Origin: Actinomycetota bacterium
GTDB taxonomy: Bacteria; Actinomycetota; Actinomycetes; Mycobacteriales; JACQDL01
DNA length: 64,000 bases
Assembly: GCA_016201065.1 (NCBI GenBank)
Contig: JACQDL010000035.1
Coordinates: forward strand, 1 to 64,000
Direction: 5' to 3'
Shown here: piece by piece, positions 1-64,000 of the stretch
How the letters are laid out: each line of letters opens with the position of its first letter
Position numbering within the stretch: the stretch's first letter is position 1
Notes under the pieces: generated by a model
Databases searched by the model: none
What the model was told of the DNA's origin: nothing
The model's input: only the letters and a program-made list of their open reading frames with translations
Translations under genes and position numbers: made by a program

Positions 1-197
1 ATTCCCAGCCGGCCCCGGAACCGGCCGTCATCCGGGCACGACAGCCCGGTCCCAGGCATGCCCCAACCCGGAATCACACACCGTAACCAAAACCTTCAGC
101 CCCATGCACCACCCGAAAGCTCTTAAGTCCCGGGCATTGGGATATTCGATGGCGGCCATTTCTACCTGCACGAGGCCGACGGGGTCGTGCCTTGCCT

Positions 198-257
198 CGC
201 GCGGGACCTGCGCACCATCGTCGGCGACCGGTGACCGTAGTGCGCAGGTCCCGCGCG
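198..257 (-). terminator. Long hairpin downstream of the MFS gene
   Basis: A perfect 17-bp inverted repeat (left arm 198-214, right arm 241-257) encloses a 26-nt loop. It begins about 20 bases past the stop codon of the leftward exporter gene, so it is well placed to end that transcript. There is no U-tract, which is usual for GC-rich actinomycete terminators. Bases 1-197 show no gene I can support. Confidence 0.6.
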
Positions 258-277
258 GGTTCGTTCACCCGGCGCGA

Positions 278-1819
278 TCACCCGCCGGGCTGCGGCGCCT
301 CGGCGGGAACCGCGGCCGCCGGGACCGGTCCGGCCGTGGCGCCGGCACCACGCGCCGGCGACTGGAACAGCACGGCGGCCAGCACCGCGCCGGCGGCCAG
401 CGCGAAGGCGGCGATGAGGAACGCCAGCCGGTCACCGGCCGCCGCGGCGGCATGGGGCGCCATGCCGGTGGCGACCGCGGTCGCGCTGTGCCGCAGCGAG
501 ATGGTTACCAGGGCGGCGAGTCCCAATGCGCTCCCGGCCTGCATCACGGTCGTCTGGATGCCGGAGGCGAGTCCCGCGTCGGTGTCCGACACCTCGTGCA
601 GCGCCGCGTTCTGCAACGCCGGGTTGACAAGACCGAGGCCGAAACCGAGCACGACCATGCCCGGCAGCACGTCGGCCAGGTAGCTGCCGTTCGCGGGCAC
701 CTGGGAGAAGAGCAGCATGCCGCCGGCCGCCACGAGGAAACCCACGACGATGATCACCCGGCTGCCCAGGCGGGGCAGCAGGTTCGTGGACAGACCGATC
801 CCGGGCGCGAAGGCGACCATGAACGGAATGTAGGCCAGCCCGCTCTGGAGCGGCGAGAAGCCGAGACCTTGCTGGACGTAGAGGACGATGAGGAAGAACA
901 TCGACATCATCGTCCCGGCGACGATGACGGTGCACAGGTTCGCCGACACCCGGGTGCGGTTCGCGAAGAAGCGCATCGGGACCAACGGCGAGCGGCTCCG
1001 TGACTCGACGGACACGAACAACGCGAGCAGGATCAGGCCGGCTACCAGCGGGCCGGTGACCGAGAGGCTCGACCAGGCATGGCCAGTCGCGTTGAGCAGG
1101 CCGTACACGACCCCGCCGACGCCGGCGGTGACCAGCACGGCGCCCGGAAGATCCAGGGAACGGCCGACCTCGGGGCTGCGGTTCTCGTTGGTGAGCCGGG
1201 GCACCAGCACCAGCGGGATCACCGCGATCGGCAGGTTGAGCAGGAAGATTGCCCGCCAGCCGACGAAGTCGACCAGTACCCCGGAGAGCAGCACCCCTAC
1301 CATGGCGCCGAGGCCCGCGATAGCGCCCCAGATCCCCAGCGCCTTGATCCGTTCCTTCTGGTCGGCGAAGAGGATCGGCACGAGCGAGAGGGCGGCCGGC
1401 GCCGCGAGTGCCTCGCCGATCCCCTGGCCGAAGCGGCTGGCGATGAGCGCGCCTCCCGACTGGGCGGTGCCGGCCGTCAACGACGCCAGCGCAAACACCG
1501 CCGTGCCGATCAGGAAGATCCGGCGCCGGCCGACGAGGTCGGCGACCCGGCCGCCGAGCAGCAGCAGCCCGCCGGCGGCAAGCAGGTAGCCGTTGACCAC
1601 CCAGGCGAGTCCGGTTGGGGACATGCCGAGGCTGCGCTGGACGGACGGCAGCGCGACGTTGACCACCGTGTTGTCGATCGCGATCATGAACTGGACGAGC
1701 GCGAGCACCGCCAGCGCTCGCCACCGGCGCGGGTCACCCACAGTGGCCCCGTCGCTGGTGGCGGTTGGGGAGGTCGCCTGACCCTGAGCCGTGGCTGATT
1801 TCGGTGTGGGCTTCGACAT
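278..1819 (-). CDS. DHA2-family MFS exporter (14-TMS drug transporter)
   Basis: Predicted inner-membrane proton-driven drug exporter of the EmrB/QacA (DHA2) type, 513 residues, the normal length for a 14-helix member. The N-terminal 30 residues are cytoplasmic and polar. A first hydrophobic segment with the IDNTVVNVALP family motif follows, then the WVVNGYLL and LGGRVADLVGRRR signatures of MFS loop 2-3. ATG at 1819 was chosen because the family motif starts about 40 residues in and an AGGAG lies about 11 bases upstream; the frame stays open further upstream but carries no homology there. It is divergent from a LysR gene and sits at the edge of the NRPS cluster, so it probably exports the NRPS product or another toxic compound and may be controlled by that regulator. 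Substrate is not inferable. Confidence 0.93.
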   Translation of the reverse strand: MSKPTPKSATAQGQATSPTATSDGATVGDPRRWRALAVLALVQFMIAIDNTVVNVALPSVQRSLGMSPTGLAWVVNGYLLAAGGLLLLGGRVADLVGRRRIFLIGTAVFALASLTAGTAQSGGALIASRFGQGIGEALAAPAALSLVPILFADQKERIKALGIWGAIAGLGAMVGVLLSGVLVDFVGWRAIFLLNLPIAVIPLVLVPRLTNENRSPEVGRSLDLPGAVLVTAGVGGVVYGLLNATGHAWSSLSVTGPLVAGLILLALFVSVESRSRSPLVPMRFFANRTRVSANLCTVIVAGTMMSMFFLIVLYVQQGLGFSPLQSGLAYIPFMVAFAPGIGLSTNLLPRLGSRVIIVVGFLVAAGGMLLFSQVPANGSYLADVLPGMVVLGFGLGLVNPALQNAALHEVSDTDAGLASGIQTTVMQAGSALGLAALVTISLRHSATAVATGMAPHAAAAAGDRLAFLIAAFALAAGAVLAAVLFQSPARGAGATAGPVPAAAVPAEAPQPGG

Positions 1820-1988
1820 CGGGCATATGCTCCTGTGAGTCGAGAAGCTGGGACGGACCCGTTCTCGTGGCACGACGCCCCCGCCGTACCGGCGGTGGCC
1901 TCCACGTCGGACTACGGCCCGTGACCTTGCGGTGGCACGGTGCTTCGTGCCCCGATTCCGGTGACAGTCAACACGCGGGCCGGCCGGT
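1820..1988. promoter_or_regulatory. Divergent promoter region, exporter/LysR
   Basis: About 170 bases separate the starts of the divergent exporter and LysR genes. This is the classical arrangement in which a LysR protein binds between itself and its target. I could not pick a convincing T-N11-A operator by eye, and no SARP-type repeats occur here. Confidence 0.4.
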
Positions 1989-3044
1989 TTGGCCAACAAC
2001 CGATGCGGGATATTGACAACCCGCGGTTGTCGCCGCGACGCTGGGGACATTGACATCGATCTTTCGCTCCTGCGTTCCTTCGTGCGGGCGGCCGAGCGGT
2101 TGCACTTTGGCGCCGCGGCGGACGACCTCCACGTGACCCAGCAGGCGCTGTCCAAGCGCGTCCGGAGGCTGGAGGACGCGCTCGCGGTGCAGCTGTTCGT
2201 CCGCGGTCCGCACCGGGTGGCGATGACCCCTGCCGGGCAGCGGTTCCTGCCACGGGCCCGGGAGATCCTCGCCGCCGCGGACTCCGCCGTGCGGGAAGTC
2301 GGCGCCTCGTCCCGGGCGCTGCGGGTTGACGTGCTCGACGACCGCCTCGGATCGGCGGCGCTGCTGGGGCGGGTCGCCGCCGCCGATCCCGACCTGCGGG
2401 TCGAGGTGAGCATGCGGCGCAGCCTTGCCGCGGCGATGGCGGCGATCGAGCGCGGTGAGATCGACGCGGCACTCGGCAGGGTGTGCGGCGTGGGCCGGCC
2501 CTGGCCGGTGACGCTCGATCAGCGGGTGGTGCGGCTCGAACCGCTCGCCGTGCTGGTCGGCATCGACCATCCGATGGCCCGGCGCGAGGCATTGACGCCG
2601 GCCGACCTCACCAGGGTCGGTGTGTGGGTGCCGGATCCGGGCAGCGCCGCGGAGTGGGGGAGCTACCTGTCCTGCCTGGCGTCGCATTTCGGGTTCGGGT
2701 TGCGGTCCGTGCCACCGGCCGCGTCCCTCGCCGACCTGGTCGCCCTGATCCACGCCAGCCGTACCGAGGTGACCCTCATCGGTGCCGACATGCCCCTGCC
2801 CGGGTCGACTGGCTTGCGCGCGGTCCCGCTGGTCGACCCGACGCCGGTCTATCCCTGGTCCCTGGTCTGGCCGCGCCATCCGCACCCGCTCGCCGGCGCG
2901 TTGCTCCCCCGCCTGCTCGCCGCCGGGGGGCCGTCCCCGCGACCCGCGCGTCCCACCATCTGGCTGCCCGAGCAGGACCGCGCGGCGGCGACGCGGGTCC
3001 GCGGTGGATCGCAGGATAACTCCCCCATAACCGTCGATTTCTAG
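1989..3044 (+). CDS. LysR-family transcriptional regulator
   Basis: LysR-type regulator: an N-terminal winged helix (segment LSLLRSFVRAAERLHFG, then QQALSKRVRRLEDALAVQLF, matching the LTTR helix-turn-helix) followed by a periplasmic-binding-like effector domain to about residue 300. The start is uncertain. TTG at 1989 and TTG at 2013 are in frame, yet LTTRs usually begin one or two residues before the DLSLLRSF segment, where only an ATT codon is present. The long C-terminal tail after the effector domain is unusual and low in complexity. Divergent from the exporter, which is its likely target. The 3' end overlaps a SARP-type repeat for the downstream NRPS gene. Confidence 0.88.
   Translation: MANNRCGILTTRGCRRDAGDIDIDLSLLRSFVRAAERLHFGAAADDLHVTQQALSKRVRRLEDALAVQLFVRGPHRVAMTPAGQRFLPRAREILAAADSAVREVGASSRALRVDVLDDRLGSAALLGRVAAADPDLRVEVSMRRSLAAAMAAIERGEIDAALGRVCGVGRPWPVTLDQRVVRLEPLAVLVGIDHPMARREALTPADLTRVGVWVPDPGSAAEWGSYLSCLASHFGFGLRSVPPAASLADLVALIHASRTEVTLIGADMPLPGSTGLRAVPLVDPTPVYPWSLVWPRHPHPLAGALLPRLLAAGGPSPRPARPTIWLPEQDRAAATRVRGGSQDNSPITVDF
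3016..3033 (+). promoter_or_regulatory. Candidate SARP box upstream of A-PCP gene
   Basis: Two heptamers, ATAACTC (3016-3022) and ATAACCG (3027-3033), start exactly 11 bp apart, the spacing SARP regulators use. They lie about 70 bp before the ATG of the A-PCP gene and inside the 3' end of the LysR gene. Related 11-bp repeats precede the other NRPS genes in the same orientation relative to transcription. Confidence 0.6.
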
Positions 3045-3102
3045 GTTGGTGCCGGCGGCCATCAGGAGGGTCGCGCAGCCGGTGCGGGCGAGGGGAGCGT
3101 CA

Positions 3103-4926
3103 ATGGCCGTCATCCCGGACCATCCGCGGGCCGCGGAGGGTGGACAACCGGTCGCCACGCGGATCTTCGAGGCCGTCGACCGGTGGGCACGCGAGGTCCC
3201 CGGAGCGGTCGCCGTCGACGCCCCGGACGGCATCCTCACCTTCGGCGAGCTGCCGGAACGGATCTCGGAGTTCGCGCGGATGCTGGCCGCCTGCGGTGCC
3301 GAACCCGAGGTCGCGGTGGCGTTGTGTCTCGGCAGGTCGTCGCGGGACCTCGTGCCGGCACTGCTGGCGGTGTGGCGGCTCGGCGCCGTTGCCGTACCCG
3401 TTGACGAACGCCACCCCACCGACCGGCTCGCGTTCGTGCTCCGCGACGCCGGGACGCAGCTCATCCTCGGGGACACGCTCCCGCCGGGCGCCGCGCCACC
3501 GGAATCCCGCCAGGTGCCCCCGATCGGTGGCACCGGTGGCCCGGCTGCGACCGCCGCCCGGGGACCGTTGCCGGCTGCCGCGGGCAACTGCGCTTACCTC
3601 ATCTACACCTCGGGCACCACCGGCTGGCCCAAGGGGGTCGAGGTCACCTACCGCAGCCTGGACACCTTCCTCGCGGCGCTCGCCGAACTCCGGCTGACGC
3701 CGGGTGGGATGGGCATCAACGCGGTCTCACCCGCCTTCGATGGTTGGCTGTGGTGCACCCTGCTCTACCTGCTGCACGGGCAGGGGGTGGGGATCGTTGA
3801 CGCCGGTGGGGCGGACGGAGCCGGCGACTTCGTCGAACGTCTCGTCGGGCTGCGCCCTCGGACCGTCTGCCTCACCCCGTCGCTGCTGGTCGCCTGCGCC
3901 GACGACCTTCCGCCGACCGAGGTGCTCGTCGTCGCGGGGGAGGCCTGCCCGCCGGGCCTGCTCCAGCGGTTCACCGGCGACCGGCGGGTCCTCAACGTCT
4001 ACGGTCCGACCGAGGCCACCATCGCGGCGACCTGGGCGGACACCGATCGTGGTGACGACCCGGAGACCATTGGCCACCCGCTGCCGGGCTGCCGCGCCTA
4101 CGTCCTCGACGACGCCCTGGCCCCCGTGCCGGCCGGCAGCCCCGGCGAGCTGTTCCTCGCCGGCCCGTGCCTGGCAGCCGGCTACCGGAACCGTCCCGCC
4201 CTGACCGCGCTGCGGTTCGTCCGCGATCCGTTCAGCGCCGAGGGCGGCCGGATGTACCGTACCGGCGACGTGGTCCGGCAGCGCACCGACGGGGCGCTGG
4301 AGTACGTCGGGCGCCGGGACGACCAGGTCAAGGTCCGTGGCTTCCGGGTCGAGCTGGCGGAACTGGAACGGACGGCGACCCGGATGCCGGAGGTCGTCGC
4401 CGCGGCGGCGTTCGTCGTCGACACCGGCGACGCGCTGGGACTCGCGGTCCGCCCGGCCACACCGGAACCGGACCCGGCGTTCGTGGCCAGGGTTCGGGCG
4501 CACTTCGCCGGATCGCTGCCGGACTACCTGCGGCCGAGCACGGTCCTCGTCACCGGGACGTTCCCCACCCTGGCCACCGGGAAGGTCGACCGGCCGGCAC
4601 TGGCCCGCCTCGCCGCCGGTGTCACGCCGGAACCCGGCCGGCTGCCCGCGACCGCTACCGAGGCGTTGGTCTGCGAGGTGTGGAGCCGGTTGCTGCCGCA
4701 CCCCGTGGCGGACGCCGAGGCCGATTTCTTCGACTCCGGTGGGCACTCGCTGCTCGCCGCGCAGGCCGTCGCCGCGCTGCGCCGCGAGACCGGGACCCGG
4801 GTCTCCATGCAGCACCTGCTGGCCAACCCGACCGCCGCCGGACTGGCCGCCGAACTCGACCGGTTGGCGGCCCGGGCGCCGGCGGACCCACCCGACGTGG
4901 CCCGGACGTTGCCGGTGGGCCGGTGA
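3103..4926 (+). CDS. NRPS A-PCP didomain (amino-acid loading for P450 hydroxylation)
   Basis: Free-standing adenylation-thiolation protein of 607 residues. Adenylation motifs are intact: LIYTSGTTGWPKG (A3, about residue 166), YGPTEATIA (A5), YRTGDVV (A7), GRRDDQVKVRGFRVE (A8) and TGKVDR (A10). The carrier domain at the C-terminus has FFDSGGHSLL. Asp235 (GrsA numbering) is present, so it should take an alpha-amino acid; my by-eye pocket read (D-G-W-L-V-A-V-I-A) matches no code I can name. ATG 3103 has a GAGG ribosome site. It is followed, with a 1-base overlap, by a type II thioesterase and then a P450. That trio, as in NikP1/NikP2/NikQ and NovH/NovI, makes a free beta-hydroxy amino acid. Given the tryptophan halogenase in the cluster, (chloro)tryptophan is the guessed substrate. 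Confidence 0.93.
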   Translation: MAVIPDHPRAAEGGQPVATRIFEAVDRWAREVPGAVAVDAPDGILTFGELPERISEFARMLAACGAEPEVAVALCLGRSSRDLVPALLAVWRLGAVAVPVDERHPTDRLAFVLRDAGTQLILGDTLPPGAAPPESRQVPPIGGTGGPAATAARGPLPAAAGNCAYLIYTSGTTGWPKGVEVTYRSLDTFLAALAELRLTPGGMGINAVSPAFDGWLWCTLLYLLHGQGVGIVDAGGADGAGDFVERLVGLRPRTVCLTPSLLVACADDLPPTEVLVVAGEACPPGLLQRFTGDRRVLNVYGPTEATIAATWADTDRGDDPETIGHPLPGCRAYVLDDALAPVPAGSPGELFLAGPCLAAGYRNRPALTALRFVRDPFSAEGGRMYRTGDVVRQRTDGALEYVGRRDDQVKVRGFRVELAELERTATRMPEVVAAAAFVVDTGDALGLAVRPATPEPDPAFVARVRAHFAGSLPDYLRPSTVLVTGTFPTLATGKVDRPALARLAAGVTPEPGRLPATATEALVCEVWSRLLPHPVADAEADFFDSGGHSLLAAQAVAALRRETGTRVSMQHLLANPTAAGLAAELDRLAARAPADPPDVARTLPVGR

Positions 4927-5708
4927 TGGGGTCCTGGCTGGTGCCGTGGGGGGTGCCGGGTGCCGGCGCCACGGTGCTGGTCTGCCTGCCGCAGGCCGGC
5001 GCCGGCTGCAGGCAGTACCGCGGGTGGCGGGCGCACCTCGACGTCGGCGCCGTGATCGGCGTGCAACTGCCGGGGCGCGAGGAACGGTGGAACGATCCGC
5101 CGGCCGACCGGTTCGACCAGGTCGTCGAGGTCGTGGTCACCGAGCTGGCGGCCATGGTCGCCGACGACGTCCACCTGGTGATCTACGGCCACAGCTTCGG
5201 TGGGCTGATCGGTTACGAGCTGGCCCGGGCCTGGGGGCGCCGGCGTGGCCGGTGGCCCGCGGCCGTCGTCGTCGCTGCCTGCCGGCCACCCGCGCTGTGG
5301 GTGGGTGCGGGGCGGGGGCTGGTCGACGACGAGACCGAACTGGCGGCGCTGCTGGGTGCCCGCGGGCTCGACCCCAAGCTCCTGGACGAGGACAGCCGCG
5401 CCGACCTGATCGAGATCCTGCGGCTGGACGCCCGGCTCTCGCTGTCCTACCGGCCCGGTGACGGCGTCACGGTGCCGTGCCGGTTGGAGGCGTGGGGCGG
5501 CATCGGGGACGAGACGGTGACCTCCGGGCAGCTCGACGGGTGGAGCGGGTACACCACGGGACCGTTCCGGCGGCGTGACCTGCCGGGAGGACACACCTTT
5601 CACAGCACGAGCGCCGGGCCGGCCCTTGCGGCCCTGCGCGATCTTCTCGGCACCGTGGCGTCGCCGCACGGGCCGGCGGGATGCCGACGGGTCGATCCGA
5701 TCGTCTGA
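4926..5708 (+). CDS. Type II thioesterase
   Basis: Alpha/beta hydrolase of the GrsT/RifR type-II thioesterase family, 260 residues, the usual size. The nucleophile elbow GHSFGG lies near residue 90, and a C-terminal GGHTFH supplies the catalytic His. It would hydrolyse acyl groups from carrier domains, either proofreading the NRPSs or, more specifically, releasing the beta-hydroxylated amino acid from the preceding A-PCP protein, as in nikkomycin and glycopeptide clusters. ATG 4926 overlaps the upstream stop (TGATG), indicating translational coupling. Confidence 0.9.
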   Translation: MGSWLVPWGVPGAGATVLVCLPQAGAGCRQYRGWRAHLDVGAVIGVQLPGREERWNDPPADRFDQVVEVVVTELAAMVADDVHLVIYGHSFGGLIGYELARAWGRRRGRWPAAVVVAACRPPALWVGAGRGLVDDETELAALLGARGLDPKLLDEDSRADLIEILRLDARLSLSYRPGDGVTVPCRLEAWGGIGDETVTSGQLDGWSGYTTGPFRRRDLPGGHTFHSTSAGPALAALRDLLGTVASPHGPAGCRRVDPIV

Positions 5709-5739
5709 GCAACCGCCCATCAACGATGGAGGGTGGCCA

Positions 5740-6987
5740 ATGCGCATTGACCTGACCGACGAGACGCTCTTCGCCACCAACGCCTTCGAGCCGGTGTTCG
5801 CCTGGCTGCGGGCCAACGACCCGGTGCACCGGCACGAGGTTCCCGGCGGCGACGGCTTCTGGGTGCTGAGCCGGCATGCCGACATCGCCGCCGTCTACAG
5901 CAACGCCGAGGTGTTCAGCTCGCGGTTCGGAATGAACCTGGGCAGCGATCCGGCCGCCGTCGCGGCGGTGTCGCAGCGCATGTTGATCGTCTCCGACCCG
6001 CCCGACCACACCCAGCTCAAGCGGGTGCTCGCCAGGTCCTTCGCCGCCGACCGGATGCCCATGTTCGAGGCGCTGGTCGGCGATGTCGTCAATGACGTTC
6101 TCGCCGAGGCTGTCGACCGGTGCGCGGACGGTGCCACGGTCGACTTCGTCGACATCGCGAAGGCCGTGCCGAACCGGGTCGTCTGCGCCTTCATGGGCCT
6201 GGACCGGGTGGACTGGGCGTCGGTCGGCCACACCGTGACCGAGGCGTTCGAGGCCGAGGACGAAGCGGTCCGGACCGCGGCGCACGCCGAGATCTTCCTG
6301 CTCTTCGCCGACATGCTCGGCCGGAGGCGGAAGAACCCGGGCACCGACTTCATCAGCGAACTCGCCACGGCGTCCCGCGGGACCGGCGCCCCGGGCCGGC
6401 ACCGGCCCCTCACCGACGAGGAGATCATCTTCAACTGCAACGGTGTCCTCGCAGGCGGGAACGAGACCACGCGGTACTCGGCGGCCGGCGGGCTCCTCGC
6501 GCTGATCCAGAACCCGGCGCAGTGGGCGCAGTTGCGTGCGGGGGGCCCGGCACTGGTCCCCACGGCCGTCGAGGAGATCCTGCGGTGGACCGTCCCCGGC
6601 ATCCATGCGCTGCGGACCGTGACCCGCCCGACCCGCATTCATGACGTCCCACTCGACACTGGCGACCGGGTCACCCTGTGGAACGTCTCGGCGAACCGCG
6701 ACGAGTCCGTGTTCACCGATCCCGACGAGTTCCGGGTTACCCGATCACCCAACCGGCACCTGAGCTTCGGCCAGGGGCGGCACCAGTGCCTGGGTGCGCG
6801 GTTGGCGCGTTTGGAGCTCGCCGTGCTGTTCCGCGGGATCATCGAGCGTTTCGCCGGATTCGACCAGGCCGGTGACCCGGTGTGGAACTCGTCGAACTTC
6901 ACCTGGGGCCTGCGGAGCCTGCCGGTCACGCTGACACCCATCCCCGCAGGTCACCTCTCGTCGCGAAAGGCTCCCAGCCATGGCTGA
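5740..6987 (+). CDS. Cytochrome P450, likely acting on PCP-bound amino acid
   Basis: Soluble class I bacterial P450 of 415 residues. Visible are the I-helix oxygen-binding motif AGGNETT (near residue 238), the K-helix ExxR (EEILRW) and the heme loop FGQGRHQCLG with the thiolate Cys at about residue 350. ATG 5740 follows a GGAGG, giving normal spacing. Position after an A-PCP protein and a type II TE points to beta-hydroxylation of the tethered amino acid (NikQ, NovI and OxyD precedents). Its end overlaps the start of the large NRPS gene by 8 bases. Redox partners are not encoded here. An alternative is oxidation of a thiazoline or the indole later in the pathway. Confidence 0.92.
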   Translation: MRIDLTDETLFATNAFEPVFAWLRANDPVHRHEVPGGDGFWVLSRHADIAAVYSNAEVFSSRFGMNLGSDPAAVAAVSQRMLIVSDPPDHTQLKRVLARSFAADRMPMFEALVGDVVNDVLAEAVDRCADGATVDFVDIAKAVPNRVVCAFMGLDRVDWASVGHTVTEAFEAEDEAVRTAAHAEIFLLFADMLGRRRKNPGTDFISELATASRGTGAPGRHRPLTDEEIIFNCNGVLAGGNETTRYSAAGGLLALIQNPAQWAQLRAGGPALVPTAVEEILRWTVPGIHALRTVTRPTRIHDVPLDTGDRVTLWNVSANRDESVFTDPDEFRVTRSPNRHLSFGQGRHQCLGARLARLELAVLFRGIIERFAGFDQAGDPVWNSSNFTWGLRSLPVTLTPIPAGHLSSRKAPSHG

Positions 6988-9900
6988 GCAGGTCTGCCCA
7001 TCCGCCGTGTTCCTGGACCTGCCGGTGGATTTCGCCCGTGCACCGGAAGCCGCCGCCGCTGCCCAGCTCACCGTCCCGGCGAGGTGCCCGGCGCCGGACG
7101 ACGCCCCGGCGTGGTGGAGCGCCGTACTGGTGACCTTCCTCCACCGGCAGACCGCGAGCACCTCGGTGGGTCTGATCGGCGACGATCTCGGTGACGGCCG
7201 GGTGGCGACCTGCGTGGTGCAGGTGTCGCCGGAGGACACCGTCGACGCGGTGCTGGAGCAGGTGCGGGCCGGCGGCTCCGCCGGCGAGCCCGTTCCCCGG
7301 TCGGCGGTGACGGCCACGACGGCGGGTCCGGTCCGGGTCACCGCGTCGGTTCGTCGCGTCGGCGGTGGTGACGTCGCGGCACCCGGCGACGGCGCCTGCG
7401 CCGACCTGACGCTGCGGGTGAGCGGGGACGGCGCGACCGCCGATCTCGCCGTCGCCGCCGGACTCTGGTCGCCCGACACCGTGCACCGGATGGCCCGCCA
7501 GATCGCCCGGGTCGCCGAGTTCGCGGCCGGCCGGGACGGGACGGGGACGGCCCGCCAGGACACACCGATCCGTGACATCGTCCTGCTCGATCCGCAGGAG
7601 CGTGCCCGGATCGTGGTCGACTGGAACGCCACCGGGACGCGGTGGCCCCCGGGGAGCTACCTCGATCTGCTGGCCGCCTGCGTCGCGCGCGATCCGGAGC
7701 GCCTCGCGGTGTCCGGGGGCGGCCGGACGGTGAACTTCGGGCAGCTCGACCGGGTCACCAACCAGATCGCGCGGCGGCTCCAGCGGATCGGGGCCGCCCC
7801 GGGCACCCGGATCGGCCTGCTGGCGCCGCGGGGTGTGGAATTCGTGATGGCCGCGATCGGTATCCTGAAGACCGGGGCCGCCGCGGTCCTGCTCGACCCC
7901 GCCAACCCCGACCCGCGGCTGGCCTACCTGATCGAGGACAGCGCGCCGATGGCGGTGCTCGCCCCCGCCGCGCTCCGGGAGCGGATCGCCGAGGGGCCGG
8001 CGTTCCTGCCGGTCGACGGCACGGTCTTCGACCGGGAGTCGACCCAGCCGGTTCCCGTGACGATCACCGACGACACGGTCAGCCACCTGATCTACACGTC
8101 GGGTTCGACCGGCGAACCCAAGGCCGTGCTGGAGCGCCACGGCGCCCTGGTCAACCTGGTGCACTGGACCGGGAGGGCCTACGGGGTGCGCGCCGGGGAC
8201 CAGGCCTCGTGGCTGTCCACGCCGGGCTTCGCCGTGCAGCTCATGGAGTGGATGCCGTACCTCGCGCTCGGCGTGACCATCCACATCGGCGACATGGAGG
8301 ACCGCACCCCCGAGCAGATCCGGGACTGGTTGGTCACCGAGGGGATCACCCACACGATGCTCGTAGCCGCGCTGGCCGAACGGGTCTGGACGCTGGCCTG
8401 GCCCGCCGACGCCCGGCTGCGGATCATGGTGACGACGGCCGAACGGGTGCACAGCTGGCCGCCGGCGGACACCGCGTTCCGGGTTGTCATGACCTACGGG
8501 TCGACCGAGACCACGAACGTGCTCACCTGCCTGGATCTCGGCACCGGTCTCGACCTCACCGCCCAGGCCACACCGGACACCGTGCGCTCGGCCCGCCCGG
8601 TGCCGGTGGGACGCCCGATCGCCAACCTGCGGGCGTACCTGCTCGACGACGCCGACCGTCCGGTGCCGGTGGGTGTCGTCGGCCGGTTGCACGTCGCCGG
8701 CGCCGGGCTCGCTGCGGGCTACCACCAGCGGCCGGAGCTCACCGCGGCGCGGTTCCGCCCCAATCCGTTCGCGGAGGAGCCGGCGGTCGTGCTCTACGAC
8801 ACCGGCGATCTCGCCCGCTACCGCGCCGATGGTGCCATCGAGTTGCTGGGTCGGCTCGACGCCCAGGTCAAGATCCGCGGGTTCCGGGTCGAGCTCGGCG
8901 AGGTCGAGTCGGCCGTGCGCGGAGCGCCCAACATCGGCGAGGCGGTGGTGACCACACGCGAGAGCGACGAGGGTGACCTGCAACTCGTCACGCACGTCGC
9001 CCCGGTCCCCGGCCGCCGGATACAACCGGCCGCGCTCCGTGCTCACCTGGCGCAGCGGCTGCCGTACTACATGGTGCCCACGGTGATCATCTGCCTGCGG
9101 GTGCTACCCCGGTTATCCAACGGGAAGGTCGATCTCCGGGGCCTGCCGGCGGAGGGGGACAGCGGGTCCGCCGAACCGGCGGTGGAGCCTGCGGCGCCAC
9201 GCAACGAGGTCGAGGCGGCGCTGCTGTGCGAGTGGTCCCGCCTGTTCCGGCTCGAGCGGATCGGGGTGCACGACAACTTCTTCGATCTCGGCGGTTACTC
9301 GTTGCTGGCCTTCCAGTTCATCGATCACGTCCGGACGGCGTTCGGCGTCGAGACGAGCCTGCCGGATCTCTACCGGTGCCCGACCGTCGCGCAACTCGCC
9401 GAACACGTGGTCGCGAGCCGGGACCGGGGCAGCGCTGGATTCGGCGACCTGCCACCCATCGTCGGGGACCCGGCGCGCCGGCACGACGAGTTCCCGTTGA
9501 CCGACAGCCAGCAGGCACTGTGGATCGGCCGCGGTGACGCCGTCGCCCTCGGCAACGTCGGTTGCCACGGGTATTTCGAATGGGACGGCGATCTCGATCC
9601 GGCGCGGTTCGCCGTAGCCTGGCGGGCCCTGGTGCGGCGGCACGACGCGCTGCGGACGGTCATCGGCCGGGACGGGACACAGCGGGTGCTCAGCGACCCG
9701 CCGGACTACCCGATCCCCGTGCTCGACCTGCGGTCCACGCCGGCTGACGACGCCGAGAAGACCCTGCTCGCGCTCCGGGACCAGCTCTCCCATCAGGTCA
9801 TGGACGACGGTCAGTGGCCGCTGTTCGACGTCCGGATGTCGCTGCTGCCCGACGGGCTGGTGGCGGGCCGGCGCACCCGGCTGCACCTGAGCCTCGACTT

Positions 9901-11605
9901 CCTCATCTCCGACGCGTGGAGCTACTTCCAGGTGCTCGTGCCGGACCTGGTTCACCTCTACGAACACCCCGACGACCCGCTTCCGGAGCTGACGCTGACG
10001 TTCCGCGACTACGTGCTCGGCGTCGGTGCGCGGCTCCCCGACAGCGACATCTACCGGCGGTCGGAGCTGTACTGGCGGGGGCGTCTGGCGTCGCTGCCGC
10101 CGGCGCCGCGCCTGCCGGGCCGGCCGGCAAGCCAGCCGCCGCTCCCGGTCCGGTTCGATCGGTGCGGCGGGCACCTGGACCGTACGGAATGGGCCGAGCT
10201 GCTCGCGCGCGGGAACGAGATCGGGGTGACCGGCAGCGTCCTGCTCGCAGCCGTCTTCGCCGAGGTGCTGCGTTCCTGGAGCGGGCAGCAGCGGTTCACC
10301 ATAAACTTCCCGCTCTTCAACCGGCTGCCCCTGCACCCCGAGGTCCACCGCATCATCGGCGACACGACCACGACCCTGCTGCTCGCGGTCGAGAAGACCG
10401 ACGGGACGTTCACCGACCGGGCGGTCGCGTTGCAGCAGCAACTCTGGGCCGACCTCGAACACCGCTACTTCAGTGGGGTTCAGGTCCTGCGCGAGCTGAC
10501 CAAGCTGCGCGGCACGATGGCGCCGGCGATGCCGATCGTGATGACCAGCCTCGCCGGGCACCCGCCACGCCACCATGCCGCGTCACTCGGCACGGCGACC
10601 TACTCGATCTCGCAGACCCCCCAGGTCGAGATCGATTTCCAGGTGTTCGAGGTCGCCGGCCAGCTCCAGTTCAACTGGGACTTCCTGCCCGCCATCTTCC
10701 CCGATGGGTTCGTCGAGGGGATGTTCGCCGACTACTGCGCCATCCTCGAGCGGCTCCGCCGGGAACCGGACGCCTGGGAGGCCCGGACGCTCACGGTGGG
10801 CGGCGGCACCGGGCACGCCGCCGCCGATCCGGCGGCGCCGGCGCCCGCGTGGTCCCGGTCGGTAGCCGGCGCCGGCGCGGACCTGGCCTGGGAGCGGTTC
10901 TGGTCGGGGGTGCGGAGGACCGGCGCCGACGGCGACGTGCTCTGGGACCCGGACGACCGGGCCGAGATCGAATGGTGTCTGGGGGTCGCGACCGAGCGGA
11001 TGGACCGGTCGCTGCCAGTCGTTGATGTCGGCTGTGGGAACGGCCGGTTCTCGCGGGCCTTCGCGTCCCGTTTCCCGCTGGCGGTCGGCGTGGATGTCTC
11101 ACCGAGCGCGGTGCGCGAAGCCGAGTCGGAGTCGGCCGGGCTGGCGCGGGCGTCGTACCGGGTGCTCGACGCGACGCGGCCGGGGGAGGCGATGGCGCTC
11201 GCCGACGAGATCGGCGACACCAACGTTTTCGTCCGCGGGGTGCTGCACATCCTCGACGACCGGGGGCGGGCCGGGTTCGCCGCCGCGCTGGCGGAACTCG
11301 TCGGCCGGCGGGGGACCGTGCTGCTCGTCGAGCCGATGTACGAGGAGGGATCGTTCGGCTATGTCGGTCAGGTCGGCGGGGCGAAGGGGCGGGCCGCCGA
11401 CCTGGTGGGGCCGCTGGAGCGGGCCGGTGTCGGTGCGTCGGGGCGTTTCGCAGACGCCGAGCGGGCGTGGTTCTTCCCGGCCGGCGCTGGTTGGCGCGCC
11501 GTGGCGAGCGGCACCACCGCGTTGCGGGTGCTCAATCCGGAACACTCCGGGGGCGCCCTCGAGGTACCCGGCTACTTCGCGGTGCTGACCCGGTCGCGGT
11601 GCTGA
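6980..11605 (+). CDS. NRPS: (C remnant)-A-PCP-Cy-methyltransferase
   Basis: 1541 residues. Residues 1-200 look like a C-domain C-lobe remnant without HHxxxDG. The A domain (about 215-725) has HLIYTSGSTGEPK, YGSTETT, YDTGDLA, GRLDAQVKIRGFRVE and SNGKVD. In its A4 region the usual Asp235 reads Ala (GFAVQLMEW), suggesting a substrate without an alpha-amino group. PCP: FFDLGGYSLL (about 770). The condensation-like domain at about 835-1270 is a heterocyclisation (Cy) domain, shown by FPLTDSQQALWIGR, DFLISD (DxxxxD, near residue 973), IGDTTTTLLL, PIVMTSLAG and SQTPQVEIDFQ. A class I SAM methyltransferase (VVDVGCGNGRF, near 1348) ends the protein. There is no further A or PCP, so Cy must work with a partner, most likely the Cys-type A-PCP protein encoded convergently. 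A TTA codon lies at 9113. Confidence 0.93.
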   Translation: MAEQVCPSAVFLDLPVDFARAPEAAAAAQLTVPARCPAPDDAPAWWSAVLVTFLHRQTASTSVGLIGDDLGDGRVATCVVQVSPEDTVDAVLEQVRAGGSAGEPVPRSAVTATTAGPVRVTASVRRVGGGDVAAPGDGACADLTLRVSGDGATADLAVAAGLWSPDTVHRMARQIARVAEFAAGRDGTGTARQDTPIRDIVLLDPQERARIVVDWNATGTRWPPGSYLDLLAACVARDPERLAVSGGGRTVNFGQLDRVTNQIARRLQRIGAAPGTRIGLLAPRGVEFVMAAIGILKTGAAAVLLDPANPDPRLAYLIEDSAPMAVLAPAALRERIAEGPAFLPVDGTVFDRESTQPVPVTITDDTVSHLIYTSGSTGEPKAVLERHGALVNLVHWTGRAYGVRAGDQASWLSTPGFAVQLMEWMPYLALGVTIHIGDMEDRTPEQIRDWLVTEGITHTMLVAALAERVWTLAWPADARLRIMVTTAERVHSWPPADTAFRVVMTYGSTETTNVLTCLDLGTGLDLTAQATPDTVRSARPVPVGRPIANLRAYLLDDADRPVPVGVVGRLHVAGAGLAAGYHQRPELTAARFRPNPFAEEPAVVLYDTGDLARYRADGAIELLGRLDAQVKIRGFRVELGEVESAVRGAPNIGEAVVTTRESDEGDLQLVTHVAPVPGRRIQPAALRAHLAQRLPYYMVPTVIICLRVLPRLSNGKVDLRGLPAEGDSGSAEPAVEPAAPRNEVEAALLCEWSRLFRLERIGVHDNFFDLGGYSLLAFQFIDHVRTAFGVETSLPDLYRCPTVAQLAEHVVASRDRGSAGFGDLPPIVGDPARRHDEFPLTDSQQALWIGRGDAVALGNVGCHGYFEWDGDLDPARFAVAWRALVRRHDALRTVIGRDGTQRVLSDPPDYPIPVLDLRSTPADDAEKTLLALRDQLSHQVMDDGQWPLFDVRMSLLPDGLVAGRRTRLHLSLDFLISDAWSYFQVLVPDLVHLYEHPDDPLPELTLTFRDYVLGVGARLPDSDIYRRSELYWRGRLASLPPAPRLPGRPASQPPLPVRFDRCGGHLDRTEWAELLARGNEIGVTGSVLLAAVFAEVLRSWSGQQRFTINFPLFNRLPLHPEVHRIIGDTTTTLLLAVEKTDGTFTDRAVALQQQLWADLEHRYFSGVQVLRELTKLRGTMAPAMPIVMTSLAGHPPRHHAASLGTATYSISQTPQVEIDFQVFEVAGQLQFNWDFLPAIFPDGFVEGMFADYCAILERLRREPDAWEARTLTVGGGTGHAAADPAAPAPAWSRSVAGAGADLAWERFWSGVRRTGADGDVLWDPDDRAEIEWCLGVATERMDRSLPVVDVGCGNGRFSRAFASRFPLAVGVDVSPSAVREAESESAGLARASYRVLDATRPGEAMALADEIGDTNVFVRGVLHILDDRGRAGFAAALAELVGRRGTVLLVEPMYEEGSFGYVGQVGGAKGRAADLVGPLERAGVGASGRFADAERAWFFPAGAGWRAVASGTTALRVLNPEHSGGALEVPGYFAVLTRSRC

Positions 11606-11632
11606 CCCGGTCGTGGTGCTGACCCGGTCGTG
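11582..11632 (+). repeat. Three 17-bp tandem repeats at the NRPS stop codon
   Basis: The 17-bp unit GTGCTGACCCGGTCGtG is repeated at 11582, 11599 and 11616 (one base differs in the first copy), and a fourth diverged start follows. The repeats include the stop codon (TGA at 11603) of the A-PCP-Cy-MT gene and supply its last residues, so the gene end was probably rewritten by slippage. Confidence 0.85.
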
Positions 11633-11658
11633 GTGCTGACCCGACCGGGTCAGCACCA
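11631..11658. terminator. Bidirectional terminator between convergent NRPS genes
   Basis: A perfect 12-bp stem (TGGTGCTGACCC with GGGTCAGCACCA) and a 4-base loop GACC sit between two NRPS genes that converge. A stem of this quality works in both directions. The left arm is the last copy of the tandem repeat, so the hairpin seems to have formed from the repeat plus an inverted copy. Confidence 0.75.
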
Positions 11659-11743
11659 CGATGGGGCACGACTGGGTCGGGCCGGACGGCGCCGTGCCGT
11701 CGGGATCACGGGGGTCCCGCGCCGACGCCGTCCGGTGGCGCGG

Positions 11744-14365
11744 TCAGTTCGGTGGCGCGATCAGGTCGGCGAGGCGATCCGCGGCGGTCACGGCCCGCGG
11801 GTCCTGGCCGAGCACGGCCGCGAGGTCGGTGACGACGGGATTGTCGAACACGACCCGCAGGGGCAGGTCCACGCCGATGAGCTCGTGCAGGTGGCGGACG
11901 AGGCGGATGCCACGAAGCGAGTCCCCGCCGAGCCGGAAGAAGTTGTCGGTCCGCCGCACATCGTCCAGGCCGAGCACGTCGGCGACCGCCGCGGCCACGA
12001 GGCTCTCCAACGCGGTCTCCGGGATCTCGTCCGCGCTCTCCACCGGGTCGACGTGCTCGCCGGCCGGCCGCCGCGCCCCCGCCGGCTCGGCGCCGCGCGC
12101 GAAGGCGGCGATGTCGCCGCCGGCACGTCCGGTGAGAACCAACCGGTCGACCTTTCCGTTGCGGGTCAGCGGGAGTGCGTCGAGGAGGGTGATCGCCGAG
12201 GGGACCATGTACCGCGGGAGGACGGCGCGCAGGTGCTCGTGGAGCTGGTCGCCGTCGGCCACAGCGCCGGGACGGAGCGTGACGAATCCGTGCAGCCGCC
12301 GCCCGCCGCCCGAGCCGGCCCTGGGCGCGATCACCACGGCGTGGTCGACCGCCGGGTGCTCACGCAGCGCCGCCTCGATCTCACCGAGCTCGATCCGGTA
12401 TCCCTGGATCTTGATCTGGAAGTCGATCCGGCCCAGGATCTCGATGTTGCCGTCCGGCAGCGAGCGCCCGCGGTCGCCGGTGAGGTAGGCACGCTCCCCG
12501 GTCTCGGGCAGCGTGACGAACTGCGCCGCGGTGCGCTCCTCGTCGTCCCAGTAGCCCAGGGCCAGCCCGATGTCGCTGGCCACCGCCATCTGGCCCGGCA
12601 CATGGACCGGGCGTTGGTACCACTCCTCGTCAACGATGTAGTACCGCTGGTTGCTGATGGGCTTGCCGTAGGGGATGCTCGTCCACCCGGGATCGACGGC
12701 GCCGATCGGGTAGAACACCGACCAGCAGATCGTCTCGGTCGGTCCACCGGAGCCGACGACCGAGATCCCGGGCGCCTGCGTACGCAGCCGATCGGGCAGC
12801 GTGAGCGGGATCCAGTCACCTGACAGGACCGCCAACCGTACGGAGGACAGCGGTGCGTCGGTACGGATCTCGGCCTGCCCGACGATCATCTCCATCAGCG
12901 CGGGGACGGAGTTCCACAGGGTCACCGACTCGGCGGCGATGAGGTCGACCCACCGGTCGGGCTGCGCGCGCTCGAAGTGGTCCGGCAGCACCACCGCGGC
13001 GCCGGCCGCCAGCACGCCGAAGACATCATAGATCGACGCGTCGAAATGAAGGCCGGAAATGGCGAGCAGCCGATCGTCGGGTCCGATCCCGAACCGCTCG
13101 TTGACGTCGAGGACGAGGTTCACCACGCCGCGGTGGTCGACGGTGACCCCTTTCGGTTCGCCGGTCGAACCCGAGGTCCAGATGACGTAGGCGGGATCGG
13201 TCGGCCCCTGGAGCGCGGGCAACGGGCCGTCGTCGCCGGACTCGAAGTCGGTGTCGACACAGTGCCGGACGATGTCGTCCGGCCAGGTCAGGCGGGTGTC
13301 GAGCGATGCCTGGGTGAGCACGTGGCGCACCCGGCCGCGACGTAGCAGCCGCTCCAGCCGGGCGGGCGGTACGGAGGCGTCGATGGGCAGGTAGGCGGCA
13401 CCGGCGGTGAGGACGCCATAGACCGCGGCGTATTGCTCCCACCCCTTCTCCATGACGATCGCGACCAGCTCGCCGACCCGTACGGTGGGCGCCGGGCCGG
13501 CGCCGCGGAGTCGGCGGCCGATCCGGTTCGCGTAGCCGACGAGCTCGGCGTAGCTGAGCCTGCGGCGGGCGTCGATGACCGCCTCCGCGTCGGGGTTGCG
13601 GCGCGCCGCCGACGCGAGGAGTTCGTGGAGCAGGACGGCGGGCACCTCCGCCGCCGTCGCGTTGATCTCGCCGAGGAGCGTGCGGTCGGCGGCCGGGACG
13701 AGGTCGAAGCGGCGGCGCTGCCAGTTCCGGGGGTCGGCACCCAGGGTCCCGAGCAGGCTCCGGTAGCTGTCGCCGGCCGCCGCGAGGAGCTGGTCGGGAA
13801 TGGCCCCGGCCGCCGTGTCCCAGGTCATGGTGAGGCCCTCACCGGCCGCCACGAACGTGACCTCCAGCAGCGACGCTGGGTCTTCCGGAACGGTCGTGCC
13901 GTCCGGCCGGACCCCACCGATCACGACGGGGCAGGGCGGCGCGGCGCGGCGGTGCGCCGTGGCGTCGCGGACCTGGTCGCTGATCGCGACGGCCCGCTGC
14001 GCGAAGGTACCGTCGCCGCGCTCGGCGACCACGACCGCCAGATCGCCGTCGGACCCGGAGCCCGTCACGAGCCGGATACCCAGGGTGAACGTCGGTTCCG
14101 CGGACCAGGCCCGAATCACCTCGGCGAAGGCCGCATGCAGGGCCGCGTCCAGGGTCACCCCGGCCTTCAGCGCCTGCCCGGCCAGTGCGCGGGTGTCCGG
14201 CGGCGGCAGGGTCAGCGTGCGCCGGGCGCGCGGTCGCGGACCAGCGGCGGCGGTCCGCAGCGGAAGCTCCGGCGGGCGCACCTCATCCTCCGGTCGGGAT
14301 CGCGTCTCGGTGCCGGCGTCGTGCGACGGTTCCGGGCTGGGCTGGATGTGTGCGAGTCCGGTCAT
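11744..14365 (-). CDS. NRPS: (Cy/C remnant)-A-PCP, cysteine-type
   Basis: 873 residues. Residues 55-235 resemble the C-terminal lobe of a condensation/Cy domain lacking the catalytic N-lobe. The A domain (about 260-760) has WTSGSTGEPKG, GGPTETICW, YLTGDRG, GRIDFQIKIQGYRIELGE and RNGKVDR. LHFDASIYDVFGVL, LWNSVPAL and LSGDWIP are typical of cysteine-activating domains in pyochelin/yersiniabactin-type synthetases; pocket residues read about D-A-Y-N-V-S-x-C-W against the Cys code DLYNLSLIW. The PCP is near the C-terminus (FFRLGGDSLRG). ATG 14365 has a GGAG six bases upstream. It would supply cysteinyl-PCP to the Cy domain of the convergent gene to build a thiazoline. Cys is the best guess, Ser or Thr less likely. 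Confidence 0.92.
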   Translation of the reverse strand: MTGLAHIQPSPEPSHDAGTETRSRPEDEVRPPELPLRTAAAGPRPRARRTLTLPPPDTRALAGQALKAGVTLDAALHAAFAEVIRAWSAEPTFTLGIRLVTGSGSDGDLAVVVAERGDGTFAQRAVAISDQVRDATAHRRAAPPCPVVIGGVRPDGTTVPEDPASLLEVTFVAAGEGLTMTWDTAAGAIPDQLLAAAGDSYRSLLGTLGADPRNWQRRRFDLVPAADRTLLGEINATAAEVPAVLLHELLASAARRNPDAEAVIDARRRLSYAELVGYANRIGRRLRGAGPAPTVRVGELVAIVMEKGWEQYAAVYGVLTAGAAYLPIDASVPPARLERLLRRGRVRHVLTQASLDTRLTWPDDIVRHCVDTDFESGDDGPLPALQGPTDPAYVIWTSGSTGEPKGVTVDHRGVVNLVLDVNERFGIGPDDRLLAISGLHFDASIYDVFGVLAAGAAVVLPDHFERAQPDRWVDLIAAESVTLWNSVPALMEMIVGQAEIRTDAPLSSVRLAVLSGDWIPLTLPDRLRTQAPGISVVGSGGPTETICWSVFYPIGAVDPGWTSIPYGKPISNQRYYIVDEEWYQRPVHVPGQMAVASDIGLALGYWDDEERTAAQFVTLPETGERAYLTGDRGRSLPDGNIEILGRIDFQIKIQGYRIELGEIEAALREHPAVDHAVVIAPRAGSGGGRRLHGFVTLRPGAVADGDQLHEHLRAVLPRYMVPSAITLLDALPLTRNGKVDRLVLTGRAGGDIAAFARGAEPAGARRPAGEHVDPVESADEIPETALESLVAAAVADVLGLDDVRRTDNFFRLGGDSLRGIRLVRHLHELIGVDLPLRVVFDNPVVTDLAAVLGQDPRAVTAADRLADLIAPPN

Positions 14366-14494
14366 GGCAGCTCCGCAATGGGTCGGGTTCGCGCGGACCC
14401 GGTGGGCGCAACAGGAGTGCCGGCGCCGACCGTATCGAGGTGCCCGGGGAACGAACCGCGGCGGTGTGAGTGCGCCGCGGACCGTAGGGGGCGG

Positions 14495-14523
14495 CGGTTA
14501 CCCGGCGGTTACCCGGCGGTTAC
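14495..14523 (-). promoter_or_regulatory. Candidate SARP box, three 11-bp repeats (Cys-NRPS promoter)
   Basis: Three identical CGGTTAC heptamers start at 14495, 14506 and 14517, an exact 11-bp period. Read toward the leftward NRPS gene they are GTAACCG, 130 bp before its ATG. This is the strongest member of the repeat family and fits SARP direct-repeat operators. Confidence 0.72.
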
Positions 14524-14552
14524 CCGGCACGGCAGACCCCGCGGCCGGGCAG

Positions 14553-14570
14553 ATAACTGCCGGCTAACCA
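14553..14570 (+). promoter_or_regulatory. Candidate SARP box upstream of ALDH operon
   Basis: ATAACTG (14553-14559) and CTAACCA (14564-14570) start 11 bp apart, about 110 bp before the ALDH start and in the orientation of that gene. Together with the adjacent triple repeat facing the other way, the divergent region appears to hold one operator per direction. Confidence 0.5.
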
Positions 14571-14680
14571 CGCGCTCGTAGCGTCAGCGCCGGTGCCTCC
14601 GCAGCGACGCCCACCACGGCCATGCTCACCGCGGCACCGCACGTCACGGCACCCGCCCTCGGCCAAGACAGGTGTGGCAG

Positions 14681-16165
14681 ATGACAAGTACCTCATCGTC
14701 GAAGAGGTTCGATGTCCAGTGGATCGACGGGCAGTGGACGCCGTCAAGCGCGGACGACGGGATCACGGTTGTCAACCCGACCGACGAACAGGTGATCGCC
14801 GAGGTCCCCGCCGGCACGCGCGGCGACGTCGATCGGGCCGTCGCCGCGGCGCGCCGCGCATCCGAACGGTGGGCCGGCACGCCGCTCACCGAACGGCTGG
14901 CGTTCCTGGAGCGCCTCGTCGGGCGGCTGACCACGCGGTCGGAGGAATTCGCCAACGACATCGTGGCCGAGGTGGGGGCGCCGCTCGCGGTGGCCCGGCA
15001 GGCCCAGGTGGGGTTGGCGATCGCGCTGGCGGCGTCCTATCTGGACATCGGCCGGGAGTTCGGCTACGAACGCCGCGTCGGGAACTCCCGTGTCGTGCGG
15101 GAACCCGTCGGGGTGGTGGCCACGATCACGCCGTGGAACGTGCCGCTGCTGCTGACCTTGCAGAAGATCGTCCCGGCACTCGTCGCCGGCTGCACGGTCG
15201 TCCACAAACCCAGCGAGGTCACACCGCTCTACTCGTACCTGCTCGCCGAGGTCGTCGCCGAGTGCGACCTTCCGGCCGGCGTGTTCAACATGGTGGTCGG
15301 CACGGGACCGGAGGTCGGCGCGGAGCTCGCCCGGCACCCCGGCGTCGACCTGATCTCGCTGACCGGATCGACCCGGGCGGGCCGGGACGTGATCCGCAAC
15401 AGCGCGGACACCGTCAAGCGGGTGCACCTGGAACTCGGAGGCAAGAACGCGAGCGTCGTGCTCGACGACGCCGACCTCGATCGCGCGGTCCGTGCGACGG
15501 TCGACCAGGCGTGTTTCAACACCGGACAGACCTGCTTGCAGTGGAGCAGGTTGCTGGTGCCGCGCGACAGGGCCGGCGCTGCCGCGCGGATCGCGGCCGA
15601 GGTCGCGGCGACCTACCGGATCGGCGATCCCCGGCTGGACACCACCGACCTGGGTCCGCTGGTCTCGGCGGCCGCGCTGGAGCGGGTCACCGGATACATC
15701 CGTAGCGGCATTGAGGAGGGCGCCGAGCTCGTCGCCGGCGGTGCCGGGCGACCGGCTGGCACCGAGTGCGGCTACTTCGTCGAACCCACGATCTTTGCGG
15801 GGGTCGACCCCGCCATGACCGTGGCCCGGGCCGAGATCTTCGGTCCGGTGATCTCGATCATGCCCTACGACACCACGGACGATGCGATCCGCATCGCCAA
15901 CGACACCGACTACGGCCTGCACGGTGCCGTGTGGTCGGGCAGCGACGACCACGCCCGGCAGGTCGCGCGGCGCATCCGCACCGGGGTGATCGACATCAAC
16001 GGTGGCACGTTCAACATCGCCGCGCCGTTCGGTGGCGTCAAACAGTCCGGATACGGACGCGAGTGCGGCGTTGAGGGCCTCGACGGGTTCCTGGAGACCA
16101 AATCCATCCAGGAACCGGCGACCGGGCCGGAGGTCACCGGACCGCGCCTGCGCGAGACGTCGTGA
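14681..16165 (+). CDS. NAD(P)-dependent aldehyde dehydrogenase
   Basis: Aldehyde dehydrogenase superfamily member of 494 residues, full length. The Rossmann and active-site features are present: TPWNVPLLL, GSTRAG (cofactor loop), the general base Glu in LELGGKN, the nucleophile Cys in NTGQTC, and the EIFGPV motif. ATG 14681 is preferred; a GTG nine bases upstream is also possible and neither has a strong ribosome site. It heads an operon with the tryptophan halogenase and flavin reductase. If the hydroxylated amino acid made by the A-PCP/P450 pair undergoes retro-aldol cleavage, this enzyme could oxidise the resulting indole carbaldehyde to a carboxylic acid. That role is inference; a general housekeeping ALDH role cannot be excluded. 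Confidence 0.92.
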   Translation: MTSTSSSKRFDVQWIDGQWTPSSADDGITVVNPTDEQVIAEVPAGTRGDVDRAVAAARRASERWAGTPLTERLAFLERLVGRLTTRSEEFANDIVAEVGAPLAVARQAQVGLAIALAASYLDIGREFGYERRVGNSRVVREPVGVVATITPWNVPLLLTLQKIVPALVAGCTVVHKPSEVTPLYSYLLAEVVAECDLPAGVFNMVVGTGPEVGAELARHPGVDLISLTGSTRAGRDVIRNSADTVKRVHLELGGKNASVVLDDADLDRAVRATVDQACFNTGQTCLQWSRLLVPRDRAGAAARIAAEVAATYRIGDPRLDTTDLGPLVSAAALERVTGYIRSGIEEGAELVAGGAGRPAGTECGYFVEPTIFAGVDPAMTVARAEIFGPVISIMPYDTTDDAIRIANDTDYGLHGAVWSGSDDHARQVARRIRTGVIDINGGTFNIAAPFGGVKQSGYGRECGVEGLDGFLETKSIQEPATGPEVTGPRLRETS

Positions 16166-16255
16166 CGCCGCAGCGACCTGGCGGGCCGTGGACCGGCGCC
16201 GCCATCGGGCAGGGAAGGCCGCAGGACACCACGGCGTACGACCGTAAGGAGCGAC

Positions 16256-17848
16256 ATGGACAACCGGATTGAGCGGGTCGTCGTCCTCGGCGGGGGGACC
16301 GCCGGGTGGATGACCGCCTCCTACCTGGGAAAGGCGCTGCAGCGCACCGTGGAGATCACGGTTCTCGAGGCGCCGAACGTGCCGCGAATCGGTGTTGGCG
16401 AGGCGACCGTCCCGAACCTGCAACGGGCGTTCTTCGGCTATCTGGGAATCGAGGAAGAAGACTGGATGAGGGAATGCAACGCGAGCTACAAGCTCGCGGT
16501 GAAGTTCGTCAACTGGAGAACGCCCGGCCGGGGGCAGCCGACTGCGCGCGACTACAACGGCCGTCCCGACCACTTCTACCACCCGTTCGGTCTGCTGCCG
16601 GTCTACGACAACATCCCGCTCTCGCACTACTGGATGTACAAGCACGCGCACGGGCAGACCGACGAGGCGTTCGACTACGCGTGCTACAAGGAACCCGCGA
16701 TCATGGATGCGAAGCTCGCGCCACGCAGGAGCGACGGAACCCAGGTCGCGTACTACGCATGGCATTTCGACGCCGCACTGGTCGCGGACTACCTACGCAG
16801 GTTCGCGGTCACCAAGCAAGGGGCGGTTCACATACAGGACACCCTGACCGAGGTCCTCAGGGACGGGCGTGGGTTCATCACCGGACTCCGTACGGAAACC
16901 GGTCGCCTCATCGAGGGTGACCTTTTCGTCGATTGTTCCGGGTTCCGGGGGCTGCTCATAAACAAGGCGATGGAGGAGCCGTTCATCGACATGAGCGACC
17001 ACCTCCTGTGTGACAGTGCGGTCGCCGCGCGGGTGCCGCACGACGATGCCGCGAACGGTGTGGAGCCGTACACCTCGTCCATCGCGATGAGCTCGGGCTG
17101 GACGTGGAAGATTCCCATGTTGTCCCGTTTCGGCACTGGCTACGTCTATTCCAGCCAGTTTGTGGATCGGGACGACGCGACGGAGGAGTTCTGCTCGCTC
17201 TGGGGGCTCGATCCCGCCGCTACGGACCTCAACCATATCCGCTTCCGGGTGGGACGGAACAGGCGTGCGTGGGTGAAGAACTGCGTGAGCATCGGCCTCG
17301 CCTCCTGCTTCGTGGAGCCGCTTGAGTCGACAGGCATCTACTTCATCTACGGTGCGATCCACCAACTCGCGAAACATTTTCCTGACGCTCGTTTCGACCC
17401 CGGTGTCATCGATGCGTTCAACCGTGAGATCGAATTCATGTTCGACGACACGCGAGACTTCTTGCAGGCGCATTTCTATTTTTCGCCGCGCACGGACACC
17501 CCCTTCTGGCGCGCGAACAAGGAGCTCACCCTTTCACCGCAAATCCGGGAGAAGGTCGCGACGTATCGCGCGGGACTCCCGGTGAATCCCCCAATCAGCG
17601 ATGAGAACGGGTACTACGGGAATTTCGACACGGAGTTCCGCAACTTCTGGACCAACGGCAGCTACTACTGCATTCTGGCCGGGATGGGGCTGGTGCCGGA
17701 CTCGGCGCTCCCCGTGCTCTCCTACAAGCCTCACTCGATCGACGGTGCCGAGCATGTCTTCGGTGACGTCAAGCGGGCACGGGACGAGCTGCTCGGCACG
17801 TTGCCCTCGACGTATGACTATCTGCGCGTGCTGCACGGCACCGGGTGA
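16256..17848 (+). CDS. FAD-dependent tryptophan halogenase (PrnA-like)
   Basis: 530 residues, the usual length. It shows GGGTAGW for FAD binding at the N-terminus, the catalytic Lys in VKFVNW (Lys83), the halogenase signature WTWKIP (Trp282-Trp284), and EPLESTG with the catalytic Glu357 and Ser358. Long stretches recall PrnA (for example [27 protein letters not shown] and the [11 protein letters not shown] region), placing it with free-tryptophan 6/7-halogenases rather than PyrH-type 5-halogenases or phenol/pyrrole halogenases. It uses FADH2, O2 and chloride or bromide; the FADH2 is supplied by the reductase gene that overlaps its stop codon. GGAG precedes ATG 16256. Chlorination position (7 likeliest) is inferred only from resemblance. 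Confidence 0.96.
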
Positions 17849-18438
17849 GTGGTGTCGTGGTGGGCACATCTCGGGCCGATGACACCTTCCCGGAGCCCGC
17901 CGCGCCGATCTGGGAATACAGGGACTTCATGAGTTCGTTCCCGACCGGTGTCGCGGTGGTGACGAGTCTGGACACGGCGGGTGAGCCACAGGGAATGACC
18001 TGTACCTCGCTGCTCAGCGTCACGCTCCGGCCGCCCACCCTGCTGGTGAGCCTCCGTCACGGGAGCGCCACGTTGGCCGCGGTGATCGCTCGTGGGGTGT
18101 TTTCCGTGAACCTGCTGCACGCCGGCGCCCGGGAGATCGCCGAGCTGTTCTCGCGTCCGGTCGAGAGCAGGTTCTCCCGAGTGTCATGGCGACTGTCGGC
18201 GCACGGTGCGCCGTGGCTCGTGGATGCGGCGCTCGGGGTCGCCGACTGTTCCGTCGTGGGTGCCACGGACGTGCGTGATCACCGTTTGGTCTTCGGTGAG
18301 GTGCGGCACGTGTCCGTGTGCGAGAGCGACGCGTTGCTCTATGGACGCCGGCGGTTCGGTTCGTGGGCGGTGCCGGCCCCGGACGTCGGCGGCCGGTCGA
18401 CGAGCGGGACGGGGTCGGCCGGGACCTCGCCGCGCTGA
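17845..18438 (+). CDS. Flavin reductase, halogenase partner
   Basis: 197-residue protein of the FMN-binding split-barrel flavin reductase family (PrnF/HpaC type). Typical segments are [29 protein letters not shown] and FSVNLL, then a conserved region about [18 protein letters not shown] 17845 overlaps the halogenase stop (GTGA), so it is coupled to the halogenase, to which it delivers FADH2. The last 25 residues are a low-complexity tail with no counterpart in the family. Confidence 0.92.
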
Positions 18439-19033
18439 GTCCCGACGGCCGGCCGCGACACTCCTCACAGGAAGATCGGATTCCCGGACGACAGGCCCAG
18501 GTCCGGTCGGCACCGTGGCGTCCGGACGGGACCTGATGACGTGGAGGGCGGTGACGCGTTTGTTGCGTCACATCCTCGGATGTCCGAATAGGTATGACTG
18601 CGTGTGGAATCTGACTGTCATACCCTTGCCTTAACCCCAATCGGGTGATAGTGTTCGAAAAGCGGATCAAGCGTGATTGATGCGAGCGGGCGTGCGGCCC
18701 TCGGGCGAATTTATATTTCGATCGAAAATAGGACCATGCTTCGCGGCGTGTCGGTCCGCGGCGACGAACGTGAATCGTGGCAAGGGTAGCGTGGTGAACT
18801 CTGCGGGCGACGACAGGGAGTTCTAATGAAACGACGCCGCTGACATCTTGATGCTGCTGTCGATCGCTGCCACCAGATCACGTGATAGCGGTCTGGCTGT
18901 TTGGCTCATGTTTCCACGCCGATCTGGCAGCGTGCACGGACCGTGCTGATGACTAACATGCTGTGGTGCCGGCTTTTCTGGCCGGACAACACGCTGTTGC
19001 GAGAGAAATCGAACCAGCGGTACGGAGGCCCAA
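18439..19033. other. 595-bp gene-free regulatory gap before SARP gene
   Basis: No gene longer than a few codons is supported here. Base composition drops locally (for example the TTTATATTTCG stretch near 18710). A perfect 12-bp palindrome TTTCGATCGAAA lies at 18716-18727. The gap probably holds the SARP gene promoter and the end of the halogenase transcript; the long spacing suggests the regulator is controlled separately. Confidence 0.55.
18716..18727. promoter_or_regulatory. 12-bp palindrome upstream of SARP gene
   Basis: TTTCGATCGAAA is perfectly self-complementary and sits in the most AT-rich part of the window, about 300 bp before the SARP start. It could be an operator for a dimeric repressor controlling the pathway activator. 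No regulator for it is identifiable here. Confidence 0.35.
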
Positions 19034-19864
19034 TTGAGCAGTACGTCGGTCGACTGTCTCGGGAGATTTTCACTTCGGATGGACGGCAATGTGGTCGAAC
19101 GCTGGCGGGCCGGTCGGGCTCGTTGCCTATTTCAATATCTTCTGGTGAACCGGAACCGCATCGTGCCGAAGGATCGGTTACGCGAAGTGTTGTGGCCGCA
19201 TGCGACATGGTCCAGTGAATCGTCCTCGCTCAAAGTCGCGGTACATGCGTTGCGGCAGGTGTTGGCGTCGCAGAAGGGATTCTCCGGGCAGCGGCTCGAG
19301 GTCATCTATCAGGATTTCGGCTACCTGCTCCGGGTGGACAACGATGTCTGGATCGACTTCTGCGAGTTTGAGTCGGCGGTGGACCGGGCACGCGTCGCCG
19401 AACTGCGGGGCGACGTCGCGGGAGCCGTCGAGGCGTATGACCGTGCGGTCGCGCTCTACCGCGGTGACTTCCTGATCGGGGAGACCGCCGACTGGGTCAC
19501 CGAACAGCGGGAATGGTTGCGTGGAGCCGCGCTGAGGGCGCGGTCGTGCCTGGCGGAATACGAGCTCGTCCGTGGCAACGACGGTCAGGCGCTGCACCAT
19601 TGCAGGGCGAGCCTTGAGATCGATCCGTGTCGCGAGGAGATTTATGAGATCGTGATGTTGATCCACGCCGGACGCGGCGAACTGATCCAGGTCCGACGCT
19701 GGTACGAGCTTTGCGTGCAGCGGCTGCGGACACTCCTGGATGCGAGCCCGTCACCCGCGCTCACGCGGCTGCTCGACGATGCCCAGTGTGGCCGGTACCG
19801 TGGCGAGAAAGAACTCTCCGCGCGATTGGGTGGCGGGGACGGCCTGGCCTGGAGCCGTGATTGA
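19034..19864 (+). CDS. SARP-family pathway activator (HTH + BTAD)
   Basis: 276-residue regulator with an OmpR-like winged helix (about 8-90; CLGRFSLRMDG, then LREVLWP and LKVAVHALRQVL) followed by a bacterial transcriptional activation domain (about 95-250; FCEFESAVDRARVAELRG, then CREEIYEIVMLIHAGRG). That is the architecture of Streptomyces antibiotic regulatory proteins without ATPase domains. TTG 19034 is chosen because GGAGG (19024-19028) sits five bases upstream. A TTA leucine codon at 19178 (codon 49) suggests bldA-dependent translation. SARPs bind direct repeats with 11-bp spacing, exactly the pattern found before the NRPS genes here. The stop overlaps the start of the KAS III-like gene. 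Confidence 0.88.
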   Translation: MSSTSVDCLGRFSLRMDGNVVERWRAGRARCLFQYLLVNRNRIVPKDRLREVLWPHATWSSESSSLKVAVHALRQVLASQKGFSGQRLEVIYQDFGYLLRVDNDVWIDFCEFESAVDRARVAELRGDVAGAVEAYDRAVALYRGDFLIGETADWVTEQREWLRGAALRARSCLAEYELVRGNDGQALHHCRASLEIDPCREEIYEIVMLIHAGRGELIQVRRWYELCVQRLRTLLDASPSPALTRLLDDAQCGRYRGEKELSARLGGGDGLAWSRD

Positions 19865-20901
19865 GATTCTATGAGCGGCTCAGCGTCGTGGCCGCCGAGA
19901 CCTGGCTACCAGCAACGGTTGAAACGGTGACCGAGGCGGTCGCCCGGGGTGCGCTGCCGGAGGCCGAGAGCGAGCGGGTGGGGGTGGAGAGCCTTCCGGT
20001 GGCGACGGAGGCGCCACCGGAGCTCGCCGTGCACGCCGGTCGCTTGGCGTTGTCGCGAGGTGCCCGGCCGGCTGCGAGCATCGGTCTGGTCGTACATTCC
20101 TGGCTTCACTACCAGGGCCATGACATGTGGTCACCGGCGCATTTCGTCGCGGCGCAGCTCGGGCTGGACCGGGCCGAGGCGTTCGGCGTGTTCCAGATGT
20201 CGAACGGCGGCGCGGCGGCGATTCAGGTCGCGGCGGCCCGGCTGCTCGCCGACCCGAGTCCGGTCCGGGCGCTCGTCACCACCGGGGATCGGTTCGGCGA
20301 CGAGGGATTCGACCGGTGGCGGGGTGACTACGGGTTGTGTTACGGCGACGGCGGGACCGCAGTGCTGCTCGAGCGCACCGATGACGCGGGGGATCTGGCC
20401 CGGGACGGCGACCTTCTCGCGGTCGGCATGGCCACGGCGCCGCGTCTTGAGGTGGTGCACCGGGGCGGTGACCCGTTCCAGCCTGCGGCCCGCACCCTCA
20501 GCCCGCGGGTCGACTTCCGACGGCCGATCAGAGGATACCTGGAACGGTGTGGCGACGCGGAACTTGCCACGATCTCCCGGGCGAAGGTCGCCGAGGCGGT
20601 CCGGGTCGCGCTGGCCGACGCCGGCTTGGACGAACGGGACGACCGGATCACCCTGGTGATCCCGCCACGGATGAATCCCAGGGTGCTCGACGAGGTCTAC
20701 CGTCCGGTGCTCGCCGCGATGCTGCCGCAGGCCACACTCGTTGATGGGGGCACCCGAACCGGGCACCTCGGTGCGGGTGATGTGCCCGCCGGCATCGCGG
20801 ACCTGTGCTCCGGCGCCATGCTGGCCCCCGGCGAGATCGGGGCCGTGGTGGGTGTCGGCGGTGGTTTCAGCTGGTCCTGCGCCGTGTTCCGGTCGGTCTG
20901 A
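19861..20901 (+). CDS. KAS III-like acyltransferase with Ser-His-Asp triad
   Basis: 346-residue thiolase-fold protein of the FabH-like family. The nucleophile site reads QMSNGG, so Ser114 replaces the Cys of ketosynthases. The FabH HQAN and NTSAAS motifs are absent, and GHLGAGD gives His302 and Asp307 spaced five residues apart, as in the Ser-His-Asp triad of DpsC and the Cys-His-Asp triad of CerJ. It is therefore more likely an acyl transferase (carrier or CoA to O/N) than a decarboxylating condensing enzyme. TTG 19861 overlaps the SARP stop. It may acylate the NRPS product or load the carrier domain of the convergent PCP-C-A protein. Confidence 0.85.
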   Translation: MRFYERLSVVAAETWLPATVETVTEAVARGALPEAESERVGVESLPVATEAPPELAVHAGRLALSRGARPAASIGLVVHSWLHYQGHDMWSPAHFVAAQLGLDRAEAFGVFQMSNGGAAAIQVAAARLLADPSPVRALVTTGDRFGDEGFDRWRGDYGLCYGDGGTAVLLERTDDAGDLARDGDLLAVGMATAPRLEVVHRGGDPFQPAARTLSPRVDFRRPIRGYLERCGDAELATISRAKVAEAVRVALADAGLDERDDRITLVIPPRMNPRVLDEVYRPVLAAMLPQATLVDGGTRTGHLGAGDVPAGIADLCSGAMLAPGEIGAVVGVGGGFSWSCAVFRSV

Positions 20902-20910
20902 CCCCGCCGG

Positions 20911-23900
20911 CTACCAGCCGACGGCGGCGCGCAACTGCCCCCGGTGGATTGCGCCGCAATCGGTCAGCGGAAGTTCGGCGAGCACGGCCCAGGCATCGGG
21001 AAGCTGCCACCGGGGCAGGGCGGCCGCGGCCCATGCCCGCAGCTCCGGAAGATCGATGCCGTGCCCGTCGCGGGGGAGGCAGGCCGCTGTGGTCTGCGGC
21101 AGCCCGGTCGGCGCCCGCCGGGTGAGGATCACCGCGTCGGCCACCGCCGGGTGGGCCCGGAGCACCGCCGCCACCTGCTCGGGCCGGGCGCGGTAGCCGC
21201 GGGGATCGGCCGGATCGCCGGTCCGGCCCCCAATGTGCAGCCGCCCGGAACGGTCGATCCGGGCGAGGTCGCCGGTGCGCAGCACCGGAGAGGCGGCGCC
21301 GGTGCTGGCAAGCCCCGCACCGGAGAGGCAGAGCTCGCCCATGGCGCCAGGTGGCACCAGGAGACCATCCTCGTCGAGGATCTGGCACGCCAACCCGGAA
21401 CCGGGCCGGCCGCTGTGCAGCAGCACCGTCGACGCCGTGCCGCCCTCCGGCGCGGCGCCGGTCACCGTCGGTGGTGTGATCCGGTGGAGCGTCGCAATCG
21501 ACAGCGACTCGGCGCAGTGGTACCCGTGCCACACCTCGGCCGCGGGGTGGGCGCGCCAGAGACCGGACAGGTCGCGGCGGGTCAGGCCACCACCCTCGGC
21601 GAGCACGACCCGGACGGGTGACCCGGGGGCGGCCTCCGGCCCCGCGCACCAGGTGGCGTAGCGGCGGAGCGCGGGCACGGACAGCCGCAGGCCGGTGATC
21701 CGCCGGTCGCGGAGCACCTGATCCAGTTCGGCCGGGCCGAGGGGCGTTCCGGCGTGGATCTCGACCGTTCCGCCGTGGGCGAGCGGTGCGAGCAGTTCCA
21801 GCCAGCCGGCGGCGCACGACAGCGGAGTGTGGTGCAGGAAGCGGGCGCCCGGGCCACACCCGCCGGGCACCGTCCCGCGGGATGCGAGATGAACCAGCGC
21901 GCGGTGCGGCACGCGCACCCATCTGGGGGTGCCCGCGGTGCCGGCGCTGGCGACCACGCAGGCGTCGCTGCCGGCGCCCACGGCGGGCCCGGGCGTGGTG
22001 GCCTCCACCGGCGACGGTTGTGCCGTCGCCGGGTCGCTGGTCCAGACGGGGATCATGGTGACGCCCACCGCGGCCAGCCGGGCAGCGCTGCGTCCGGCGC
22101 CGATGGCGGCGGTGGGTCCGAAGGACGTGAGTAGGCGGGTGAGGACCCGCGGGGAGGCATCGGGCGCCACGGCGGCGACGATCGCGCCGCACCGGAGCAC
22201 ACCCAGCGCCGCGACGACCTCGCCCAACGATCGGTCCGACGTGAGCACGACCCGGTCCCCGGGACCGACGTCGGCGTCCCGCAGCTGCCGGGTGTACCCG
22301 TCGACGGCGGCCGCGAGCCGCTGGTAGGTCAATTCCTGCCCGCCATGCCGCACCGCCACGAGCCCCGGCGTGCGGGCGGCCTGCGCACGCAGCAGCTCGT
22401 TGACCGAGTGGGCTGCCACGGCCGGGGCCGGCGGGGCCGGCCGCTCGCCGGCGGCAGGCGGGATCGCCCGGGCCTCGGCGAGCCGTTCCACCCGGGTCAG
22501 ATCCGCGACACCAGCCAGGTAGGAGGCGAGGAAGGCCTCAGCCTCGGCGTCGTGCCACAGGCTGTGCGAGTACTCCAGGGTGCCCGGATACCCCGGACCT
22601 GCGCCATGGAAGGCGACGGTGACGTCCATGGGGGAGCCACCGGTGTGCATCTCCTTGATCCGCACGTCCAGCTCGCGGGTCCGCAGGTGCCACGGGACGA
22701 CGTCGGCGTACCGCCCGCAGACCGCCTGCACGAGCGGGTTGCGGCTCAGGTCACCGGGCGGCGCGAATCGTGGCGCGAGCACGTCCAGGGTCGGCATGTC
22801 CTGATCCATGCTCGTGGTGAGGGAGCGCCGTACGTGCCGCAGGAAGTCGACGGGCGTGCTCCTGTCGTCGACGGTGATCGCGACCGGGACCACCCTCGCG
22901 CACTGCGCGACGAGGTCGTGTTCCGGTCGTGAACCACGGCCGGCGGTCGGCACGCCGACCAGCAGCCGGGTCCGGCCGACGTGCCGGGCGATGGTCAGCC
23001 CGAAGGCGGCGAGCAACACCACGAACGGCGTGACACCGCTCCGCTGGCATGTCGCGTCGATCGACACGGCCACCGGTTCACCGATCCGGAACGCCAGCCG
23101 CCGGCCGTCGGGGCCGCGGATCGCTCGGCGTGGCTGGTCGGCGGGGAGTTCGACGACTGGAGGCACCTCCGCGAACAACGGCTCCCACGGGTGTTCCCGG
23201 CCGCCCGAAGCGCCGGAGCGGTCAGCGGGCGGCGACCCGGTCTGGACGCCCAGCGGTACGGCGGGGCGACACCGCGGCACCGGTCCACCGGTGTACCCGT
23301 CGTACCGGGCGAGGATCTCCCGCAGGAGCAGGCCGATCGCCCAGGCGTCGAGCAGTAGGTGGTGGGTGATCGTGATCAGCGCGGTCCGGTCGGCCCCACC
23401 GGTGGCGAGAAGGAAACGGAGCGGCGGGCCATCCTCGAACCGGAACGGTCGCCCGCTTTCGGTTGTCGCCAGCGACTCGACAACCTCCTCGAAATCGTTC
23501 GCCGCCCCGGTGTCGACTCGTTCGAGGACCGGCGGTGGCCCAGCGGTGACCTGGCGGGCCACCCCGCCGTCCGGTGTGGTGAGGAAGCGGACCCGCAACC
23601 CGTCGTGGCGGCCGACGGTCCGGTGGATCGCCTGCTCCAGCCGTCCCGCCCGGAGCGGCCCGTCGAGGAACGCGACGAAGCACAGCCGGTACATCTGCCC
23701 GACAGATCGTTCGGCGATCCACATCCCGGACTGCCCGGCGACCGGAGGCAGCACCCCGCTGGTGCCGAGGTCAGGCCGCGGGCCGTCCGTGACGGAGCCG
23801 GGTGCCGCGTCCGCGGCCGCCGGAGGGTCATCGCGCACCCGGGCGGCGGCGAGCACCGCCGCCAACGACACGTCCTCCAGCAGGTCGCCGAGTGCCAGCC

Positions 23901-24117
23901 GGACCCCGCACCGTTCGTCCGCGCGGGCCACCAGCCGCATCGCCAGCATCGAGCTGCCGCCGAGCGCGACGAAGCTCCGACCCGCGTGCGGCCGGGTCCG
24001 CAGCAGCGCGGGATCGATCGCCAGGAGTTCGGCTGCGAGGTCCCAGAGTCGCTCCACCACCCCGGTCCCGGTGGTCGGCGGATGGTCGCTGCCGACCCGC
24101 GCCGGACGGTCGGCCAT
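20911..24117 (-). CDS. NRPS: PCP-C-A with degenerate adenylation domain
   Basis: 1068 residues starting with a carrier domain (VALGGSSMLAM, about 50-58), a condensation domain (about 115-545) whose active site reads THHLLLDAWA (HHxxxDA rather than HHxxxDG, catalytic second His kept), and an adenylation-like domain (about 560-1068). The last domain has lost key motifs: A3 reads SAGTAGTPRW instead of SGTTGxPKG, A8 lacks the RGxRxE loop form, and A10 reads TDCGAIHRG with no catalytic Lys. It is probably inactive or structural. No PCP follows it. ATG 24117 has GGGAGG upstream. A SARP-type repeat precedes it. It may condense an acyl group delivered to its PCP with the thiazoline intermediate. Confidence 0.9.
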   Translation of the reverse strand: MADRPARVGSDHPPTTGTGVVERLWDLAAELLAIDPALLRTRPHAGRSFVALGGSSMLAMRLVARADERCGVRLALGDLLEDVSLAAVLAAARVRDDPPAAADAAPGSVTDGPRPDLGTSGVLPPVAGQSGMWIAERSVGQMYRLCFVAFLDGPLRAGRLEQAIHRTVGRHDGLRVRFLTTPDGGVARQVTAGPPPVLERVDTGAANDFEEVVESLATTESGRPFRFEDGPPLRFLLATGGADRTALITITHHLLLDAWAIGLLLREILARYDGYTGGPVPRCRPAVPLGVQTGSPPADRSGASGGREHPWEPLFAEVPPVVELPADQPRRAIRGPDGRRLAFRIGEPVAVSIDATCQRSGVTPFVVLLAAFGLTIARHVGRTRLLVGVPTAGRGSRPEHDLVAQCARVVPVAITVDDRSTPVDFLRHVRRSLTTSMDQDMPTLDVLAPRFAPPGDLSRNPLVQAVCGRYADVVPWHLRTRELDVRIKEMHTGGSPMDVTVAFHGAGPGYPGTLEYSHSLWHDAEAEAFLASYLAGVADLTRVERLAEARAIPPAAGERPAPPAPAVAAHSVNELLRAQAARTPGLVAVRHGGQELTYQRLAAAVDGYTRQLRDADVGPGDRVVLTSDRSLGEVVAALGVLRCGAIVAAVAPDASPRVLTRLLTSFGPTAAIGAGRSAARLAAVGVTMIPVWTSDPATAQPSPVEATTPGPAVGAGSDACVVASAGTAGTPRWVRVPHRALVHLASRGTVPGGCGPGARFLHHTPLSCAAGWLELLAPLAHGGTVEIHAGTPLGPAELDQVLRDRRITGLRLSVPALRRYATWCAGPEAAPGSPVRVVLAEGGGLTRRDLSGLWRAHPAAEVWHGYHCAESLSIATLHRITPPTVTGAAPEGGTASTVLLHSGRPGSGLACQILDEDGLLVPPGAMGELCLSGAGLASTGAASPVLRTGDLARIDRSGRLHIGGRTGDPADPRGYRARPEQVAAVLRAHPAVADAVILTRRAPTGLPQTTAACLPRDGHGIDLPELRAWAAAALPRWQLPDAWAVLAELPLTDCGAIHRGQLRAAVGW

Positions 24118-24195
24118 CCTCCCTCGCCTCCCACCCGGTCGGTCGAACGGCCGCGACTCGTGCCGCGCGGTGCCGTGCCGCCATTCTGGGGTCGG

Positions 24196-24213
24196 CGGTT
24201 ATCACCCGGTTAC
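24196..24213 (-). promoter_or_regulatory. Candidate SARP box upstream of PCP-C-A gene
   Basis: CGGTTAT (24196-24202) and CGGTTAC (24207-24213) start 11 bp apart, 79 bp before the leftward NRPS start. On the gene's strand they read GTAACCG then ATAACCG, the same heptamer as the triple repeat at 14495. Confidence 0.68.
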
Positions 24214-24328
24214 GGCCCCGGCGGTGGAACCGCCGGATCGCCCCGCCGGTGGCAGGCTGGTCGCCGGGATGCTGTCGTACCGCGGTGCCGGCATCGTGCT
24301 TCCGGCGCCCCTGGCGCCCTGCCGGATC

Positions 24329-24362
24329 GCGGTGTACGTCGCGAGGCGGTGTACGTCGCGAG
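24329..24362. repeat. 17-bp perfect tandem duplication
   Basis: GCGGTGTACGTCGCGAG occurs twice back to back (24329-24345 and 24346-24362). It lies in non-coding DNA between the NRPS promoter and the DUF4349 gene; no function is evident. Confidence 0.8.
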
Positions 24363-24533
24363 GTTCGGCCGCGGCGGGCCCAGCACCACACCCCACACCG
24401 CAACGGCCTGTCCCAGAGTCGCACCGATGCCGTGGATTCGATTGTTCTGGAAGGGATCGGTCGATCGCTGCGGTGTCACGCGAGCCGACCGGGCGCGTCT
24501 GGCTTGGTGGAAGCCTGGGTTCGCAGTTCCCGA

Positions 24534-25433
24534 TCAGGCTGTGTCCGCCGGGGTCCCGGCCGGGGTGGCGCGCCGGCGTTGGCGCAACCACCGGTAGGCG
24601 ATCAGCAGCGGTATCCCGAGCACGACCAGGAAGGGCAGCGTGGCGCCGAGCACGGTGAGTAGCACTCCCAGCGTGGTGGCGAACGCATGCCAGCCCTGCT
24701 TGAGTCCGGCCAGGAAGCCCCGGTTGTCCTGCTTCGGGATGACCGTCGCGTCTGGCCCGAGTATCTGCACGGTGATCGTCGACAGCGCGGCAAGGTCGGT
24801 CAGGTTGGTCTGTTTAGCTTGCATTGCCTCCAGGTCGGCCTCGCGTCTGGCCAACTCGCTCTCGATCGTGGTGACATCGGTGATGGACTGGGCCTTGGCC
24901 AACAGGTCACGGACCCGGTTCACGCTGGCCTGCTGTGCCCGGATCCGGGCCGCCAGATCGATCACCGTCCCGGTGACGTCCTGGCTGGACACGTCCTCGT
25001 TCTCTTCGTGTCCCTTGGTACGGATGGCGTTCATGGTGGCGGTGAACTTCTCCGCCGGGACCCGCAGCGTCAGCGTGGCGGTGGACCTGCCGTCGGAAAG
25101 CTGCCGCTGGTCACCACTGAGGTAGCCGCCGGTCCCAACGACCAGCGCCCCGATCGTGGTTGCGGTGCTTGGCACATCGTTGACCCGCAGGGCGATCGAG
25201 CCGGTGTAGATGACGCTACGCTGCACTGGCTGATCGATCGGCGCCTGGCCGGAGGCCGCGTTCGGTGAGGCACCAGCGGCCTTGGCGGCGCTGTCGGACG
25301 CCTCGTTCGGCGCGGCCACGCCGCTACCCCGGTCCGCGGTGGATTGGGCGACAGTGCGGCCACTGGAGCAGCCGGCCACGGTCGCGCCCAGTAGTGCCAC
25401 CAGCACCGCAACAACCCGCCAGGTTCTCGTCAT
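24534..25433 (-). CDS. DUF4349 lipoprotein
   Basis: 299-residue predicted surface lipoprotein. The signal peptide starts MTRTWRVVAVLVALLGATVAGC with a lipobox VAGC, then a Ser/Ala/Thr-rich linker. A DUF4349-type extracellular domain follows (IYTGSIALRV, YLSGDQRQ, LTLRVPAEKF), then a helical coiled-coil-like segment (RIRAQQASVNRVRDLLAKA onward), and one C-terminal transmembrane helix with a basic tail. ATG 25433 was chosen because the signal peptide begins there; no clear ribosome site. Family function is unknown. Not part of either biosynthetic cluster. Confidence 0.88.
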   Translation of the reverse strand: MTRTWRVVAVLVALLGATVAGCSSGRTVAQSTADRGSGVAAPNEASDSAAKAAGASPNAASGQAPIDQPVQRSVIYTGSIALRVNDVPSTATTIGALVVGTGGYLSGDQRQLSDGRSTATLTLRVPAEKFTATMNAIRTKGHEENEDVSSQDVTGTVIDLAARIRAQQASVNRVRDLLAKAQSITDVTTIESELARREADLEAMQAKQTNLTDLAALSTITVQILGPDATVIPKQDNRGFLAGLKQGWHAFATTLGVLLTVLGATLPFLVVLGIPLLIAYRWLRQRRRATPAGTPADTA

Positions 25434-25549
25434 GGTTGTGGGACGTGGGCGTCCGCCGGTCGGTTCCACCACCCAGCGGCCGGGACAACACCTCGCGGCG
25501 CTGTTTCGCGCGGGCCAGATGCTGCCGGTGTCGGGCCGGGTGCCCTGGG

Positions 25550-25960
25550 TCACCGGGTCATGGAATCCGGCAGGGTGCGTGGAAATACCCTGACTTCGGC
25601 GCCGTGTCCGTCGTGGGCGAGTTTGTGGTCGCAGGTGAGCAGCGGTGCAGCCATCGCTTTGGCGAGCGCCAGGTAGCAGGCGTCGTAGGTGGTGTAGTTG
25701 TGGCGGAGTTCCCAGATCTGGTCTGCGAGCCCGTGAACCTCGTAGCGTGCGATCGTGAGTGCGAAGTAGTCGTTCCGCGCCTGCTCGGCGGCCCGGAGCT
25801 CCAGTTTCCCGCCCAGGGCGAGTCCCCGCAGGACGGACAGGACCTCCACATCCAACAGGTGGGGTGCGTGGACAGCGCCCTCGAGGGCGTCGAGCAGGTC
25901 CTCATCTGCGTCGCGGCCCACGAGCGCTTCCACCATGGCGGAGGAGTCGATGACGATCAT
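25550..25960 (-). CDS. vapC: PIN-domain toxin (VapC family)
   Basis: 136-residue PIN-domain ribonuclease. The acidic metal-binding residues expected of the fold are present: Asp5 (VIDSSA), Glu39 (DVEVLS), Asp93 (YDACYLALA) and Asp111 (CDHKLA). Expected to cleave RNA when released from its antitoxin. ATG 25960 overlaps the antitoxin stop (ATGA), the standard antitoxin-first toxin-antitoxin layout. The RNA target is not inferable. Confidence 0.93.
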   Translation of the reverse strand: MIVIDSSAMVEALVGRDADEDLLDALEGAVHAPHLLDVEVLSVLRGLALGGKLELRAAEQARNDYFALTIARYEVHGLADQIWELRHNYTTYDACYLALAKAMAAPLLTCDHKLAHDGHGAEVRVFPRTLPDSMTR

Positions 25961-26184
25961 CGTCGACTGTCCCGCACCGCCTCGACGATGTCGACGGTCG
26001 ACGGGCCAGCAGAGCGGTCCTGGGCCTTGAGCCGGCTGACGATCTCGGCGTTCGTCGGCCGCGCGGCAACCCTGGCGAGCTCACCTGCCACATAGGCCGA
26101 CAGCGACATACCCGCCGCCGCCGCGCGTTCCTTGAGCGTCTCGGCGACGGCCTCGGAGACGTCCCGGATGTACAGTGTCGTCAC
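25957..26184 (-). CDS. vapB: Ribbon-helix-helix antitoxin (VapB/FitA type)
   Basis: 75 residues: an N-terminal ribbon-helix-helix DNA-binding segment (TTLYIRDVSEAVAETLKERA, then GMSLSAYVAGEL) and a flexible C-terminal tail that would wrap the VapC active site. Starts at GTG 26184. Autoregulation is expected of the family; a short inverted repeat upstream (26204-26228) is a possible operator. Confidence 0.88.
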   Translation of the reverse strand: MTTLYIRDVSEAVAETLKERAAAAGMSLSAYVAGELARVAARPTNAEIVSRLKAQDRSAGPSTVDIVEAVRDSRR

Positions 26185-26203
26185 CCCCCGACGCTAGCAC
26201 ACT

Positions 26204-26228
26204 GCAAGCATCGAGGGGGGGTGCTTGC
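26204..26228. promoter_or_regulatory. Inverted repeat upstream of vapBC
   Basis: GCAAGCA (26204-26210) and TGCTTGC (26222-26228) form a perfect 7-bp inverted repeat with an 11-base G-rich spacer, 20 bp before the antitoxin start. Either the antitoxin operator or a terminator for the leftward carboxylase gene. Confidence 0.4.
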
Positions 26229-26245
26229 CGGCGGCGGAGCCGCAC

Positions 26246-26262
26246 TGTGGGTTTCCCCTCGT
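26246..26262 (-). repeat. 17-bp sequence shared with the IS/hddA boundary
   Basis: The reverse complement of these bases, TACGAGGGGAAACCCAC, also occurs at 35558-35574 beside the truncated hddA. The two copies flank the carboxylase gene and the IS patch in opposite orientation. It may be an end of a mobile element. Confidence 0.55.
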
Positions 26263-26325
26263 ATCGTGGAGGTGTCCCTTTGGGCCTGCCGTGGGCGGGG
26301 CTTGGGCTTCGGGCGGGCTTCGGGG

Positions 26326-31791
<5,466 letters not shown>

Positions 31792-31904
31792 CCGACCGAG
31801 CCCCTCCTGCCCAAGGCACCAGTCGGTCGACCGGCGAGCTGGGTCGTTCCTCTTTGCGGCGGATGGTGACTGGTCTGAGCGTAGTGAGGTTATCTCAGCG
31901 GTGT

Positions 31905-32258
31905 TCACTTCCAGAGTCTGTTGAGGACGAGTGCGGCTCGCACGATGTCACCGATCCGGCTGGGGCTCAGCGTGATCCGACTGAGCGCACACAGGCGTTC
32001 CTCGAGCTCAGCGGCGGCACGCTCCCCGAGCGCCCGTACCCCTCGTAGCAGGGCGTTGTCGGTCTGCGTGGCGGCATGACGGCGCAGGTGGGAGTTGCCG
32101 TGCGGCTTCTTGAAGGGGTGGTGGACACACAGTGCCGGCACGTGGCAGTCAGGCACGACCAACTCCGGCACGGTGGCCACCTCCGCCGCCAACTCGACCA
32201 CTGGCGCGGCTGTCCGGGCTGACCCCGTTTGAGTTGCTGCCCGAGCGGCCGCGCCCAC
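31905..32258 (-). pseudogene. DDE transposase fragment (C-terminal)
   Basis: The reading frame encodes the end of an IS5/IS4-like DDE transposase: HPFKKPHGNSHLRRHAAT and VRALGERAAAELEERL match the terminal region in which the catalytic Glu helix lies, but the preceding catalytic Asp regions are missing. Upstream sequence is unrelated, so this is a truncated remnant immediately beside the carboxylase gene start. Confidence 0.65.
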
Positions 32259-32386
32259 CTCGTCGCGCGGGGCTCGGTGCCGTGACCGGGTTCGTCGTGC
32301 CGCAACTCTTGGCCGACCGGCTGGCGCGGCTCAGCTGCGAGTGCGGAGCCACGCTGGCCATGGTGCTGTTCGCCGGGCTCTTGTGA
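32200..32386 (+). pseudogene. NRPS condensation-domain fragment
   Basis: About 60 residues (ARLSGLTPFELLPERPRP, then VTGFVVPQLLADRLARL and CGATLAMVLFAGLL) match the segment of NRPS condensation domains after the active-site region, in which the bridge reads LxGLxPxELPxDRPRP and is followed by a helix ending MVLLAGF. Nothing before or after it continues the domain. It is a relic of a larger NRPS gene destroyed by insertion elements. Confidence 0.7.
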
Positions 32387-32511
32387 CGGTTCCGTGGGTC
32401 GTTTCTCGTGATCATCGGCCGGGGAGGGTGGGGCACAGGCCGCTGAGGAGCCTCGTCGGATCGAGCGTGGGGTGGGGGTCGGCTGCGCCGCGTGGGCCGG
32501 GAGACGCTGGT

Positions 32512-32763
32512 GTGGCGGCGGGCGAGCATGTCGCGACGCCAGCGCGGGACCGTGTCGGGGTGGACCAGCAGCCGTAGGCTCCGCAGTGTCGGTCGCGGCA
32601 GGGGGTGGAGCAGTGCGGCCAGCAGCGCCCGGTCGGCTGGCTCGAACCGGATCTTCTGTGGGCCGAGTTGGCGCTGCAACACGGTGATCTGATGGCGCAG
32701 CGCGAGGATCTCGACGTTCTTGTCCCGATCACTGCCCGGCAGCATGTGTAGCAGCGCGAACAC
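32512..32763 (-). pseudogene. Integrase-type transposase N-terminal fragment
   Basis: About 84 codons encode the helical N-terminus common in actinobacterial rve-type transposases (VEILALRHQITVLQRQLG, ADRALLAALLHPLPRP, VHPDTVPRWRRDMLARRH). The catalytic core that should follow is absent; the frame runs on into unrelated sequence. Confidence 0.7.
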
Positions 32764-32827
32764 GTTCCAACATCGACGTCCTGGAACGCCAACGCGGGAC
32801 CGCCACCGTCCTCGCCGACGACGCCAC

Positions 32828-32837
32828 CCACCGAGGC
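32828..32837. repeat. Left target-site duplication of ISAs1-like element
   Basis: CCACCGAGGC, repeated exactly at 34237-34246. A 10-bp duplication is within the known range for ISAs1-family insertions. Confidence 0.88.
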
Positions 32838-34236
32838 CAGGGTCTTTGCGTTGTCGTTTATGTGCTGGTCAGGGCCGTGATCAGGGCTGGTGTTGGTTGG
32901 ACGCTGGCGCGGATGGCGTGGGCGGTGTTGGTGTGGCCGGCCAGGCGGTGGAAGCCGATGGCTGCTTCGCGGAGCACGGAGTACACGGCTGGCCCGTTGC
33001 CGGTCCGCGCCCTCTGCTCATCCTCACGCAGGGTGACGTCCTTGACGTAGTGGAGGCGGTTCTCGATGTGCCATTCCAGGCGGGCGTAGACGTTGAGATC
33101 ACCCGGATCGGCTTCTTCGGCGGGCAAGGTGGTGATCAGGTAGGCGGTCTCTCGGGTGGTCTTGCCGGTGATGGTGCGGGTGCGGGTGATCCGTACCGCA
33201 CGCACCGCGGTCTCGAACCCGGTGCCGAGCCCGCCGGGGGTGTCCACGGTGACGGCCTTCACGGTGCGGGTCTCTTTGCGGCCGTGGCCCACATCCCGGG
33301 TGGTGTTGCCGACGGGGATCTTCGCCCAGGGCAGGTTCTTGACCTTCGCATAGACGCTGGGCTGGTTCCGCTTGACCGGGACCAGCAGGTGCGCCCCCAG
33401 TTCGGCGATGTCGGTGAGGTTGGCGCGTTGGGTCTGCTGGGCGTCGGCAACGAACAACACCTTCTCCCCCGACCCCGGCCAGAAGCGCACAAGATTCGGT
33501 GATCACGGTCCTGAACAGGGCTGTTTCCCCACCCTTGGTGGCCATGACCGCCCGGGCGAGCACCATCCCGGCCAGGGTGTCGAACGCCGAGAGGATGAGG
33601 GTCTTCGCCCCCGTCGCCGTGGCAGGTGCCCCGGGCGACCTTCCCGTCGATGGACACCACCCGCAACCGGCACCCGGCACCGGCCTGCCCGGGGTCGCCT
33701 GTGCGTGTGGGACGGGGGGTGTGGCGTTGGAGCAGCCACCGGGTCAGGGCCTGCCCCAGGGCGATCGGGTCGACGCGGCACAGCAGACGCCACAGTGTCG
33801 AGCACACCGGCCGTCGTGTCAGTCCAAGGATCTCCAGGTCCTTCTCGTCGAGATTTTGGACCCGATCCGCCATGCCGGCAAACGTGACCGTCCCCGTGCA
33901 CACCGCCATCACGGCTACTGCGAGCATCCCGGTGAGTGGGTAGCGGATCCCACGCGGGTCCCGGGGATCGGCCACGTAGGCCAGTGCCGCCAACAACCCG
34001 AGTCGTTCACTTTCCGTGACCGCAGAGAGAGGGGTCTCATCGGTGATCAGGGTGTCGTACAGGGCGCTGATGGGAGAAGATGGCATGGCGGGTGTGGCCT
34101 CGTCTGGAGTTGTCGGTTCTAGTCAAACTCCATGATTCCCGACCAGCCGCACCCGCCCCACACCAACCCCAACACCCCACCAGCGGGCACATCCCCGCAG
34201 CTCAACCCATGATCAACAAACTACGCAAAGACCCTG
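32838..34236. mobile_element. ISAs1-family insertion sequence (1.4 kb)
   Basis: Bounded by 13-bp terminal inverted repeats CAGGGTCTTTGCG (left end 32838) and CGCAAAGACCCTG (right end 34236) and flanked by a perfect 10-bp direct repeat CCACCGAGGC. It contains a single leftward ISAs1-type transposase reading frame, broken by frameshifts. Intact ends and target duplication show it moved here by transposition fairly recently; its own transposase is now dead. It interrupted an older integrase-like coding remnant: joining the flanks across the duplication restores an open frame reading through the junction. Confidence 0.88.
32858..34086 (-). pseudogene. ISAs1-family transposase, frameshifted
   Basis: Translation starts at 34086 (LAALAYVADPRDPRGIRYPL, then VSIDGKVARGTCHG with the first catalytic Asp). 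Homology then jumps frame near 33630 (TGAKTLILSAFDTLAGMVL) and again near 33490 (VLFVADAQQTQRANLTDI through HIENRLHYVKDVTLRED, REAAIGFHRLAGHTNTAHAIR). At least two frameshifts separate the three parts of one normal-length transposase, so it is inactive unless sequencing errors are involved. Confidence 0.88.
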
Positions 34237-34246
34237 CCACCGAGGC
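34237..34246. repeat. Right target-site duplication of ISAs1-like element
   Basis: CCACCGAGGC, the exact partner of 32828-32837. Confidence 0.88.
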
Positions 34247-34395
34247 TGGGACAGCGAAACAGAACGCCACCTGCGGCTGATCACCCGGATCAATACCCTC
34301 ATCGAGGCCGCCGCGACACGCCCACAATCCATGTGACCCAACCCACGGAACTCCACGCACACAACGAATCCGGGCACGCATTGGCCGGTTAATGT

Positions 34396-34565
34396 TACGA
34401 CAACGCGGTCTCGGAATCGTTCTTCGCGACCTACAAGAAGGAGCTTATCCATACTCGCCCGTGGCCCACGGTCCGGGACCTCACCGTCGAGACCCGTGAC
34501 TGGATCGAGAACTACTACAACGCGAGCAGGCGACACTCCACGCTCGAATACTTGACACCGACAGA
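34396..34565 (+). pseudogene. IS3-family transposase fragment (OrfB C-terminus)
   Basis: Encodes YDNAVSESFFATYKKELIH and WIENYYNASRRHSTLEYL, the end of the rve integrase core of IS3-family OrfB proteins including the catalytic Glu. The N-terminal two thirds are missing, and the 3' end runs into the left inverted repeat of the next element. Confidence 0.8.
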
Positions 34566-34570
34566 GAGGC

Positions 34571-35032
34571 TTATTCAGCGGCCAGTTTGTAGAAGTGTAG
34601 GGCGATGACGGTCGAGATGGTTTGCGGGAATGTGTTCACTGGCCGGCGGTAGTCGGCGTGCAAGATTCTCCAAGTTTTGAAGTTTGCGATCGTTTGCTCG
34701 ATGACGTAGCGGATCTTGTTGACTTCCTTGTTGAATTCCTTTTCCCAGTCGAGCAGGTCACGGTGGGCTGGTTTCTTCTTCGGTGTGAGCATGTCGTTAC
34801 CGATGTATCCCTTGTCACCCATCCAGTTCTCGGGATTCACTCCGAGAAGGACGCCGGATTCCCTCAGGCAATAAGTGTCATGGTGGTGTCCGTCAATCGC
34901 ATCGGAAATCCACGCGAGACGTCCGGTCAGTGTGCATACGACCTGGACGTTCATGCCAGTAGTCTTGTGTTTTCCGGAGAACAAGGTCGGACGGGACGCC
35001 CACGACCAGCACGGAAGCAAGGTTCCGTCCAC
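34571..35032 (-). pseudogene. IS5-like transposase, DDE C-terminal part
   Basis: 153 codons beginning VDGTLLPCWSW (first catalytic Asp), then GMNVQVVCTLTGRLAWISDAI, the second Asp region GDKGYIGNDMLTP, and the Glu-bearing helix YVIEQTIANFKTWRILHADYRRP. This is the catalytic half of an IS5-type transposase. The N-terminal half lies upstream in another frame behind an inserted copy of the element's end, so the gene is probably broken; programmed frameshifting is a less likely alternative. Confidence 0.8.
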
Positions 35033-35035
35033 GAT

Positions 35036-35047
35036 GAGGCTTATTCA
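35036..35047. repeat. Internal copy of the IS terminal repeat
   Basis: GAGGCTTATTCA exactly matches the left end of the element at 34566 and is followed by a similar CGGCC. It sits at the break between the two transposase parts, suggesting a nested or partially deleted second copy. Confidence 0.75.
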
Positions 35048-35056
35048 CGGCCTAAT

Positions 35057-35434
35057 TCAAACAAGATCACCAGGCTCATCGGTGCAGGTCAGGGCATGAT
35101 CCACGCAGTCGATCGGCATCCGTGAATAACCCTCGATGTACTGGCTGTTCGGGTCCAGGTCGTCGGCAGTTGGGATGCCGCCCGCTAAGACCTGTCCCAG
35201 GACGACGGTCAATGCCGCGATAGCTCTACTGATTGTCGGCTGGGACACACCGTGGTCTTCAGCTAGTTCGTCTTGTGTTCGGTTTCGGCGAAGGTACTTC
35301 AGCGTCACGACCACCGACTGGAATAGTCCGAGAGAAGGCCGCCATGCGCGTCGGCCCGTTTCTTGGCATGCGGCGCGTACTCGAACGCATAGCTCGACGA
35401 GCTGTTCGTGCGTGAAGCCAGTGTTATGATACAT
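35057..35434 (-). pseudogene. IS5-like transposase, N-terminal HTH part
   Basis: 125 codons starting MYHNTGFTHEQLVELC, with the helix-turn-helix NRTQDELAEDHGVSQPTISRAIA. This is the DNA-binding half of an IS5-type transposase; it ends just before the internal end-repeat, and the catalytic half continues in another frame downstream. Confidence 0.78.
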
Positions 35435-35555
35435 CGTGGACGGTCCGTTTCTCTCGAATTGGGTGTGGTAAACACAATTCTTCCGAGAAGCGGGCCGTCT
35501 TTCACGTCGACACGCCGAAAACGCTCAAACTACCCGTGGTGAATAAGCCTCCAGG

Positions 35556-35816
35556 TTACGAGGGGAAACCCACCTCGCGCGTGAAGGGATTGCCGATCGT
35601 CTGCGGGTCGCCGGTGCTGCGACAGTTCTCGAAGTACACCCGCATACCGGTTCCGGCCCGCCGCCGCAAGACCGTGACGCCGAGGTCGGTCACGGTGCCC
35701 ACGACCACCCCACCCTTGCGTGCGGCGTAGCTCGGCAGATCCGTACCGCCCCCGGCCAGCGAGATGCGCAGCGGAGCGGTGCTGACGACCATTCCGCGCT
35801 CGTCGTCGCGGTTCAC
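35556..35816 (-). pseudogene. hddA: D-glycero-D-manno-heptose 7-phosphate kinase, truncated
   Basis: The first about 65 residues match GHMP kinases of the HddA type (MVVSTAPLRISLAGGGTDLPSY, GGVVVGTVTD). HddA phosphorylates heptose 7-phosphate at C1 and is normally about 340 residues; here homology stops near 35630, and the frame ends at 35556 beside the IS element. The lost part is not found on the far side of the IS. GTG 35816 overlaps the gmhB stop (GTGA), so this was the last gene of the leftward operon. As it stands the enzyme cannot be functional; ATP-binding and catalytic regions are missing. Confidence 0.8.
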
Positions 35817-36469
35817 CCGAGACCCTCCGTTGTGCCTGGTGCGAGACCTGCTTCGCCTGGTGCGAGGGCTGTTCGACGCACGGCCGCCACAACCTCGCCC
35901 TCCGCCTCCAGCATGCGCAGGACGTGCCCGAGCGCTTCGGCGGTGCTCGCCGCGACCAGGCTGCCGCCGGACGCTGCTGCAGCGTCCACGTCCTGGGCGC
36001 GGTGCACCAGGATGCAGCGGCAGCCGGCCCGGTGGCCCGCCTCGACATCGGTGGGTGCGTCGCCGATCATCCACGAACGCCGCAGATCGACACCGTGCTG
36101 GGCGGCGGCGCGCATGAGCATCCCCGGCTCCGGTTTGCGGCACGAGCACCGGACGGACAGCGCTGGGACGGAGCCCTCGAGGTGGTGCGGGCAGTGGTAA
36201 ACCCCGTCGAGCCGCACTCCCAGGCCGGCCAACCGCTGGTCCACGCTCGCCTGGGCGGCCTCGAACTCGTGCTCGCTGAACAGGCCGCGTGCGATCCCGG
36301 ACTGGTTCGTGACCACGATCAGCAGCACACCGCGCCGCTGGAGCCGCAGCAGGAACGGAACCACGTCGTCGTACAGAACCAGGTCAGCCGGCCTGGACGG
36401 ATAGTGGCGCGGGTGGGTCAATGTCCCGTCCCGGTCGAGGAAGACCGCAGCCCGCCCGTCCGCCGTCAC
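35813..36469 (-). CDS. gmhB: D,D-heptose 1,7-bisphosphate phosphatase (GmhB)
   Basis: 218-residue HAD phosphatase. FLDRDGTL (Asp12 nucleophile, Asp14), VTNQSGIARG, the zinc-binding CPHH...CSC loop specific to GmhB, RKPEPGM and MIGDAPTDVEAG are all present. It removes the C7 phosphate of heptose 1,7-bisphosphate to give heptose 1-phosphate for nucleotide activation. GTG 36469 overlaps the upstream stop (GTGA); the frame is open further upstream but that part is antisense shadow. The C-terminal 40 residues are an extra Ala-rich tail. Works with GmhA and the HddA kinase of this cluster. Confidence 0.93.
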   Translation of the reverse strand: MTADGRAAVFLDRDGTLTHPRHYPSRPADLVLYDDVVPFLLRLQRRGVLLIVVTNQSGIARGLFSEHEFEAAQASVDQRLAGLGVRLDGVYHCPHHLEGSVPALSVRCSCRKPEPGMLMRAAAQHGVDLRRSWMIGDAPTDVEAGHRAGCRCILVHRAQDVDAAAASGGSLVAASTAEALGHVLRMLEAEGEVVAAVRRTALAPGEAGLAPGTTEGLG

Positions 36470-38343
36470 CCGTCCCCGTTCTCGCCGGGGAGCTCGGGCC
36501 GCATGGGCCGTGCGGCGATCGACTGTGCAGCGACCCGTGGCCGGGAGGCGGAGAGGATGTCCGCGACCCGGCGCAGCCGCGGGTCCTCGCACAGCTCCTC
36601 GAGCCGGATCGGCAGCGGGATGCGCCAGTTCGGGTACTGACTCGCGGCCGTCCCGGAGATGTTGGGCTGGCGCACCTCCCCTAGAACGTCGCCGGGGGAG
36701 GCGAGCACGACGCGGCACGGTGTCTGCGCGAGCAGACGGTGCAGGGCAACGACGATCTCCTCGAGACTGTCGGACCGGTCGGCCAGCCCCTCCGCCTCGA
36801 GCAGCGTGAGGAGCCGGCCGTGATCCGCGGCGGCGGCACGTTCCGCTTCAAGCCCGCAGCGCAGCACGCCGGCCTGCACGGCGGCGCGCACGTGGGCGCC
36901 GCTGAGGAATCCGGGGACGGTCGGTAGGTCGTGCGTGGTCAAGGTGGCGACCGCCGGCTCGGGCCACTGCGCAGGCGGGAGGAAGCCGCCGTGCGCGTCG
37001 CGGTTGAGCCACAACACTGACCAGCTCAGCACGTCGTGGGCACGCAGACCGCGGGTCATCCGCGGCTGGATGGTGCCGAGATCCTCCCCGATCAGGACCG
37101 TCCCTGCGAGCGCGGCCTCCTCGGTGAGGATGCGTAGCATCGTGTGCGGGTGGTAGCGGACGTATGCGCCCTGATCCGGGGCGGCACCGGGTGGCAGCCA
37201 CCAGAACCGCCACAAGCCGGCCGCGTGGTCCAGCCGGACGGCGTCGGCGTGCCGCAGCACGCCGCGCATGGCGTCCCGGTAGGCCGCGTAGCCGGTCGCG
37301 GCCAGGCGGTCCGGCCGCAGGGCCGCCAGCCCCCAGTCCTGGCCCTGCGGGCTGAAGGCGTCCGGCGGCGCGCCGAGTCGGGCGCCGGGCGCGACGATGT
37401 CCTGGAGCCGCCACGCGTCCGCGCCGCCTTGGGTGATGCCTACGGCCAGATCGTGCACGACGCCGATCGCCATCCCGGCCGCGACCTTGTGCACCGCGGT
37501 CAGTTGCTCCTCGCAGCAGCGCTGCACCCAGGTGTGGAACGCGACGCGGTCCGCCATCATGACGGCGGCATCCCCGACGGCGGGGCTGTCCGGACGTCTC
37601 AGCGGTGCGGGCCAAGACCGCCAGTCCGGGCCGTGTCGCTCGGCGAGTGCGGAATAGGTGGCGAACAGGCGCAGGGCGGGGTCGTGGTCGCTGGTGGTCC
37701 GTCCCGGACGGTGGTTCCACAACAGGTCGAGGGCTTCGCGTTTGGCCCGCCACGCCGCCTGGACGTCGATCAGATCGCTGCCGGAGCGCGGCCGCAGCGC
37801 GTCGACGCGAGCCCTCAGCTCCGGCGAGCCGCACCGGTACGCCTCGATGTCCTCGATGCGCAGGTACAGCGGATGGCGGTGGCGTCGGTCGGAGGCGGCG
37901 TACGGCGACTCCGGCAGCGGGTCGTCCGGCAGGAGCGCGTGCAGCGGGCTGAGCGTGACCGCTCCGGCGCCGGTGCTCGCAGCCCAGCGCACGAAGTGCG
38001 GGACATCGGCGAAGTCGCCGATGTCCCAGGACGCGGAGGAACGGACCGAGTAGGCCTGAAGCATCCAGCCCCACGTGGGCGGCGGGTGCGGGATCGGGAC
38101 CGGGCCGCCCTGCGACGAGGACGGCGCTGCGATCGGACCCTCGTCCGGTGGCGGCGCGGTCCCTGGCACCTGGCGCAATGCGGCACGAACGGCGCAGGAG
38201 GTGCTCGCGTCCACCTCCAGCAGACCGAGAATCGCGATCACCACATCGGGGTCCACGTCCACGCGGCGCCCCTGCCAGTCGTCGTGCCAGGTCTCCACGC
38301 CGTGCGCCCGGGCGAGCCGCTCGAGTTCCGGATCTGCGCGCAC
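36466..38343 (-). CDS. malQ: 4-alpha-glucanotransferase (amylomaltase, GH77)
   Basis: 625-residue GH77 enzyme that transfers alpha-1,4-glucan segments between acceptors. The nucleophile Asp in AVRLDHAAGLWRFWW, the acid/base Glu in LIGEDLGTI and the third carboxylate in LTTHDLPTV are visible, together with SPYAASDRRHRHPLYL in the N-terminal half. GTG 38343 lies four bases after the carrier-protein stop. In a biosynthetic operon it may extend or trim a glucosylated product, as the amylomaltase AcbQ is associated with acarbose genes; a mere glycogen role is unlikely given its position between a carrier protein and GmhB. Confidence 0.9.
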   Translation of the reverse strand: MRADPELERLARAHGVETWHDDWQGRRVDVDPDVVIAILGLLEVDASTSCAVRAALRQVPGTAPPPDEGPIAAPSSSQGGPVPIPHPPPTWGWMLQAYSVRSSASWDIGDFADVPHFVRWAASTGAGAVTLSPLHALLPDDPLPESPYAASDRRHRHPLYLRIEDIEAYRCGSPELRARVDALRPRSGSDLIDVQAAWRAKREALDLLWNHRPGRTTSDHDPALRLFATYSALAERHGPDWRSWPAPLRRPDSPAVGDAAVMMADRVAFHTWVQRCCEEQLTAVHKVAAGMAIGVVHDLAVGITQGGADAWRLQDIVAPGARLGAPPDAFSPQGQDWGLAALRPDRLAATGYAAYRDAMRGVLRHADAVRLDHAAGLWRFWWLPPGAAPDQGAYVRYHPHTMLRILTEEAALAGTVLIGEDLGTIQPRMTRGLRAHDVLSWSVLWLNRDAHGGFLPPAQWPEPAVATLTTHDLPTVPGFLSGAHVRAAVQAGVLRCGLEAERAAAADHGRLLTLLEAEGLADRSDSLEEIVVALHRLLAQTPCRVVLASPGDVLGEVRQPNISGTAASQYPNWRIPLPIRLEELCEDPRLRRVADILSASRPRVAAQSIAARPMRPELPGENGDG

Positions 38344-38347
38344 GGAC

Positions 38348-38680
38348 TCAGGCTCCTTCGGACTTTCCGGGTACCCCCGTGCCCAGGGTGTGCAGCTTCT
38401 TGCCCAACTCGCGAGGCGTCGGGTGGTCGAAGATGACGGACATCGTAACGTCGACCCCCAGACGCTCACTGAGCATCGGGACGAGGCGCACCGCGGAGAT
38501 CGAGTTCCCGCCCAGGTCGAAGAAGTCGTCGTCCAGGCCGACCTCGTCCGCGTTGAGCGCCTCGCGCCACAACGCGCTCACGCACTGCGCGACGCCGAGC
38601 GGTGTGCCGGCGTCCAGGTCGGTGTCGGCAGCGCTGTCCGCGCCCCCTCCGGGAGCCGGGTCGTGAGCTGATGTGGTCAC
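38348..38680 (-). CDS. Free-standing carrier protein (PCP/ACP)
   Basis: 110 residues, one phosphopantetheine carrier domain: DDDFFDLGGNSISAVRLV with the modified Ser, followed by FDHPTPRELGKKL. LGGNS is the peptidyl-carrier type. It is likely the partner of the free-standing adenylation enzyme (53755-55209) and the free-standing condensation protein encoded just upstream. ATG start at 38680. Confidence 0.9.
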   Translation of the reverse strand: MTTSAHDPAPGGGADSAADTDLDAGTPLGVAQCVSALWREALNADEVGLDDDFFDLGGNSISAVRLVPMLSERLGVDVTMSVIFDHPTPRELGKKLHTLGTGVPGKSEGA

Positions 38681-38798
38681 TAGGGCACCATCCTTTCGGC
38701 GGGGCCTCGTGAGAGGGTTCCCGCTGGAACTCGGCGAGGAGCAGGAGACGGCCTGTGGTGGTCGCCCTTCGAGGGCCCCGATGACACCGCCGCTCCCG

Positions 38799-40118
38799 TC
38801 ATCGCTGCTCCCGTTCGGTGGGTGTCGGGTCGGGCTGCGCGCCGAGCTCCGCCAGCTGCTGCCCGAAGCGGGCGAGCAGGCCCTGCGGCAGATCGCCTCC
38901 GACGACGTCGGTCCGGTAGGTCAGGCTCGCGGTCACGCCGTCGTCACCGTAGGCCGTGATCAGGTGCAGCGGGCGGCGCGCGGAGACCGCCGGCGGCGGC
39001 CGGAGCCTTTCCGTCGTGAGCCCGGCCAGCAGCGGCCCGGGCCGCGCGAAGGAGTTCGGGAAGAAGGCGAACTTGACGGGGTACAGGTCCGTCCCACCGT
39101 GGTCCTCCAGCACGGTCTCCCACTGGACCCGCGGCATCGCGTACCAGGTGCGCAGCTGAGCGTCGACGTCGCGCACCGACTCGGCCGGCGTTGCTGCGGC
39201 CGACAGGTCCAGGCCGACGAACAGCGTGGTGGCGAAGTAGCCGATCGCCCGGACCGCCTGCGGAGTCGTTCGCCCGGCGTACGCGCTCCCGGCGAACGGC
39301 TGCGGCGTGCCCAGCGTGTCCGCCACCGCCCGCAGCAACGCCACGGCGCCGAGCACGTACGGCGTGACCCGGTACGCCTTCGCCGCGGCCACGAGCCCCG
39401 GGGTGAGGCCAGCCCAGGTGCGCTCGACCGTGGCCGCCGGACCGGTCCGGCCCGGCGTCCTGGCGGACAGTGACCGGATCGCCGCGTAGCCGCGGTCGAA
39501 CAGCCTGCCCAGGCTCGGCTCGCCGGGCTGCGGCGGCTCGGGGGGAGCGTCACGGTACTGCGCGGGCTGCGGACGCTCGCTTCCCCCGCACCGGATCCGC
39601 TGGTACTCGGCAGTGAGATCCTCGTAGAGGAGCATGAACGACCAGGCGTCGAACACGAGGTAGTGGCCGGACAGCAGTAGGACGCTGGTCTCGGCGTCGA
39701 TCCTCGCGACCCACACCCTCAGCGGCGGTTCACGGTCGAGCGCCATCGGGGAGCCGACCCAGGCCATCCCATCCCGGACGGCATCCTCGACGGTGGGTAC
39801 CGCTTGCCGGGTGCGCACGATGGCGTCGAGCACGCCGTCCGACGGCGGCAGCACCCGGTAGGTGCGGCCGTGCGCCGGGTAGACGGAGCGGATCATGTCG
39901 TGCCGCCCGACGACGCCGGCCAGCGCGGCCTTGAGCGCTCTGCCGTCCAGCGGCCCGCGCAGGACGAAGCTCTCGACGTTGAGATAGTGGGCGTCGACGC
40001 GGCCGCCCAGGAAGTCCAGCATCCTGCGCTGCTGGACCGTGGTCGGGTACTCCGCGGGGGCGCGGTCTGCCGAGGGCCGCGCCCGGCCAGCCGCCGTGCT
40101 CCCGTGTGCCGAGCCCAC
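38799..40118 (-). CDS. Free-standing condensation-domain protein
   Basis: 439 residues of the NRPS condensation superfamily without other domains (PTTVQQRRMLDFLGGR at the start, RHDMIRSVYP, VKFAFFPNSF). The active-site segment reads GHYLVFDAW, i.e. H-Y-xxx-D-A where canonical enzymes have HHxxxDG: the catalytic second His is replaced by Tyr if aligned this way. It may be a non-canonical ester/amide synthase or an acyltransferase on a sugar. GTG 40118 follows directly on the stop of the DHQS-like gene. The following 118 bases before the carrier gene show nothing recognisable. Confidence 0.85.
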   Translation of the reverse strand: MGSAHGSTAAGRARPSADRAPAEYPTTVQQRRMLDFLGGRVDAHYLNVESFVLRGPLDGRALKAALAGVVGRHDMIRSVYPAHGRTYRVLPPSDGVLDAIVRTRQAVPTVEDAVRDGMAWVGSPMALDREPPLRVWVARIDAETSVLLLSGHYLVFDAWSFMLLYEDLTAEYQRIRCGGSERPQPAQYRDAPPEPPQPGEPSLGRLFDRGYAAIRSLSARTPGRTGPAATVERTWAGLTPGLVAAAKAYRVTPYVLGAVALLRAVADTLGTPQPFAGSAYAGRTTPQAVRAIGYFATTLFVGLDLSAAATPAESVRDVDAQLRTWYAMPRVQWETVLEDHGGTDLYPVKFAFFPNSFARPGPLLAGLTTERLRPPPAVSARRPLHLITAYGDDGVTASLTYRTDVVGGDLPQGLLARFGQQLAELGAQPDPTPTEREQR

Positions 40119-41213
40119 CTACTGCTCCAGGAGGAACTCGTCGATCGGGAACCCCACGTGTCGCGGATCGACCGACAGGAACCCGAGCACGGTGTCGCCG
40201 GGCGCAAGCTCGGTCGAGTTGTGCACGACCGGGCCGCGTCCCAGCACACGGACGTGCCAATCGTCCTGGACGATGAGGTTGACCTCCTGGCCACCGGCCG
40301 CGACGGCGTCGATCGACAGGAGCGGGCGGCGCTCGATCTTCACCCGGCCCACCGTCACGATCCGGGTCTTCCCCGAGGCACTGACCGCGGTGACCTTGCT
40401 CCCGGAGCGCAGCTCCGTCAGGTACGCCGTGCGCCCGTTCTCGGCGAAGGTGTACGACATCACCGCACCCGCGTTCACCCGGAACGGTCGGGTCGGCATG
40501 TAGGGGAGCGGATGGGTCTCGCTGACGCAGAGGATCATGCCCAGGGCGTGCGAGCCGACCAGGATGCCCTCGTCCTTGCCGAGGTAGCTGCACGTGTCGA
40601 TGCAGGCCCGGTCGCCCATGCCGACGTGGCTCACCTTCGTGATCCGCAGGTCCTCCAGCGCCAGGTCCTCGCCGCGGACCGCCGTCGCCTCCTTGAGCTT
40701 GGCAACGTCGCCCAGCTTCGTCGGGGCCAGCAGCACTCCGGTCGCCCCCCGTTCCAGCACGCCGAAGACGATCTGCGCCTCCTCGACATCGGCGGCCACG
40801 GTGATGATCTCGCCGCAGTCGCGCGCGCCGGCCGCGAGGACGATCTCGAGAGGGATCTTGGTCGGGTCCTGGAAGCGCAGCACGGTCACCGGGACCTCGC
40901 GGACCGTGCGGCAGGCCAGGTCGAGAGTCTCGGCATCGACGACATCCACGTACCGGCCGACGACGACGGCCTTGGGCAGGCAGGCCGCATCGGCGAGCGG
41001 CGTCGACGCGGGCAGCAGCACGATGTCGGCGGCGCCCGCGTCGGTAGGCACGTCGTGGCCCTGGAACAGAACCCTGGTCACCGTGGGCGGCATGGCCGCG
41101 AGGTCAGCCGGGTGGTCGCTGAGCACGGCGTCCACGCGCTGGTGGATCGCGGCCTCCAGCAGCGCCTCCTTCATCCCGTTGCATCGGCGGACGTCGATCC
41201 AGCAGCGTTTCAT
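40119..41213 (-). CDS. 3-dehydroquinate synthase II family (GriH-like)
   Basis: 364 residues of the archaeal-type DHQ synthase II/GriH family. Features include WIDVRRC at the start, EGILVGSHALGMILCVSE, RPFRVNAGAVMSYTF and a KVTAVSASGKTRIVTVGRVKIE region, all typical. With a GriI-type aldolase encoded just upstream, the pair matches GriI/GriH of grixazone, which make 3-amino-4-hydroxybenzoate from aspartate semialdehyde and dihydroxyacetone phosphate. GriH closes and aromatises the C7 amino-keto product. ATG 41213 has AAGGAG at good distance. Members of this family can instead make dehydroquinate in archaea, but that would be odd in an actinomycete. Confidence 0.88.
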   Translation of the reverse strand: MKRCWIDVRRCNGMKEALLEAAIHQRVDAVLSDHPADLAAMPPTVTRVLFQGHDVPTDAGAADIVLLPASTPLADAACLPKAVVVGRYVDVVDAETLDLACRTVREVPVTVLRFQDPTKIPLEIVLAAGARDCGEIITVAADVEEAQIVFGVLERGATGVLLAPTKLGDVAKLKEATAVRGEDLALEDLRITKVSHVGMGDRACIDTCSYLGKDEGILVGSHALGMILCVSETHPLPYMPTRPFRVNAGAVMSYTFAENGRTAYLTELRSGSKVTAVSASGKTRIVTVGRVKIERRPLLSIDAVAAGGQEVNLIVQDDWHVRVLGRGPVVHNSTELAPGDTVLGFLSVDPRHVGFPIDEFLLEQ

Positions 41214-41251
41214 CGGGGCTCCTTGCGCGGCTAGGCGGGACTGCGGTCGGA

Positions 41252-42082
41252 CTACCACGGGCCGCGACTCCCGGCCTCGGCCAGCTGCGCCGCGAGGGCT
41301 CTGGGTGACGGTGGCACGCCGTGGATCCGCTCTGACACCAGGCGGGCGGCCTCGCCCGGGTCTGGCGCCTGGAAGATGGTGCGTCCCATGGCCACTCCGG
41401 CGGCGCCTGCGGCGAGCACGTCGTCGACGTAGGACAACACCTCGGAGGCGGTCCGCCGAGGTGGGCCGCCGGCGGCGAGGACCGGGATCGGACAGGCGCT
41501 GACGATGTCCGCCATCTCGGCCACCGTGTCCGCATCCACCGTCTTTACCAGGTCGGCGCCCAGGTCGGCGGCCAGCGTCACGGCGTGAGCCACGAGCGCG
41601 GCGTCGTGCTGGTTGACGATCGCGGGGCCGCGCGGGTAGACCATCGCGAGCAGCGGGACGTTCCAGCGGTCGCAGGCGTCCGCGACCGCCGCCAGGTCCG
41701 CGATCTGCACCTGCTCCTGGGGTGAACCCAGGTTGACGTGCATGCTCACCGCGTCGGCACCGAGCCGCAGGGCCTCGTCCACGCTCGCGACGAGGTACTT
41801 GGCGTCAGGATCGACGGCATGCCGCGTGCTCGCGCTGAGGTGCACGAACAGCGCCATCGAGGTGAACCACGCCGGGTCCATGTGTCGCAGCCTGCCCTTG
41901 TGCACCACGATCCCGTCCACCCCGTTACCGACCAGCCGGGCAACCGTGTGCTCGTGGCGTCCGCGGAACGTCGGGCCGTCGGTCACCGAATGGTCGAGGG
42001 GCACGATGAGCATGCGGCCGTCATCGTGCCGCGACAGTCTGCTCAGCCGCATGCCCCGCGCGAACGAGAGGCTTGGCGGCAT
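41252..42082 (-). CDS. DhnA-type class I aldolase (GriI-like)
   Basis: 276-residue TIM-barrel aldolase of the DeoC/LacD/FbaB (DhnA) superfamily: MLIVPLDHSVTDGP at the first strand, GVDGIVVHKG, SMHVNLGS, MVYPRGP, DLVKTVDADT carrying the Schiff-base Lys region, and AAGGPPR as phosphate site. The closest functional type is GriI or archaeal ADH synthase, joining aspartate semialdehyde to a triose or ketose phosphate. ATG 42082 follows AAGGAG. First gene of the leftward operon; its promoter contains two GAGTA-N5-TACTC palindromes. Confidence 0.88.
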   Translation of the reverse strand: MPPSLSFARGMRLSRLSRHDDGRMLIVPLDHSVTDGPTFRGRHEHTVARLVGNGVDGIVVHKGRLRHMDPAWFTSMALFVHLSASTRHAVDPDAKYLVASVDEALRLGADAVSMHVNLGSPQEQVQIADLAAVADACDRWNVPLLAMVYPRGPAIVNQHDAALVAHAVTLAADLGADLVKTVDADTVAEMADIVSACPIPVLAAGGPPRRTASEVLSYVDDVLAAGAAGVAMGRTIFQAPDPGEAARLVSERIHGVPPSPRALAAQLAEAGSRGPW

Positions 42083-42139
42083 TCCTGACTCCTTCCGAGG
42101 ATTCCGCACCAGCCTGTCAGCACCCGCCGGGCGTGGCAT

Positions 42140-42154
42140 GAGCAGCGGCTACTC
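42140..42154. promoter_or_regulatory. Palindromic operator GAGCA-N5-TACTC
   Basis: GAGCAGCGGCTACTC, one mismatch from the perfect GAGTA-N5-TACTC found at 42183, 62157 and 62250. Lies in the divergent promoter region of the second cluster, 58 bp before the aldolase start. Confidence 0.6.
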
Positions 42155-42182
42155 AGACCCGGCCGGAGCCCGTGCTCGGGTT

Positions 42183-42197
42183 GAGTAGGGATTACTC
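42183..42197. promoter_or_regulatory. Palindromic operator GAGTA-N5-TACTC
   Basis: GAGTAGGGATTACTC, perfect arms, 43 bp from the partner site. Placed between the aldolase start (42082, leftward) and the RGP-like gene (42295, rightward), so one regulator could control both operons. Confidence 0.7.
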
Positions 42198-42294
42198 GCG
42201 CGGGCAGTGGAATGTGGCGACGAGAGTGGGGCGGACACTTTCGACCGCGCGGGGAGTCCGGTGCGCAGCCTTCGACTCGAGACGGGACATCCGC

Positions 42295-43422
42295 ATGACA
42301 GCGAGCACCGCGATCGTCACGACGACGGTCAACACGCCGCACTTCCTGGCGGGCTACCTGGAGCAGTTCGCTGAGCGTAGCCACGGTGAGGTGTCCTTCG
42401 TCGTGGTGGGCGACAAGAGGAGCCCGCCGGACACCCGTGAATGGCTGAGCAAGCAGGAATGGGGGGACGCCGCGTGGACGTATCTCGACGTCCAGGACCA
42501 AGAGCGGTGGCACGAACGCTTTCCGGCGCTGGACCGACTCCTGCCGTGGAACACCATCCAGCGGCGCAACCTCGGCTATGTGTGTGCGGCCGAGCAGGGC
42601 GCCCAGACGATCATCACGATTGACGACGACAATTTTGTCACGGGCGACGATTTCCTCGCCGGTCACGGCATCGTCGGCCAGCGCCTCACCGTGGACTGTG
42701 TCGGGTCGGACGACGGCTGGGCGAACGTCTGCGCCGTCCTGGAGACCGACGGGGGACCGGTGGTGCACCGCGGCTTCCCGCTCAGCCGGCGGCACTCCCG
42801 CGCCCGCTGGCAGACCGTCAGCCGGACCGGCCGGATCGCCGTCAACGCGGGATTCTGGCTGGGCGAACCGGACGTGGACGCGGTCAGCCGCATCGCGAAC
42901 CCTACGCAGGTGCTCGGCGTCGCCCCCGGGACGACCACACCCCTGGGTCTGGCCAAGGGCACCTGGTGCCCGTTCAACTCGCAGAACACCGCGTTCGCCG
43001 TGGACCTGCTGCCGGCCGCATATCTCGTGGTGATGGGCGCGGAGTACCGGGGGATGCGCATCGACCGCTACGACGACATCTGGATGTCGTACTTCGTCCG
43101 CGCCATCGCCGACCACCTCGACGATCTCGTGGTCTACGGCCGGCCGCTGGTGCACCAGGAGCGCAACGCGCACGACCTGCTCGGGAACCTGCGCGGTGAA
43201 CTGCCGGGGATGATCCTCACGGACTCCCTGGTCGAGGTGCTGCGCGATGTGCGGTTCGGCTCGACGACCTACGCCGAGTGTTACCGCGAGCTCATCGACG
43301 CCCTCGGGGTGGCCTTCACGCGCACCGGTACCGCGGACGTCGACCGGCGGTTCTGGTGCGACGTGCTCAACTCCATGGCGCTGTGGGCGGACCTCTGCGC
43401 GCAGGTCCTCCCCGCGACATGA
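42295..43422 (+). CDS. Reversibly glycosylated polypeptide / UDP-arabinopyranose mutase-like (GT75)
   Basis: 375 residues resembling plant RGP proteins and their bacterial relatives. GT-A-like motif TIDDDNF (the DDD metal site), a surrounding GYVCAAEQGAQ helix, GFPLSRR, GFWLGEPDVDAVSR, GTWCPFNSQNTAF and RYDDIWMSYFVRAIADHL parallel conserved RGP blocks. RGPs interconvert furanose and pyranose forms of UDP-sugars or self-glycosylate. In this cluster it may rearrange a nucleotide-bound heptose or pentose. ATG 42295 lacks a strong ribosome site. Heads the rightward operon and overlaps the next gene by ATGA. Confidence 0.75.
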   Translation: MTASTAIVTTTVNTPHFLAGYLEQFAERSHGEVSFVVVGDKRSPPDTREWLSKQEWGDAAWTYLDVQDQERWHERFPALDRLLPWNTIQRRNLGYVCAAEQGAQTIITIDDDNFVTGDDFLAGHGIVGQRLTVDCVGSDDGWANVCAVLETDGGPVVHRGFPLSRRHSRARWQTVSRTGRIAVNAGFWLGEPDVDAVSRIANPTQVLGVAPGTTTPLGLAKGTWCPFNSQNTAFAVDLLPAAYLVVMGAEYRGMRIDRYDDIWMSYFVRAIADHLDDLVVYGRPLVHQERNAHDLLGNLRGELPGMILTDSLVEVLRDVRFGSTTYAECYRELIDALGVAFTRTGTADVDRRFWCDVLNSMALWADLCAQVLPAT

Positions 43423-45053
43423 CGCCGATCGGAGAGTCTGCGGCCGACGTCGTCGTGGTGGGCGCCGGGGCGGCCGGGTGCGTGCTCGCCGCCAGGCTCG
43501 TCGTCGCCGGCCGCACCGTGCTGCTGTTGGAATCAGGCGCCGACAGCGACGCACTGGAGAACCGGCTGAGCACGCCCGGCACCCTGGATCCGTCGGCGGA
43601 CTGGGGCCTCGTCGCCGAGGTCGTCGGTACGGGCACCCGCGTCCGGTTGCCCCGCGTCCGCGCCGTGGGCGGCACGTCGCTGCTCCAGGGCGGGATCGCA
43701 CTGCGTGGTCTGCCCGCCGACCACGACCGGTGGGGCGCGGTGGCCGGCCCGCAGTGGAGCCACCAGGGGCAGCTGCCGTTCCTGCGCCGCCTCGAACACG
43801 ACGAGGACGCGACGTCGCCGTCGCACGGCACCGGCGGGCCGGTGCGGATCCGCCGCGCCCGGCCGGACGAGCACCAGCCGCTGCACCGGGCTTTCCTCGA
43901 CGGCTGCGCCGAACTCGACCTGCCCTGGTGCGACGATCTCAACAGCCAGGTGACCACCGGATTCGGGCTGATGCCGTTGGCACGCCACGGCACCCGGAAG
44001 GTCACCGCCCGGTCGGCGTACCTGACCCCGCACCGGCACGACCCGCGGCTGCGGATCCGGCCTGGGACGCACGTGGTGCAGGTACGGACGCGCGGCTGCG
44101 GTGTGCACGCGGTCGACACGGTCGACGCGGCCGGCAGGCCGCACACCTACGAGGCCGGCACCGTGGTCCTCGCGGCCGGCGCGGTGGGGTCCCCGCTAGT
44201 GCTGATGCGTAGCGGAATCGGTGATCCGGAGGCACTGCGCGCCGCCGGGCGCCCGGTTCGCCATGCCCTGCCCGGGGTGGGGTGCGGCGTGCGGGACCAC
44301 CCCGCGACCTGGACAACGTTCTCCCTCGACGAGGCGGGCCGCGGCCCGGACCCCCTGTGGTTCCAGGTCATGCTGCGCCACTTCCGTGCCGAGCCCACGG
44401 ACCAGGGGGCGCCAGGCGCCGCCGCAGGAGACTCAACCCGAGGAGACGCAGCGCCGGGCGGTCTGCCGGACTTCGCCGTCGAGGTCTTCCACGACTTCCG
44501 CCTGCTGCCGTCCGCGACCGCCTACAGGCGCGGGGTCCTGGTCGTGTCGCTCCTGGAGCCGCGCGGCACCGGACGAGTGCGCCTGAGCCGGGACGCCGCG
44601 GACCCGGTGGGCGGGTCGGTGGAGCTGGACTACGGCGACCCCGAGGACGTGGCAGGGCTGCTGGCCGCGACGCTCTTCGGCCACCGGCTGCTCGGCTCGG
44701 AGGCCATCCGCGGGCTCGGGATCGACCGTGCGCAGCTGGTGTCCGTGGCCGGGCACGGCGGCTTCGCGCCCCCGGGCACGCCTCGCTGGTTCGCCCTGCG
44801 CACCCACCGGCCCGGAGCCGACACCATCCGCCGCGCCGCGACCACCAGCCACCACCTGCACGGTGGCTGCCCCATGGGTCCGTCCGACGACCCGCTCGCG
44901 GTGGTGGACGAGCGCTGCGGCGTGCACGGCGTGCCGGGCCTGTACGTGGCCGACGCGAGTGTCATGCCGACCCTGCTGCGCTCCAACACCCATCTGCTGG
45001 CGCTGAGCGTCGGCGAGCGAGTCGCCGCCCTGTTGAGCACGGAAGCGAGGTAG
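43419..45053 (+). CDS. GMC-family FAD-dependent oxidoreductase
   Basis: 544 residues. FAD-binding VVVGAGAAGCVLAARL at the N-terminus, VGGTSLLQGGIALRG (GMC signature 1), VVLAAGAVGSPLVLMRSGIG (signature 2), and the catalytic His pair in HHLHGGCPMG and SNTHLLALS. It oxidises an alcohol, plausibly a sugar or cyclitol hydroxyl, to a carbonyl. ATG 43419 overlaps the RGP-like stop. An internal Ala/Gly-rich insert near residue 335 is variable in the family. Confidence 0.92.
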   Translation: MTPIGESAADVVVVGAGAAGCVLAARLVVAGRTVLLLESGADSDALENRLSTPGTLDPSADWGLVAEVVGTGTRVRLPRVRAVGGTSLLQGGIALRGLPADHDRWGAVAGPQWSHQGQLPFLRRLEHDEDATSPSHGTGGPVRIRRARPDEHQPLHRAFLDGCAELDLPWCDDLNSQVTTGFGLMPLARHGTRKVTARSAYLTPHRHDPRLRIRPGTHVVQVRTRGCGVHAVDTVDAAGRPHTYEAGTVVLAAGAVGSPLVLMRSGIGDPEALRAAGRPVRHALPGVGCGVRDHPATWTTFSLDEAGRGPDPLWFQVMLRHFRAEPTDQGAPGAAAGDSTRGDAAPGGLPDFAVEVFHDFRLLPSATAYRRGVLVVSLLEPRGTGRVRLSRDAADPVGGSVELDYGDPEDVAGLLAATLFGHRLLGSEAIRGLGIDRAQLVSVAGHGGFAPPGTPRWFALRTHRPGADTIRRAATTSHHLHGGCPMGPSDDPLAVVDERCGVHGVPGLYVADASVMPTLLRSNTHLLALSVGERVAALLSTEAR

Positions 45054-45055
45054 AC

Positions 45056-46195
45056 ATGAAGGTTCTGGTAAGCGGTGGCGCCGGGTTCATCGGCTCCCAC
45101 ACGACGGATGCGCTGTTGGCCGCCGGCCACCGGGTCCGGATCCTCGACGCCCTGCTGCCGCCCGTCCACCCCCGGCACCGGCTGCCGTCCTGGGTCCCGA
45201 CGGATGACGTGGAGTGGGTCGACGGCGACGTGCGCGACCCTGACGCGTGGCGGCGTGCGCTGGTTGGGGTGGGCGCGGTCTACCACCTGGCGGCCTACCA
45301 GGACTACCTGACGGACTTCAGCACGTACTTCAGCACGAACACCACGTCCACCGCCCTGCTGTACGAGACGATCGTGGCCGGCCGGCTGCCGGTGCGGAAG
45401 GTGGTGATCGCCTCCAGCCAGGCCGTCTACGGCGAGGGCGCCTACTGGTGCACCCGGTGCACTCATCCCTTGGCCTTCCGGGGCGCTCCGCGTCCGCTGG
45501 CCCAGCTGGAGCAGGGCCGCTGGGACGTCCGGTGTCCGAACTGCGGGCTGCCCATGGAACCGGCCTGCACCGACGAGTCCGCGGTGCGCCCGCACAACTC
45601 CTACGCGGTGTCGAAGTACGCCGGGGAACTGGCCGCGCTGGCCCTCGGCGGCCGGTACGACATCCCCACCGTCGCGATGCGGTACTCGATCGTGCAGGGC
45701 AGCCGGCAGTCGTTCCACAACGCCTACTCGGGCATCCTACGGATCTTCTCGCAACGCCTGGTGGCAGGCCGCCGGCCGGTCCTCTTCGAGGACGGGCAGC
45801 AGATCCGCGACTACGTGTCCGTCCACGACGTGGTCCGCGCGAACCTGTTGGTGCTGGAGTCGCCGCAGGCGGGTGGGCAGGTGTTCAACGTCGGCGGTGA
45901 CCGGAAGGAGACCGTCCGCGAGTACGCGGAACGCATCGCGCGATGCGTCGGCACCGACCTCGGCATCGACGTCCCCGGCCGTTACCGGGCCGGAGACACC
46001 CGGCATGTCTTCTCGTCCGTCGAACGCCTGCGCGCGCTCGGCTGGAAGCCGCACGTGGAGCTGGATGACGTCGTCCGGGAGTACCTCGACTGGGCCGTCG
46101 CGCAACCGGACTTCGGCGACGTCAGCGACGCGGCCGAGATGCACATGCAAACCATCGGCGCGGTCCGGCAGAGCAGGCTGGGAGCAGATGCGTGA
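45056..46195 (+). CDS. SDR sugar epimerase/dehydratase with Cys4 insert
   Basis: 379-residue extended SDR acting on a nucleotide sugar. NAD-binding GGAGFIGS, YHLAAYQ, the catalytic SSQAVYGE and YAVSKYAGE (YxxxK). Between them is an insert with CTRC (Cys132, Cys135) and CPNC (Cys160, Cys163), a likely zinc ribbon not seen in ordinary GalE/RmlB. ATG 45056 follows GAGG. The gene is followed with a 4-base overlap by gmhA, consistent with modification of a heptose nucleotide (oxidation, epimerisation or dehydration). Confidence 0.9.
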   Translation: MKVLVSGGAGFIGSHTTDALLAAGHRVRILDALLPPVHPRHRLPSWVPTDDVEWVDGDVRDPDAWRRALVGVGAVYHLAAYQDYLTDFSTYFSTNTTSTALLYETIVAGRLPVRKVVIASSQAVYGEGAYWCTRCTHPLAFRGAPRPLAQLEQGRWDVRCPNCGLPMEPACTDESAVRPHNSYAVSKYAGELAALALGGRYDIPTVAMRYSIVQGSRQSFHNAYSGILRIFSQRLVAGRRPVLFEDGQQIRDYVSVHDVVRANLLVLESPQAGGQVFNVGGDRKETVREYAERIARCVGTDLGIDVPGRYRAGDTRHVFSSVERLRALGWKPHVELDDVVREYLDWAVAQPDFGDVSDAAEMHMQTIGAVRQSRLGADA

Positions 46196-46794
46196 ACGGT
46201 GACGACACCCACCGCGAGATCGAGCGCTACCTCGGCGAGGTGACCGCGGCCGTCGCGGCGCTCTCGGTCCCCGGCCTGGAACGCGTCTTCCGCCTGGTCG
46301 AGGACGCCTACCGATCGGGGAGGACGATCTTCGTCTGCGGCAACGGCGGCAGCGCCTCCACCGCCTCGCACCTCGTGGTGGACCTGGCCAAGAACACCCG
46401 GCGCTCCGGGGTCGTGCCGGTGCGGGCGCTGTCCCTGGCCGACCACATGGCGGGACTGACCGCGTGGGCCAACGACGTCGACTACTCCGCGGTGTTCTCC
46501 GGCCAGCTGCAGGGCCTGGTCGGTCCGCGGGACGTGGTGGTCGGCTTCACCACGAGCGGCAACTCCGAGAACATCCTCCAGGCGTTCCGGGCCGCGCGCG
46601 ACGCCGACGCGATCACCGTCGCCTTCCTGGGCGCTGACGGGGGTAAGGCGCGCGAGTTGGCGGACGCCTACGTGCTCGCGCCCGGCTCGACCATCGAGCA
46701 GCAGGAGGACCTCCATCTGATGCTGGCACACCTGCTGACCCGGCACATGCGCTGCGTGGTGGCGCGGATCGCCGACCCGGCGGCGGTGCCGTGA
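46192..46794 (+). CDS. gmhA: Sedoheptulose 7-phosphate isomerase (GmhA)
   Basis: 200-residue SIS-domain isomerase converting sedoheptulose 7-phosphate to D-glycero-D-manno-heptose 7-phosphate. CGNGGSASTASHLVVDLAKN binds the phosphate, GFTTSGNSENIL is the second phosphate loop, and the C-terminal IEQQEDLHLMLAHLL supplies the catalytic His. GTG 46192 overlaps the SDR stop. Together with gmhB and the broken hddA it defines a heptose branch of this cluster. Confidence 0.94.
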   Translation: MNGDDTHREIERYLGEVTAAVAALSVPGLERVFRLVEDAYRSGRTIFVCGNGGSASTASHLVVDLAKNTRRSGVVPVRALSLADHMAGLTAWANDVDYSAVFSGQLQGLVGPRDVVVGFTTSGNSENILQAFRAARDADAITVAFLGADGGKARELADAYVLAPGSTIEQQEDLHLMLAHLLTRHMRCVVARIADPAAVP

Positions 46795-49475
46795 ACCCCG
46801 GGACATGGGTGGAGGACGCGCGTGCCCCGCACACGGCAGATCACGGCCTGCTGCGGCGCCTCGTGCCAGCGACCACCGACGATGCGCGACTCGCCCTGGT
46901 GGCGTCGAACGGGGTGTCGATCGACTACGGTGCGCTGCGCCGTGAGGTCGCGAGCACGGCGGACCGGCTGGCCCGCCGGCTACCCGGGGACGGCTCGGTC
47001 GGGGTGGCGCTGTCGGATCCGATCGCCCTGGTCGTCTGGACGTTCGCCGCGATCGCCCTGCACCGGCCGGTGTTCCCGGTCCAGTACGACCTCACCGCCA
47101 GGGAGATCGACGCCGTCGCGGAGCACGAGCACGCCGCCGCGATCCTGGTGGACGACCCCGACGGGGGAGCCGACCTTCGGGTGTTCCCCGACGGCCCGCC
47201 CGGCCGGGACACCAGGCCGGCACCGGGCGTCCACTTCTACACCTCGGGTACGTCGGGTCGGCCTAAGGGCGTGGTGAGAACCCACGAGTCGCTGGTCACG
47301 GAGGCGCGCGCGATCGTCGAACGGCTGGAGTACACCGCGGACTCGGTGCTTCTGACGGCGGTTCCCCTCTACCACGCCTACGGCTTCTCGTTCGGCGTCC
47401 TGGCGGGCCTCGCGGCGGGCGCGACCGTCGTGGCGTCCTCGCCGCGCACGCCGTCCGCCTTCGCCGAACGTCTGTCCCGGCACGGCGTGAACGTCGTGCT
47501 CGGTGTGCCCGGACTGTACGACGTCTGGTCCCGGCGCAGGCCGAACCGCGACCCCCTGCCGCGCCCGCGCCTGTGCGTGAGCTCCGGCGCGCTGCTCCCG
47601 CTCGAGGTGGCGCAGCGCTTCCGGCAGACGTGGGGTGTGCCGGTCGCGGTGCAGTACGGCTCCACCGAGTGCGGCGCGATTAGCGTCGACCGGGAGGCCA
47701 CCGGCCTGTCCGCCTGCGTCGGCCCGCCCTATCCGGGCGTGCGGATCGAGGCCGGCACCCGGGAACGACCCGCACCCGTCGTCGTCCACAGCGACTACGC
47801 CGCCGTGGGGTACGTCCGCCAGACCGACATCGGCGAGGACGGCAAGTTCACCGCCTCCGGGATCCGCACCGGGGACGTCGGATGGGTGGACGACGCCGGG
47901 CGCCTGCACCTGACCGGGCGGCGGTCCGACCTGGTGAACGTGCACGGCCGCAAGGTCGATGTCGAAGAGGTCCGCACGGTCGTGGTAGCGCATCCCGGCG
48001 TCGTGGACGCCGTGGTGCTCGGGGTCGATGCGGGGCCGGGCCAGTGGGTGGCCGCGTTCGTCGTCGCCCCCGGAGTGGCCGGTGCCGCCGGTGAGGCGGC
48101 CTGGGAGGACGCGCTCTTCCACCACTGCCGGGAGCGCCTGGCCGCTCACAAGGTGCCGCGGCGGTTCTTCTTCTTCAACCGGATCCCGCGCACCCCGACG
48201 GGCAAGCCGCGCCGAGCCGATCTGCTCGCGGCGGCCAGGGCCGCTGTCGAGGACGGCACCGACGCGGATCGCACGACGGGCCTGCCGGTGACCCGGACCA
48301 GCGGTCGCCTGCCCGACGGCAGGCGCATCCACTACTTCAGCACCGCCGGGCGAGCCTGCCTCCCGACGCTCCGCCCCACCGCCGAGGTCGCCTCACCGAC
48401 CGAGTCGCAGTTGCGCTGGGACGTCTGGGAGGAGGACTGGGTGGTCATCGCGGCGCATCGGCAGCGTCGCGACGCGCCGACGTCCGGTACTGCGCGCTGC
48501 CCGCTGTGCCCGTCCGCGAGCCCGGGCGTCGGCGAGATACCGTCCGCCGCGTACGAGGTGGCCGTCTTCGACAACCGGCACCCTGCGCTGCCCGGGCGGG
48601 CGGTGGCCGGCGATGGTCCGCTCACGGGCGCGGGCCACCCCCTCACCGGCGGGTGCTGCGAGGTCCTCAGCTACACCGCCGATCACGACGGCGCGCTGTC
48701 GCGGCTGCCGCTGACCCGCATCGAGACCGTGATAGCCGCGTGGGCGGACCGCACCGCGGCACTCAACGCGCGGCCGGACGTGGCCCAGGTGCTGTGCTTC
48801 GAGAACCGCGGCGCTCAGGTCGGGGCGACCCTCGCGCATCCGCACGGCCAGATCTACGGGTATCCGGTCGTTCCTCCCCGGCTCCAGCGGCTGCTGAGCG
48901 TCGCCGGGCGGCGGTGGGAACGGCACCAGGAGTGTGTGGTGTGCGTGACTCTGCAGCGGGGGAGCGGCACCCGTGACCGGATCGTGGCGGACGGCGCGCA
49001 CTGGACCGCCTTTGTGCCCTACGCGGCTCGGTGGCCCTACGAGGTGCGCCTGGTGCCGCACCGCCACGTCCCGGATCTGACGGTCCTGAGCGGAGCGGAG
49101 AGAACGGACCTGGCCCGGGTACTGCGGCATGTGCTGCGCCAGTTCGACGAACTGTTCCAGCAGCCCGCCCCGTACGTCCTCAGCTGGATCCAGGCGCCGG
49201 CTCGCCAGGACAGGCACGTGGCCCACGCCCACGCCCAGATCGTGTCTCCGCTGCGCTCACGCGACCGGCTGAAGTACCTGGCTGCCGGCGAGTTGGCCGC
49301 CGGGACCTTCGTCAACGAGGTGCCCCCGGAACGCGCCGCAGCCGATCTGCGCAGCGCCTGGCCCTGGTGTTACGCCGACCCGGAGGACGCCGACAGCGAG
49401 ACCCACGTCAGCGCCGGCGCGCACGCCGCCGGCGATCGGGGCGAGTGCGAAGAACAACGGCAACGCACGCAATGA
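46791..49475 (+). CDS. Fusion: AMP-forming acyl/aryl ligase + GalT-like nucleotidylyltransferase
   Basis: 894 residues, two enzymes in one chain. Residues 1-500 are an ANL ligase: YTSGTSGRPKGVV, YGSTECG, TGDVGWVDDAGRLHL, GRRSDLVNVHGRKVDVEEV and the C-terminal catalytic Lys in TPTGKPRR. Residues about 510-880 are a GalT/HIT-superfamily domain: WVVIAAHRQRR, zinc ligands CPLC (Cys570, Cys573), FENRGAQVGATLAHPHGQ with the nucleotidylated His685, and HAHAQ near the end. GalT-type enzymes move NMP between sugar 1-phosphates. Placed directly after gmhA (GTGA overlap), this domain could activate heptose 1-phosphate in place of HddC or HldE. The ligase part might activate an aromatic or fatty acid for the ACP encoded downstream. 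Confidence 0.9.
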   Translation: MNPGTWVEDARAPHTADHGLLRRLVPATTDDARLALVASNGVSIDYGALRREVASTADRLARRLPGDGSVGVALSDPIALVVWTFAAIALHRPVFPVQYDLTAREIDAVAEHEHAAAILVDDPDGGADLRVFPDGPPGRDTRPAPGVHFYTSGTSGRPKGVVRTHESLVTEARAIVERLEYTADSVLLTAVPLYHAYGFSFGVLAGLAAGATVVASSPRTPSAFAERLSRHGVNVVLGVPGLYDVWSRRRPNRDPLPRPRLCVSSGALLPLEVAQRFRQTWGVPVAVQYGSTECGAISVDREATGLSACVGPPYPGVRIEAGTRERPAPVVVHSDYAAVGYVRQTDIGEDGKFTASGIRTGDVGWVDDAGRLHLTGRRSDLVNVHGRKVDVEEVRTVVVAHPGVVDAVVLGVDAGPGQWVAAFVVAPGVAGAAGEAAWEDALFHHCRERLAAHKVPRRFFFFNRIPRTPTGKPRRADLLAAARAAVEDGTDADRTTGLPVTRTSGRLPDGRRIHYFSTAGRACLPTLRPTAEVASPTESQLRWDVWEEDWVVIAAHRQRRDAPTSGTARCPLCPSASPGVGEIPSAAYEVAVFDNRHPALPGRAVAGDGPLTGAGHPLTGGCCEVLSYTADHDGALSRLPLTRIETVIAAWADRTAALNARPDVAQVLCFENRGAQVGATLAHPHGQIYGYPVVPPRLQRLLSVAGRRWERHQECVVCVTLQRGSGTRDRIVADGAHWTAFVPYAARWPYEVRLVPHRHVPDLTVLSGAERTDLARVLRHVLRQFDELFQQPAPYVLSWIQAPARQDRHVAHAHAQIVSPLRSRDRLKYLAAGELAAGTFVNEVPPERAAADLRSAWPWCYADPEDADSETHVSAGAHAAGDRGECEEQRQRTQ

Positions 49476-49487
49476 CTTGGAGGAACC

Positions 49488-50645
49488 ATGGAACCGACCA
49501 CCCTGCCCGACCGGACCGCCTGGGAGGGACGACCGGTGCTGGTCACCGGGGGCGCGTCGCTGATTGGCTCCCACCTGACCGCCGCCCTGGTCGATCTCGG
49601 CGCGGACGTCACGGTGGTGGACGACCTCAGCAGCGGCAGCCGGGAGAACATCAAGCATCTGCTGAAGGCCGGCAGGATCTCGTTCTACGAGGCGGATCTG
49701 CGTGACGCCCGGGAGACCCGGCGGGCGATGGAGGGTGTCGACACCCTCTTCCACCTCGCCGCGATCCACGGCGGGCGGGGCTATGTGGACCTCCACCAGA
49801 CCGCCTGTGCGGAGAACCTGTACCTCGACGGCCTGGTCTTCCGGACGGCGCGGGACACGAAGGTGCGACAGGTCGTGTTCGCCTCGTCGGGGTGTGTCTA
49901 CCCGCTGTACAGGCAACGGGATCCGTCCAGCGACCTGCTGCTCACGGAGGACCTGGTCGGCCCGCCGTACGAGGCCGACGGCATGTACGGCAACGCCAAG
50001 CTGATGGGCGAACTGACCTTGCGCAGCCTGCACGAGGAGCACGGCATGGACACCGCCTCCTGCCGGTACTTCACGGTGTACGGTCCGCGCGGCATCGAGA
50101 ACCACGCGGTGATCGCGATGATGGCCCGTGCCCTGGTGCGTCAGGACCCCTTCGTGATCTGGGGCGACGGAACGCAGGTGCGCAACTGGACGCACGTCTC
50201 GGACATCGTGAACGGCACGATCATGGCAGCCGAGCGGATCCACGACGGCACCGCGGTCAACCTCGGCACGCAGGAGCGCATCCAGGTGGTCGAGGCGGCC
50301 CGGCTGATCTGTGATCTGGCCGGCCACGACCCGACGTTCGTGTTCCGCACGGACATGCCGGTCGGCCCGGTGAACCGGATCGCGAGCTTCGAACGCGCGT
50401 CGCACCTGCTCGGCTGGCGTCCGCAGGTGAGTTTCGCCGAGGGGGTGCGTGACACCTTCGCGTGGTACCGCAACCACCGCGATCCGCAACGCCTGGCCGG
50501 CGTCCTGGACCGGTTGCTGACCGAACGTGGCGTGCACTCGGTTGCGCCGGTGGACGCTGCGCCGGCGGCGCGGCCGCGGTCCGAGGAGCTGGAGGCGGTC
50601 ATGCCGACCGCCGAGCGATCGCCTGCCGCGGCCGCGCTCAGGTGA
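49488..50645 (+). CDS. SDR nucleotide-sugar epimerase (GDP-mannose 3,5-epimerase-like)
   Basis: 385 residues. VLVTGGASLIGSH binds NAD(P); FHLAAIHGGRGYV, SSGCVYPLY, MYGNAKLMGE (YxxxK) and RYFTVYGPRG resemble the GDP-mannose 3,5-epimerase/GDP-fucose branch of SDRs. It may act on a GDP-heptose formed by the preceding enzymes. ATG 49488 has GGAGGAA upstream. The last 50 residues, rich in Ala and Pro, are outside the fold. Confidence 0.9.
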   Translation: MEPTTLPDRTAWEGRPVLVTGGASLIGSHLTAALVDLGADVTVVDDLSSGSRENIKHLLKAGRISFYEADLRDARETRRAMEGVDTLFHLAAIHGGRGYVDLHQTACAENLYLDGLVFRTARDTKVRQVVFASSGCVYPLYRQRDPSSDLLLTEDLVGPPYEADGMYGNAKLMGELTLRSLHEEHGMDTASCRYFTVYGPRGIENHAVIAMMARALVRQDPFVIWGDGTQVRNWTHVSDIVNGTIMAAERIHDGTAVNLGTQERIQVVEAARLICDLAGHDPTFVFRTDMPVGPVNRIASFERASHLLGWRPQVSFAEGVRDTFAWYRNHRDPQRLAGVLDRLLTERGVHSVAPVDAAPAARPRSEELEAVMPTAERSPAAAALR

Positions 50646-51943
50646 GCCGGTCGGCGTCCGCGTCGCGACGCCGACTGCTGGCCTTCCCCTGGCCGGTCGG
50701 CGCCGGCCATGTCGGCCGCTGCATGGCGCTGGCCAGGGTGCTGGGTCCGGACTACGAGATCGTCTTCGCCGCGGACCCGACCGGCAACATGGTGGCCGCC
50801 GGCGGGTTCCACACCGTGGGTGCGGCCGGACCTCGCCCGCGGTCGCCGTTCCCCGCCGCGGACTACCTCGCGATCACCGGCCCGGGCGATGCTTTCGCCA
50901 GCATGTGGTACTACCGCGCCTCGCGCATCCGCGCCCAGGTAGAGGCCGACCGGGCACTGATCCGGCGGGTCCGCCCGGACGGGGTCGTCACGCACATGCA
51001 CCCGACTAGCGCGATCGCGGCACGGTGCGAGGGCGTGCCGATCGTGTCGGTGGCCGACGCGGACTTCTTCGTGACCGGACCGGCCGGCTGGATGCCGTGG
51101 CTCGGCGACGGTGGTGCCCGGGTCTCGCCATTCCCGCCGAGCCTGCCGGCGTTCAACGAGGTACTGGCGGACTACGGCCAGAAGCCGATCGAGGAGTGCA
51201 GCGACCTGCTCATCGGCGACCTCGCGCTGATCGCGAGCGTGCCCGAGGTGGAGCTCCCGGACGTGCGTTACCGCGACCGGAGCGACATCCACTACGTCGG
51301 CCCGCTCGTCTGGGACCCCGACCTGGACGGGGACCTCGCGCGACGACTCCGGGCGTTCACCGTTCCTGGCCGCATCCAGGTGTACGCCTCCGTCGGCGGC
51401 GGAGCGGTGTCGACCCAGGAGATCGCCGCCGCAGCGCAGGACGCCGCCGCGGCTCACGGGTGGTCCCTGGTCCTGTCTGGCGGCCTGGGCGTCACGCCGG
51501 AACCCGCAGGGGGAGGCGCACAGGTGCTGCGTCAGCGCTTCGGCGGGATCACCGCCGCGTCGGCGTGGGCGGCCGTCGTGGTGTGTCACGGCGGACACAG
51601 CACGGTGCTGGCGGCACTGCAGGCAGGCAAGCCCGTGGTGGTCGTGCCCGCGATGTCCGAGAACGAGGGCAACGGCCGCCACCTGGTCAGTGCCAACGGC
51701 GTCGGGCTGGCGCTGGTGACCAGTTCGATCGGCGAGGGCAACCGGGTCAGGCTCACTCCGCGCCGAACGCCCGCAGGGGACGCCAGGTTCGTCGACGGGC
51801 CCGGGCTCGCCGACGCGGTGAGCGAAGTGATGGACGACCCCTCGTACCGGCTGCGGGCCGGCGAACTGTCGCTGCGGCTCCGCGATGCCGCACGCGCCGC
51901 GCCGGCCCGGACAAGGGCTCTACTCGCCGGGATCGGCCTGTGA
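50642..51943 (+). CDS. GT1-family glycosyltransferase
   Basis: 433 residues of the GT-B fold. The N-terminus has FPWPVGAGHVGRCMALARVL. The C-terminal donor site reads VVCHGGHSTVLAALQAGKPVVVVP, a variant of the HGGxGT...GxP motif of antibiotic macrolide-type glycosyltransferases, followed by SENEGNGRHL. It would attach the activated sugar to the aglycone or growing saccharide. GTG 50642 overlaps the SDR stop (GTGA). Confidence 0.88.
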   Translation: MSRSASASRRRLLAFPWPVGAGHVGRCMALARVLGPDYEIVFAADPTGNMVAAGGFHTVGAAGPRPRSPFPAADYLAITGPGDAFASMWYYRASRIRAQVEADRALIRRVRPDGVVTHMHPTSAIAARCEGVPIVSVADADFFVTGPAGWMPWLGDGGARVSPFPPSLPAFNEVLADYGQKPIEECSDLLIGDLALIASVPEVELPDVRYRDRSDIHYVGPLVWDPDLDGDLARRLRAFTVPGRIQVYASVGGGAVSTQEIAAAAQDAAAAHGWSLVLSGGLGVTPEPAGGGAQVLRQRFGGITAASAWAAVVVCHGGHSTVLAALQAGKPVVVVPAMSENEGNGRHLVSANGVGLALVTSSIGEGNRVRLTPRRTPAGDARFVDGPGLADAVSEVMDDPSYRLRAGELSLRLRDAARAAPARTRALLAGIGL

Positions 51944-51992
51944 CCGCGGCACGCGGGACGCCGGTCCCCCAGACAGGAAGGCTTCGAGAACG

Positions 51993-52295
51993 GTGAGACA
52001 AGACGAGATTCTGGCGACGATCCAGGAGCTGATCGCCGCGATCAAGCGGGATACCGTGCCCGTGCGGCCGCATGACGTGCGTCTGGACTCCTCCTTCGCC
52101 GCCCCGCCGCTGAGCATGGACTCGTTGGACTTCGTCCGGTTCCTGGTGGAGGTCGAGGAGGCGTTCGACATCGTGGCCGACGATGCGGACTTCTTGCGCG
52201 TGGAGACGGTCGGCGACAGCGTCAGGCTGGTCCGCGAACTGCTGACCGAGGCCGCCGGGCACGACGGTTCCGCTCAGGGACGGCTGCCGGCATGA
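51993..52295 (+). CDS. Acyl carrier protein
   Basis: 100 residues, four-helix carrier protein. LSMDSLDFVRFLVEVEEAFDI gives the DSL phosphopantetheine site. It differs from the LGGNS carrier encoded at 38348-38680, so the pathway has two carriers for two acyl groups. GTG 51993 is assumed. Candidate partners are the ligase-GalT fusion, the ATP-grasp ligase and the BtrH-like acyltransferase. Confidence 0.88.
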   Translation: MRQDEILATIQELIAAIKRDTVPVRPHDVRLDSSFAAPPLSMDSLDFVRFLVEVEEAFDIVADDADFLRVETVGDSVRLVRELLTEAAGHDGSAQGRLPA

Positions 52296-53740
52296 GAGTC
52301 CTGTACGTGACGCAGGAGTACGCCCCGCTCGCCGCCGAAGGGGGGCTCGGGCTGACCTCGCGTGCGCTGCCGGCCGCGCTCCAGCTCGAGCAGGGCGTCG
52401 AGCACACGCTGGTGATGCCCTACTACACCCGCCAGATGGCAGCCGCCGGGACACGCACGGTGCAGGTCGACCACCTCCCGGCGGTGACCATCGGCGGCCG
52501 GACCTGTTCGGCGACGGTCCACCGGCTGATCGACGACCCGGGCCCGTGCGAGGTGCTGGCGATCCGCGCCGACGACTGGTACGACCGCGACGGGATCTAC
52601 CGCGACGTCGAGTACGTCGAGTACGCCGATGCGGTGCCTCGTGCGGCCTTCTTCGGGTGGTGCGTCGCGACCTGGCTGCAGCGGTCCGGGCAGCGGTTCG
52701 ACATCGTCCACGCAAACGACTGGCAGTCCGGCGCAGCCATCGCACACCTGCGCCGGCTGCGCGTCGGCGCAGCCCCGCGGCTGCTGATGAACGTGCACAG
52801 CGGCGTCTACCACGGAACCGTCGCACCTGCGGAGGTGTCCGGACTCGGCCTAGACGCCCAGGACGCCGAACTGGTCGGGCGGGACGGCGAGCCGAGCTTG
52901 CTGCTGCTCGGCCTGCAGGCCGCCGACGCGACGGTGACGTGCAGCCCGACATACGCACAGGAGCTTTGCCGGACGCTGGCCCACCATCCCATCGGCCGCC
53001 GGCTGACGGAGCTGGGCATCCGCGGGATCATCTCCGGGGTGGACACGCGGGTGTGGGACCCCGCGGCGGCCGGGCGTGCGACCGAGCCCTATGACGCCCC
53101 GACGGTGGAGACAGGGAAGGCCGTCAACAAGCGGCGACTCCAGCTCGGGCTGGGCCTTCACGAGGACCCGCTGACCCCGGTGTTCGGCGTCTGCTCGCGA
53201 TTGGTCGAGGAGAAGGGCAGCGACCTGCTGATCGAGGTCTTCCGCAGGTTCGCCGGGCCCGACCGCGCCCAACTGGTCGTCGTCGGGCAGAGCGAGGAGA
53301 CGTTCCGGCGCGGGCTGACCGAGCTCGCGCGGGACATGCCTGCAGCGGTGCACTACGGGCCCCACTTCGATCAGGATCTCGCCTGGCTGGTGTACGCGGG
53401 ATCGGACTTCACCGTCATGCCGTCGCGTGTCGAACCATGCGGTCTCAACCAGCTCATCGCCATGGCGTACGGCACGATCCCCGTGGTCTCCCGGGTCGGC
53501 GGGCTCAAGGACACCGTCGCCGACGTCCGGGACGATCCTTCCGTCGGCTCCGGGTTCGTCCTCGGCGACATCAGCGCCGTCGACCTGGCCGAGACGGTCT
53601 CCCATGCCGCCGCCTGGCTGCTCGCGGCGCCCGACGAGGTCCGCGCGGTGCGGCAGCGGTGCATGGCGTCCGACTGGTCGTGGTCGAGCACGGCGATCGG
53701 CTTCGCCAAGCTGTACGCGGAGCTCGCGCCCGCCGGGTGA
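52292..53740 (+). CDS. Glycogen/starch synthase-like glycosyltransferase (GT5)
   Basis: 482 residues like GlgA: N-terminal YVTQEYAPLAAEGGLGLTSR (ADP/UDP-glucose loop, KxGGL variant with Glu-Gly-Gly-Leu), FDIVHANDWQSG, GIISGVDTRVWDP, SRLVEEKGSDLL and the donor-site PSRVEPCGLNQLIAMAYGTIPVV. The first Lys of the KTGGL motif reads Ala/Glu here, which may change the donor. ATG 52292 overlaps the ACP stop. With the 4-alpha-glucanotransferase it suggests that alpha-glucosyl units or a related sugar are added to the product. Confidence 0.9.
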   Translation: MRVLYVTQEYAPLAAEGGLGLTSRALPAALQLEQGVEHTLVMPYYTRQMAAAGTRTVQVDHLPAVTIGGRTCSATVHRLIDDPGPCEVLAIRADDWYDRDGIYRDVEYVEYADAVPRAAFFGWCVATWLQRSGQRFDIVHANDWQSGAAIAHLRRLRVGAAPRLLMNVHSGVYHGTVAPAEVSGLGLDAQDAELVGRDGEPSLLLLGLQAADATVTCSPTYAQELCRTLAHHPIGRRLTELGIRGIISGVDTRVWDPAAAGRATEPYDAPTVETGKAVNKRRLQLGLGLHEDPLTPVFGVCSRLVEEKGSDLLIEVFRRFAGPDRAQLVVVGQSEETFRRGLTELARDMPAAVHYGPHFDQDLAWLVYAGSDFTVMPSRVEPCGLNQLIAMAYGTIPVVSRVGGLKDTVADVRDDPSVGSGFVLGDISAVDLAETVSHAAAWLLAAPDEVRAVRQRCMASDWSWSSTAIGFAKLYAELAPAG

Positions 53741-53754
53741 CGCGTCGTCCCGGC

Positions 53755-55209
53755 CTACCGCGTGTGCTCGTGCGCGATCTTGTGATTGGCGGTCAGATCG
53801 TGGCGGGGCACGACGCGGACTCGGGCCGGGACGGCGTAGTCCGGGAGCACGGTTCGCAGATCGGCACGCAGGGCCGCGGCTTCCACGGCGGTTCCGGGGC
53901 GCAGCACGACGGAAAGGCTCAGCAGCTCACCGGTCGGGGTCGGTACCGTGCCGGCCACCGCCTGCAGCACCGCCGGGTGCCCGAGCGCGGCGCTCTCGAT
54001 CTCCTCCGGCGCGATCCGGTGCCCGTTGAGGTCCAGCTGGCGGTCGGCGCGGCCGACGACCCGGATGCGGCCGCGGTGATCGCGCTCCCCGATGTCTCCG
54101 GTGTGGTACGCCCGGTACCCGGGCATTCCCAGCGGGTCGGCGGTGAAGCGCGCATCGGGCCCGGTACCGGTGACGTATCCGAGGGCGAGGTCGCGTCCGC
54201 GCACGATCACTTCCCCGCGTTCGGCTCTGCCGGCCAGCATCAGTGTCGTGGCACCGGCCCCCGTCCCGATTGGCAGGATCATTCCGTCGGCCGTCGCAGT
54301 GTCATCGACAAGATCTCCCGGCGCCACCCGCTCGCACGATGCGATCTGCGGTGTCTCGGTCGTGCCGTAGGCGTTGACGACGTGCGCGTCCGACACCTGG
54401 CCGAGCCGCCGGACGGTGCCCGCTCGCAGTACGGCGCCCGCGGAGACGACCAGCCGGAGTCCGGGCAGCCGGAGCACGGTGCGTCCACCGGGCGCAGCGA
54501 CGAGTTCCAGCAGCGCAGGGGTCGCGTGCAGCACGCTCGTGCGGGACGTCCGAAGGAACTCCGGCAGCCGGTCCGGGCGGGCGAAAACCCCCTTGTCGGG
54601 CACGACCAGCGTGGCACCGGACGTGAGCGCGCCGAGGACGTCCCGCAGAACCGGATCGTGGCCGAGCCCGCCGAGCATCGGGATGCGGTCTCCCGCCGCC
54701 GGAGCGAAGGTGGCTCGGTACCAGGCCAGGGTGCGCAGCAGCGCTCCTGGGCCGATCTCGACGGCGGCCGGCGTTCCGGTGGTGCCCGAGGTGAGGAGCA
54801 CATGGCTGGCGCCCTCCGACACCCTGCCGACCCCCTGCCCGCCGGGCAACGGCACCAGTCCGCTCGTGCCGAGTCGCCACCGGGCCCCGACGACCCGCTC
54901 GCACAGGGTGAGGCGGGCGGCTGGAAGCGCCCCATCGACCAGCGCGACCTTCACACCGATCTCCCAGAGCGCCAGGAGTGTGACGGGTAGCCGGGCAGTC
55001 CGCTCGGCATGCAGGATCACGGTGTCGCCCTCGCGCAGACCCTCCCCACGCAGCAGCCGTGCCGAGCCGGCTATCGAGCGCAGGAGCTGCTGGTAGGAAA
55101 TCATGGTGCGCCCGGTCTCGATCGCGATCGCGGACGGGCCCGCGATCGCAGCCAGGCGCACCTGTTCGACGAGGTCCCCCCCGGTCGGTGCGCTGCCCTG
55201 GTGCGACAT
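53755..55209 (-). CDS. Free-standing adenylation enzyme
   Basis: 484 residues of the NRPS A-domain/ANL family. HVLLTSGTTGTPAAV (A3, but Ala replaces the usual Lys), NAYGTTETPQI (A5), YHTGDIGERDHRGRIRVVGRADRQLDLNGHRI (A7-A8 region; written here in parts as one conserved block), and LTANHKIAHEH with the C-terminal Lys. Asp at the 235 position appears present (GLGHDPVL), suggesting an amino-acid substrate; aminohydroxybenzoate is also possible. It lacks a carrier domain and probably loads the PCP at 38348-38680. ATG 55209 lies six bases after the LanB-like gene. Confidence 0.88.
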   Translation of the reverse strand: MSHQGSAPTGGDLVEQVRLAAIAGPSAIAIETGRTMISYQQLLRSIAGSARLLRGEGLREGDTVILHAERTARLPVTLLALWEIGVKVALVDGALPAARLTLCERVVGARWRLGTSGLVPLPGGQGVGRVSEGASHVLLTSGTTGTPAAVEIGPGALLRTLAWYRATFAPAAGDRIPMLGGLGHDPVLRDVLGALTSGATLVVPDKGVFARPDRLPEFLRTSRTSVLHATPALLELVAAPGGRTVLRLPGLRLVVSAGAVLRAGTVRRLGQVSDAHVVNAYGTTETPQIASCERVAPGDLVDDTATADGMILPIGTGAGATTLMLAGRAERGEVIVRGRDLALGYVTGTGPDARFTADPLGMPGYRAYHTGDIGERDHRGRIRVVGRADRQLDLNGHRIAPEEIESAALGHPAVLQAVAGTVPTPTGELLSLSVVLRPGTAVEAAALRADLRTVLPDYAVPARVRVVPRHDLTANHKIAHEHTR

Positions 55210-55215
55210 CGGCTG

Positions 55216-57603
55216 CTACGGCTCCGTTCTGTGCTGGCCGCCCCCCGGCACCTCGGCCACCACCAGGCGAAGCTCGCTGGTGTTGCGCTCGCCGTCGGCG
55301 TCGGCGAGCCATAGCCCTGACGGGTCCGGCAGCATCTCGGAGAAGGTGACGTCGCCGTCCTCGGCGCTGCGAGCCAGGCGTCGGATGGTGCTCGCCAACA
55401 GGTTGGTCAGCGGGATGCTGGTGAAGTCGGCGTACATCGGCTTGGTCTCGACGGGAACCGACACGAAGACGCGTCGGGCCAGGCCGTGCCGATGGACCCA
55501 CTCCCGCATCTGCAGGTAGCGTCGCCGCGGGTCCATCTGGAAGGCCCAACCGCACTTGCGTGCGGGCAGCCGCCACGTCTCGCGCGCGATCACCAGCCGA
55601 TCGATCGTGACCCGCGGCGTGTGGCGGCGGCGTGGCATGATCGTGAAGGCGTTGACCGCGGCGCCGGAGATGTACTCCCCGATGACCTCGACCAGCGGGA
55701 ACGTCCGCCCGTCGACGCGGCTGTGCACGATCAGCTCCCCACCCGACCTGACCACCTCCAGGGCGGCCAGCGGCAGCGGCTGGCTCGGCAGGTTCGACGG
55801 GTCGTCCTCGCCGACCGCCCAGTAGACGAAGCGGGGCGAGATCAGGGCGGACGGCGGGCTGGTCCGGGCCGTGACCGCACCCCAGGCGCGGGGCGCGAGG
55901 GGCAGCACACGACGCCCGCCCAGCACGGCCTCGGCCATCGCCCGCAGCCGGTCCGGATCGGGGTGCTGCTCGACCAGCGCCCGGCTCTCGACGGTGTTGA
56001 AGGCAGTGTGCAGCTCGCCGAGGACCAGGGAGAACTCGCCCCGGTTGAGGGCCTCGACCGAAGCGGAATCGATCATGACATCGGGGGAGTGGATCAGACC
56101 GCTGGCCCATCCGGGCGGATCGCAACCGAACGCCTTGGCGCACGCCGCGGCGATGTCCTGCGCCGCGACCGTGTGCGAACGCGCACCGTGCGGTATGTCG
56201 AGCACCGACTGCCAACGCCGTTGCAGCTCGGCCTCGGCGCGGTCGGCCACGGGCGGCCTGCGGGCCTCCGTGTAGAAGTCGCGGGTGGCCAGCGCCAGTA
56301 GCCCGGCCAGCGGATGGCGATCGTCGCCGGAGAGGCGGCCCCGGCGTTCGTGGTACTCCGCGAAACGCTCCAGGCAGTCCGCCGCCACCTGCACGGCCAG
56401 CCACCGGCCGCTCGACAGAACCAGGGACAGCGCAGGACCCAGCTCCGCCAGGACGGCCGAGCCGAGCCTGGCCTGTACGTCGCGGGTGGTGTCCTCGTAG
56501 ACGATGGTACGGCCGGCATAAGTCTGGCCGTGCAGCCTGGTCGGGGCCCGGTCGGCGAGGTGCTGGAACTCGCCGTCGAGGACGTCGACCGCCCTGGCCA
56601 CCGCGTCCGCGTCACCGGCGGCCCGGGCCAGCGCGTCACGCGCGGCAAGCAATCGGTCCAGGTCCGCGACCGCCTCGTCGCGTGCGGCGGCGTGCGCGAC
56701 CCGCGATAGGCGGTGACGCAGCAGGCGCTCGGGATGGGCGTCGATGGGCCCATGGAAGTCGAGGCGGACGGCGCCGAGCTTTTCCAGCCTCCGCAACCTG
56801 TCCAGCACCTCCTCCGGAGTCCGGTCGCCGCCGGGATCGGCGAGCCCGGCCAGCTCCCGCACCGTCCGCGCACCGTCGCACCGTCGCAGCAGAGCGGCGT
56901 CCTCGGCTGTCAGCTCGATCGGCCTGCCCTGCGGCAGGAACAGCATGTCGCCGCGCAGGTGGTTGGCCGGGATGGGTCGCGGCGCGAGACCGTGCGCCAG
57001 GTCAGGCCTGGCCGCGAAAGCTGCGCCCACGGCGTCCATGGCCCAGGTCTCGAAGTACGTCGTCCGCTTGCCGATCAGGGTCTCGCCGGGGTGGACGACG
57101 GTGGCCGGGTCGTCGGGGTGCCACGTCGCCCAACCGATCGGGCCGAAGAAGCCGATGGAGTCGTTCTTGGTCGCGTATCGCTGGAGGTAGCCGGCGACCG
57201 CCACCTCACGGGCCCGGTTCCGCGCCGGTGCGCCGCGGCCCCTGTCGTCAAGCAGGCGGTCCACGCAGGTGTCCAGTAGGCGACGGTTCTGCCAGGCGAT
57301 CGCCTCGCGGAAGCGGGGATCGCGGGCGGCCCGGCGGATCGCCGCCGACGACTCGCCGACGGCTGCGCCGAACGCGCGCTCGTCGGTCGTCGCCTCCTCA
57401 CCGGAGGGCGGTGGCGGCGGGCCGGCCCGGCGACGCAGACGGGCGTCGGCCGTCTCGGCGAGGCGCGGGCTGGCGAGTGACTCGACGAGCACGGCGGGAA
57501 AGCCGGCGCTGCGTAACACCGCGCCGCGCCACAGCTGCCACTCGCCGCCCGGCAACGGGACGAAGTCCTCTCCCAGCGGGGATGGCCCGGACCCGCCCGT
57601 CAC
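55216..57603 (-). CDS. LanB-type protein (lantibiotic dehydratase N-terminal domain)
   Basis: 795 residues resembling the glutamylation domain of class I lantibiotic dehydratases: YLQRYATKNDSIGFFGP, GRTIVYEDTTRDVQ, SPDVMIDSASVEALNRGEFSLVLGELH and TPRVTIDRLVIARETWRLP. No C-terminal elimination (SpaB_C) domain, no LanC and no precursor peptide are visible. Proteins with this fold take aminoacyl-tRNA as donor, in LanB for glutamylation and in PEARLs for peptide extension. Here it may transfer an amino acid from tRNA to a carrier-bound or small-molecule acceptor. GTG 57603 overlaps the ATP-grasp stop. Confidence 0.8.
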   Translation of the reverse strand: MTGGSGPSPLGEDFVPLPGGEWQLWRGAVLRSAGFPAVLVESLASPRLAETADARLRRRAGPPPPPSGEEATTDERAFGAAVGESSAAIRRAARDPRFREAIAWQNRRLLDTCVDRLLDDRGRGAPARNRAREVAVAGYLQRYATKNDSIGFFGPIGWATWHPDDPATVVHPGETLIGKRTTYFETWAMDAVGAAFAARPDLAHGLAPRPIPANHLRGDMLFLPQGRPIELTAEDAALLRRCDGARTVRELAGLADPGGDRTPEEVLDRLRRLEKLGAVRLDFHGPIDAHPERLLRHRLSRVAHAAARDEAVADLDRLLAARDALARAAGDADAVARAVDVLDGEFQHLADRAPTRLHGQTYAGRTIVYEDTTRDVQARLGSAVLAELGPALSLVLSSGRWLAVQVAADCLERFAEYHERRGRLSGDDRHPLAGLLALATRDFYTEARRPPVADRAEAELQRRWQSVLDIPHGARSHTVAAQDIAAACAKAFGCDPPGWASGLIHSPDVMIDSASVEALNRGEFSLVLGELHTAFNTVESRALVEQHPDPDRLRAMAEAVLGGRRVLPLAPRAWGAVTARTSPPSALISPRFVYWAVGEDDPSNLPSQPLPLAALEVVRSGGELIVHSRVDGRTFPLVEVIGEYISGAAVNAFTIMPRRRHTPRVTIDRLVIARETWRLPARKCGWAFQMDPRRRYLQMREWVHRHGLARRVFVSVPVETKPMYADFTSIPLTNLLASTIRRLARSAEDGDVTFSEMLPDPSGLWLADADGERNTSELRLVVAEVPGGGQHRTEP

Positions 57604-58856
57604 GGTACGGGCTCCAGGATCGCCTCGACCTGCGCGCTCGCTCCGTCCAGGAGCGCCCCGCATTCCGCCGGGTCGTTCGCCTCGCAGATCAGGTAGGCGT
57701 AGCGGGACAGGTAGCCGCGAGGCGGCAGCAGCAGCACGGCGCCGTCGGGCGTCAGCCGTTCCGCCCGCACCAGGCCCGGGGCCCGCCCGGGCTGCGGCAG
57801 GGTAAGACGGCGCAGGACGCTGTCGGTGGGGGGGTGCAGGAAGCGGACGCCCGCCGTCGTCCTCGGCTCGGGCTCCGACCGTGCAGGTCGGGACTGCGCG
57901 ACGTCGGCGGCGACCTCGGCAAGGTCGATGCCCGTGGCGAGCCGCCCGAGCAGCGGGATGAAGTCCCCACCGAGCCGGCCGTTGACCTCGATGATGACGG
58001 GTCCGCGGATGGTCAGCTTGACCTCGGTGTGCGTCATCCCGTCGCGCAGACCGAGCGCGTGGTGCGCCTCGCGCAGCGTCGCCATCAGGGCCGGGTCGGT
58101 CAGCAGAGGGTCGACGGGGTCGACGATGTGGCCGATCTCCTCGAATGACGGCGGCGGCCCGACCTGTTTCCGGGCGACGAGCACCGCGTGGTAGGAGCCT
58201 GCCTGCACCATGCCGTCGACGCTGATCTCCGGCCCCTCGATCAACTCCTCGATCAGGACACCGGACGAGCCACGCGCGGCGCTCAAGCTCGCGGCGGCGG
58301 CGACCGCCGGGTCCAGGCAGTGGCCGTCGTCCGCCCGCAGCACCCCGACGCTGCCACCGAGCTCGCGCGGTTTGACCACGACCGGGTATCCGATGGCCTG
58401 CGCAGCCAGCTGCGCCTCGGCCTGGTCCTGGGCGAGCCGGAACTGCGGCTGCGGCAGACCGGCACCGGTCAGGAGCTGGCGCGTGCGGACCTTGTCCCGG
58501 CAACTAACCGCGCTCTGCGGGGCGAGGCCCGCGGTGCCGAACTGTTCGCACAGCCGGGCGGTGGCCGCGACGAGCAACTCGTCGAAGGTGAGGAAACCCG
58601 TGATGCGGTGTTGCGCGGCCATCTCGGCGACGTCCGCGACGAGCCGGTCGGTGTTGTCGGTCAACCGGGCGCGTCGCACGCTCGGGAACACGGTGTGGCC
58701 GGCGACGTACGGCAACTGCCATGTTGGCGGGTCGTCGTCGATCAGCCAGGACCTGCGGTGCGCCAGCGCGTCCCAGAGGTATTCACGGTACGAGCGCGCG
58801 CCGCTGCCGACGACCACCAGCACCTCCTCGGCAGGCGAAGCCTCCCGCGCGTTCAC
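57600..58856 (-). CDS. ATP-grasp carboxylate-amine/thiol ligase
   Basis: 418 residues with an ATP-grasp fold: CRDKVRTRQLLTGAGLPQP, YPVVVKPRELGGSVGV, LIEELIEGPEISVDG, HTEVKLTIRGPVIIEVNGRLGGD (metal-binding Glu and Asn) and a C-terminal lid. Such enzymes couple a carboxylate to an amine or, as BtrJ of butirosin, to a carrier protein thiol. With an ACP and a BtrH-like protein in the same cluster, a BtrJ-like role is attractive but unproven. GTG 58856 overlaps the preceding stop. Confidence 0.88.
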   Translation of the reverse strand: MNAREASPAEEVLVVVGSGARSYREYLWDALAHRRSWLIDDDPPTWQLPYVAGHTVFPSVRRARLTDNTDRLVADVAEMAAQHRITGFLTFDELLVAATARLCEQFGTAGLAPQSAVSCRDKVRTRQLLTGAGLPQPQFRLAQDQAEAQLAAQAIGYPVVVKPRELGGSVGVLRADDGHCLDPAVAAAASLSAARGSSGVLIEELIEGPEISVDGMVQAGSYHAVLVARKQVGPPPSFEEIGHIVDPVDPLLTDPALMATLREAHHALGLRDGMTHTEVKLTIRGPVIIEVNGRLGGDFIPLLGRLATGIDLAEVAADVAQSRPARSEPEPRTTAGVRFLHPPTDSVLRRLTLPQPGRAPGLVRAERLTPDGAVLLLPPRGYLSRYAYLICEANDPAECGALLDGASAQVEAILEPVP

Positions 58857-59431
58857 GCGACACCTCCGCTCGACACCGGCCAGAGGACGAGGGCGAACAC
58901 GTGCATGTCGGGGTTGAGCGGAAACTCGATCTCCCGGAGGTTCACGGCGGGGTCGAAGCCGTGGTTCGAGCGCCAGAGCCTGGTCCGGCGCGGCACGTCC
59001 TGGGCGCCCCGGAGCCGGGAGAACACCGCGGCCTCGGTATCCGAGAAGGCCGGCCGGAAGCTCACCAGGTCGGACAGCCCCACCAGCACCGCGGTCCGGT
59101 GCCCGGTGCTGTCGACCGCCGTGAACGTGTCCTGCATCGGTCCGCAGCGAGTTGCGCCGATGACGGACCATCCGGAGACGGGCGCCGGTGCGGACACGGC
59201 GACGACCTGCTCGTCGCACACGACGTTGTCGGGGACGCCCCGTCCCCACCCGGTGATGGGGTGGATCATCGGCGCCATCGAAGCCAGCTCCTCGGTCGGC
59301 AGGGTCCGGCCCATACCGTCGATACCGTCCTCGACCACGATCGTCGGCAGGCTCGTGCCGGTGTTGTTCAGGTGCGGCGACAGGTCGACCACGACGAACC
59401 CGTCGCTGAGGCGGGCAAATTGCGAGGTCAT
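58853..59431 (-). CDS. Protein of unknown function (192 aa)
   Basis: No family recognised. The sequence is soluble, without signal peptide or membrane helix: RLSDGFVVVDLSPHLNNTG at the start, GWSVIGATRCGPMQDTF, LVGLSDLVSFRPAF and EIEFPLNPDMHVFALVLWP at the end. It overlaps the permease gene by ATGA and the ATP-grasp gene by GTGA, so it belongs to the same transcript and is translated with them. Beta-rich prediction by eye suggests a binding or lectin-like role, which is guesswork. Confidence 0.7.
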   Translation of the reverse strand: MTSQFARLSDGFVVVDLSPHLNNTGTSLPTIVVEDGIDGMGRTLPTEELASMAPMIHPITGWGRGVPDNVVCDEQVVAVSAPAPVSGWSVIGATRCGPMQDTFTAVDSTGHRTAVLVGLSDLVSFRPAFSDTEAAVFSRLRGAQDVPRRTRLWRSNHGFDPAVNLREIEFPLNPDMHVFALVLWPVSSGGVA

Positions 59432-60213
59432 GACGAGGCGCTCGCGTACCGTGCGATGCCGCGCCGCCAGAGCCACCGGGAGAAGCCGGCCAGCAGGGCG
59501 GTGACGCCCACCGCAGTGACCGCGTGGGCGGCGTTGAACGCGTGCGTCACGACTTCTGCGGGGAAGGTGACGGCCGTTCCCACCGGCACGCCGACGGTCA
59601 GCAGCCAGCGCAGCCAGCGGGGGAAAACGCTGACCGGCCAGCGCCCGGCCTGGAAGAGGATCTGCGCGGTCACCAGGATGTTCTCCACGTTCATGAACCA
59701 GAAGACGGTGGTGGCGAGGATGAACCACGCGCAGGCCACCGCCACCGCCCCGAGCAGCAGCGCCAGGACCGACAGCACGACTCCGCCCACGGTCGGCACG
59801 GTCGGCCCTGAGCCGAGCGCGACGGCGACCGTCGCCCCACCGAAGACGACGTCCACGAGTTTCCACACCTGGATCTCGCCGATCCCGGCGAGGAACTGGG
59901 CATCGGCGGGCTTGAGGAGGGTGGAGTCGAAGGTGCCCGACACTACATCGCGGACCAGCCGCTGCAGGCTGGGCTGGATGATGAGGTTGATGAAGCCGCC
60001 GATCATCGTGTAGACGCCGACCAGCACGACCAGGTCGCGCGCGGACCAGCCGCCCAGGCTCGACGTCCGGCTGAAGAGCAGCGCCACCACGCCCAATGAC
60101 GTCAGCAGGCCGGTGAACGCCTCCAGCGCCTGCACAGTCAGGTTGGCGCGGTACTCCAGCTCCACGGCCAGCGCGGCGCGGAAGTAGGCGATCAGGACGC
60201 GCAGCCCGTTCAT
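59428..60213 (-). CDS. ABC-2 type transporter permease
   Basis: 261 residues with about six hydrophobic segments, for example LTSLGVVALLF, LVVLVGVYTMIGGFINLII and VGGVVLSVLALLLGAVAVACAW. VRDVVSGTFDSTLLKPADAQF is characteristic of the DUF990/ABC-2 permease group. Partner of the next permease and the ATPase to form an exporter. ATG 60213 overlaps the adjacent stop (ATGA). Confidence 0.88.
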   Translation of the reverse strand: MNGLRVLIAYFRAALAVELEYRANLTVQALEAFTGLLTSLGVVALLFSRTSSLGGWSARDLVVLVGVYTMIGGFINLIIQPSLQRLVRDVVSGTFDSTLLKPADAQFLAGIGEIQVWKLVDVVFGGATVAVALGSGPTVPTVGGVVLSVLALLLGAVAVACAWFILATTVFWFMNVENILVTAQILFQAGRWPVSVFPRWLRWLLTVGVPVGTAVTFPAEVVTHAFNAAHAVTAVGVTALLAGFSRWLWRRGIARYASASS

Positions 60214-61016
60214 CCGTTGACCGCCGCGAAACGCCGGGTCCCGGCCCGCCAGACGACCTTCAACAGCACCGCGGCGACGGCCAGCCAGAACGCCTGCACG
60301 AGCAGGCCGAGCAGGACCGAGGGCACGTCGTGCCCGCCGAGGGCGACGGTGACCGGGAAGGCAACCATCCACGGGAAGGGCAGCCAGTACGCGACGGTCG
60401 CCACGCCCGCGGGCAGCAGGGCCAGCGGCGCGGCGAATCCGCCGAGGAAGTGCATGACGAACCCGTAGATGCGGCTGACCGCGTCGGTGCGAACGATCCA
60501 GAAAGCGCTCAGCGCCAGGGTCCACTCGAACATGAACCGCATCGCCGTCGCCAGCAGCAGACTGGGCAGGAACAGCAGCAGATTCACCCAGGTCAGGCCC
60601 AGCTGGATGGAGAAGCCGACGACGAGAAGGATCACGGTCGGCACGGTCGCCGCCGAGGTCACCAGCTTGTAGGTGAGATTCTCTGCCACGTCCCGGTACA
60701 GCGGGTGCACCGGACGCATCAGCAGCACGGAAAACGAGCCCATCCGCACCCGGTCCTCCATTCGGATGAAGAACCAGGTGAACGAGAGGAAATTGACCAC
60801 CAAGAATACGGCGTAGTACGCCGCGATGTAGTTCTGGGTGAGCCCCCCGACGACGGCACCCTTCTGCGTGGCGGCCGCCACCCGCCAGACGACCATGTAC
60901 AGGACCGGCTCCAGGATCACCCCGGTGATCCAGATGAACATCGCCGCCGGGTATTGGAGCTGCGTCGACAGGAATGCTGCGCAGTCGCGGCGGAACAGCG
61001 CCAACTGCCATCTCAT
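60210..61016 (-). CDS. ABC-2 type transporter permease
   Basis: 268 residues, about six membrane segments (MFIWITGVILEPVLYMVVW, YAVFLVVNFLSFTWFFI, PTVILLVVGF, VLLGLLVQAFWLAVAAVLL). RVRMGSFSVLLMRPVHPLY matches the DUF990-like ABC-2 group. Forms a heterodimeric exporter with the neighbouring permease. ATG 61016 overlaps the ATPase stop. Confidence 0.88.
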   Translation of the reverse strand: MRWQLALFRRDCAAFLSTQLQYPAAMFIWITGVILEPVLYMVVWRVAAATQKGAVVGGLTQNYIAAYYAVFLVVNFLSFTWFFIRMEDRVRMGSFSVLLMRPVHPLYRDVAENLTYKLVTSAATVPTVILLVVGFSIQLGLTWVNLLLFLPSLLLATAMRFMFEWTLALSAFWIVRTDAVSRIYGFVMHFLGGFAAPLALLPAGVATVAYWLPFPWMVAFPVTVALGGHDVPSVLLGLLVQAFWLAVAAVLLKVVWRAGTRRFAAVNG

Positions 61017-62020
61017 TGCGCGCCGCCCTCGTCGAAGACCAGCTGGATCAGGTCCTCCAGCGGGGGATCGGTGACCTCGAGGTCCGAGACGTCCTCGCTC
61101 TGCAGGACATCGGCGACAGTCTGCGCGGCGATCTTCGCCGGGACGCTGAGCAGGATGCCGCGCTCGTCCCGGCTGAGCACCTCGCCGTACCGGTCCATGT
61201 CGACGTCGGACGAACGCAGCTTCACCAGCACCTGCTTATGCGGCGACAACCGCGTCGCCAGGTCGTCGAGCAGGCCGTCGAAGATCAGCTTCCCGTGGTG
61301 GATGAGGGCGATCCGCTTGCAGAGGTGTTCGACGTCCGTCATGTAGTGGCTGGTCAGCACGATCGTCGCGGAGTGTCGCGCGTTGTACTCCCGGATGAAG
61401 GCGCGGATCCGCTTCTGCATCTCGAAGTCCAGCCCGAGCGTCGGCTCGTCCAGGAAGATCAGGCTCGGCGTGTGGATCAGAGCCGCGGCCAGCTCGCAGC
61501 GCATGCGCTGGCCCAGCGACAGGGTGCGCGCAGGTCGGTTCACGAACCCGCTCAGGTCCAGCAGCGCGATCAGCTCCTCGATGACCTGCCGGTAGCGCGG
61601 CTGCGGGACCCGGTAGACGGCCCGGTTCAGCTCGAACGAATCGATCACCGGGATGTCCCAGATGAGCTGCTGGCGCTGCCCCATGACCAGCGAGATGGAG
61701 CGCAGGAAGTCCCGGTCGCGGTCGGAGGGCACGTACCCGTTGGCGCGCACCGTGCCATCGGTAGGGTGCAGCAGTCCGGCGAGCATCTTGAGCGTGGTGG
61801 TCTTGCCCGCGCCGTTCGGGCCGAGGAAGCCGACGATCTCACCGCGATCGATGGACAGCGAGATCCCGTCAACGGCTGTGACGGTCTGTGTCTGGCGCCA
61901 GAATCTCCCGCGTCGTCTTCCCTCGGGCGCGCCGGGGTCGTCCAGCATCCGCCGGGAACGCACCGTGAAGGTTCGGCGTACGTCATTCACCGCGACACTC
62001 GGATCTGACTCGCAACGCAC
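61013..62020 (-). CDS. ABC transporter ATP-binding protein
   Basis: 335 residues: Walker A GPNGAGKTT, Q-loop MGQRQQLIW, signature LSLGQRMRCELA, Walker B LIFLDEPT, H-loop TSHYM, and a C-terminal regulatory extension. Energises export through the two adjacent ABC-2 permeases; product export or self-resistance is likely. GTG 62020 is taken as start with GGGAGG about 12 bases upstream; GTG within VAVNDV is an alternative. Leads the operon through the adenylation gene. Confidence 0.92.
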   Translation of the reverse strand: MRCESDPSVAVNDVRRTFTVRSRRMLDDPGAPEGRRRGRFWRQTQTVTAVDGISLSIDRGEIVGFLGPNGAGKTTTLKMLAGLLHPTDGTVRANGYVPSDRDRDFLRSISLVMGQRQQLIWDIPVIDSFELNRAVYRVPQPRYRQVIEELIALLDLSGFVNRPARTLSLGQRMRCELAAALIHTPSLIFLDEPTLGLDFEMQKRIRAFIREYNARHSATIVLTSHYMTDVEHLCKRIALIHHGKLIFDGLLDDLATRLSPHKQVLVKLRSSDVDMDRYGEVLSRDERGILLSVPAKIAAQTVADVLQSEDVSDLEVTDPPLEDLIQLVFDEGGAQ

Positions 62021-62156
62021 TGAATCCGAACCTCCCGCGACGACGAAACACCCTCACCTCGCGGAGAGTGCCGACCTGTACGCACTGCATCTCGGGCCGC
62101 GCTCGCCCGACCGATGGACGACGCCGACGTTACGGTTGCCCGCCTGCGGCGGGGCA

Positions 62157-62171
62157 GAGTACCGGCTACTC
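62157..62171. promoter_or_regulatory. Palindromic operator GAGTA-N5-TACTC
   Basis: GAGTACCGGCTACTC, perfect arms, in the divergent promoter between the ABC ATPase gene and the rightward glycosyltransferase gene. Same motif as at 42183 and 62250. Confidence 0.7.
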
Positions 62172-62249
62172 AATTGCCCGGTCGGCGCCGCGGCCGACCG
62201 TCGGAGGGAGCGCGAGAATGCCCGGGACGCCGGTGACGGCCGGTCGTTT

Positions 62250-62264
62250 GAGTAGCCGCTACTC
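62250..62264. promoter_or_regulatory. Palindromic operator GAGTA-N5-TACTC
   Basis: GAGTAGCCGCTACTC, 93 bp from the preceding site and about 105 bp before the glycosyltransferase start. The remainder of the 62021-62369 gap shows no gene. Confidence 0.7.
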
Positions 62265-62369
62265 TCGGGCGGCCGGCGGCGCCGAATCTATGCTTGGCCC
62301 CGGCCATACCGGCGGGGTCTCGTCCGAGCACCACGGACAGCCGGCCCGCGGAAACCTGGAGGGGGCATC

Positions 62370-63260
62370 GTGAGCCATCAGCCGGATGAGCTGGTGCGGC
62401 ACTATGTGACGTACTTCGACTTCAACTATCTGGGCCCGGCGACCGCGGCGGTGCCGTCCTTTCTGCGGACCCATGATTTCGACCGCCTCACGCTGCTCAC
62501 ACCCGGCATCGATCCGTTCAGTTCTGAGGCCGAGGTGATGGCGCAGGTCCTGACCACGCTCAAGGGTCTCGACCCACGGGTCGAGCACGTTGACGTCGCC
62601 GAGGTCACGCAGGTGGGCCGGGACGCCGACCTCGAGGCCGCCGTCGAGTTCGCGAAGGAGCAGTCGGCCTGGCCCGAGTCGCTCGCCATGGAGCTGTTGC
62701 GGGCCTGCCTGTACCCCTGGGCCGGCCATCCGGTCGTCTGGTTCGACGGGGACATGCTGTTCGTCGGGGACACCTCCGGCGTGTTCAGCAGCCCGCACCT
62801 GACCAGCGGCGCGGCGGCCCCGGACGTGCTCAGCACCTCCGGCGAGGCCAGCGGCCTGCACCTGTACCGGCGCTTCGTCCGGCACGTCGCGGCCGCGGGC
62901 GGCGGCCCGATGCACGAGGGGGTGGGCCGCAACATCGGCTTTGTCGTGCTGGCCAAGGACGTGCGGGCGTCGCTCGCGCAGGGCCTACGGTTGGCGGCCG
63001 ACTTCGTCAAGGACGAGCAGGACCCGGTGGCCCGGTACATCCTCGGACAGTTGGCCTGGAACTACGTCTTCGAGCGGCATCAGTACGCGACCCTGGACCA
63101 GCGCTACAACGTGCCGACCCAGCCGCTGCCGCCCGCGTCGGCCGACGATCGCAACTCCTCGCAGGTCCTGGTCCGGCACTACATCGGTCCGGAGCAGAAG
63201 AAGCGCATGATCATCGATCTGCTGCACCTGCACGGAGGCTTCGGGCCGGGTGGTCGGTAG
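62370..63260 (+). CDS. Putative GT-A glycosyltransferase (DxD)
   Basis: 296 residues. The VVWFDGDMLFVGD segment carries a DxD metal motif at the end of a predicted strand, as in GT8-like and other GT-A enzymes, and HYIGPEQKKRMIIDLLHLHGG near the C-terminus resembles a GT8 terminal loop. Overall similarity is too weak to name the family or substrate. GTG 62370 follows GGAGGGGG at good spacing. First gene of the rightward operon, overlapping the BtrH-like gene. Confidence 0.65.
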   Translation: MSHQPDELVRHYVTYFDFNYLGPATAAVPSFLRTHDFDRLTLLTPGIDPFSSEAEVMAQVLTTLKGLDPRVEHVDVAEVTQVGRDADLEAAVEFAKEQSAWPESLAMELLRACLYPWAGHPVVWFDGDMLFVGDTSGVFSSPHLTSGAAAPDVLSTSGEASGLHLYRRFVRHVAAAGGGPMHEGVGRNIGFVVLAKDVRASLAQGLRLAADFVKDEQDPVARYILGQLAWNYVFERHQYATLDQRYNVPTQPLPPASADDRNSSQVLVRHYIGPEQKKRMIIDLLHLHGGFGPGGR

Positions 63261-64000
63261 TGCCTGACGCGAACGACAGCGCCGTCCTGGACACCAGCTG
63301 CCGGCACGCGGCGCTGATGCGCCTGCTGCGGTGGCTCGGTCCGGAGTACGACCCGCGCCTGGCCCTGGGCGACACTGCGGACACCCGGGCGCGCACGTCC
63401 GGCGACCGGGTCGGCTTCGTCGATCTCCTGCCCGCCTTGGCCGGCTCTCTGGAGATCCACGGGTTCGCACTGCGCCGGCACGACCTGCACGACGTGTCGC
63501 CCGTCCTGACCGCTCTGGTGGCGGGACGGACCGTGGCGGTCGATGCCGACACCTTCCACCTGGCGTACTACTACCTGGACTACCAGCGAGTGCACGCCCT
63601 GCACTCGATCACGCTGGAGGACTTCGACGCGGCCACGTCGACAGTGCGCGTCGTCGATGCGGTCGACGCGGTGTTCTTCGACGACCGCGTCCGCCTGGCG
63701 GACCTGGAGCCCGCGCTGCTGTCGGGGCAGGGTCAGACCTGGTGGGAGCTGAACGCCATCGAGGGCGGCGAGCCGTACGGGCCCGACCAGCTGCGCCGCC
63801 AGCTGCCCCTGCGGGTGGTCGAGCTGGTGGGCTGCGGCGAACCGGGCACCGTGAGTGGCGTCGAACTGGCGACCTTCATCGTCGACCACCTCGGCGAGTA
63901 TTCCGGGACCGCCCGCCGCGACAGCGAGGGGGCCGGCACGGACGGGGCGAGAGCCCGCAGCGCCAGCAACGTCATGTGGAACTACAACCACACGCTGCGA
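63260..64000 (+). CDS. BtrH-like acyltransferase, partial (runs off window)
   Basis: 247 codons visible, open at the right edge. The N-terminal part contains SCRHAALMRLL with the Cys expected at the catalytic site, followed by AVDADTFHLAYYYLDYQRVHALHSITLEDFD as two parts of a BtrH-type N-terminal domain, and a second repeat of strands. BtrH of butirosin transfers an acyl group from an acyl carrier protein to an aminoglycoside amine. GTG 63260 overlaps the preceding TAG. Together with the ACP and ATP-grasp ligase this points to acyl transfer onto a sugar amine. Assignment rests on motif resemblance. Confidence 0.6.
   Translation, partial: MPDANDSAVLDTSCRHAALMRLLRWLGPEYDPRLALGDTADTRARTSGDRVGFVDLLPALAGSLEIHGFALRRHDLHDVSPVLTALVAGRTVAVDADTFHLAYYYLDYQRVHALHSITLEDFDAATSTVRVVDAVDAVFFDDRVRLADLEPALLSGQGQTWWELNAIEGGEPYGPDQLRRQLPLRVVELVGCGEPGTVSGVELATFIVDHLGEYSGTARRDSEGAGTDGARARSASNVMWNYNHTLR

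Follow-up and report, generated by a model that had tools for sequence, protein, structure and literature searches.

The window, by which we mean the whole 64,000-nt stretch of DNA analysed here, probably carries a gene cluster related to those for JBIR-34/35 (fmo) and tambromycin, but reduced and rearranged, with a predicted product that contains a chloroindolyl-(4-methyl)oxazoline unit. The idea of a chloroindole acid combined with an oxazoline is, as a whole, already known from JBIR-34/35 and tambromycin, which have a chlorinated indole and a methyloxazoline in common (PMC9040887). Three traits of this cluster type were found: a halogenase of the Thal/RebH clade, an A domain with the FmoA3 pocket, and an FmoA3-related Cy domain located on a different protein than in FmoA3. 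Genes were assigned by HMM and PDB searches of the window proteins, as follows.

278..1765, minus strand: DHA2-type MFS efflux transporter, a possible exporter (PF07690; LmrA/EmrB-like NCBIfam matches)
1989..3044, plus strand: LysR-family regulator (PF00126, PF03466)
3103..4926, plus strand: stand-alone A-PCP, A1 (HMM matches; pocket D-G-W-C-V-A-V-I-A)
4926..5708, plus strand: type II thioesterase (TE) of the RifR type (PF00975; RifR as top PDB match)
5737..6987, plus strand: cytochrome P450 of the P450sky/OxyD kind (PDB 4l0e and 3mgx as best natural enzymes)
6980..11605, plus strand: NRPS with the order C remnant-A2-PCP-Cy-methyltransferase (HMM and PDB matches; 61% over the full length in Planomonospora)
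11744..14365, minus strand: C-terminal half Cy, A3 and PCP, FmoA3 type (FmoA3, 6LTA, as top PDB match)
14672..16165, plus strand: aldehyde dehydrogenase, ALDH (PF00171; kept in both Planomonospora and Dactylosporangium)
16256..17848, plus strand: flavin-dependent tryptophan halogenase, Thal/RebH clade (PF04820; Thal as top PDB match, 913 bits)
17845..18438, plus strand: flavin reductase for the halogenase (PF01613; homologue in the Dactylosporangium cassette)
19034..19864, plus strand: SARP-family activator (PF03704; 47% to its counterpart in the Planomonospora cluster)
19861..20901, plus strand: DpsC/CerJ-group, KASIII-like acyltransferase with a Ser nucleophile (DpsC as top PDB match)
20911..24117, minus strand: PCP-C-A protein (PF00550, PF00668, PF00501)

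A first-pass annotation of this DNA had proposed a chloroindole-thiazoline pathway from tryptophan. Its front half, as far as the chloroindole acid, is supported; its back half, with cysteine and a thiazoline, is contradicted. Also overlooked were the SARP, the identity of the KASIII-like protein, the methyltransferase domain at the C terminus of the A2 protein, the PCP-C-A protein just beyond the annotated region, and the coincidence of the window start with a contig end.

The front half, from chlorotryptophan to chloroindole-3-carboxyl-PCP, is supported because Planomonospora parontospora and Dactylosporangium vinaceum share its core of six proteins (halogenase, A-PCP, TE, P450, ALDH, and an A-PCP lacking Asp235), and because the chemistry of JBIR-34/35 and tambromycin is known. 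The halogenase, described before as PrnA-like, has the Trp 6-halogenase Thal as its closest PDB match and is probably a Trp 6-halogenase itself; together with the flavin reductase, it would make (6-)chlorotryptophan. All three members of the previously named A-PCP/TE/P450 trio were recovered by HMM and PDB searches, and they make up a beta-hydroxylation cassette of stand-alone A-PCP, type II TE, and P450sky/OxyD-related P450. A1, the pocket of which is identical across the window, Planomonospora, and Dactylosporangium, is predicted to load Trp or chloro-Trp onto its PCP. The P450 (61-62% identical to its counterparts in the two genera) is predicted to hydroxylate C-beta of the PCP-bound (chloro)tryptophan, and the TE to free the beta-hydroxy amino acid, here beta-hydroxychlorotryptophan.

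A retro-aldol reaction would then give chloroindole-3-carbaldehyde and glycine, probably catalysed by the housekeeping GlyA or by a threonine aldolase from another locus. No aldolase gene lies within the cluster, and Planomonospora genes used as queries for a clustered aldolase or SHMT had no match in the window. The missing aldolase had fairly been called the weak point of the pathway, yet it is equally absent around the Dactylosporangium cassette. The comparison shows that no gene for the retro-aldol step lies beside this gene set in either the window or Dactylosporangium. The ALDH, as annotated earlier, is present and is predicted to turn the aldehyde into chloroindole-3-carboxylic acid. 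A2 would put this acid on its own PCP. In agreement with the earlier reading, A2 lacks the Asp that binds the alpha-amino group, with Ala at position 235, and its pocket (A-V-M-M-V-T-T-N-V) is identical in the window, Planomonospora, and Dactylosporangium. While the indole is held on this PCP, the methyltransferase domain may N- or O-methylate it.

The nature of the back half turns on A3. In the PDB search, FmoA3 led with 762 bits, followed by a match with 562, and the A3 pocket (D-A-Y-N-V-S-S-C-W) equals that of FmoA3 at all compared residues, with identical equivalents of A688, N730, and S760. According to mutagenesis, these three residues are the ones by which FmoA3 of the JBIR-34/35 pathway reads its substrate, alpha-methyl-L-serine (PMC11253843). 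A3 is likewise predicted to activate alpha-methyl-L-serine, and the complete FmoA3 pocket leads us to predict a 4-methyloxazoline. In the proposed step, alpha-methyl-L-serine (or serine) would be loaded by A3-PCP; its condensation with the acyl unit and its cyclisation, both carried out by the Cy domain of the upstream protein, would give a chloroindolyl-(4-methyl)oxazoline thioester. This Cy domain, which the earlier reading had included, retains an intact DxxxxD motif (DFLISDAWS) and has the FmoA3 Cy domain as its nearest match.

The first-pass annotation had instead called the A3 protein a Cys-type A-PCP and had cysteine condensed and cyclised to a chloroindolyl-thiazoline. The usual residue set of Cys A domains is DLYNLSLIW, with which A3 shares Tyr239, Asn278, Ser301, and Trp331. 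Cy domains often act on Cys, and no clustered SHMT is present to supply alpha-methylserine. However, position 236 of A3 is Ala, like the A688 that FmoA3 needs for the alpha-methyl group, where Leu is usual for Cys, and BmdB and PchE, which do activate Cys, reach about half the bit score of FmoA3 or less. The full match to FmoA3 thus contradicts a thiazoline from cysteine, which was rejected on the pocket residues and which we hold to be very unlikely. Literature searches for a chloroindole-thiazoline returned nothing relevant.

The supply of alpha-methylserine was followed through the genome. In the fmo cluster, an SHMT makes this amino acid. No FmoH-like SHMT was found here: the genome has a single SHMT, an ordinary GlyA on contig C64 (73% to the GlyA of Planomonospora), and hence no dedicated alpha-methylserine synthase was seen. 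Among the relatives, only Planomonospora has a clustered SHMT. The absence of an FmoH-like SHMT would be explained if the oxazoline were unmethylated and made from L-Ser, or if the methyltransferase domain provided the alpha-methyl group; the lone housekeeping SHMT and the position of that domain directly after the Cy domain are consistent with these variants. A3 nevertheless retains the Ala that in FmoA3 gives room for the alpha-methyl group. Moreover, since Planomonospora combines the methyltransferase domain with an additional SHMT, the domain is no substitute for the SHMT there. The top PDB match of the window methyltransferase domain is CyaF, a tailoring indole N-methyltransferase. We therefore consider these variants rather unlikely, and alpha-methyl-L-serine remains our preferred substrate for A3.

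Genes may be missing from the window because its left edge (position 1) is the end of contig C59, which thus stops beside the cluster. The only further NRPS on the contig is the PCP-C-A protein with its degenerate A domain; elsewhere in the genome, C domains are encoded on contigs C6, C20, and C27. The sole MbtH gene of the genome is also on C20. There is no AlkZ-like (AZL) gene in the cluster, and the three in the genome above the cut-off are all on other contigs; the one on C20 is not the closest to the Planomonospora AlkZ-like gene. We also considered whether genes on other contigs complete the cluster and rejected this, as the C20 and C27 C domains resemble the Planomonospora NRPS genes only in a generic way. 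Across 198 genomes sampled evenly from the class, the window gene was the only FmoA3-like one, and among plasmids, no relative of the window NRPS exceeded 60% identity.

If a full fmo-like cluster had decayed or been cut off, leaving a remnant with no finished product, this would account for the contig end, for the lack of SHMT, AlkZ-like gene, and later modules on the contig, for the degenerate A domain, and for the half-domains in two proteins. Against such decay, the core reading frames are all open with a strong third-position GC bias, the core enzymes retain their catalytic residues, and Planomonospora shows the same split Cy arrangement. We regard a remnant as improbable and a reduced, rearranged cluster as the better reading.

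In such a cluster, the acyl unit would be handed to an acceptor by the KASIII-like acyltransferase, the C domain of the PCP-C-A protein, or both. Alignment of the KASIII-like protein with DpsC showed conserved Ser, HRGG, and GHLGAGD motifs, so that the nucleophile, two His, and Asp of DpsC are all present. The protein is predicted to transfer an acyl group from a PCP. In the PCP-C-A protein, the PCP Ser and the C-domain HHxxxD are intact by direct reading of the residues; its A domain has an altered A3 motif, lacks Asp235, and has its catalytic Lys replaced. We tentatively suggest, as a possibility on the doubtful side, that the route to chloroindole-3-carboxyl-PCP is a portable acyl-donor cassette, and that here the Ser-type KASIII and the PCP-C-(dead A) protein attach chloroindolyl-methyloxazoline to a non-peptide acceptor and not to the JBIR-34/35 tetrapeptide.

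Among known systems, the NovH/NovI, NikP1/NikQ, and P450sky cassettes share with the window the three-enzyme arrangement and the kind of P450; what sets the window apart is the predicted cleavage of the product to an aryl aldehyde, which would then be oxidised. The JBIR-34/-35 cluster of Streptomyces sp. Sp080513GE-23 shares the chlorinated indole acyl unit and an identical FmoA3-type pocket. FmoA3 is one Cy-A-PCP protein, whereas in the window the Cy domain is on the upstream protein and a half Cy precedes A3; the contig also lacks the FmoH-like SHMT, the AlkZ-like gene, and the further C-A-PCP modules. The tambromycin cluster (MIBiG BGC0001368) is of the same chlorinated indole and methyloxazoline kind, as judged from its literature description (PMC9040887). 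Its indole block is N-methylated, 4-oxygenated, and C3-acylated (PMC7067857); no hydroxylase for indole C4 was seen here, which counts against our preferred explanation. Tambromycin also has a lysine-derived pyrrolidine amino acid, for which no genes were seen here. With the present cluster, chemistry known from Streptomyces would extend to a rare actinobacterium.

The cluster of Planomonospora parontospora JCM 3093 has the same A2-PCP-Cy-methyltransferase protein, half-Cy-A3-PCP protein (56-58%), and halogenase (70%), and shares the P450, TE, A1-PCP, ALDH, and SARP. Unlike the window, it has genes for an SHMT, MbtH, an AlkZ-like protein, C-A-PCP, C-A-PCP-TE, and an acyl-CoA dehydrogenase-like protein, and its flavin reductase belongs to another family. 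No counterpart of the KASIII-like or PCP-C-A protein was found in it. In Dactylosporangium vinaceum NRRL B-16297, one gene run encodes a KASIII-like protein (with Cys where the window has Ser), A2-PCP, ALDH, flavin reductase, A1-PCP, TE, P450, and halogenase. This locus has no Cy, methyltransferase, or A3 and adjoins modular type I PKS and glycosyltransferase genes; as A2-PCP occurs there on its own, the chloroindole part appears to be a separate unit. Comparing the window with these two genera thus splits a chloroindole-acid gene set from an oxazoline gene set, and yields a short, testable list of enzymes that would convert tryptophan into chloroindole-3-carboxylate for attachment to different scaffolds.

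Genes at 278-24117 of the window, which begins at base 1 of a 70,960-base contig in a 3.65 Mb genome (65 contigs), encode, in order, an MFS exporter, a LysR regulator, an A-PCP, a type II TE, a P450, a 1541-residue NRPS, a second A-PCP, an ALDH, a Trp halogenase, a flavin reductase, a SARP, a KASIII-like protein and a PCP-C-A protein. The NRPS-type proteins were:

3103-4926, stand-alone A-PCP (A domain A1)
6980-11605, large NRPS (C remnant, A domain A2, PCP, Cy, MT)
11744-14365, minus strand, A-PCP (A domain A3)
20911-24117, minus strand, PCP-C-A protein

The first-pass annotation, which proposed a chloroindole-thiazoline pathway from tryptophan, had named the enzyme classes correctly but overlooked two things: the MT domain ending the large NRPS and, immediately beyond its limit, the PCP-C-A protein. 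Elsewhere in the window were:

26326-31908, acetyl-CoA carboxylase-like chain of 1860 residues (biotin carboxylase, biotin carrier and carboxyltransferase domains)
32858-36000, DDE transposase remnant and local GC dip to 0.60, between both biosynthetic loci
38799-53740, separate biosynthetic locus, also encoding a stand-alone C-domain protein, GMC oxidoreductase, SIS protein, epimerases and glycosyltransferases
40119-41258 (BagC/FevH-like) and 41252-42139 (BagB/FevI-like aldolase), 3-amino-4-hydroxybenzoate synthase pair
46791-49475, unusual fusion of AMP-binding protein and galactose-1-phosphate uridylyltransferase (GalT-type nucleotidyltransferase) domains

The proposed route is supported in outline as far as the chloroindole acid. 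In the PDB, the halogenase best matched the Trp 6-halogenase Thal (913 bits), then 6ul2 (presumably BorH; the entry itself gives only Trp 6-halogenase), RebH and PrnA. Chlorination would likely occur at position 6, because the Thal residue was found, by eye, at four of the five alignment positions that set 6- or 7-chlorination in Thal and RebH (Thr at the fifth). The nearest natural relatives of the P450 with structures were 4l0e and 3mgx, which we take to be P450sky and OxyD, beta-hydroxylases acting on PCP-bound amino acids. The TE was RifR-like. A2 carries Ala in place of Asp235 and therefore should not accept an alpha-amino acid. Only one SHMT, of the GlyA kind, occurs in the window genome; thus, across the SHMT family, no dedicated alpha-methylserine synthase or dedicated aldolase was seen. 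GlyA is the first candidate for the retro-aldol step, because SHMTs cleave phenylserine-type substrates without folate.

The halogenase (66-70% identity), P450 (61-62%), ALDH (56-65%), A1-PCP, TE and A2-PCP form a core common to the window and, when its proteins were mapped, to loci of Planomonospora parontospora JCM 3093 and Dactylosporangium vinaceum. The large NRPS has a full-length relative (61%) in the former and a shorter one in the latter. The A1 pocket was identical in all three genera, as was that of A2, the last two columns being read by eye (printed columns were shifted by one residue). Dactylosporangium has the order KASIII, A2-PCP, ALDH, flavin reductase, A1-PCP, TE, P450, halogenase; Cy, MT and A3 are all absent from this run. 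Its neighbours are PKS genes (modular, type I) and EryCIII-like glycosyltransferase genes, a setting that suggests a glycosylated polyketide bearing a chloroindole acyl group. Most likely, therefore, the core stops at a chloroindole acyl-PCP usable on different scaffolds. No SHMT lies near this cassette in the complete chromosome.

Planomonospora has a fuller JBIR-34/35-like cluster on two contigs, with an SHMT, an AlkZ-like DNA glycosylase and two more NRPS genes; its MbtH shares one frame with an adjoining partial A domain. The SHMT, one of four, adjoins NRPS genes and is 45-49% identical to two of the others and 30% to the third. By analogy with FmoH, the SHMT supplying alpha-methylserine in the JBIR-34/35 (fmo) system, it would make alpha-methylserine.

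Cysteine and a thiazoline had been proposed for the final ring; both the amino acid and the ring are contradicted by the A3 pocket. A3-PCP best matched FmoA3, the Cy-A-PCP protein of the fmo cluster (PDB 6LTA, 762 bits; second match 562), with Cys-activating BmdB (384) and PchE (322) far lower. FmoA3 activates alpha-methyl-L-Ser for JBIR-34/35, and mutagenesis showed that A688, N730 and S760 read its side chain (PMC11253843). All three equivalents (printed 6LTA chain numbers are 16 higher) and the remaining compared pocket positions are the same in A3. The Cy domain is nearest that of FmoA3 and retains DxxxxD. From this pocket and Cy domain, a 4-methyloxazoline is predicted. FmoA3 has Cy, A and PCP on one chain, whereas in the window and Planomonospora it is the preceding A-PCP that carries a complete Cy domain, and the A3 protein is left with just a C-terminal half-Cy.

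The MT domain likeliest methylates the indole on the PCP, because its best PDB match was CyaF and the indole block of tambromycin, a related product, bears an N-methyl group (and an oxygen at position 4; PMC7067857). With DpsC, the KASIII-like protein shares 41.5% identity as well as Ser and the His/His/Asp motifs, whereas Dactylosporangium KASIII has Cys for this Ser. The A domain of the PCP-C-A protein has neither the core motif nor Asp235 nor the catalytic Lys, but the protein keeps an intact Ser in its PCP and an intact HHxxxD in its C domain. We infer a role for one or both of these proteins in acyl transfer to an acceptor.

In 2014 Muliandi reportedly found 6-chloro-4-hydroxyindole-3-carboxylic acid building up from the fmo cluster after removal of fmoA3. 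The JBIR-34/35 and tambromycin clusters encode AlkZ-like proteins (PMC9040887), and so does the Planomonospora cluster; the three AlkZ-like genes of the window genome all lie on other contigs. The idea behind the proposed pathway was known before: a chlorinated indole acid is joined with a methyloxazoline in both JBIR-34/35 and tambromycin. The window cluster shares the halogenase, FmoA3 pocket and Cy with that kind, but not the SHMT and AlkZ-like genes; it is a new variant, and is therefore described as working like the JBIR-34/35-tambromycin kind rather than as a full member.

Follow-up and report, generated by a model that had tools for sequence, protein, structure and literature searches.

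Background

Fragments of NRPS genes in patches rich in IS elements are an expected by-product of the turnover of biosynthetic clusters. A similar association has been described on a Corynebacterium plasmid, where a transposase remnant flanks an NRPS gene region (PMC2830990).

In this article we analyze a short piece of an NRPS condensation (C) domain that lies within a 3.6-kb patch made up of degraded IS pieces, with a biosynthetic gene cluster to either side. The window, i.e., the whole stretch of DNA that was analyzed, comprises 64,000 nucleotides and corresponds to bases 1-64000 of contig C59 in a draft genome of 3,647,124 bases in 65 contigs. NRPS genes occupy positions 3046-24117 to the left of the patch, and to its right a free-standing C domain (38799-40118) is found next to genes encoding DHQS-II and an aldolase of the DeoC type. 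The principal question is whether the piece marks an NRPS gene that once stood between the two clusters or whether it reached this place together with mobile DNA.

Results and discussion

A fragment of a condensation domain

The C-domain piece, referred to below as the scrap, and its two candidate extensions are as follows.

32201..32383, + strand: the scrap, covering 61 residues of an NRPS condensation domain that fall between its YxDFAVW and GTPVAGR motifs
32175..32203, + strand: probable further C-domain stretch (LRRQLDHWR) upstream of the scrap, in another frame, before a frameshift, indicated by HMM alignment and DNA similarity
32384..32419, + strand: possible continuation past the stop codon (LL*RFRGSFLVIIG), into which the HMM alignment extends

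The frame 32201-32383 reads LARLSGLTPFELLPERPRPPRRAGLGAVTGFVVPQLLADRLARLSCECGATLAMVLFAGLL and is followed by a TGA stop codon at 32384-32386. The default hmmscan of the 84-residue ORF of the scrap listed no family in either Pfam or NCBIfam, which is why own-genome and order-wide searches and home-made profiles were used instead. In a protein search of its own genome, the best match of the scrap apart from itself is at C20:55449-55625 (43% identity, E 3.6e-5), in a frame of 2,171 residues that contains three C domains (PF00668); three more matches have E values of 0.5 to 2.3. Matches at E<=0.01 are found in 17 of 61 genomes, namely the genome itself, which is counted, and 60 relatives of the same order, none of them of the same genus or family. 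A larger search of the order yields matches at E<=1e-4 in 94 of 397 genomes (own counted), with a best non-self match at E 2.9e-10 and 49% identity, and the order-wide matches listed lie mostly within frames longer than 1,000 residues. The closest relatives in the order reach 49-52% identity. A sequence search against solved structures returned 12 matches, the best being the condensation domain of tomaymycin TomBC (E 0.0084).

Two profiles were built. When 31500-35800 was searched in six frames, an HMM made from 34 C-domain-containing frame pieces found the scrap frame with E 1.3e-18, a value that is circular to the extent that the 34 sequences were retrieved with the scrap itself. The scrap corresponds to positions 324-398 of this 588-position profile and aligns to many C domains nearly without gaps; the same search revealed no second significant C-domain piece in 31500-35800. 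The other HMM, made to avoid the circularity, consists of seven C domains from the same genome found with PF00668. It gives the scrap 15.2 bits, compared to a maximum of 6.4 bits among 589 scored shuffles (1,000 made). In a scan of the whole contig with a cut-off of E<=1e-3 this independent HMM does not report the scrap, which is reported there by the 34-piece HMM alone.

The sequence-only reading of this DNA described about 60 residues of a C domain lying alone in the IS patch, and the own-genome, order-wide and profile matches confirm this description. The same reading named a lack of profile similarity as the outcome that would speak against it. Formally, that is what the default Pfam and NCBIfam scans returned, but both home-made HMMs score the scrap above all scored shuffles, and we judge the miss to be a sensitivity failure on a short piece. 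A chance resemblance without any C domain, for which the empty default scans would be the argument, is therefore a negligible prospect in view of the two profiles and of the C-domain matches in many genomes. The matches support an NRPS gene as the ultimate source of the scrap, in a copy that has since been destroyed.

Extent and decay

The homology probably, if not provably, begins about 25 bp before the open frame, near position 32175, and crosses a frameshift at about 32203. Positions 305-323 of the 34-piece HMM, aligned in the upstream frame, directly precede positions 324-398 in the next frame, and the upstream stretch of the relatives ends in YWR, to which QLDHWR corresponds in the neighboring frame of the window, exactly abutting. 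The score of this 24-residue upstream stretch with the 34-piece HMM was reached by none of 1,892 scored shuffles (2,000 made), but with the own-genome HMM it was reached by 562 of 1,875, which lends no support to the extension. At the DNA level, annotated Streptomyces NRPS genes match 32186-32256 with 76% identity (E 2e-4) and 32175-32208 with 88% identity (E 0.09). On the other side, homology of the post-stop stretch to about 32419 is possible and unproven; 47 of 454 scored shuffles of 32384-32419 score as well.

The scrap does not continue as an open frame within a synthetase: it runs into the stop at 32384 and has transposase fragments on either side. It also lacks the HHxxxDG motif, which in the profile consensus sits upstream of the aligned stretch, and consequently it cannot be a working C domain. 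(We take YxDFAVW, GTPVAGR and HHxxxDG to be motifs of the C-domain family; their letters are seen in the profile consensus.) The piece is more decayed than the sequence-only reading had noticed, with a probable start near 32175 across a frameshift and no catalytic motif. The G+C content at codon positions 1, 2 and 3 of the scrap frame is 0.77, 0.56 and 0.89, a coding-like pattern whose retention suggests that the decay may be recent.

Transposase remnants on both sides

Both ends of the scrap adjoin truncated transposase genes.

31905..32171, - strand: IS-A, C-terminal ~88 codons of a DDE-type transposase, truncated at the junction with the scrap
32457..32763, - strand: IS-B, start of a transposase gene (N-terminal ~97 codons), broken off near the scrap

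IS-A, which we assume to be IS5-like, is 53% identical over 74 of its 88 residues to a sequence in a relative (G036:C2, E 1.9e-13) and 46% identical to a piece on another contig of the same genome (G000:C18); the ungapped similarity runs to about the VPEL residues, at ~32171. A Pfam scan of its 117-residue ORF gave no significant family. IS-B, presumably a transposase judging from its sequence, is 66% identical to a sequence in G035:C37 (E 8.2e-33) and 45% and 41% identical to two others, and at the DNA level its resemblance to Streptomyces plasmids breaks off at 32457; the Pfam scan listed no family for it. Of 67 inverted-repeat pairs, the one at 32389-32410 and 34330-34351 was considered as marking the ends of IS-B; with 77% complementarity, it was judged to be due to chance. 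Since the scrap is joined at each end to the inside of a truncated transposase gene, neither flank is its original neighbor.

The remainder of the patch consists of the following elements, and beyond them a truncated gene of the right-hand cluster.

32838..34236, - strand: ISAs1-family element, transposase split between two frames (NF033564, E 8e-28; DDE_Tnp_1 and DDE_Tnp_1_assoc)
34390..34560, + strand: 3' piece of an IS3-family transposase gene, part of it from a DNA match and the rest read from the sequence
34566..35551, - strand: IS5-like element, transposase in two frames (DDE_Tnp_4, E 9e-28; HTH_Tnp_4, E 2.9e-9)
35571..35792, - strand: first ~74 codons of a GHMP (heptose-kinase-like) gene, truncated beside the right end of the IS5-like element

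The ISAs1-family element has 17-bp terminal inverted repeats (32838-32854 and 34220-34236) and is flanked by a 10-bp target duplication, CCACCGAGGC. The IS3 piece is 87% identical over 77 bp (34393-34469) to an annotated Rhodococcus IS3 transposase gene. The IS5-like element has 12-bp ends, GAGGCTTATTCA; it scored below the cut-offs of the NCBIfam IS5 models, and no matching target duplication was seen at its ends.

A dense mosaic of truncated pieces in a draft genome of 65 contigs raises the question whether unrelated pieces were wrongly joined in the assembly. We consider this very improbable. The ISAs1-family element has a proper target duplication, and only one 99-bp piece of the patch, from the IS5-like element, occurs elsewhere in the assembly; the patch is otherwise single-copy, which makes a repeat-driven misassembly less likely.

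The kinase-like gene, whose hddA or heptose-kinase label is our assumption, is 36% identical over residues 1-74 to a 378-residue frame in a relative (G048). The right end of the IS5-like element lies about 20 bp from codon ~74, and no longer match to the remainder of the gene is present within the window; whole-genome searches with PF00288 and PF08544 gave four matches each, in frames on other contigs. These observations support the conclusion that a gene of the cluster bordering the patch was truncated. The truncation at the end of an IS5-like element that has no matching target duplication points to an IS-adjacent deletion there, without proving it. SIS (46192-46794) and HAD (35813-36718) genes are present alongside the truncated kinase gene and presumably provide the steps of gmhA and gmhB. 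With the kinase gene truncated, the right-hand cluster may have a broken heptose branch, or this branch may use another kinase.

Local or imported origin

The sequence-only reading held that an NRPS gene once stood between the present clusters and was destroyed, and that the clusters may have been larger or contiguous. Destruction of a local NRPS gene by IS insertions and deletions, with the scrap marking such an ancestral cluster, is a possibility that we hold only tentatively. It is consistent with the presence of NRPS genes on both sides of the patch, with the truncation of the hddA-like gene, which indicates that cluster genes have been damaged here, and with the occurrence, elsewhere in the genome, of a long frame whose C domain is 43% identical to the scrap. 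However, in one joint alignment the scrap is only 23% and 25% identical to two C domains of the left cluster and 22% and 19% identical to two on the right, one of which lies just beyond the window, compared to 39% for the best C20 domain, 10-35% for the other four domains of its own genome and 41-49% for six of the 34 relatives from other genomes. We regard the low likeness to the local domains as weak evidence against a local origin, because comparable divergence can exist among the modules of a single synthetase.

The arrangement of the genes also speaks against a local origin. Transposase fragments rather than cluster genes lie at both ends of the scrap, and it is separated from the left cluster by genes for DUF4349 and PIN proteins and by a gene for a widely conserved biotin-dependent carboxylase of 1,860 residues, of which 15 of 40 relatives have a long frame with 57-89% identity over the first ~600 residues. 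The upstream regions of the carboxylase gene were compared in 12 of these 15 relatives; their predicted genes form one group of five (from four loci) and two pairs, one of which falls within a single locus, so that no conserved upstream neighbor, and hence no candidate for the original one, emerges among the 12. The part of the earlier proposal that holds is the NRPS source and the loss of that copy; a parent gene at this place and larger or contiguous clusters are possible but not supported, given the transposase genes at both ends, the 19-25% identities and the intervening carboxylase gene.

The alternative is that the scrap came with the transposase fragments, in mobile DNA or a moved segment, and was never part of a gene at this site. 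We give this about an even chance and, from the divergence between the scrap and the local C domains, slightly favor it over a destroyed local gene. The immediate neighbors are all truncated or degraded pieces of mobile elements, and the sequences closest to the scrap are found in C domains from other genomes (41-49% for the six compared). DNA resembling IS-B is found on Streptomyces plasmids and scrap-like NRPS genes on others, although no record was shown to carry both adjacent. Against import, the G+C content of the scrap (0.737) resembles that of two genes around the patch, for the carboxylase (0.723) and GH77 (0.73), and no donor above 52% identity was found. The protein search for a parent NRPS, proposed with the sequence-only reading, did lead to C domains in long frames, in this genome and across the order, but the 61-genome, 397-genome and named-contig searches contained no parent or donor above 52% identity. 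Back-translated peptides compared with the named genome contigs gave 590 pattern stretches, none confirmed, and tblastn against plasmids at E 0.01 gave no match. Likewise, no sister cluster was found with the free-standing C-domain protein of the right-hand cluster: none of 78 pattern stretches on the named contigs was confirmed, and among 394 genomes of the class (four candidates scored per genome where the candidate column was listed) four match at E<=1e-20, the genome itself included, the others at 30-34% identity.

Some 180-240 bp from the middle of one C domain, past the active-site motif, were very probably left after breakage on both sides, and the remnant is now enclosed by two transposase genes, with the 3' end of one on its left and the 5' end of the other on its right. 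We infer that the junctions were made by IS-adjacent deletions or illegitimate recombination; the same process probably acted at the border of the IS5-like element with the truncated kinase gene. A single deletion-ridden rearrangement that removed a whole NRPS module or gene joining both clusters is an unlikely common origin of the scrap and the shortened hddA-like gene. In that case, an aminohydroxybenzoate/heptose-type cluster would once have been joined to the second NRPS cluster and the ancestor would have made a larger hybrid compound.

Several other features were observed outside the patch. Weak similarity to the C-terminal part of C domains occurs at 13946-14269 (- strand), near the N-terminus of the A-T protein 11744-14365, and at 7373-7645 (+ strand), near the N-terminus of the A-T protein 6980-11605; both may be truncated C domains. 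A carrier-protein-like stretch at 38363-38596 (- strand; profile positions 49-121, E 1.7e-11) overlaps the start of the GH77 frame and is probably a free-standing carrier-protein gene missed by the choice of ORF. One frame at 46791-49475 combines AMP-binding enzyme and GalP_UDP_transf domains; DHQS-II, DeoC, Trp_halogenase and Lant_dehydr_N genes occur in the window as well. Just past the window, at 64655-65596 of the contig, a further C-domain piece lies in a 487-residue frame near the end of the contig, whose length is 70,960.

Conclusions

The scrap is very probably a non-functional pseudogene fragment, an ordinary genomic fossil. It does not merit annotation as a gene, and a cluster boundary can reasonably be drawn at the patch.

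Compared to the NRPS condensation domain (PF00668), the scrap represents about an eighth of the domain and is devoid of the HHxxxDG motif; unlike an intact C domain, it has no flanking A or T domain and carries a stop codon and a probable frameshift. A fragment of this sort in an IS-rich patch matters little by itself. The association on the Corynebacterium plasmid is similar, but the NRPS gene there is largely complete (PMC2830990). With other IS graveyards beside biosynthetic clusters the patch shares truncated and frame-split IS elements, a target-duplicated insertion and a truncated neighboring gene, and nothing distinguishes it from them.
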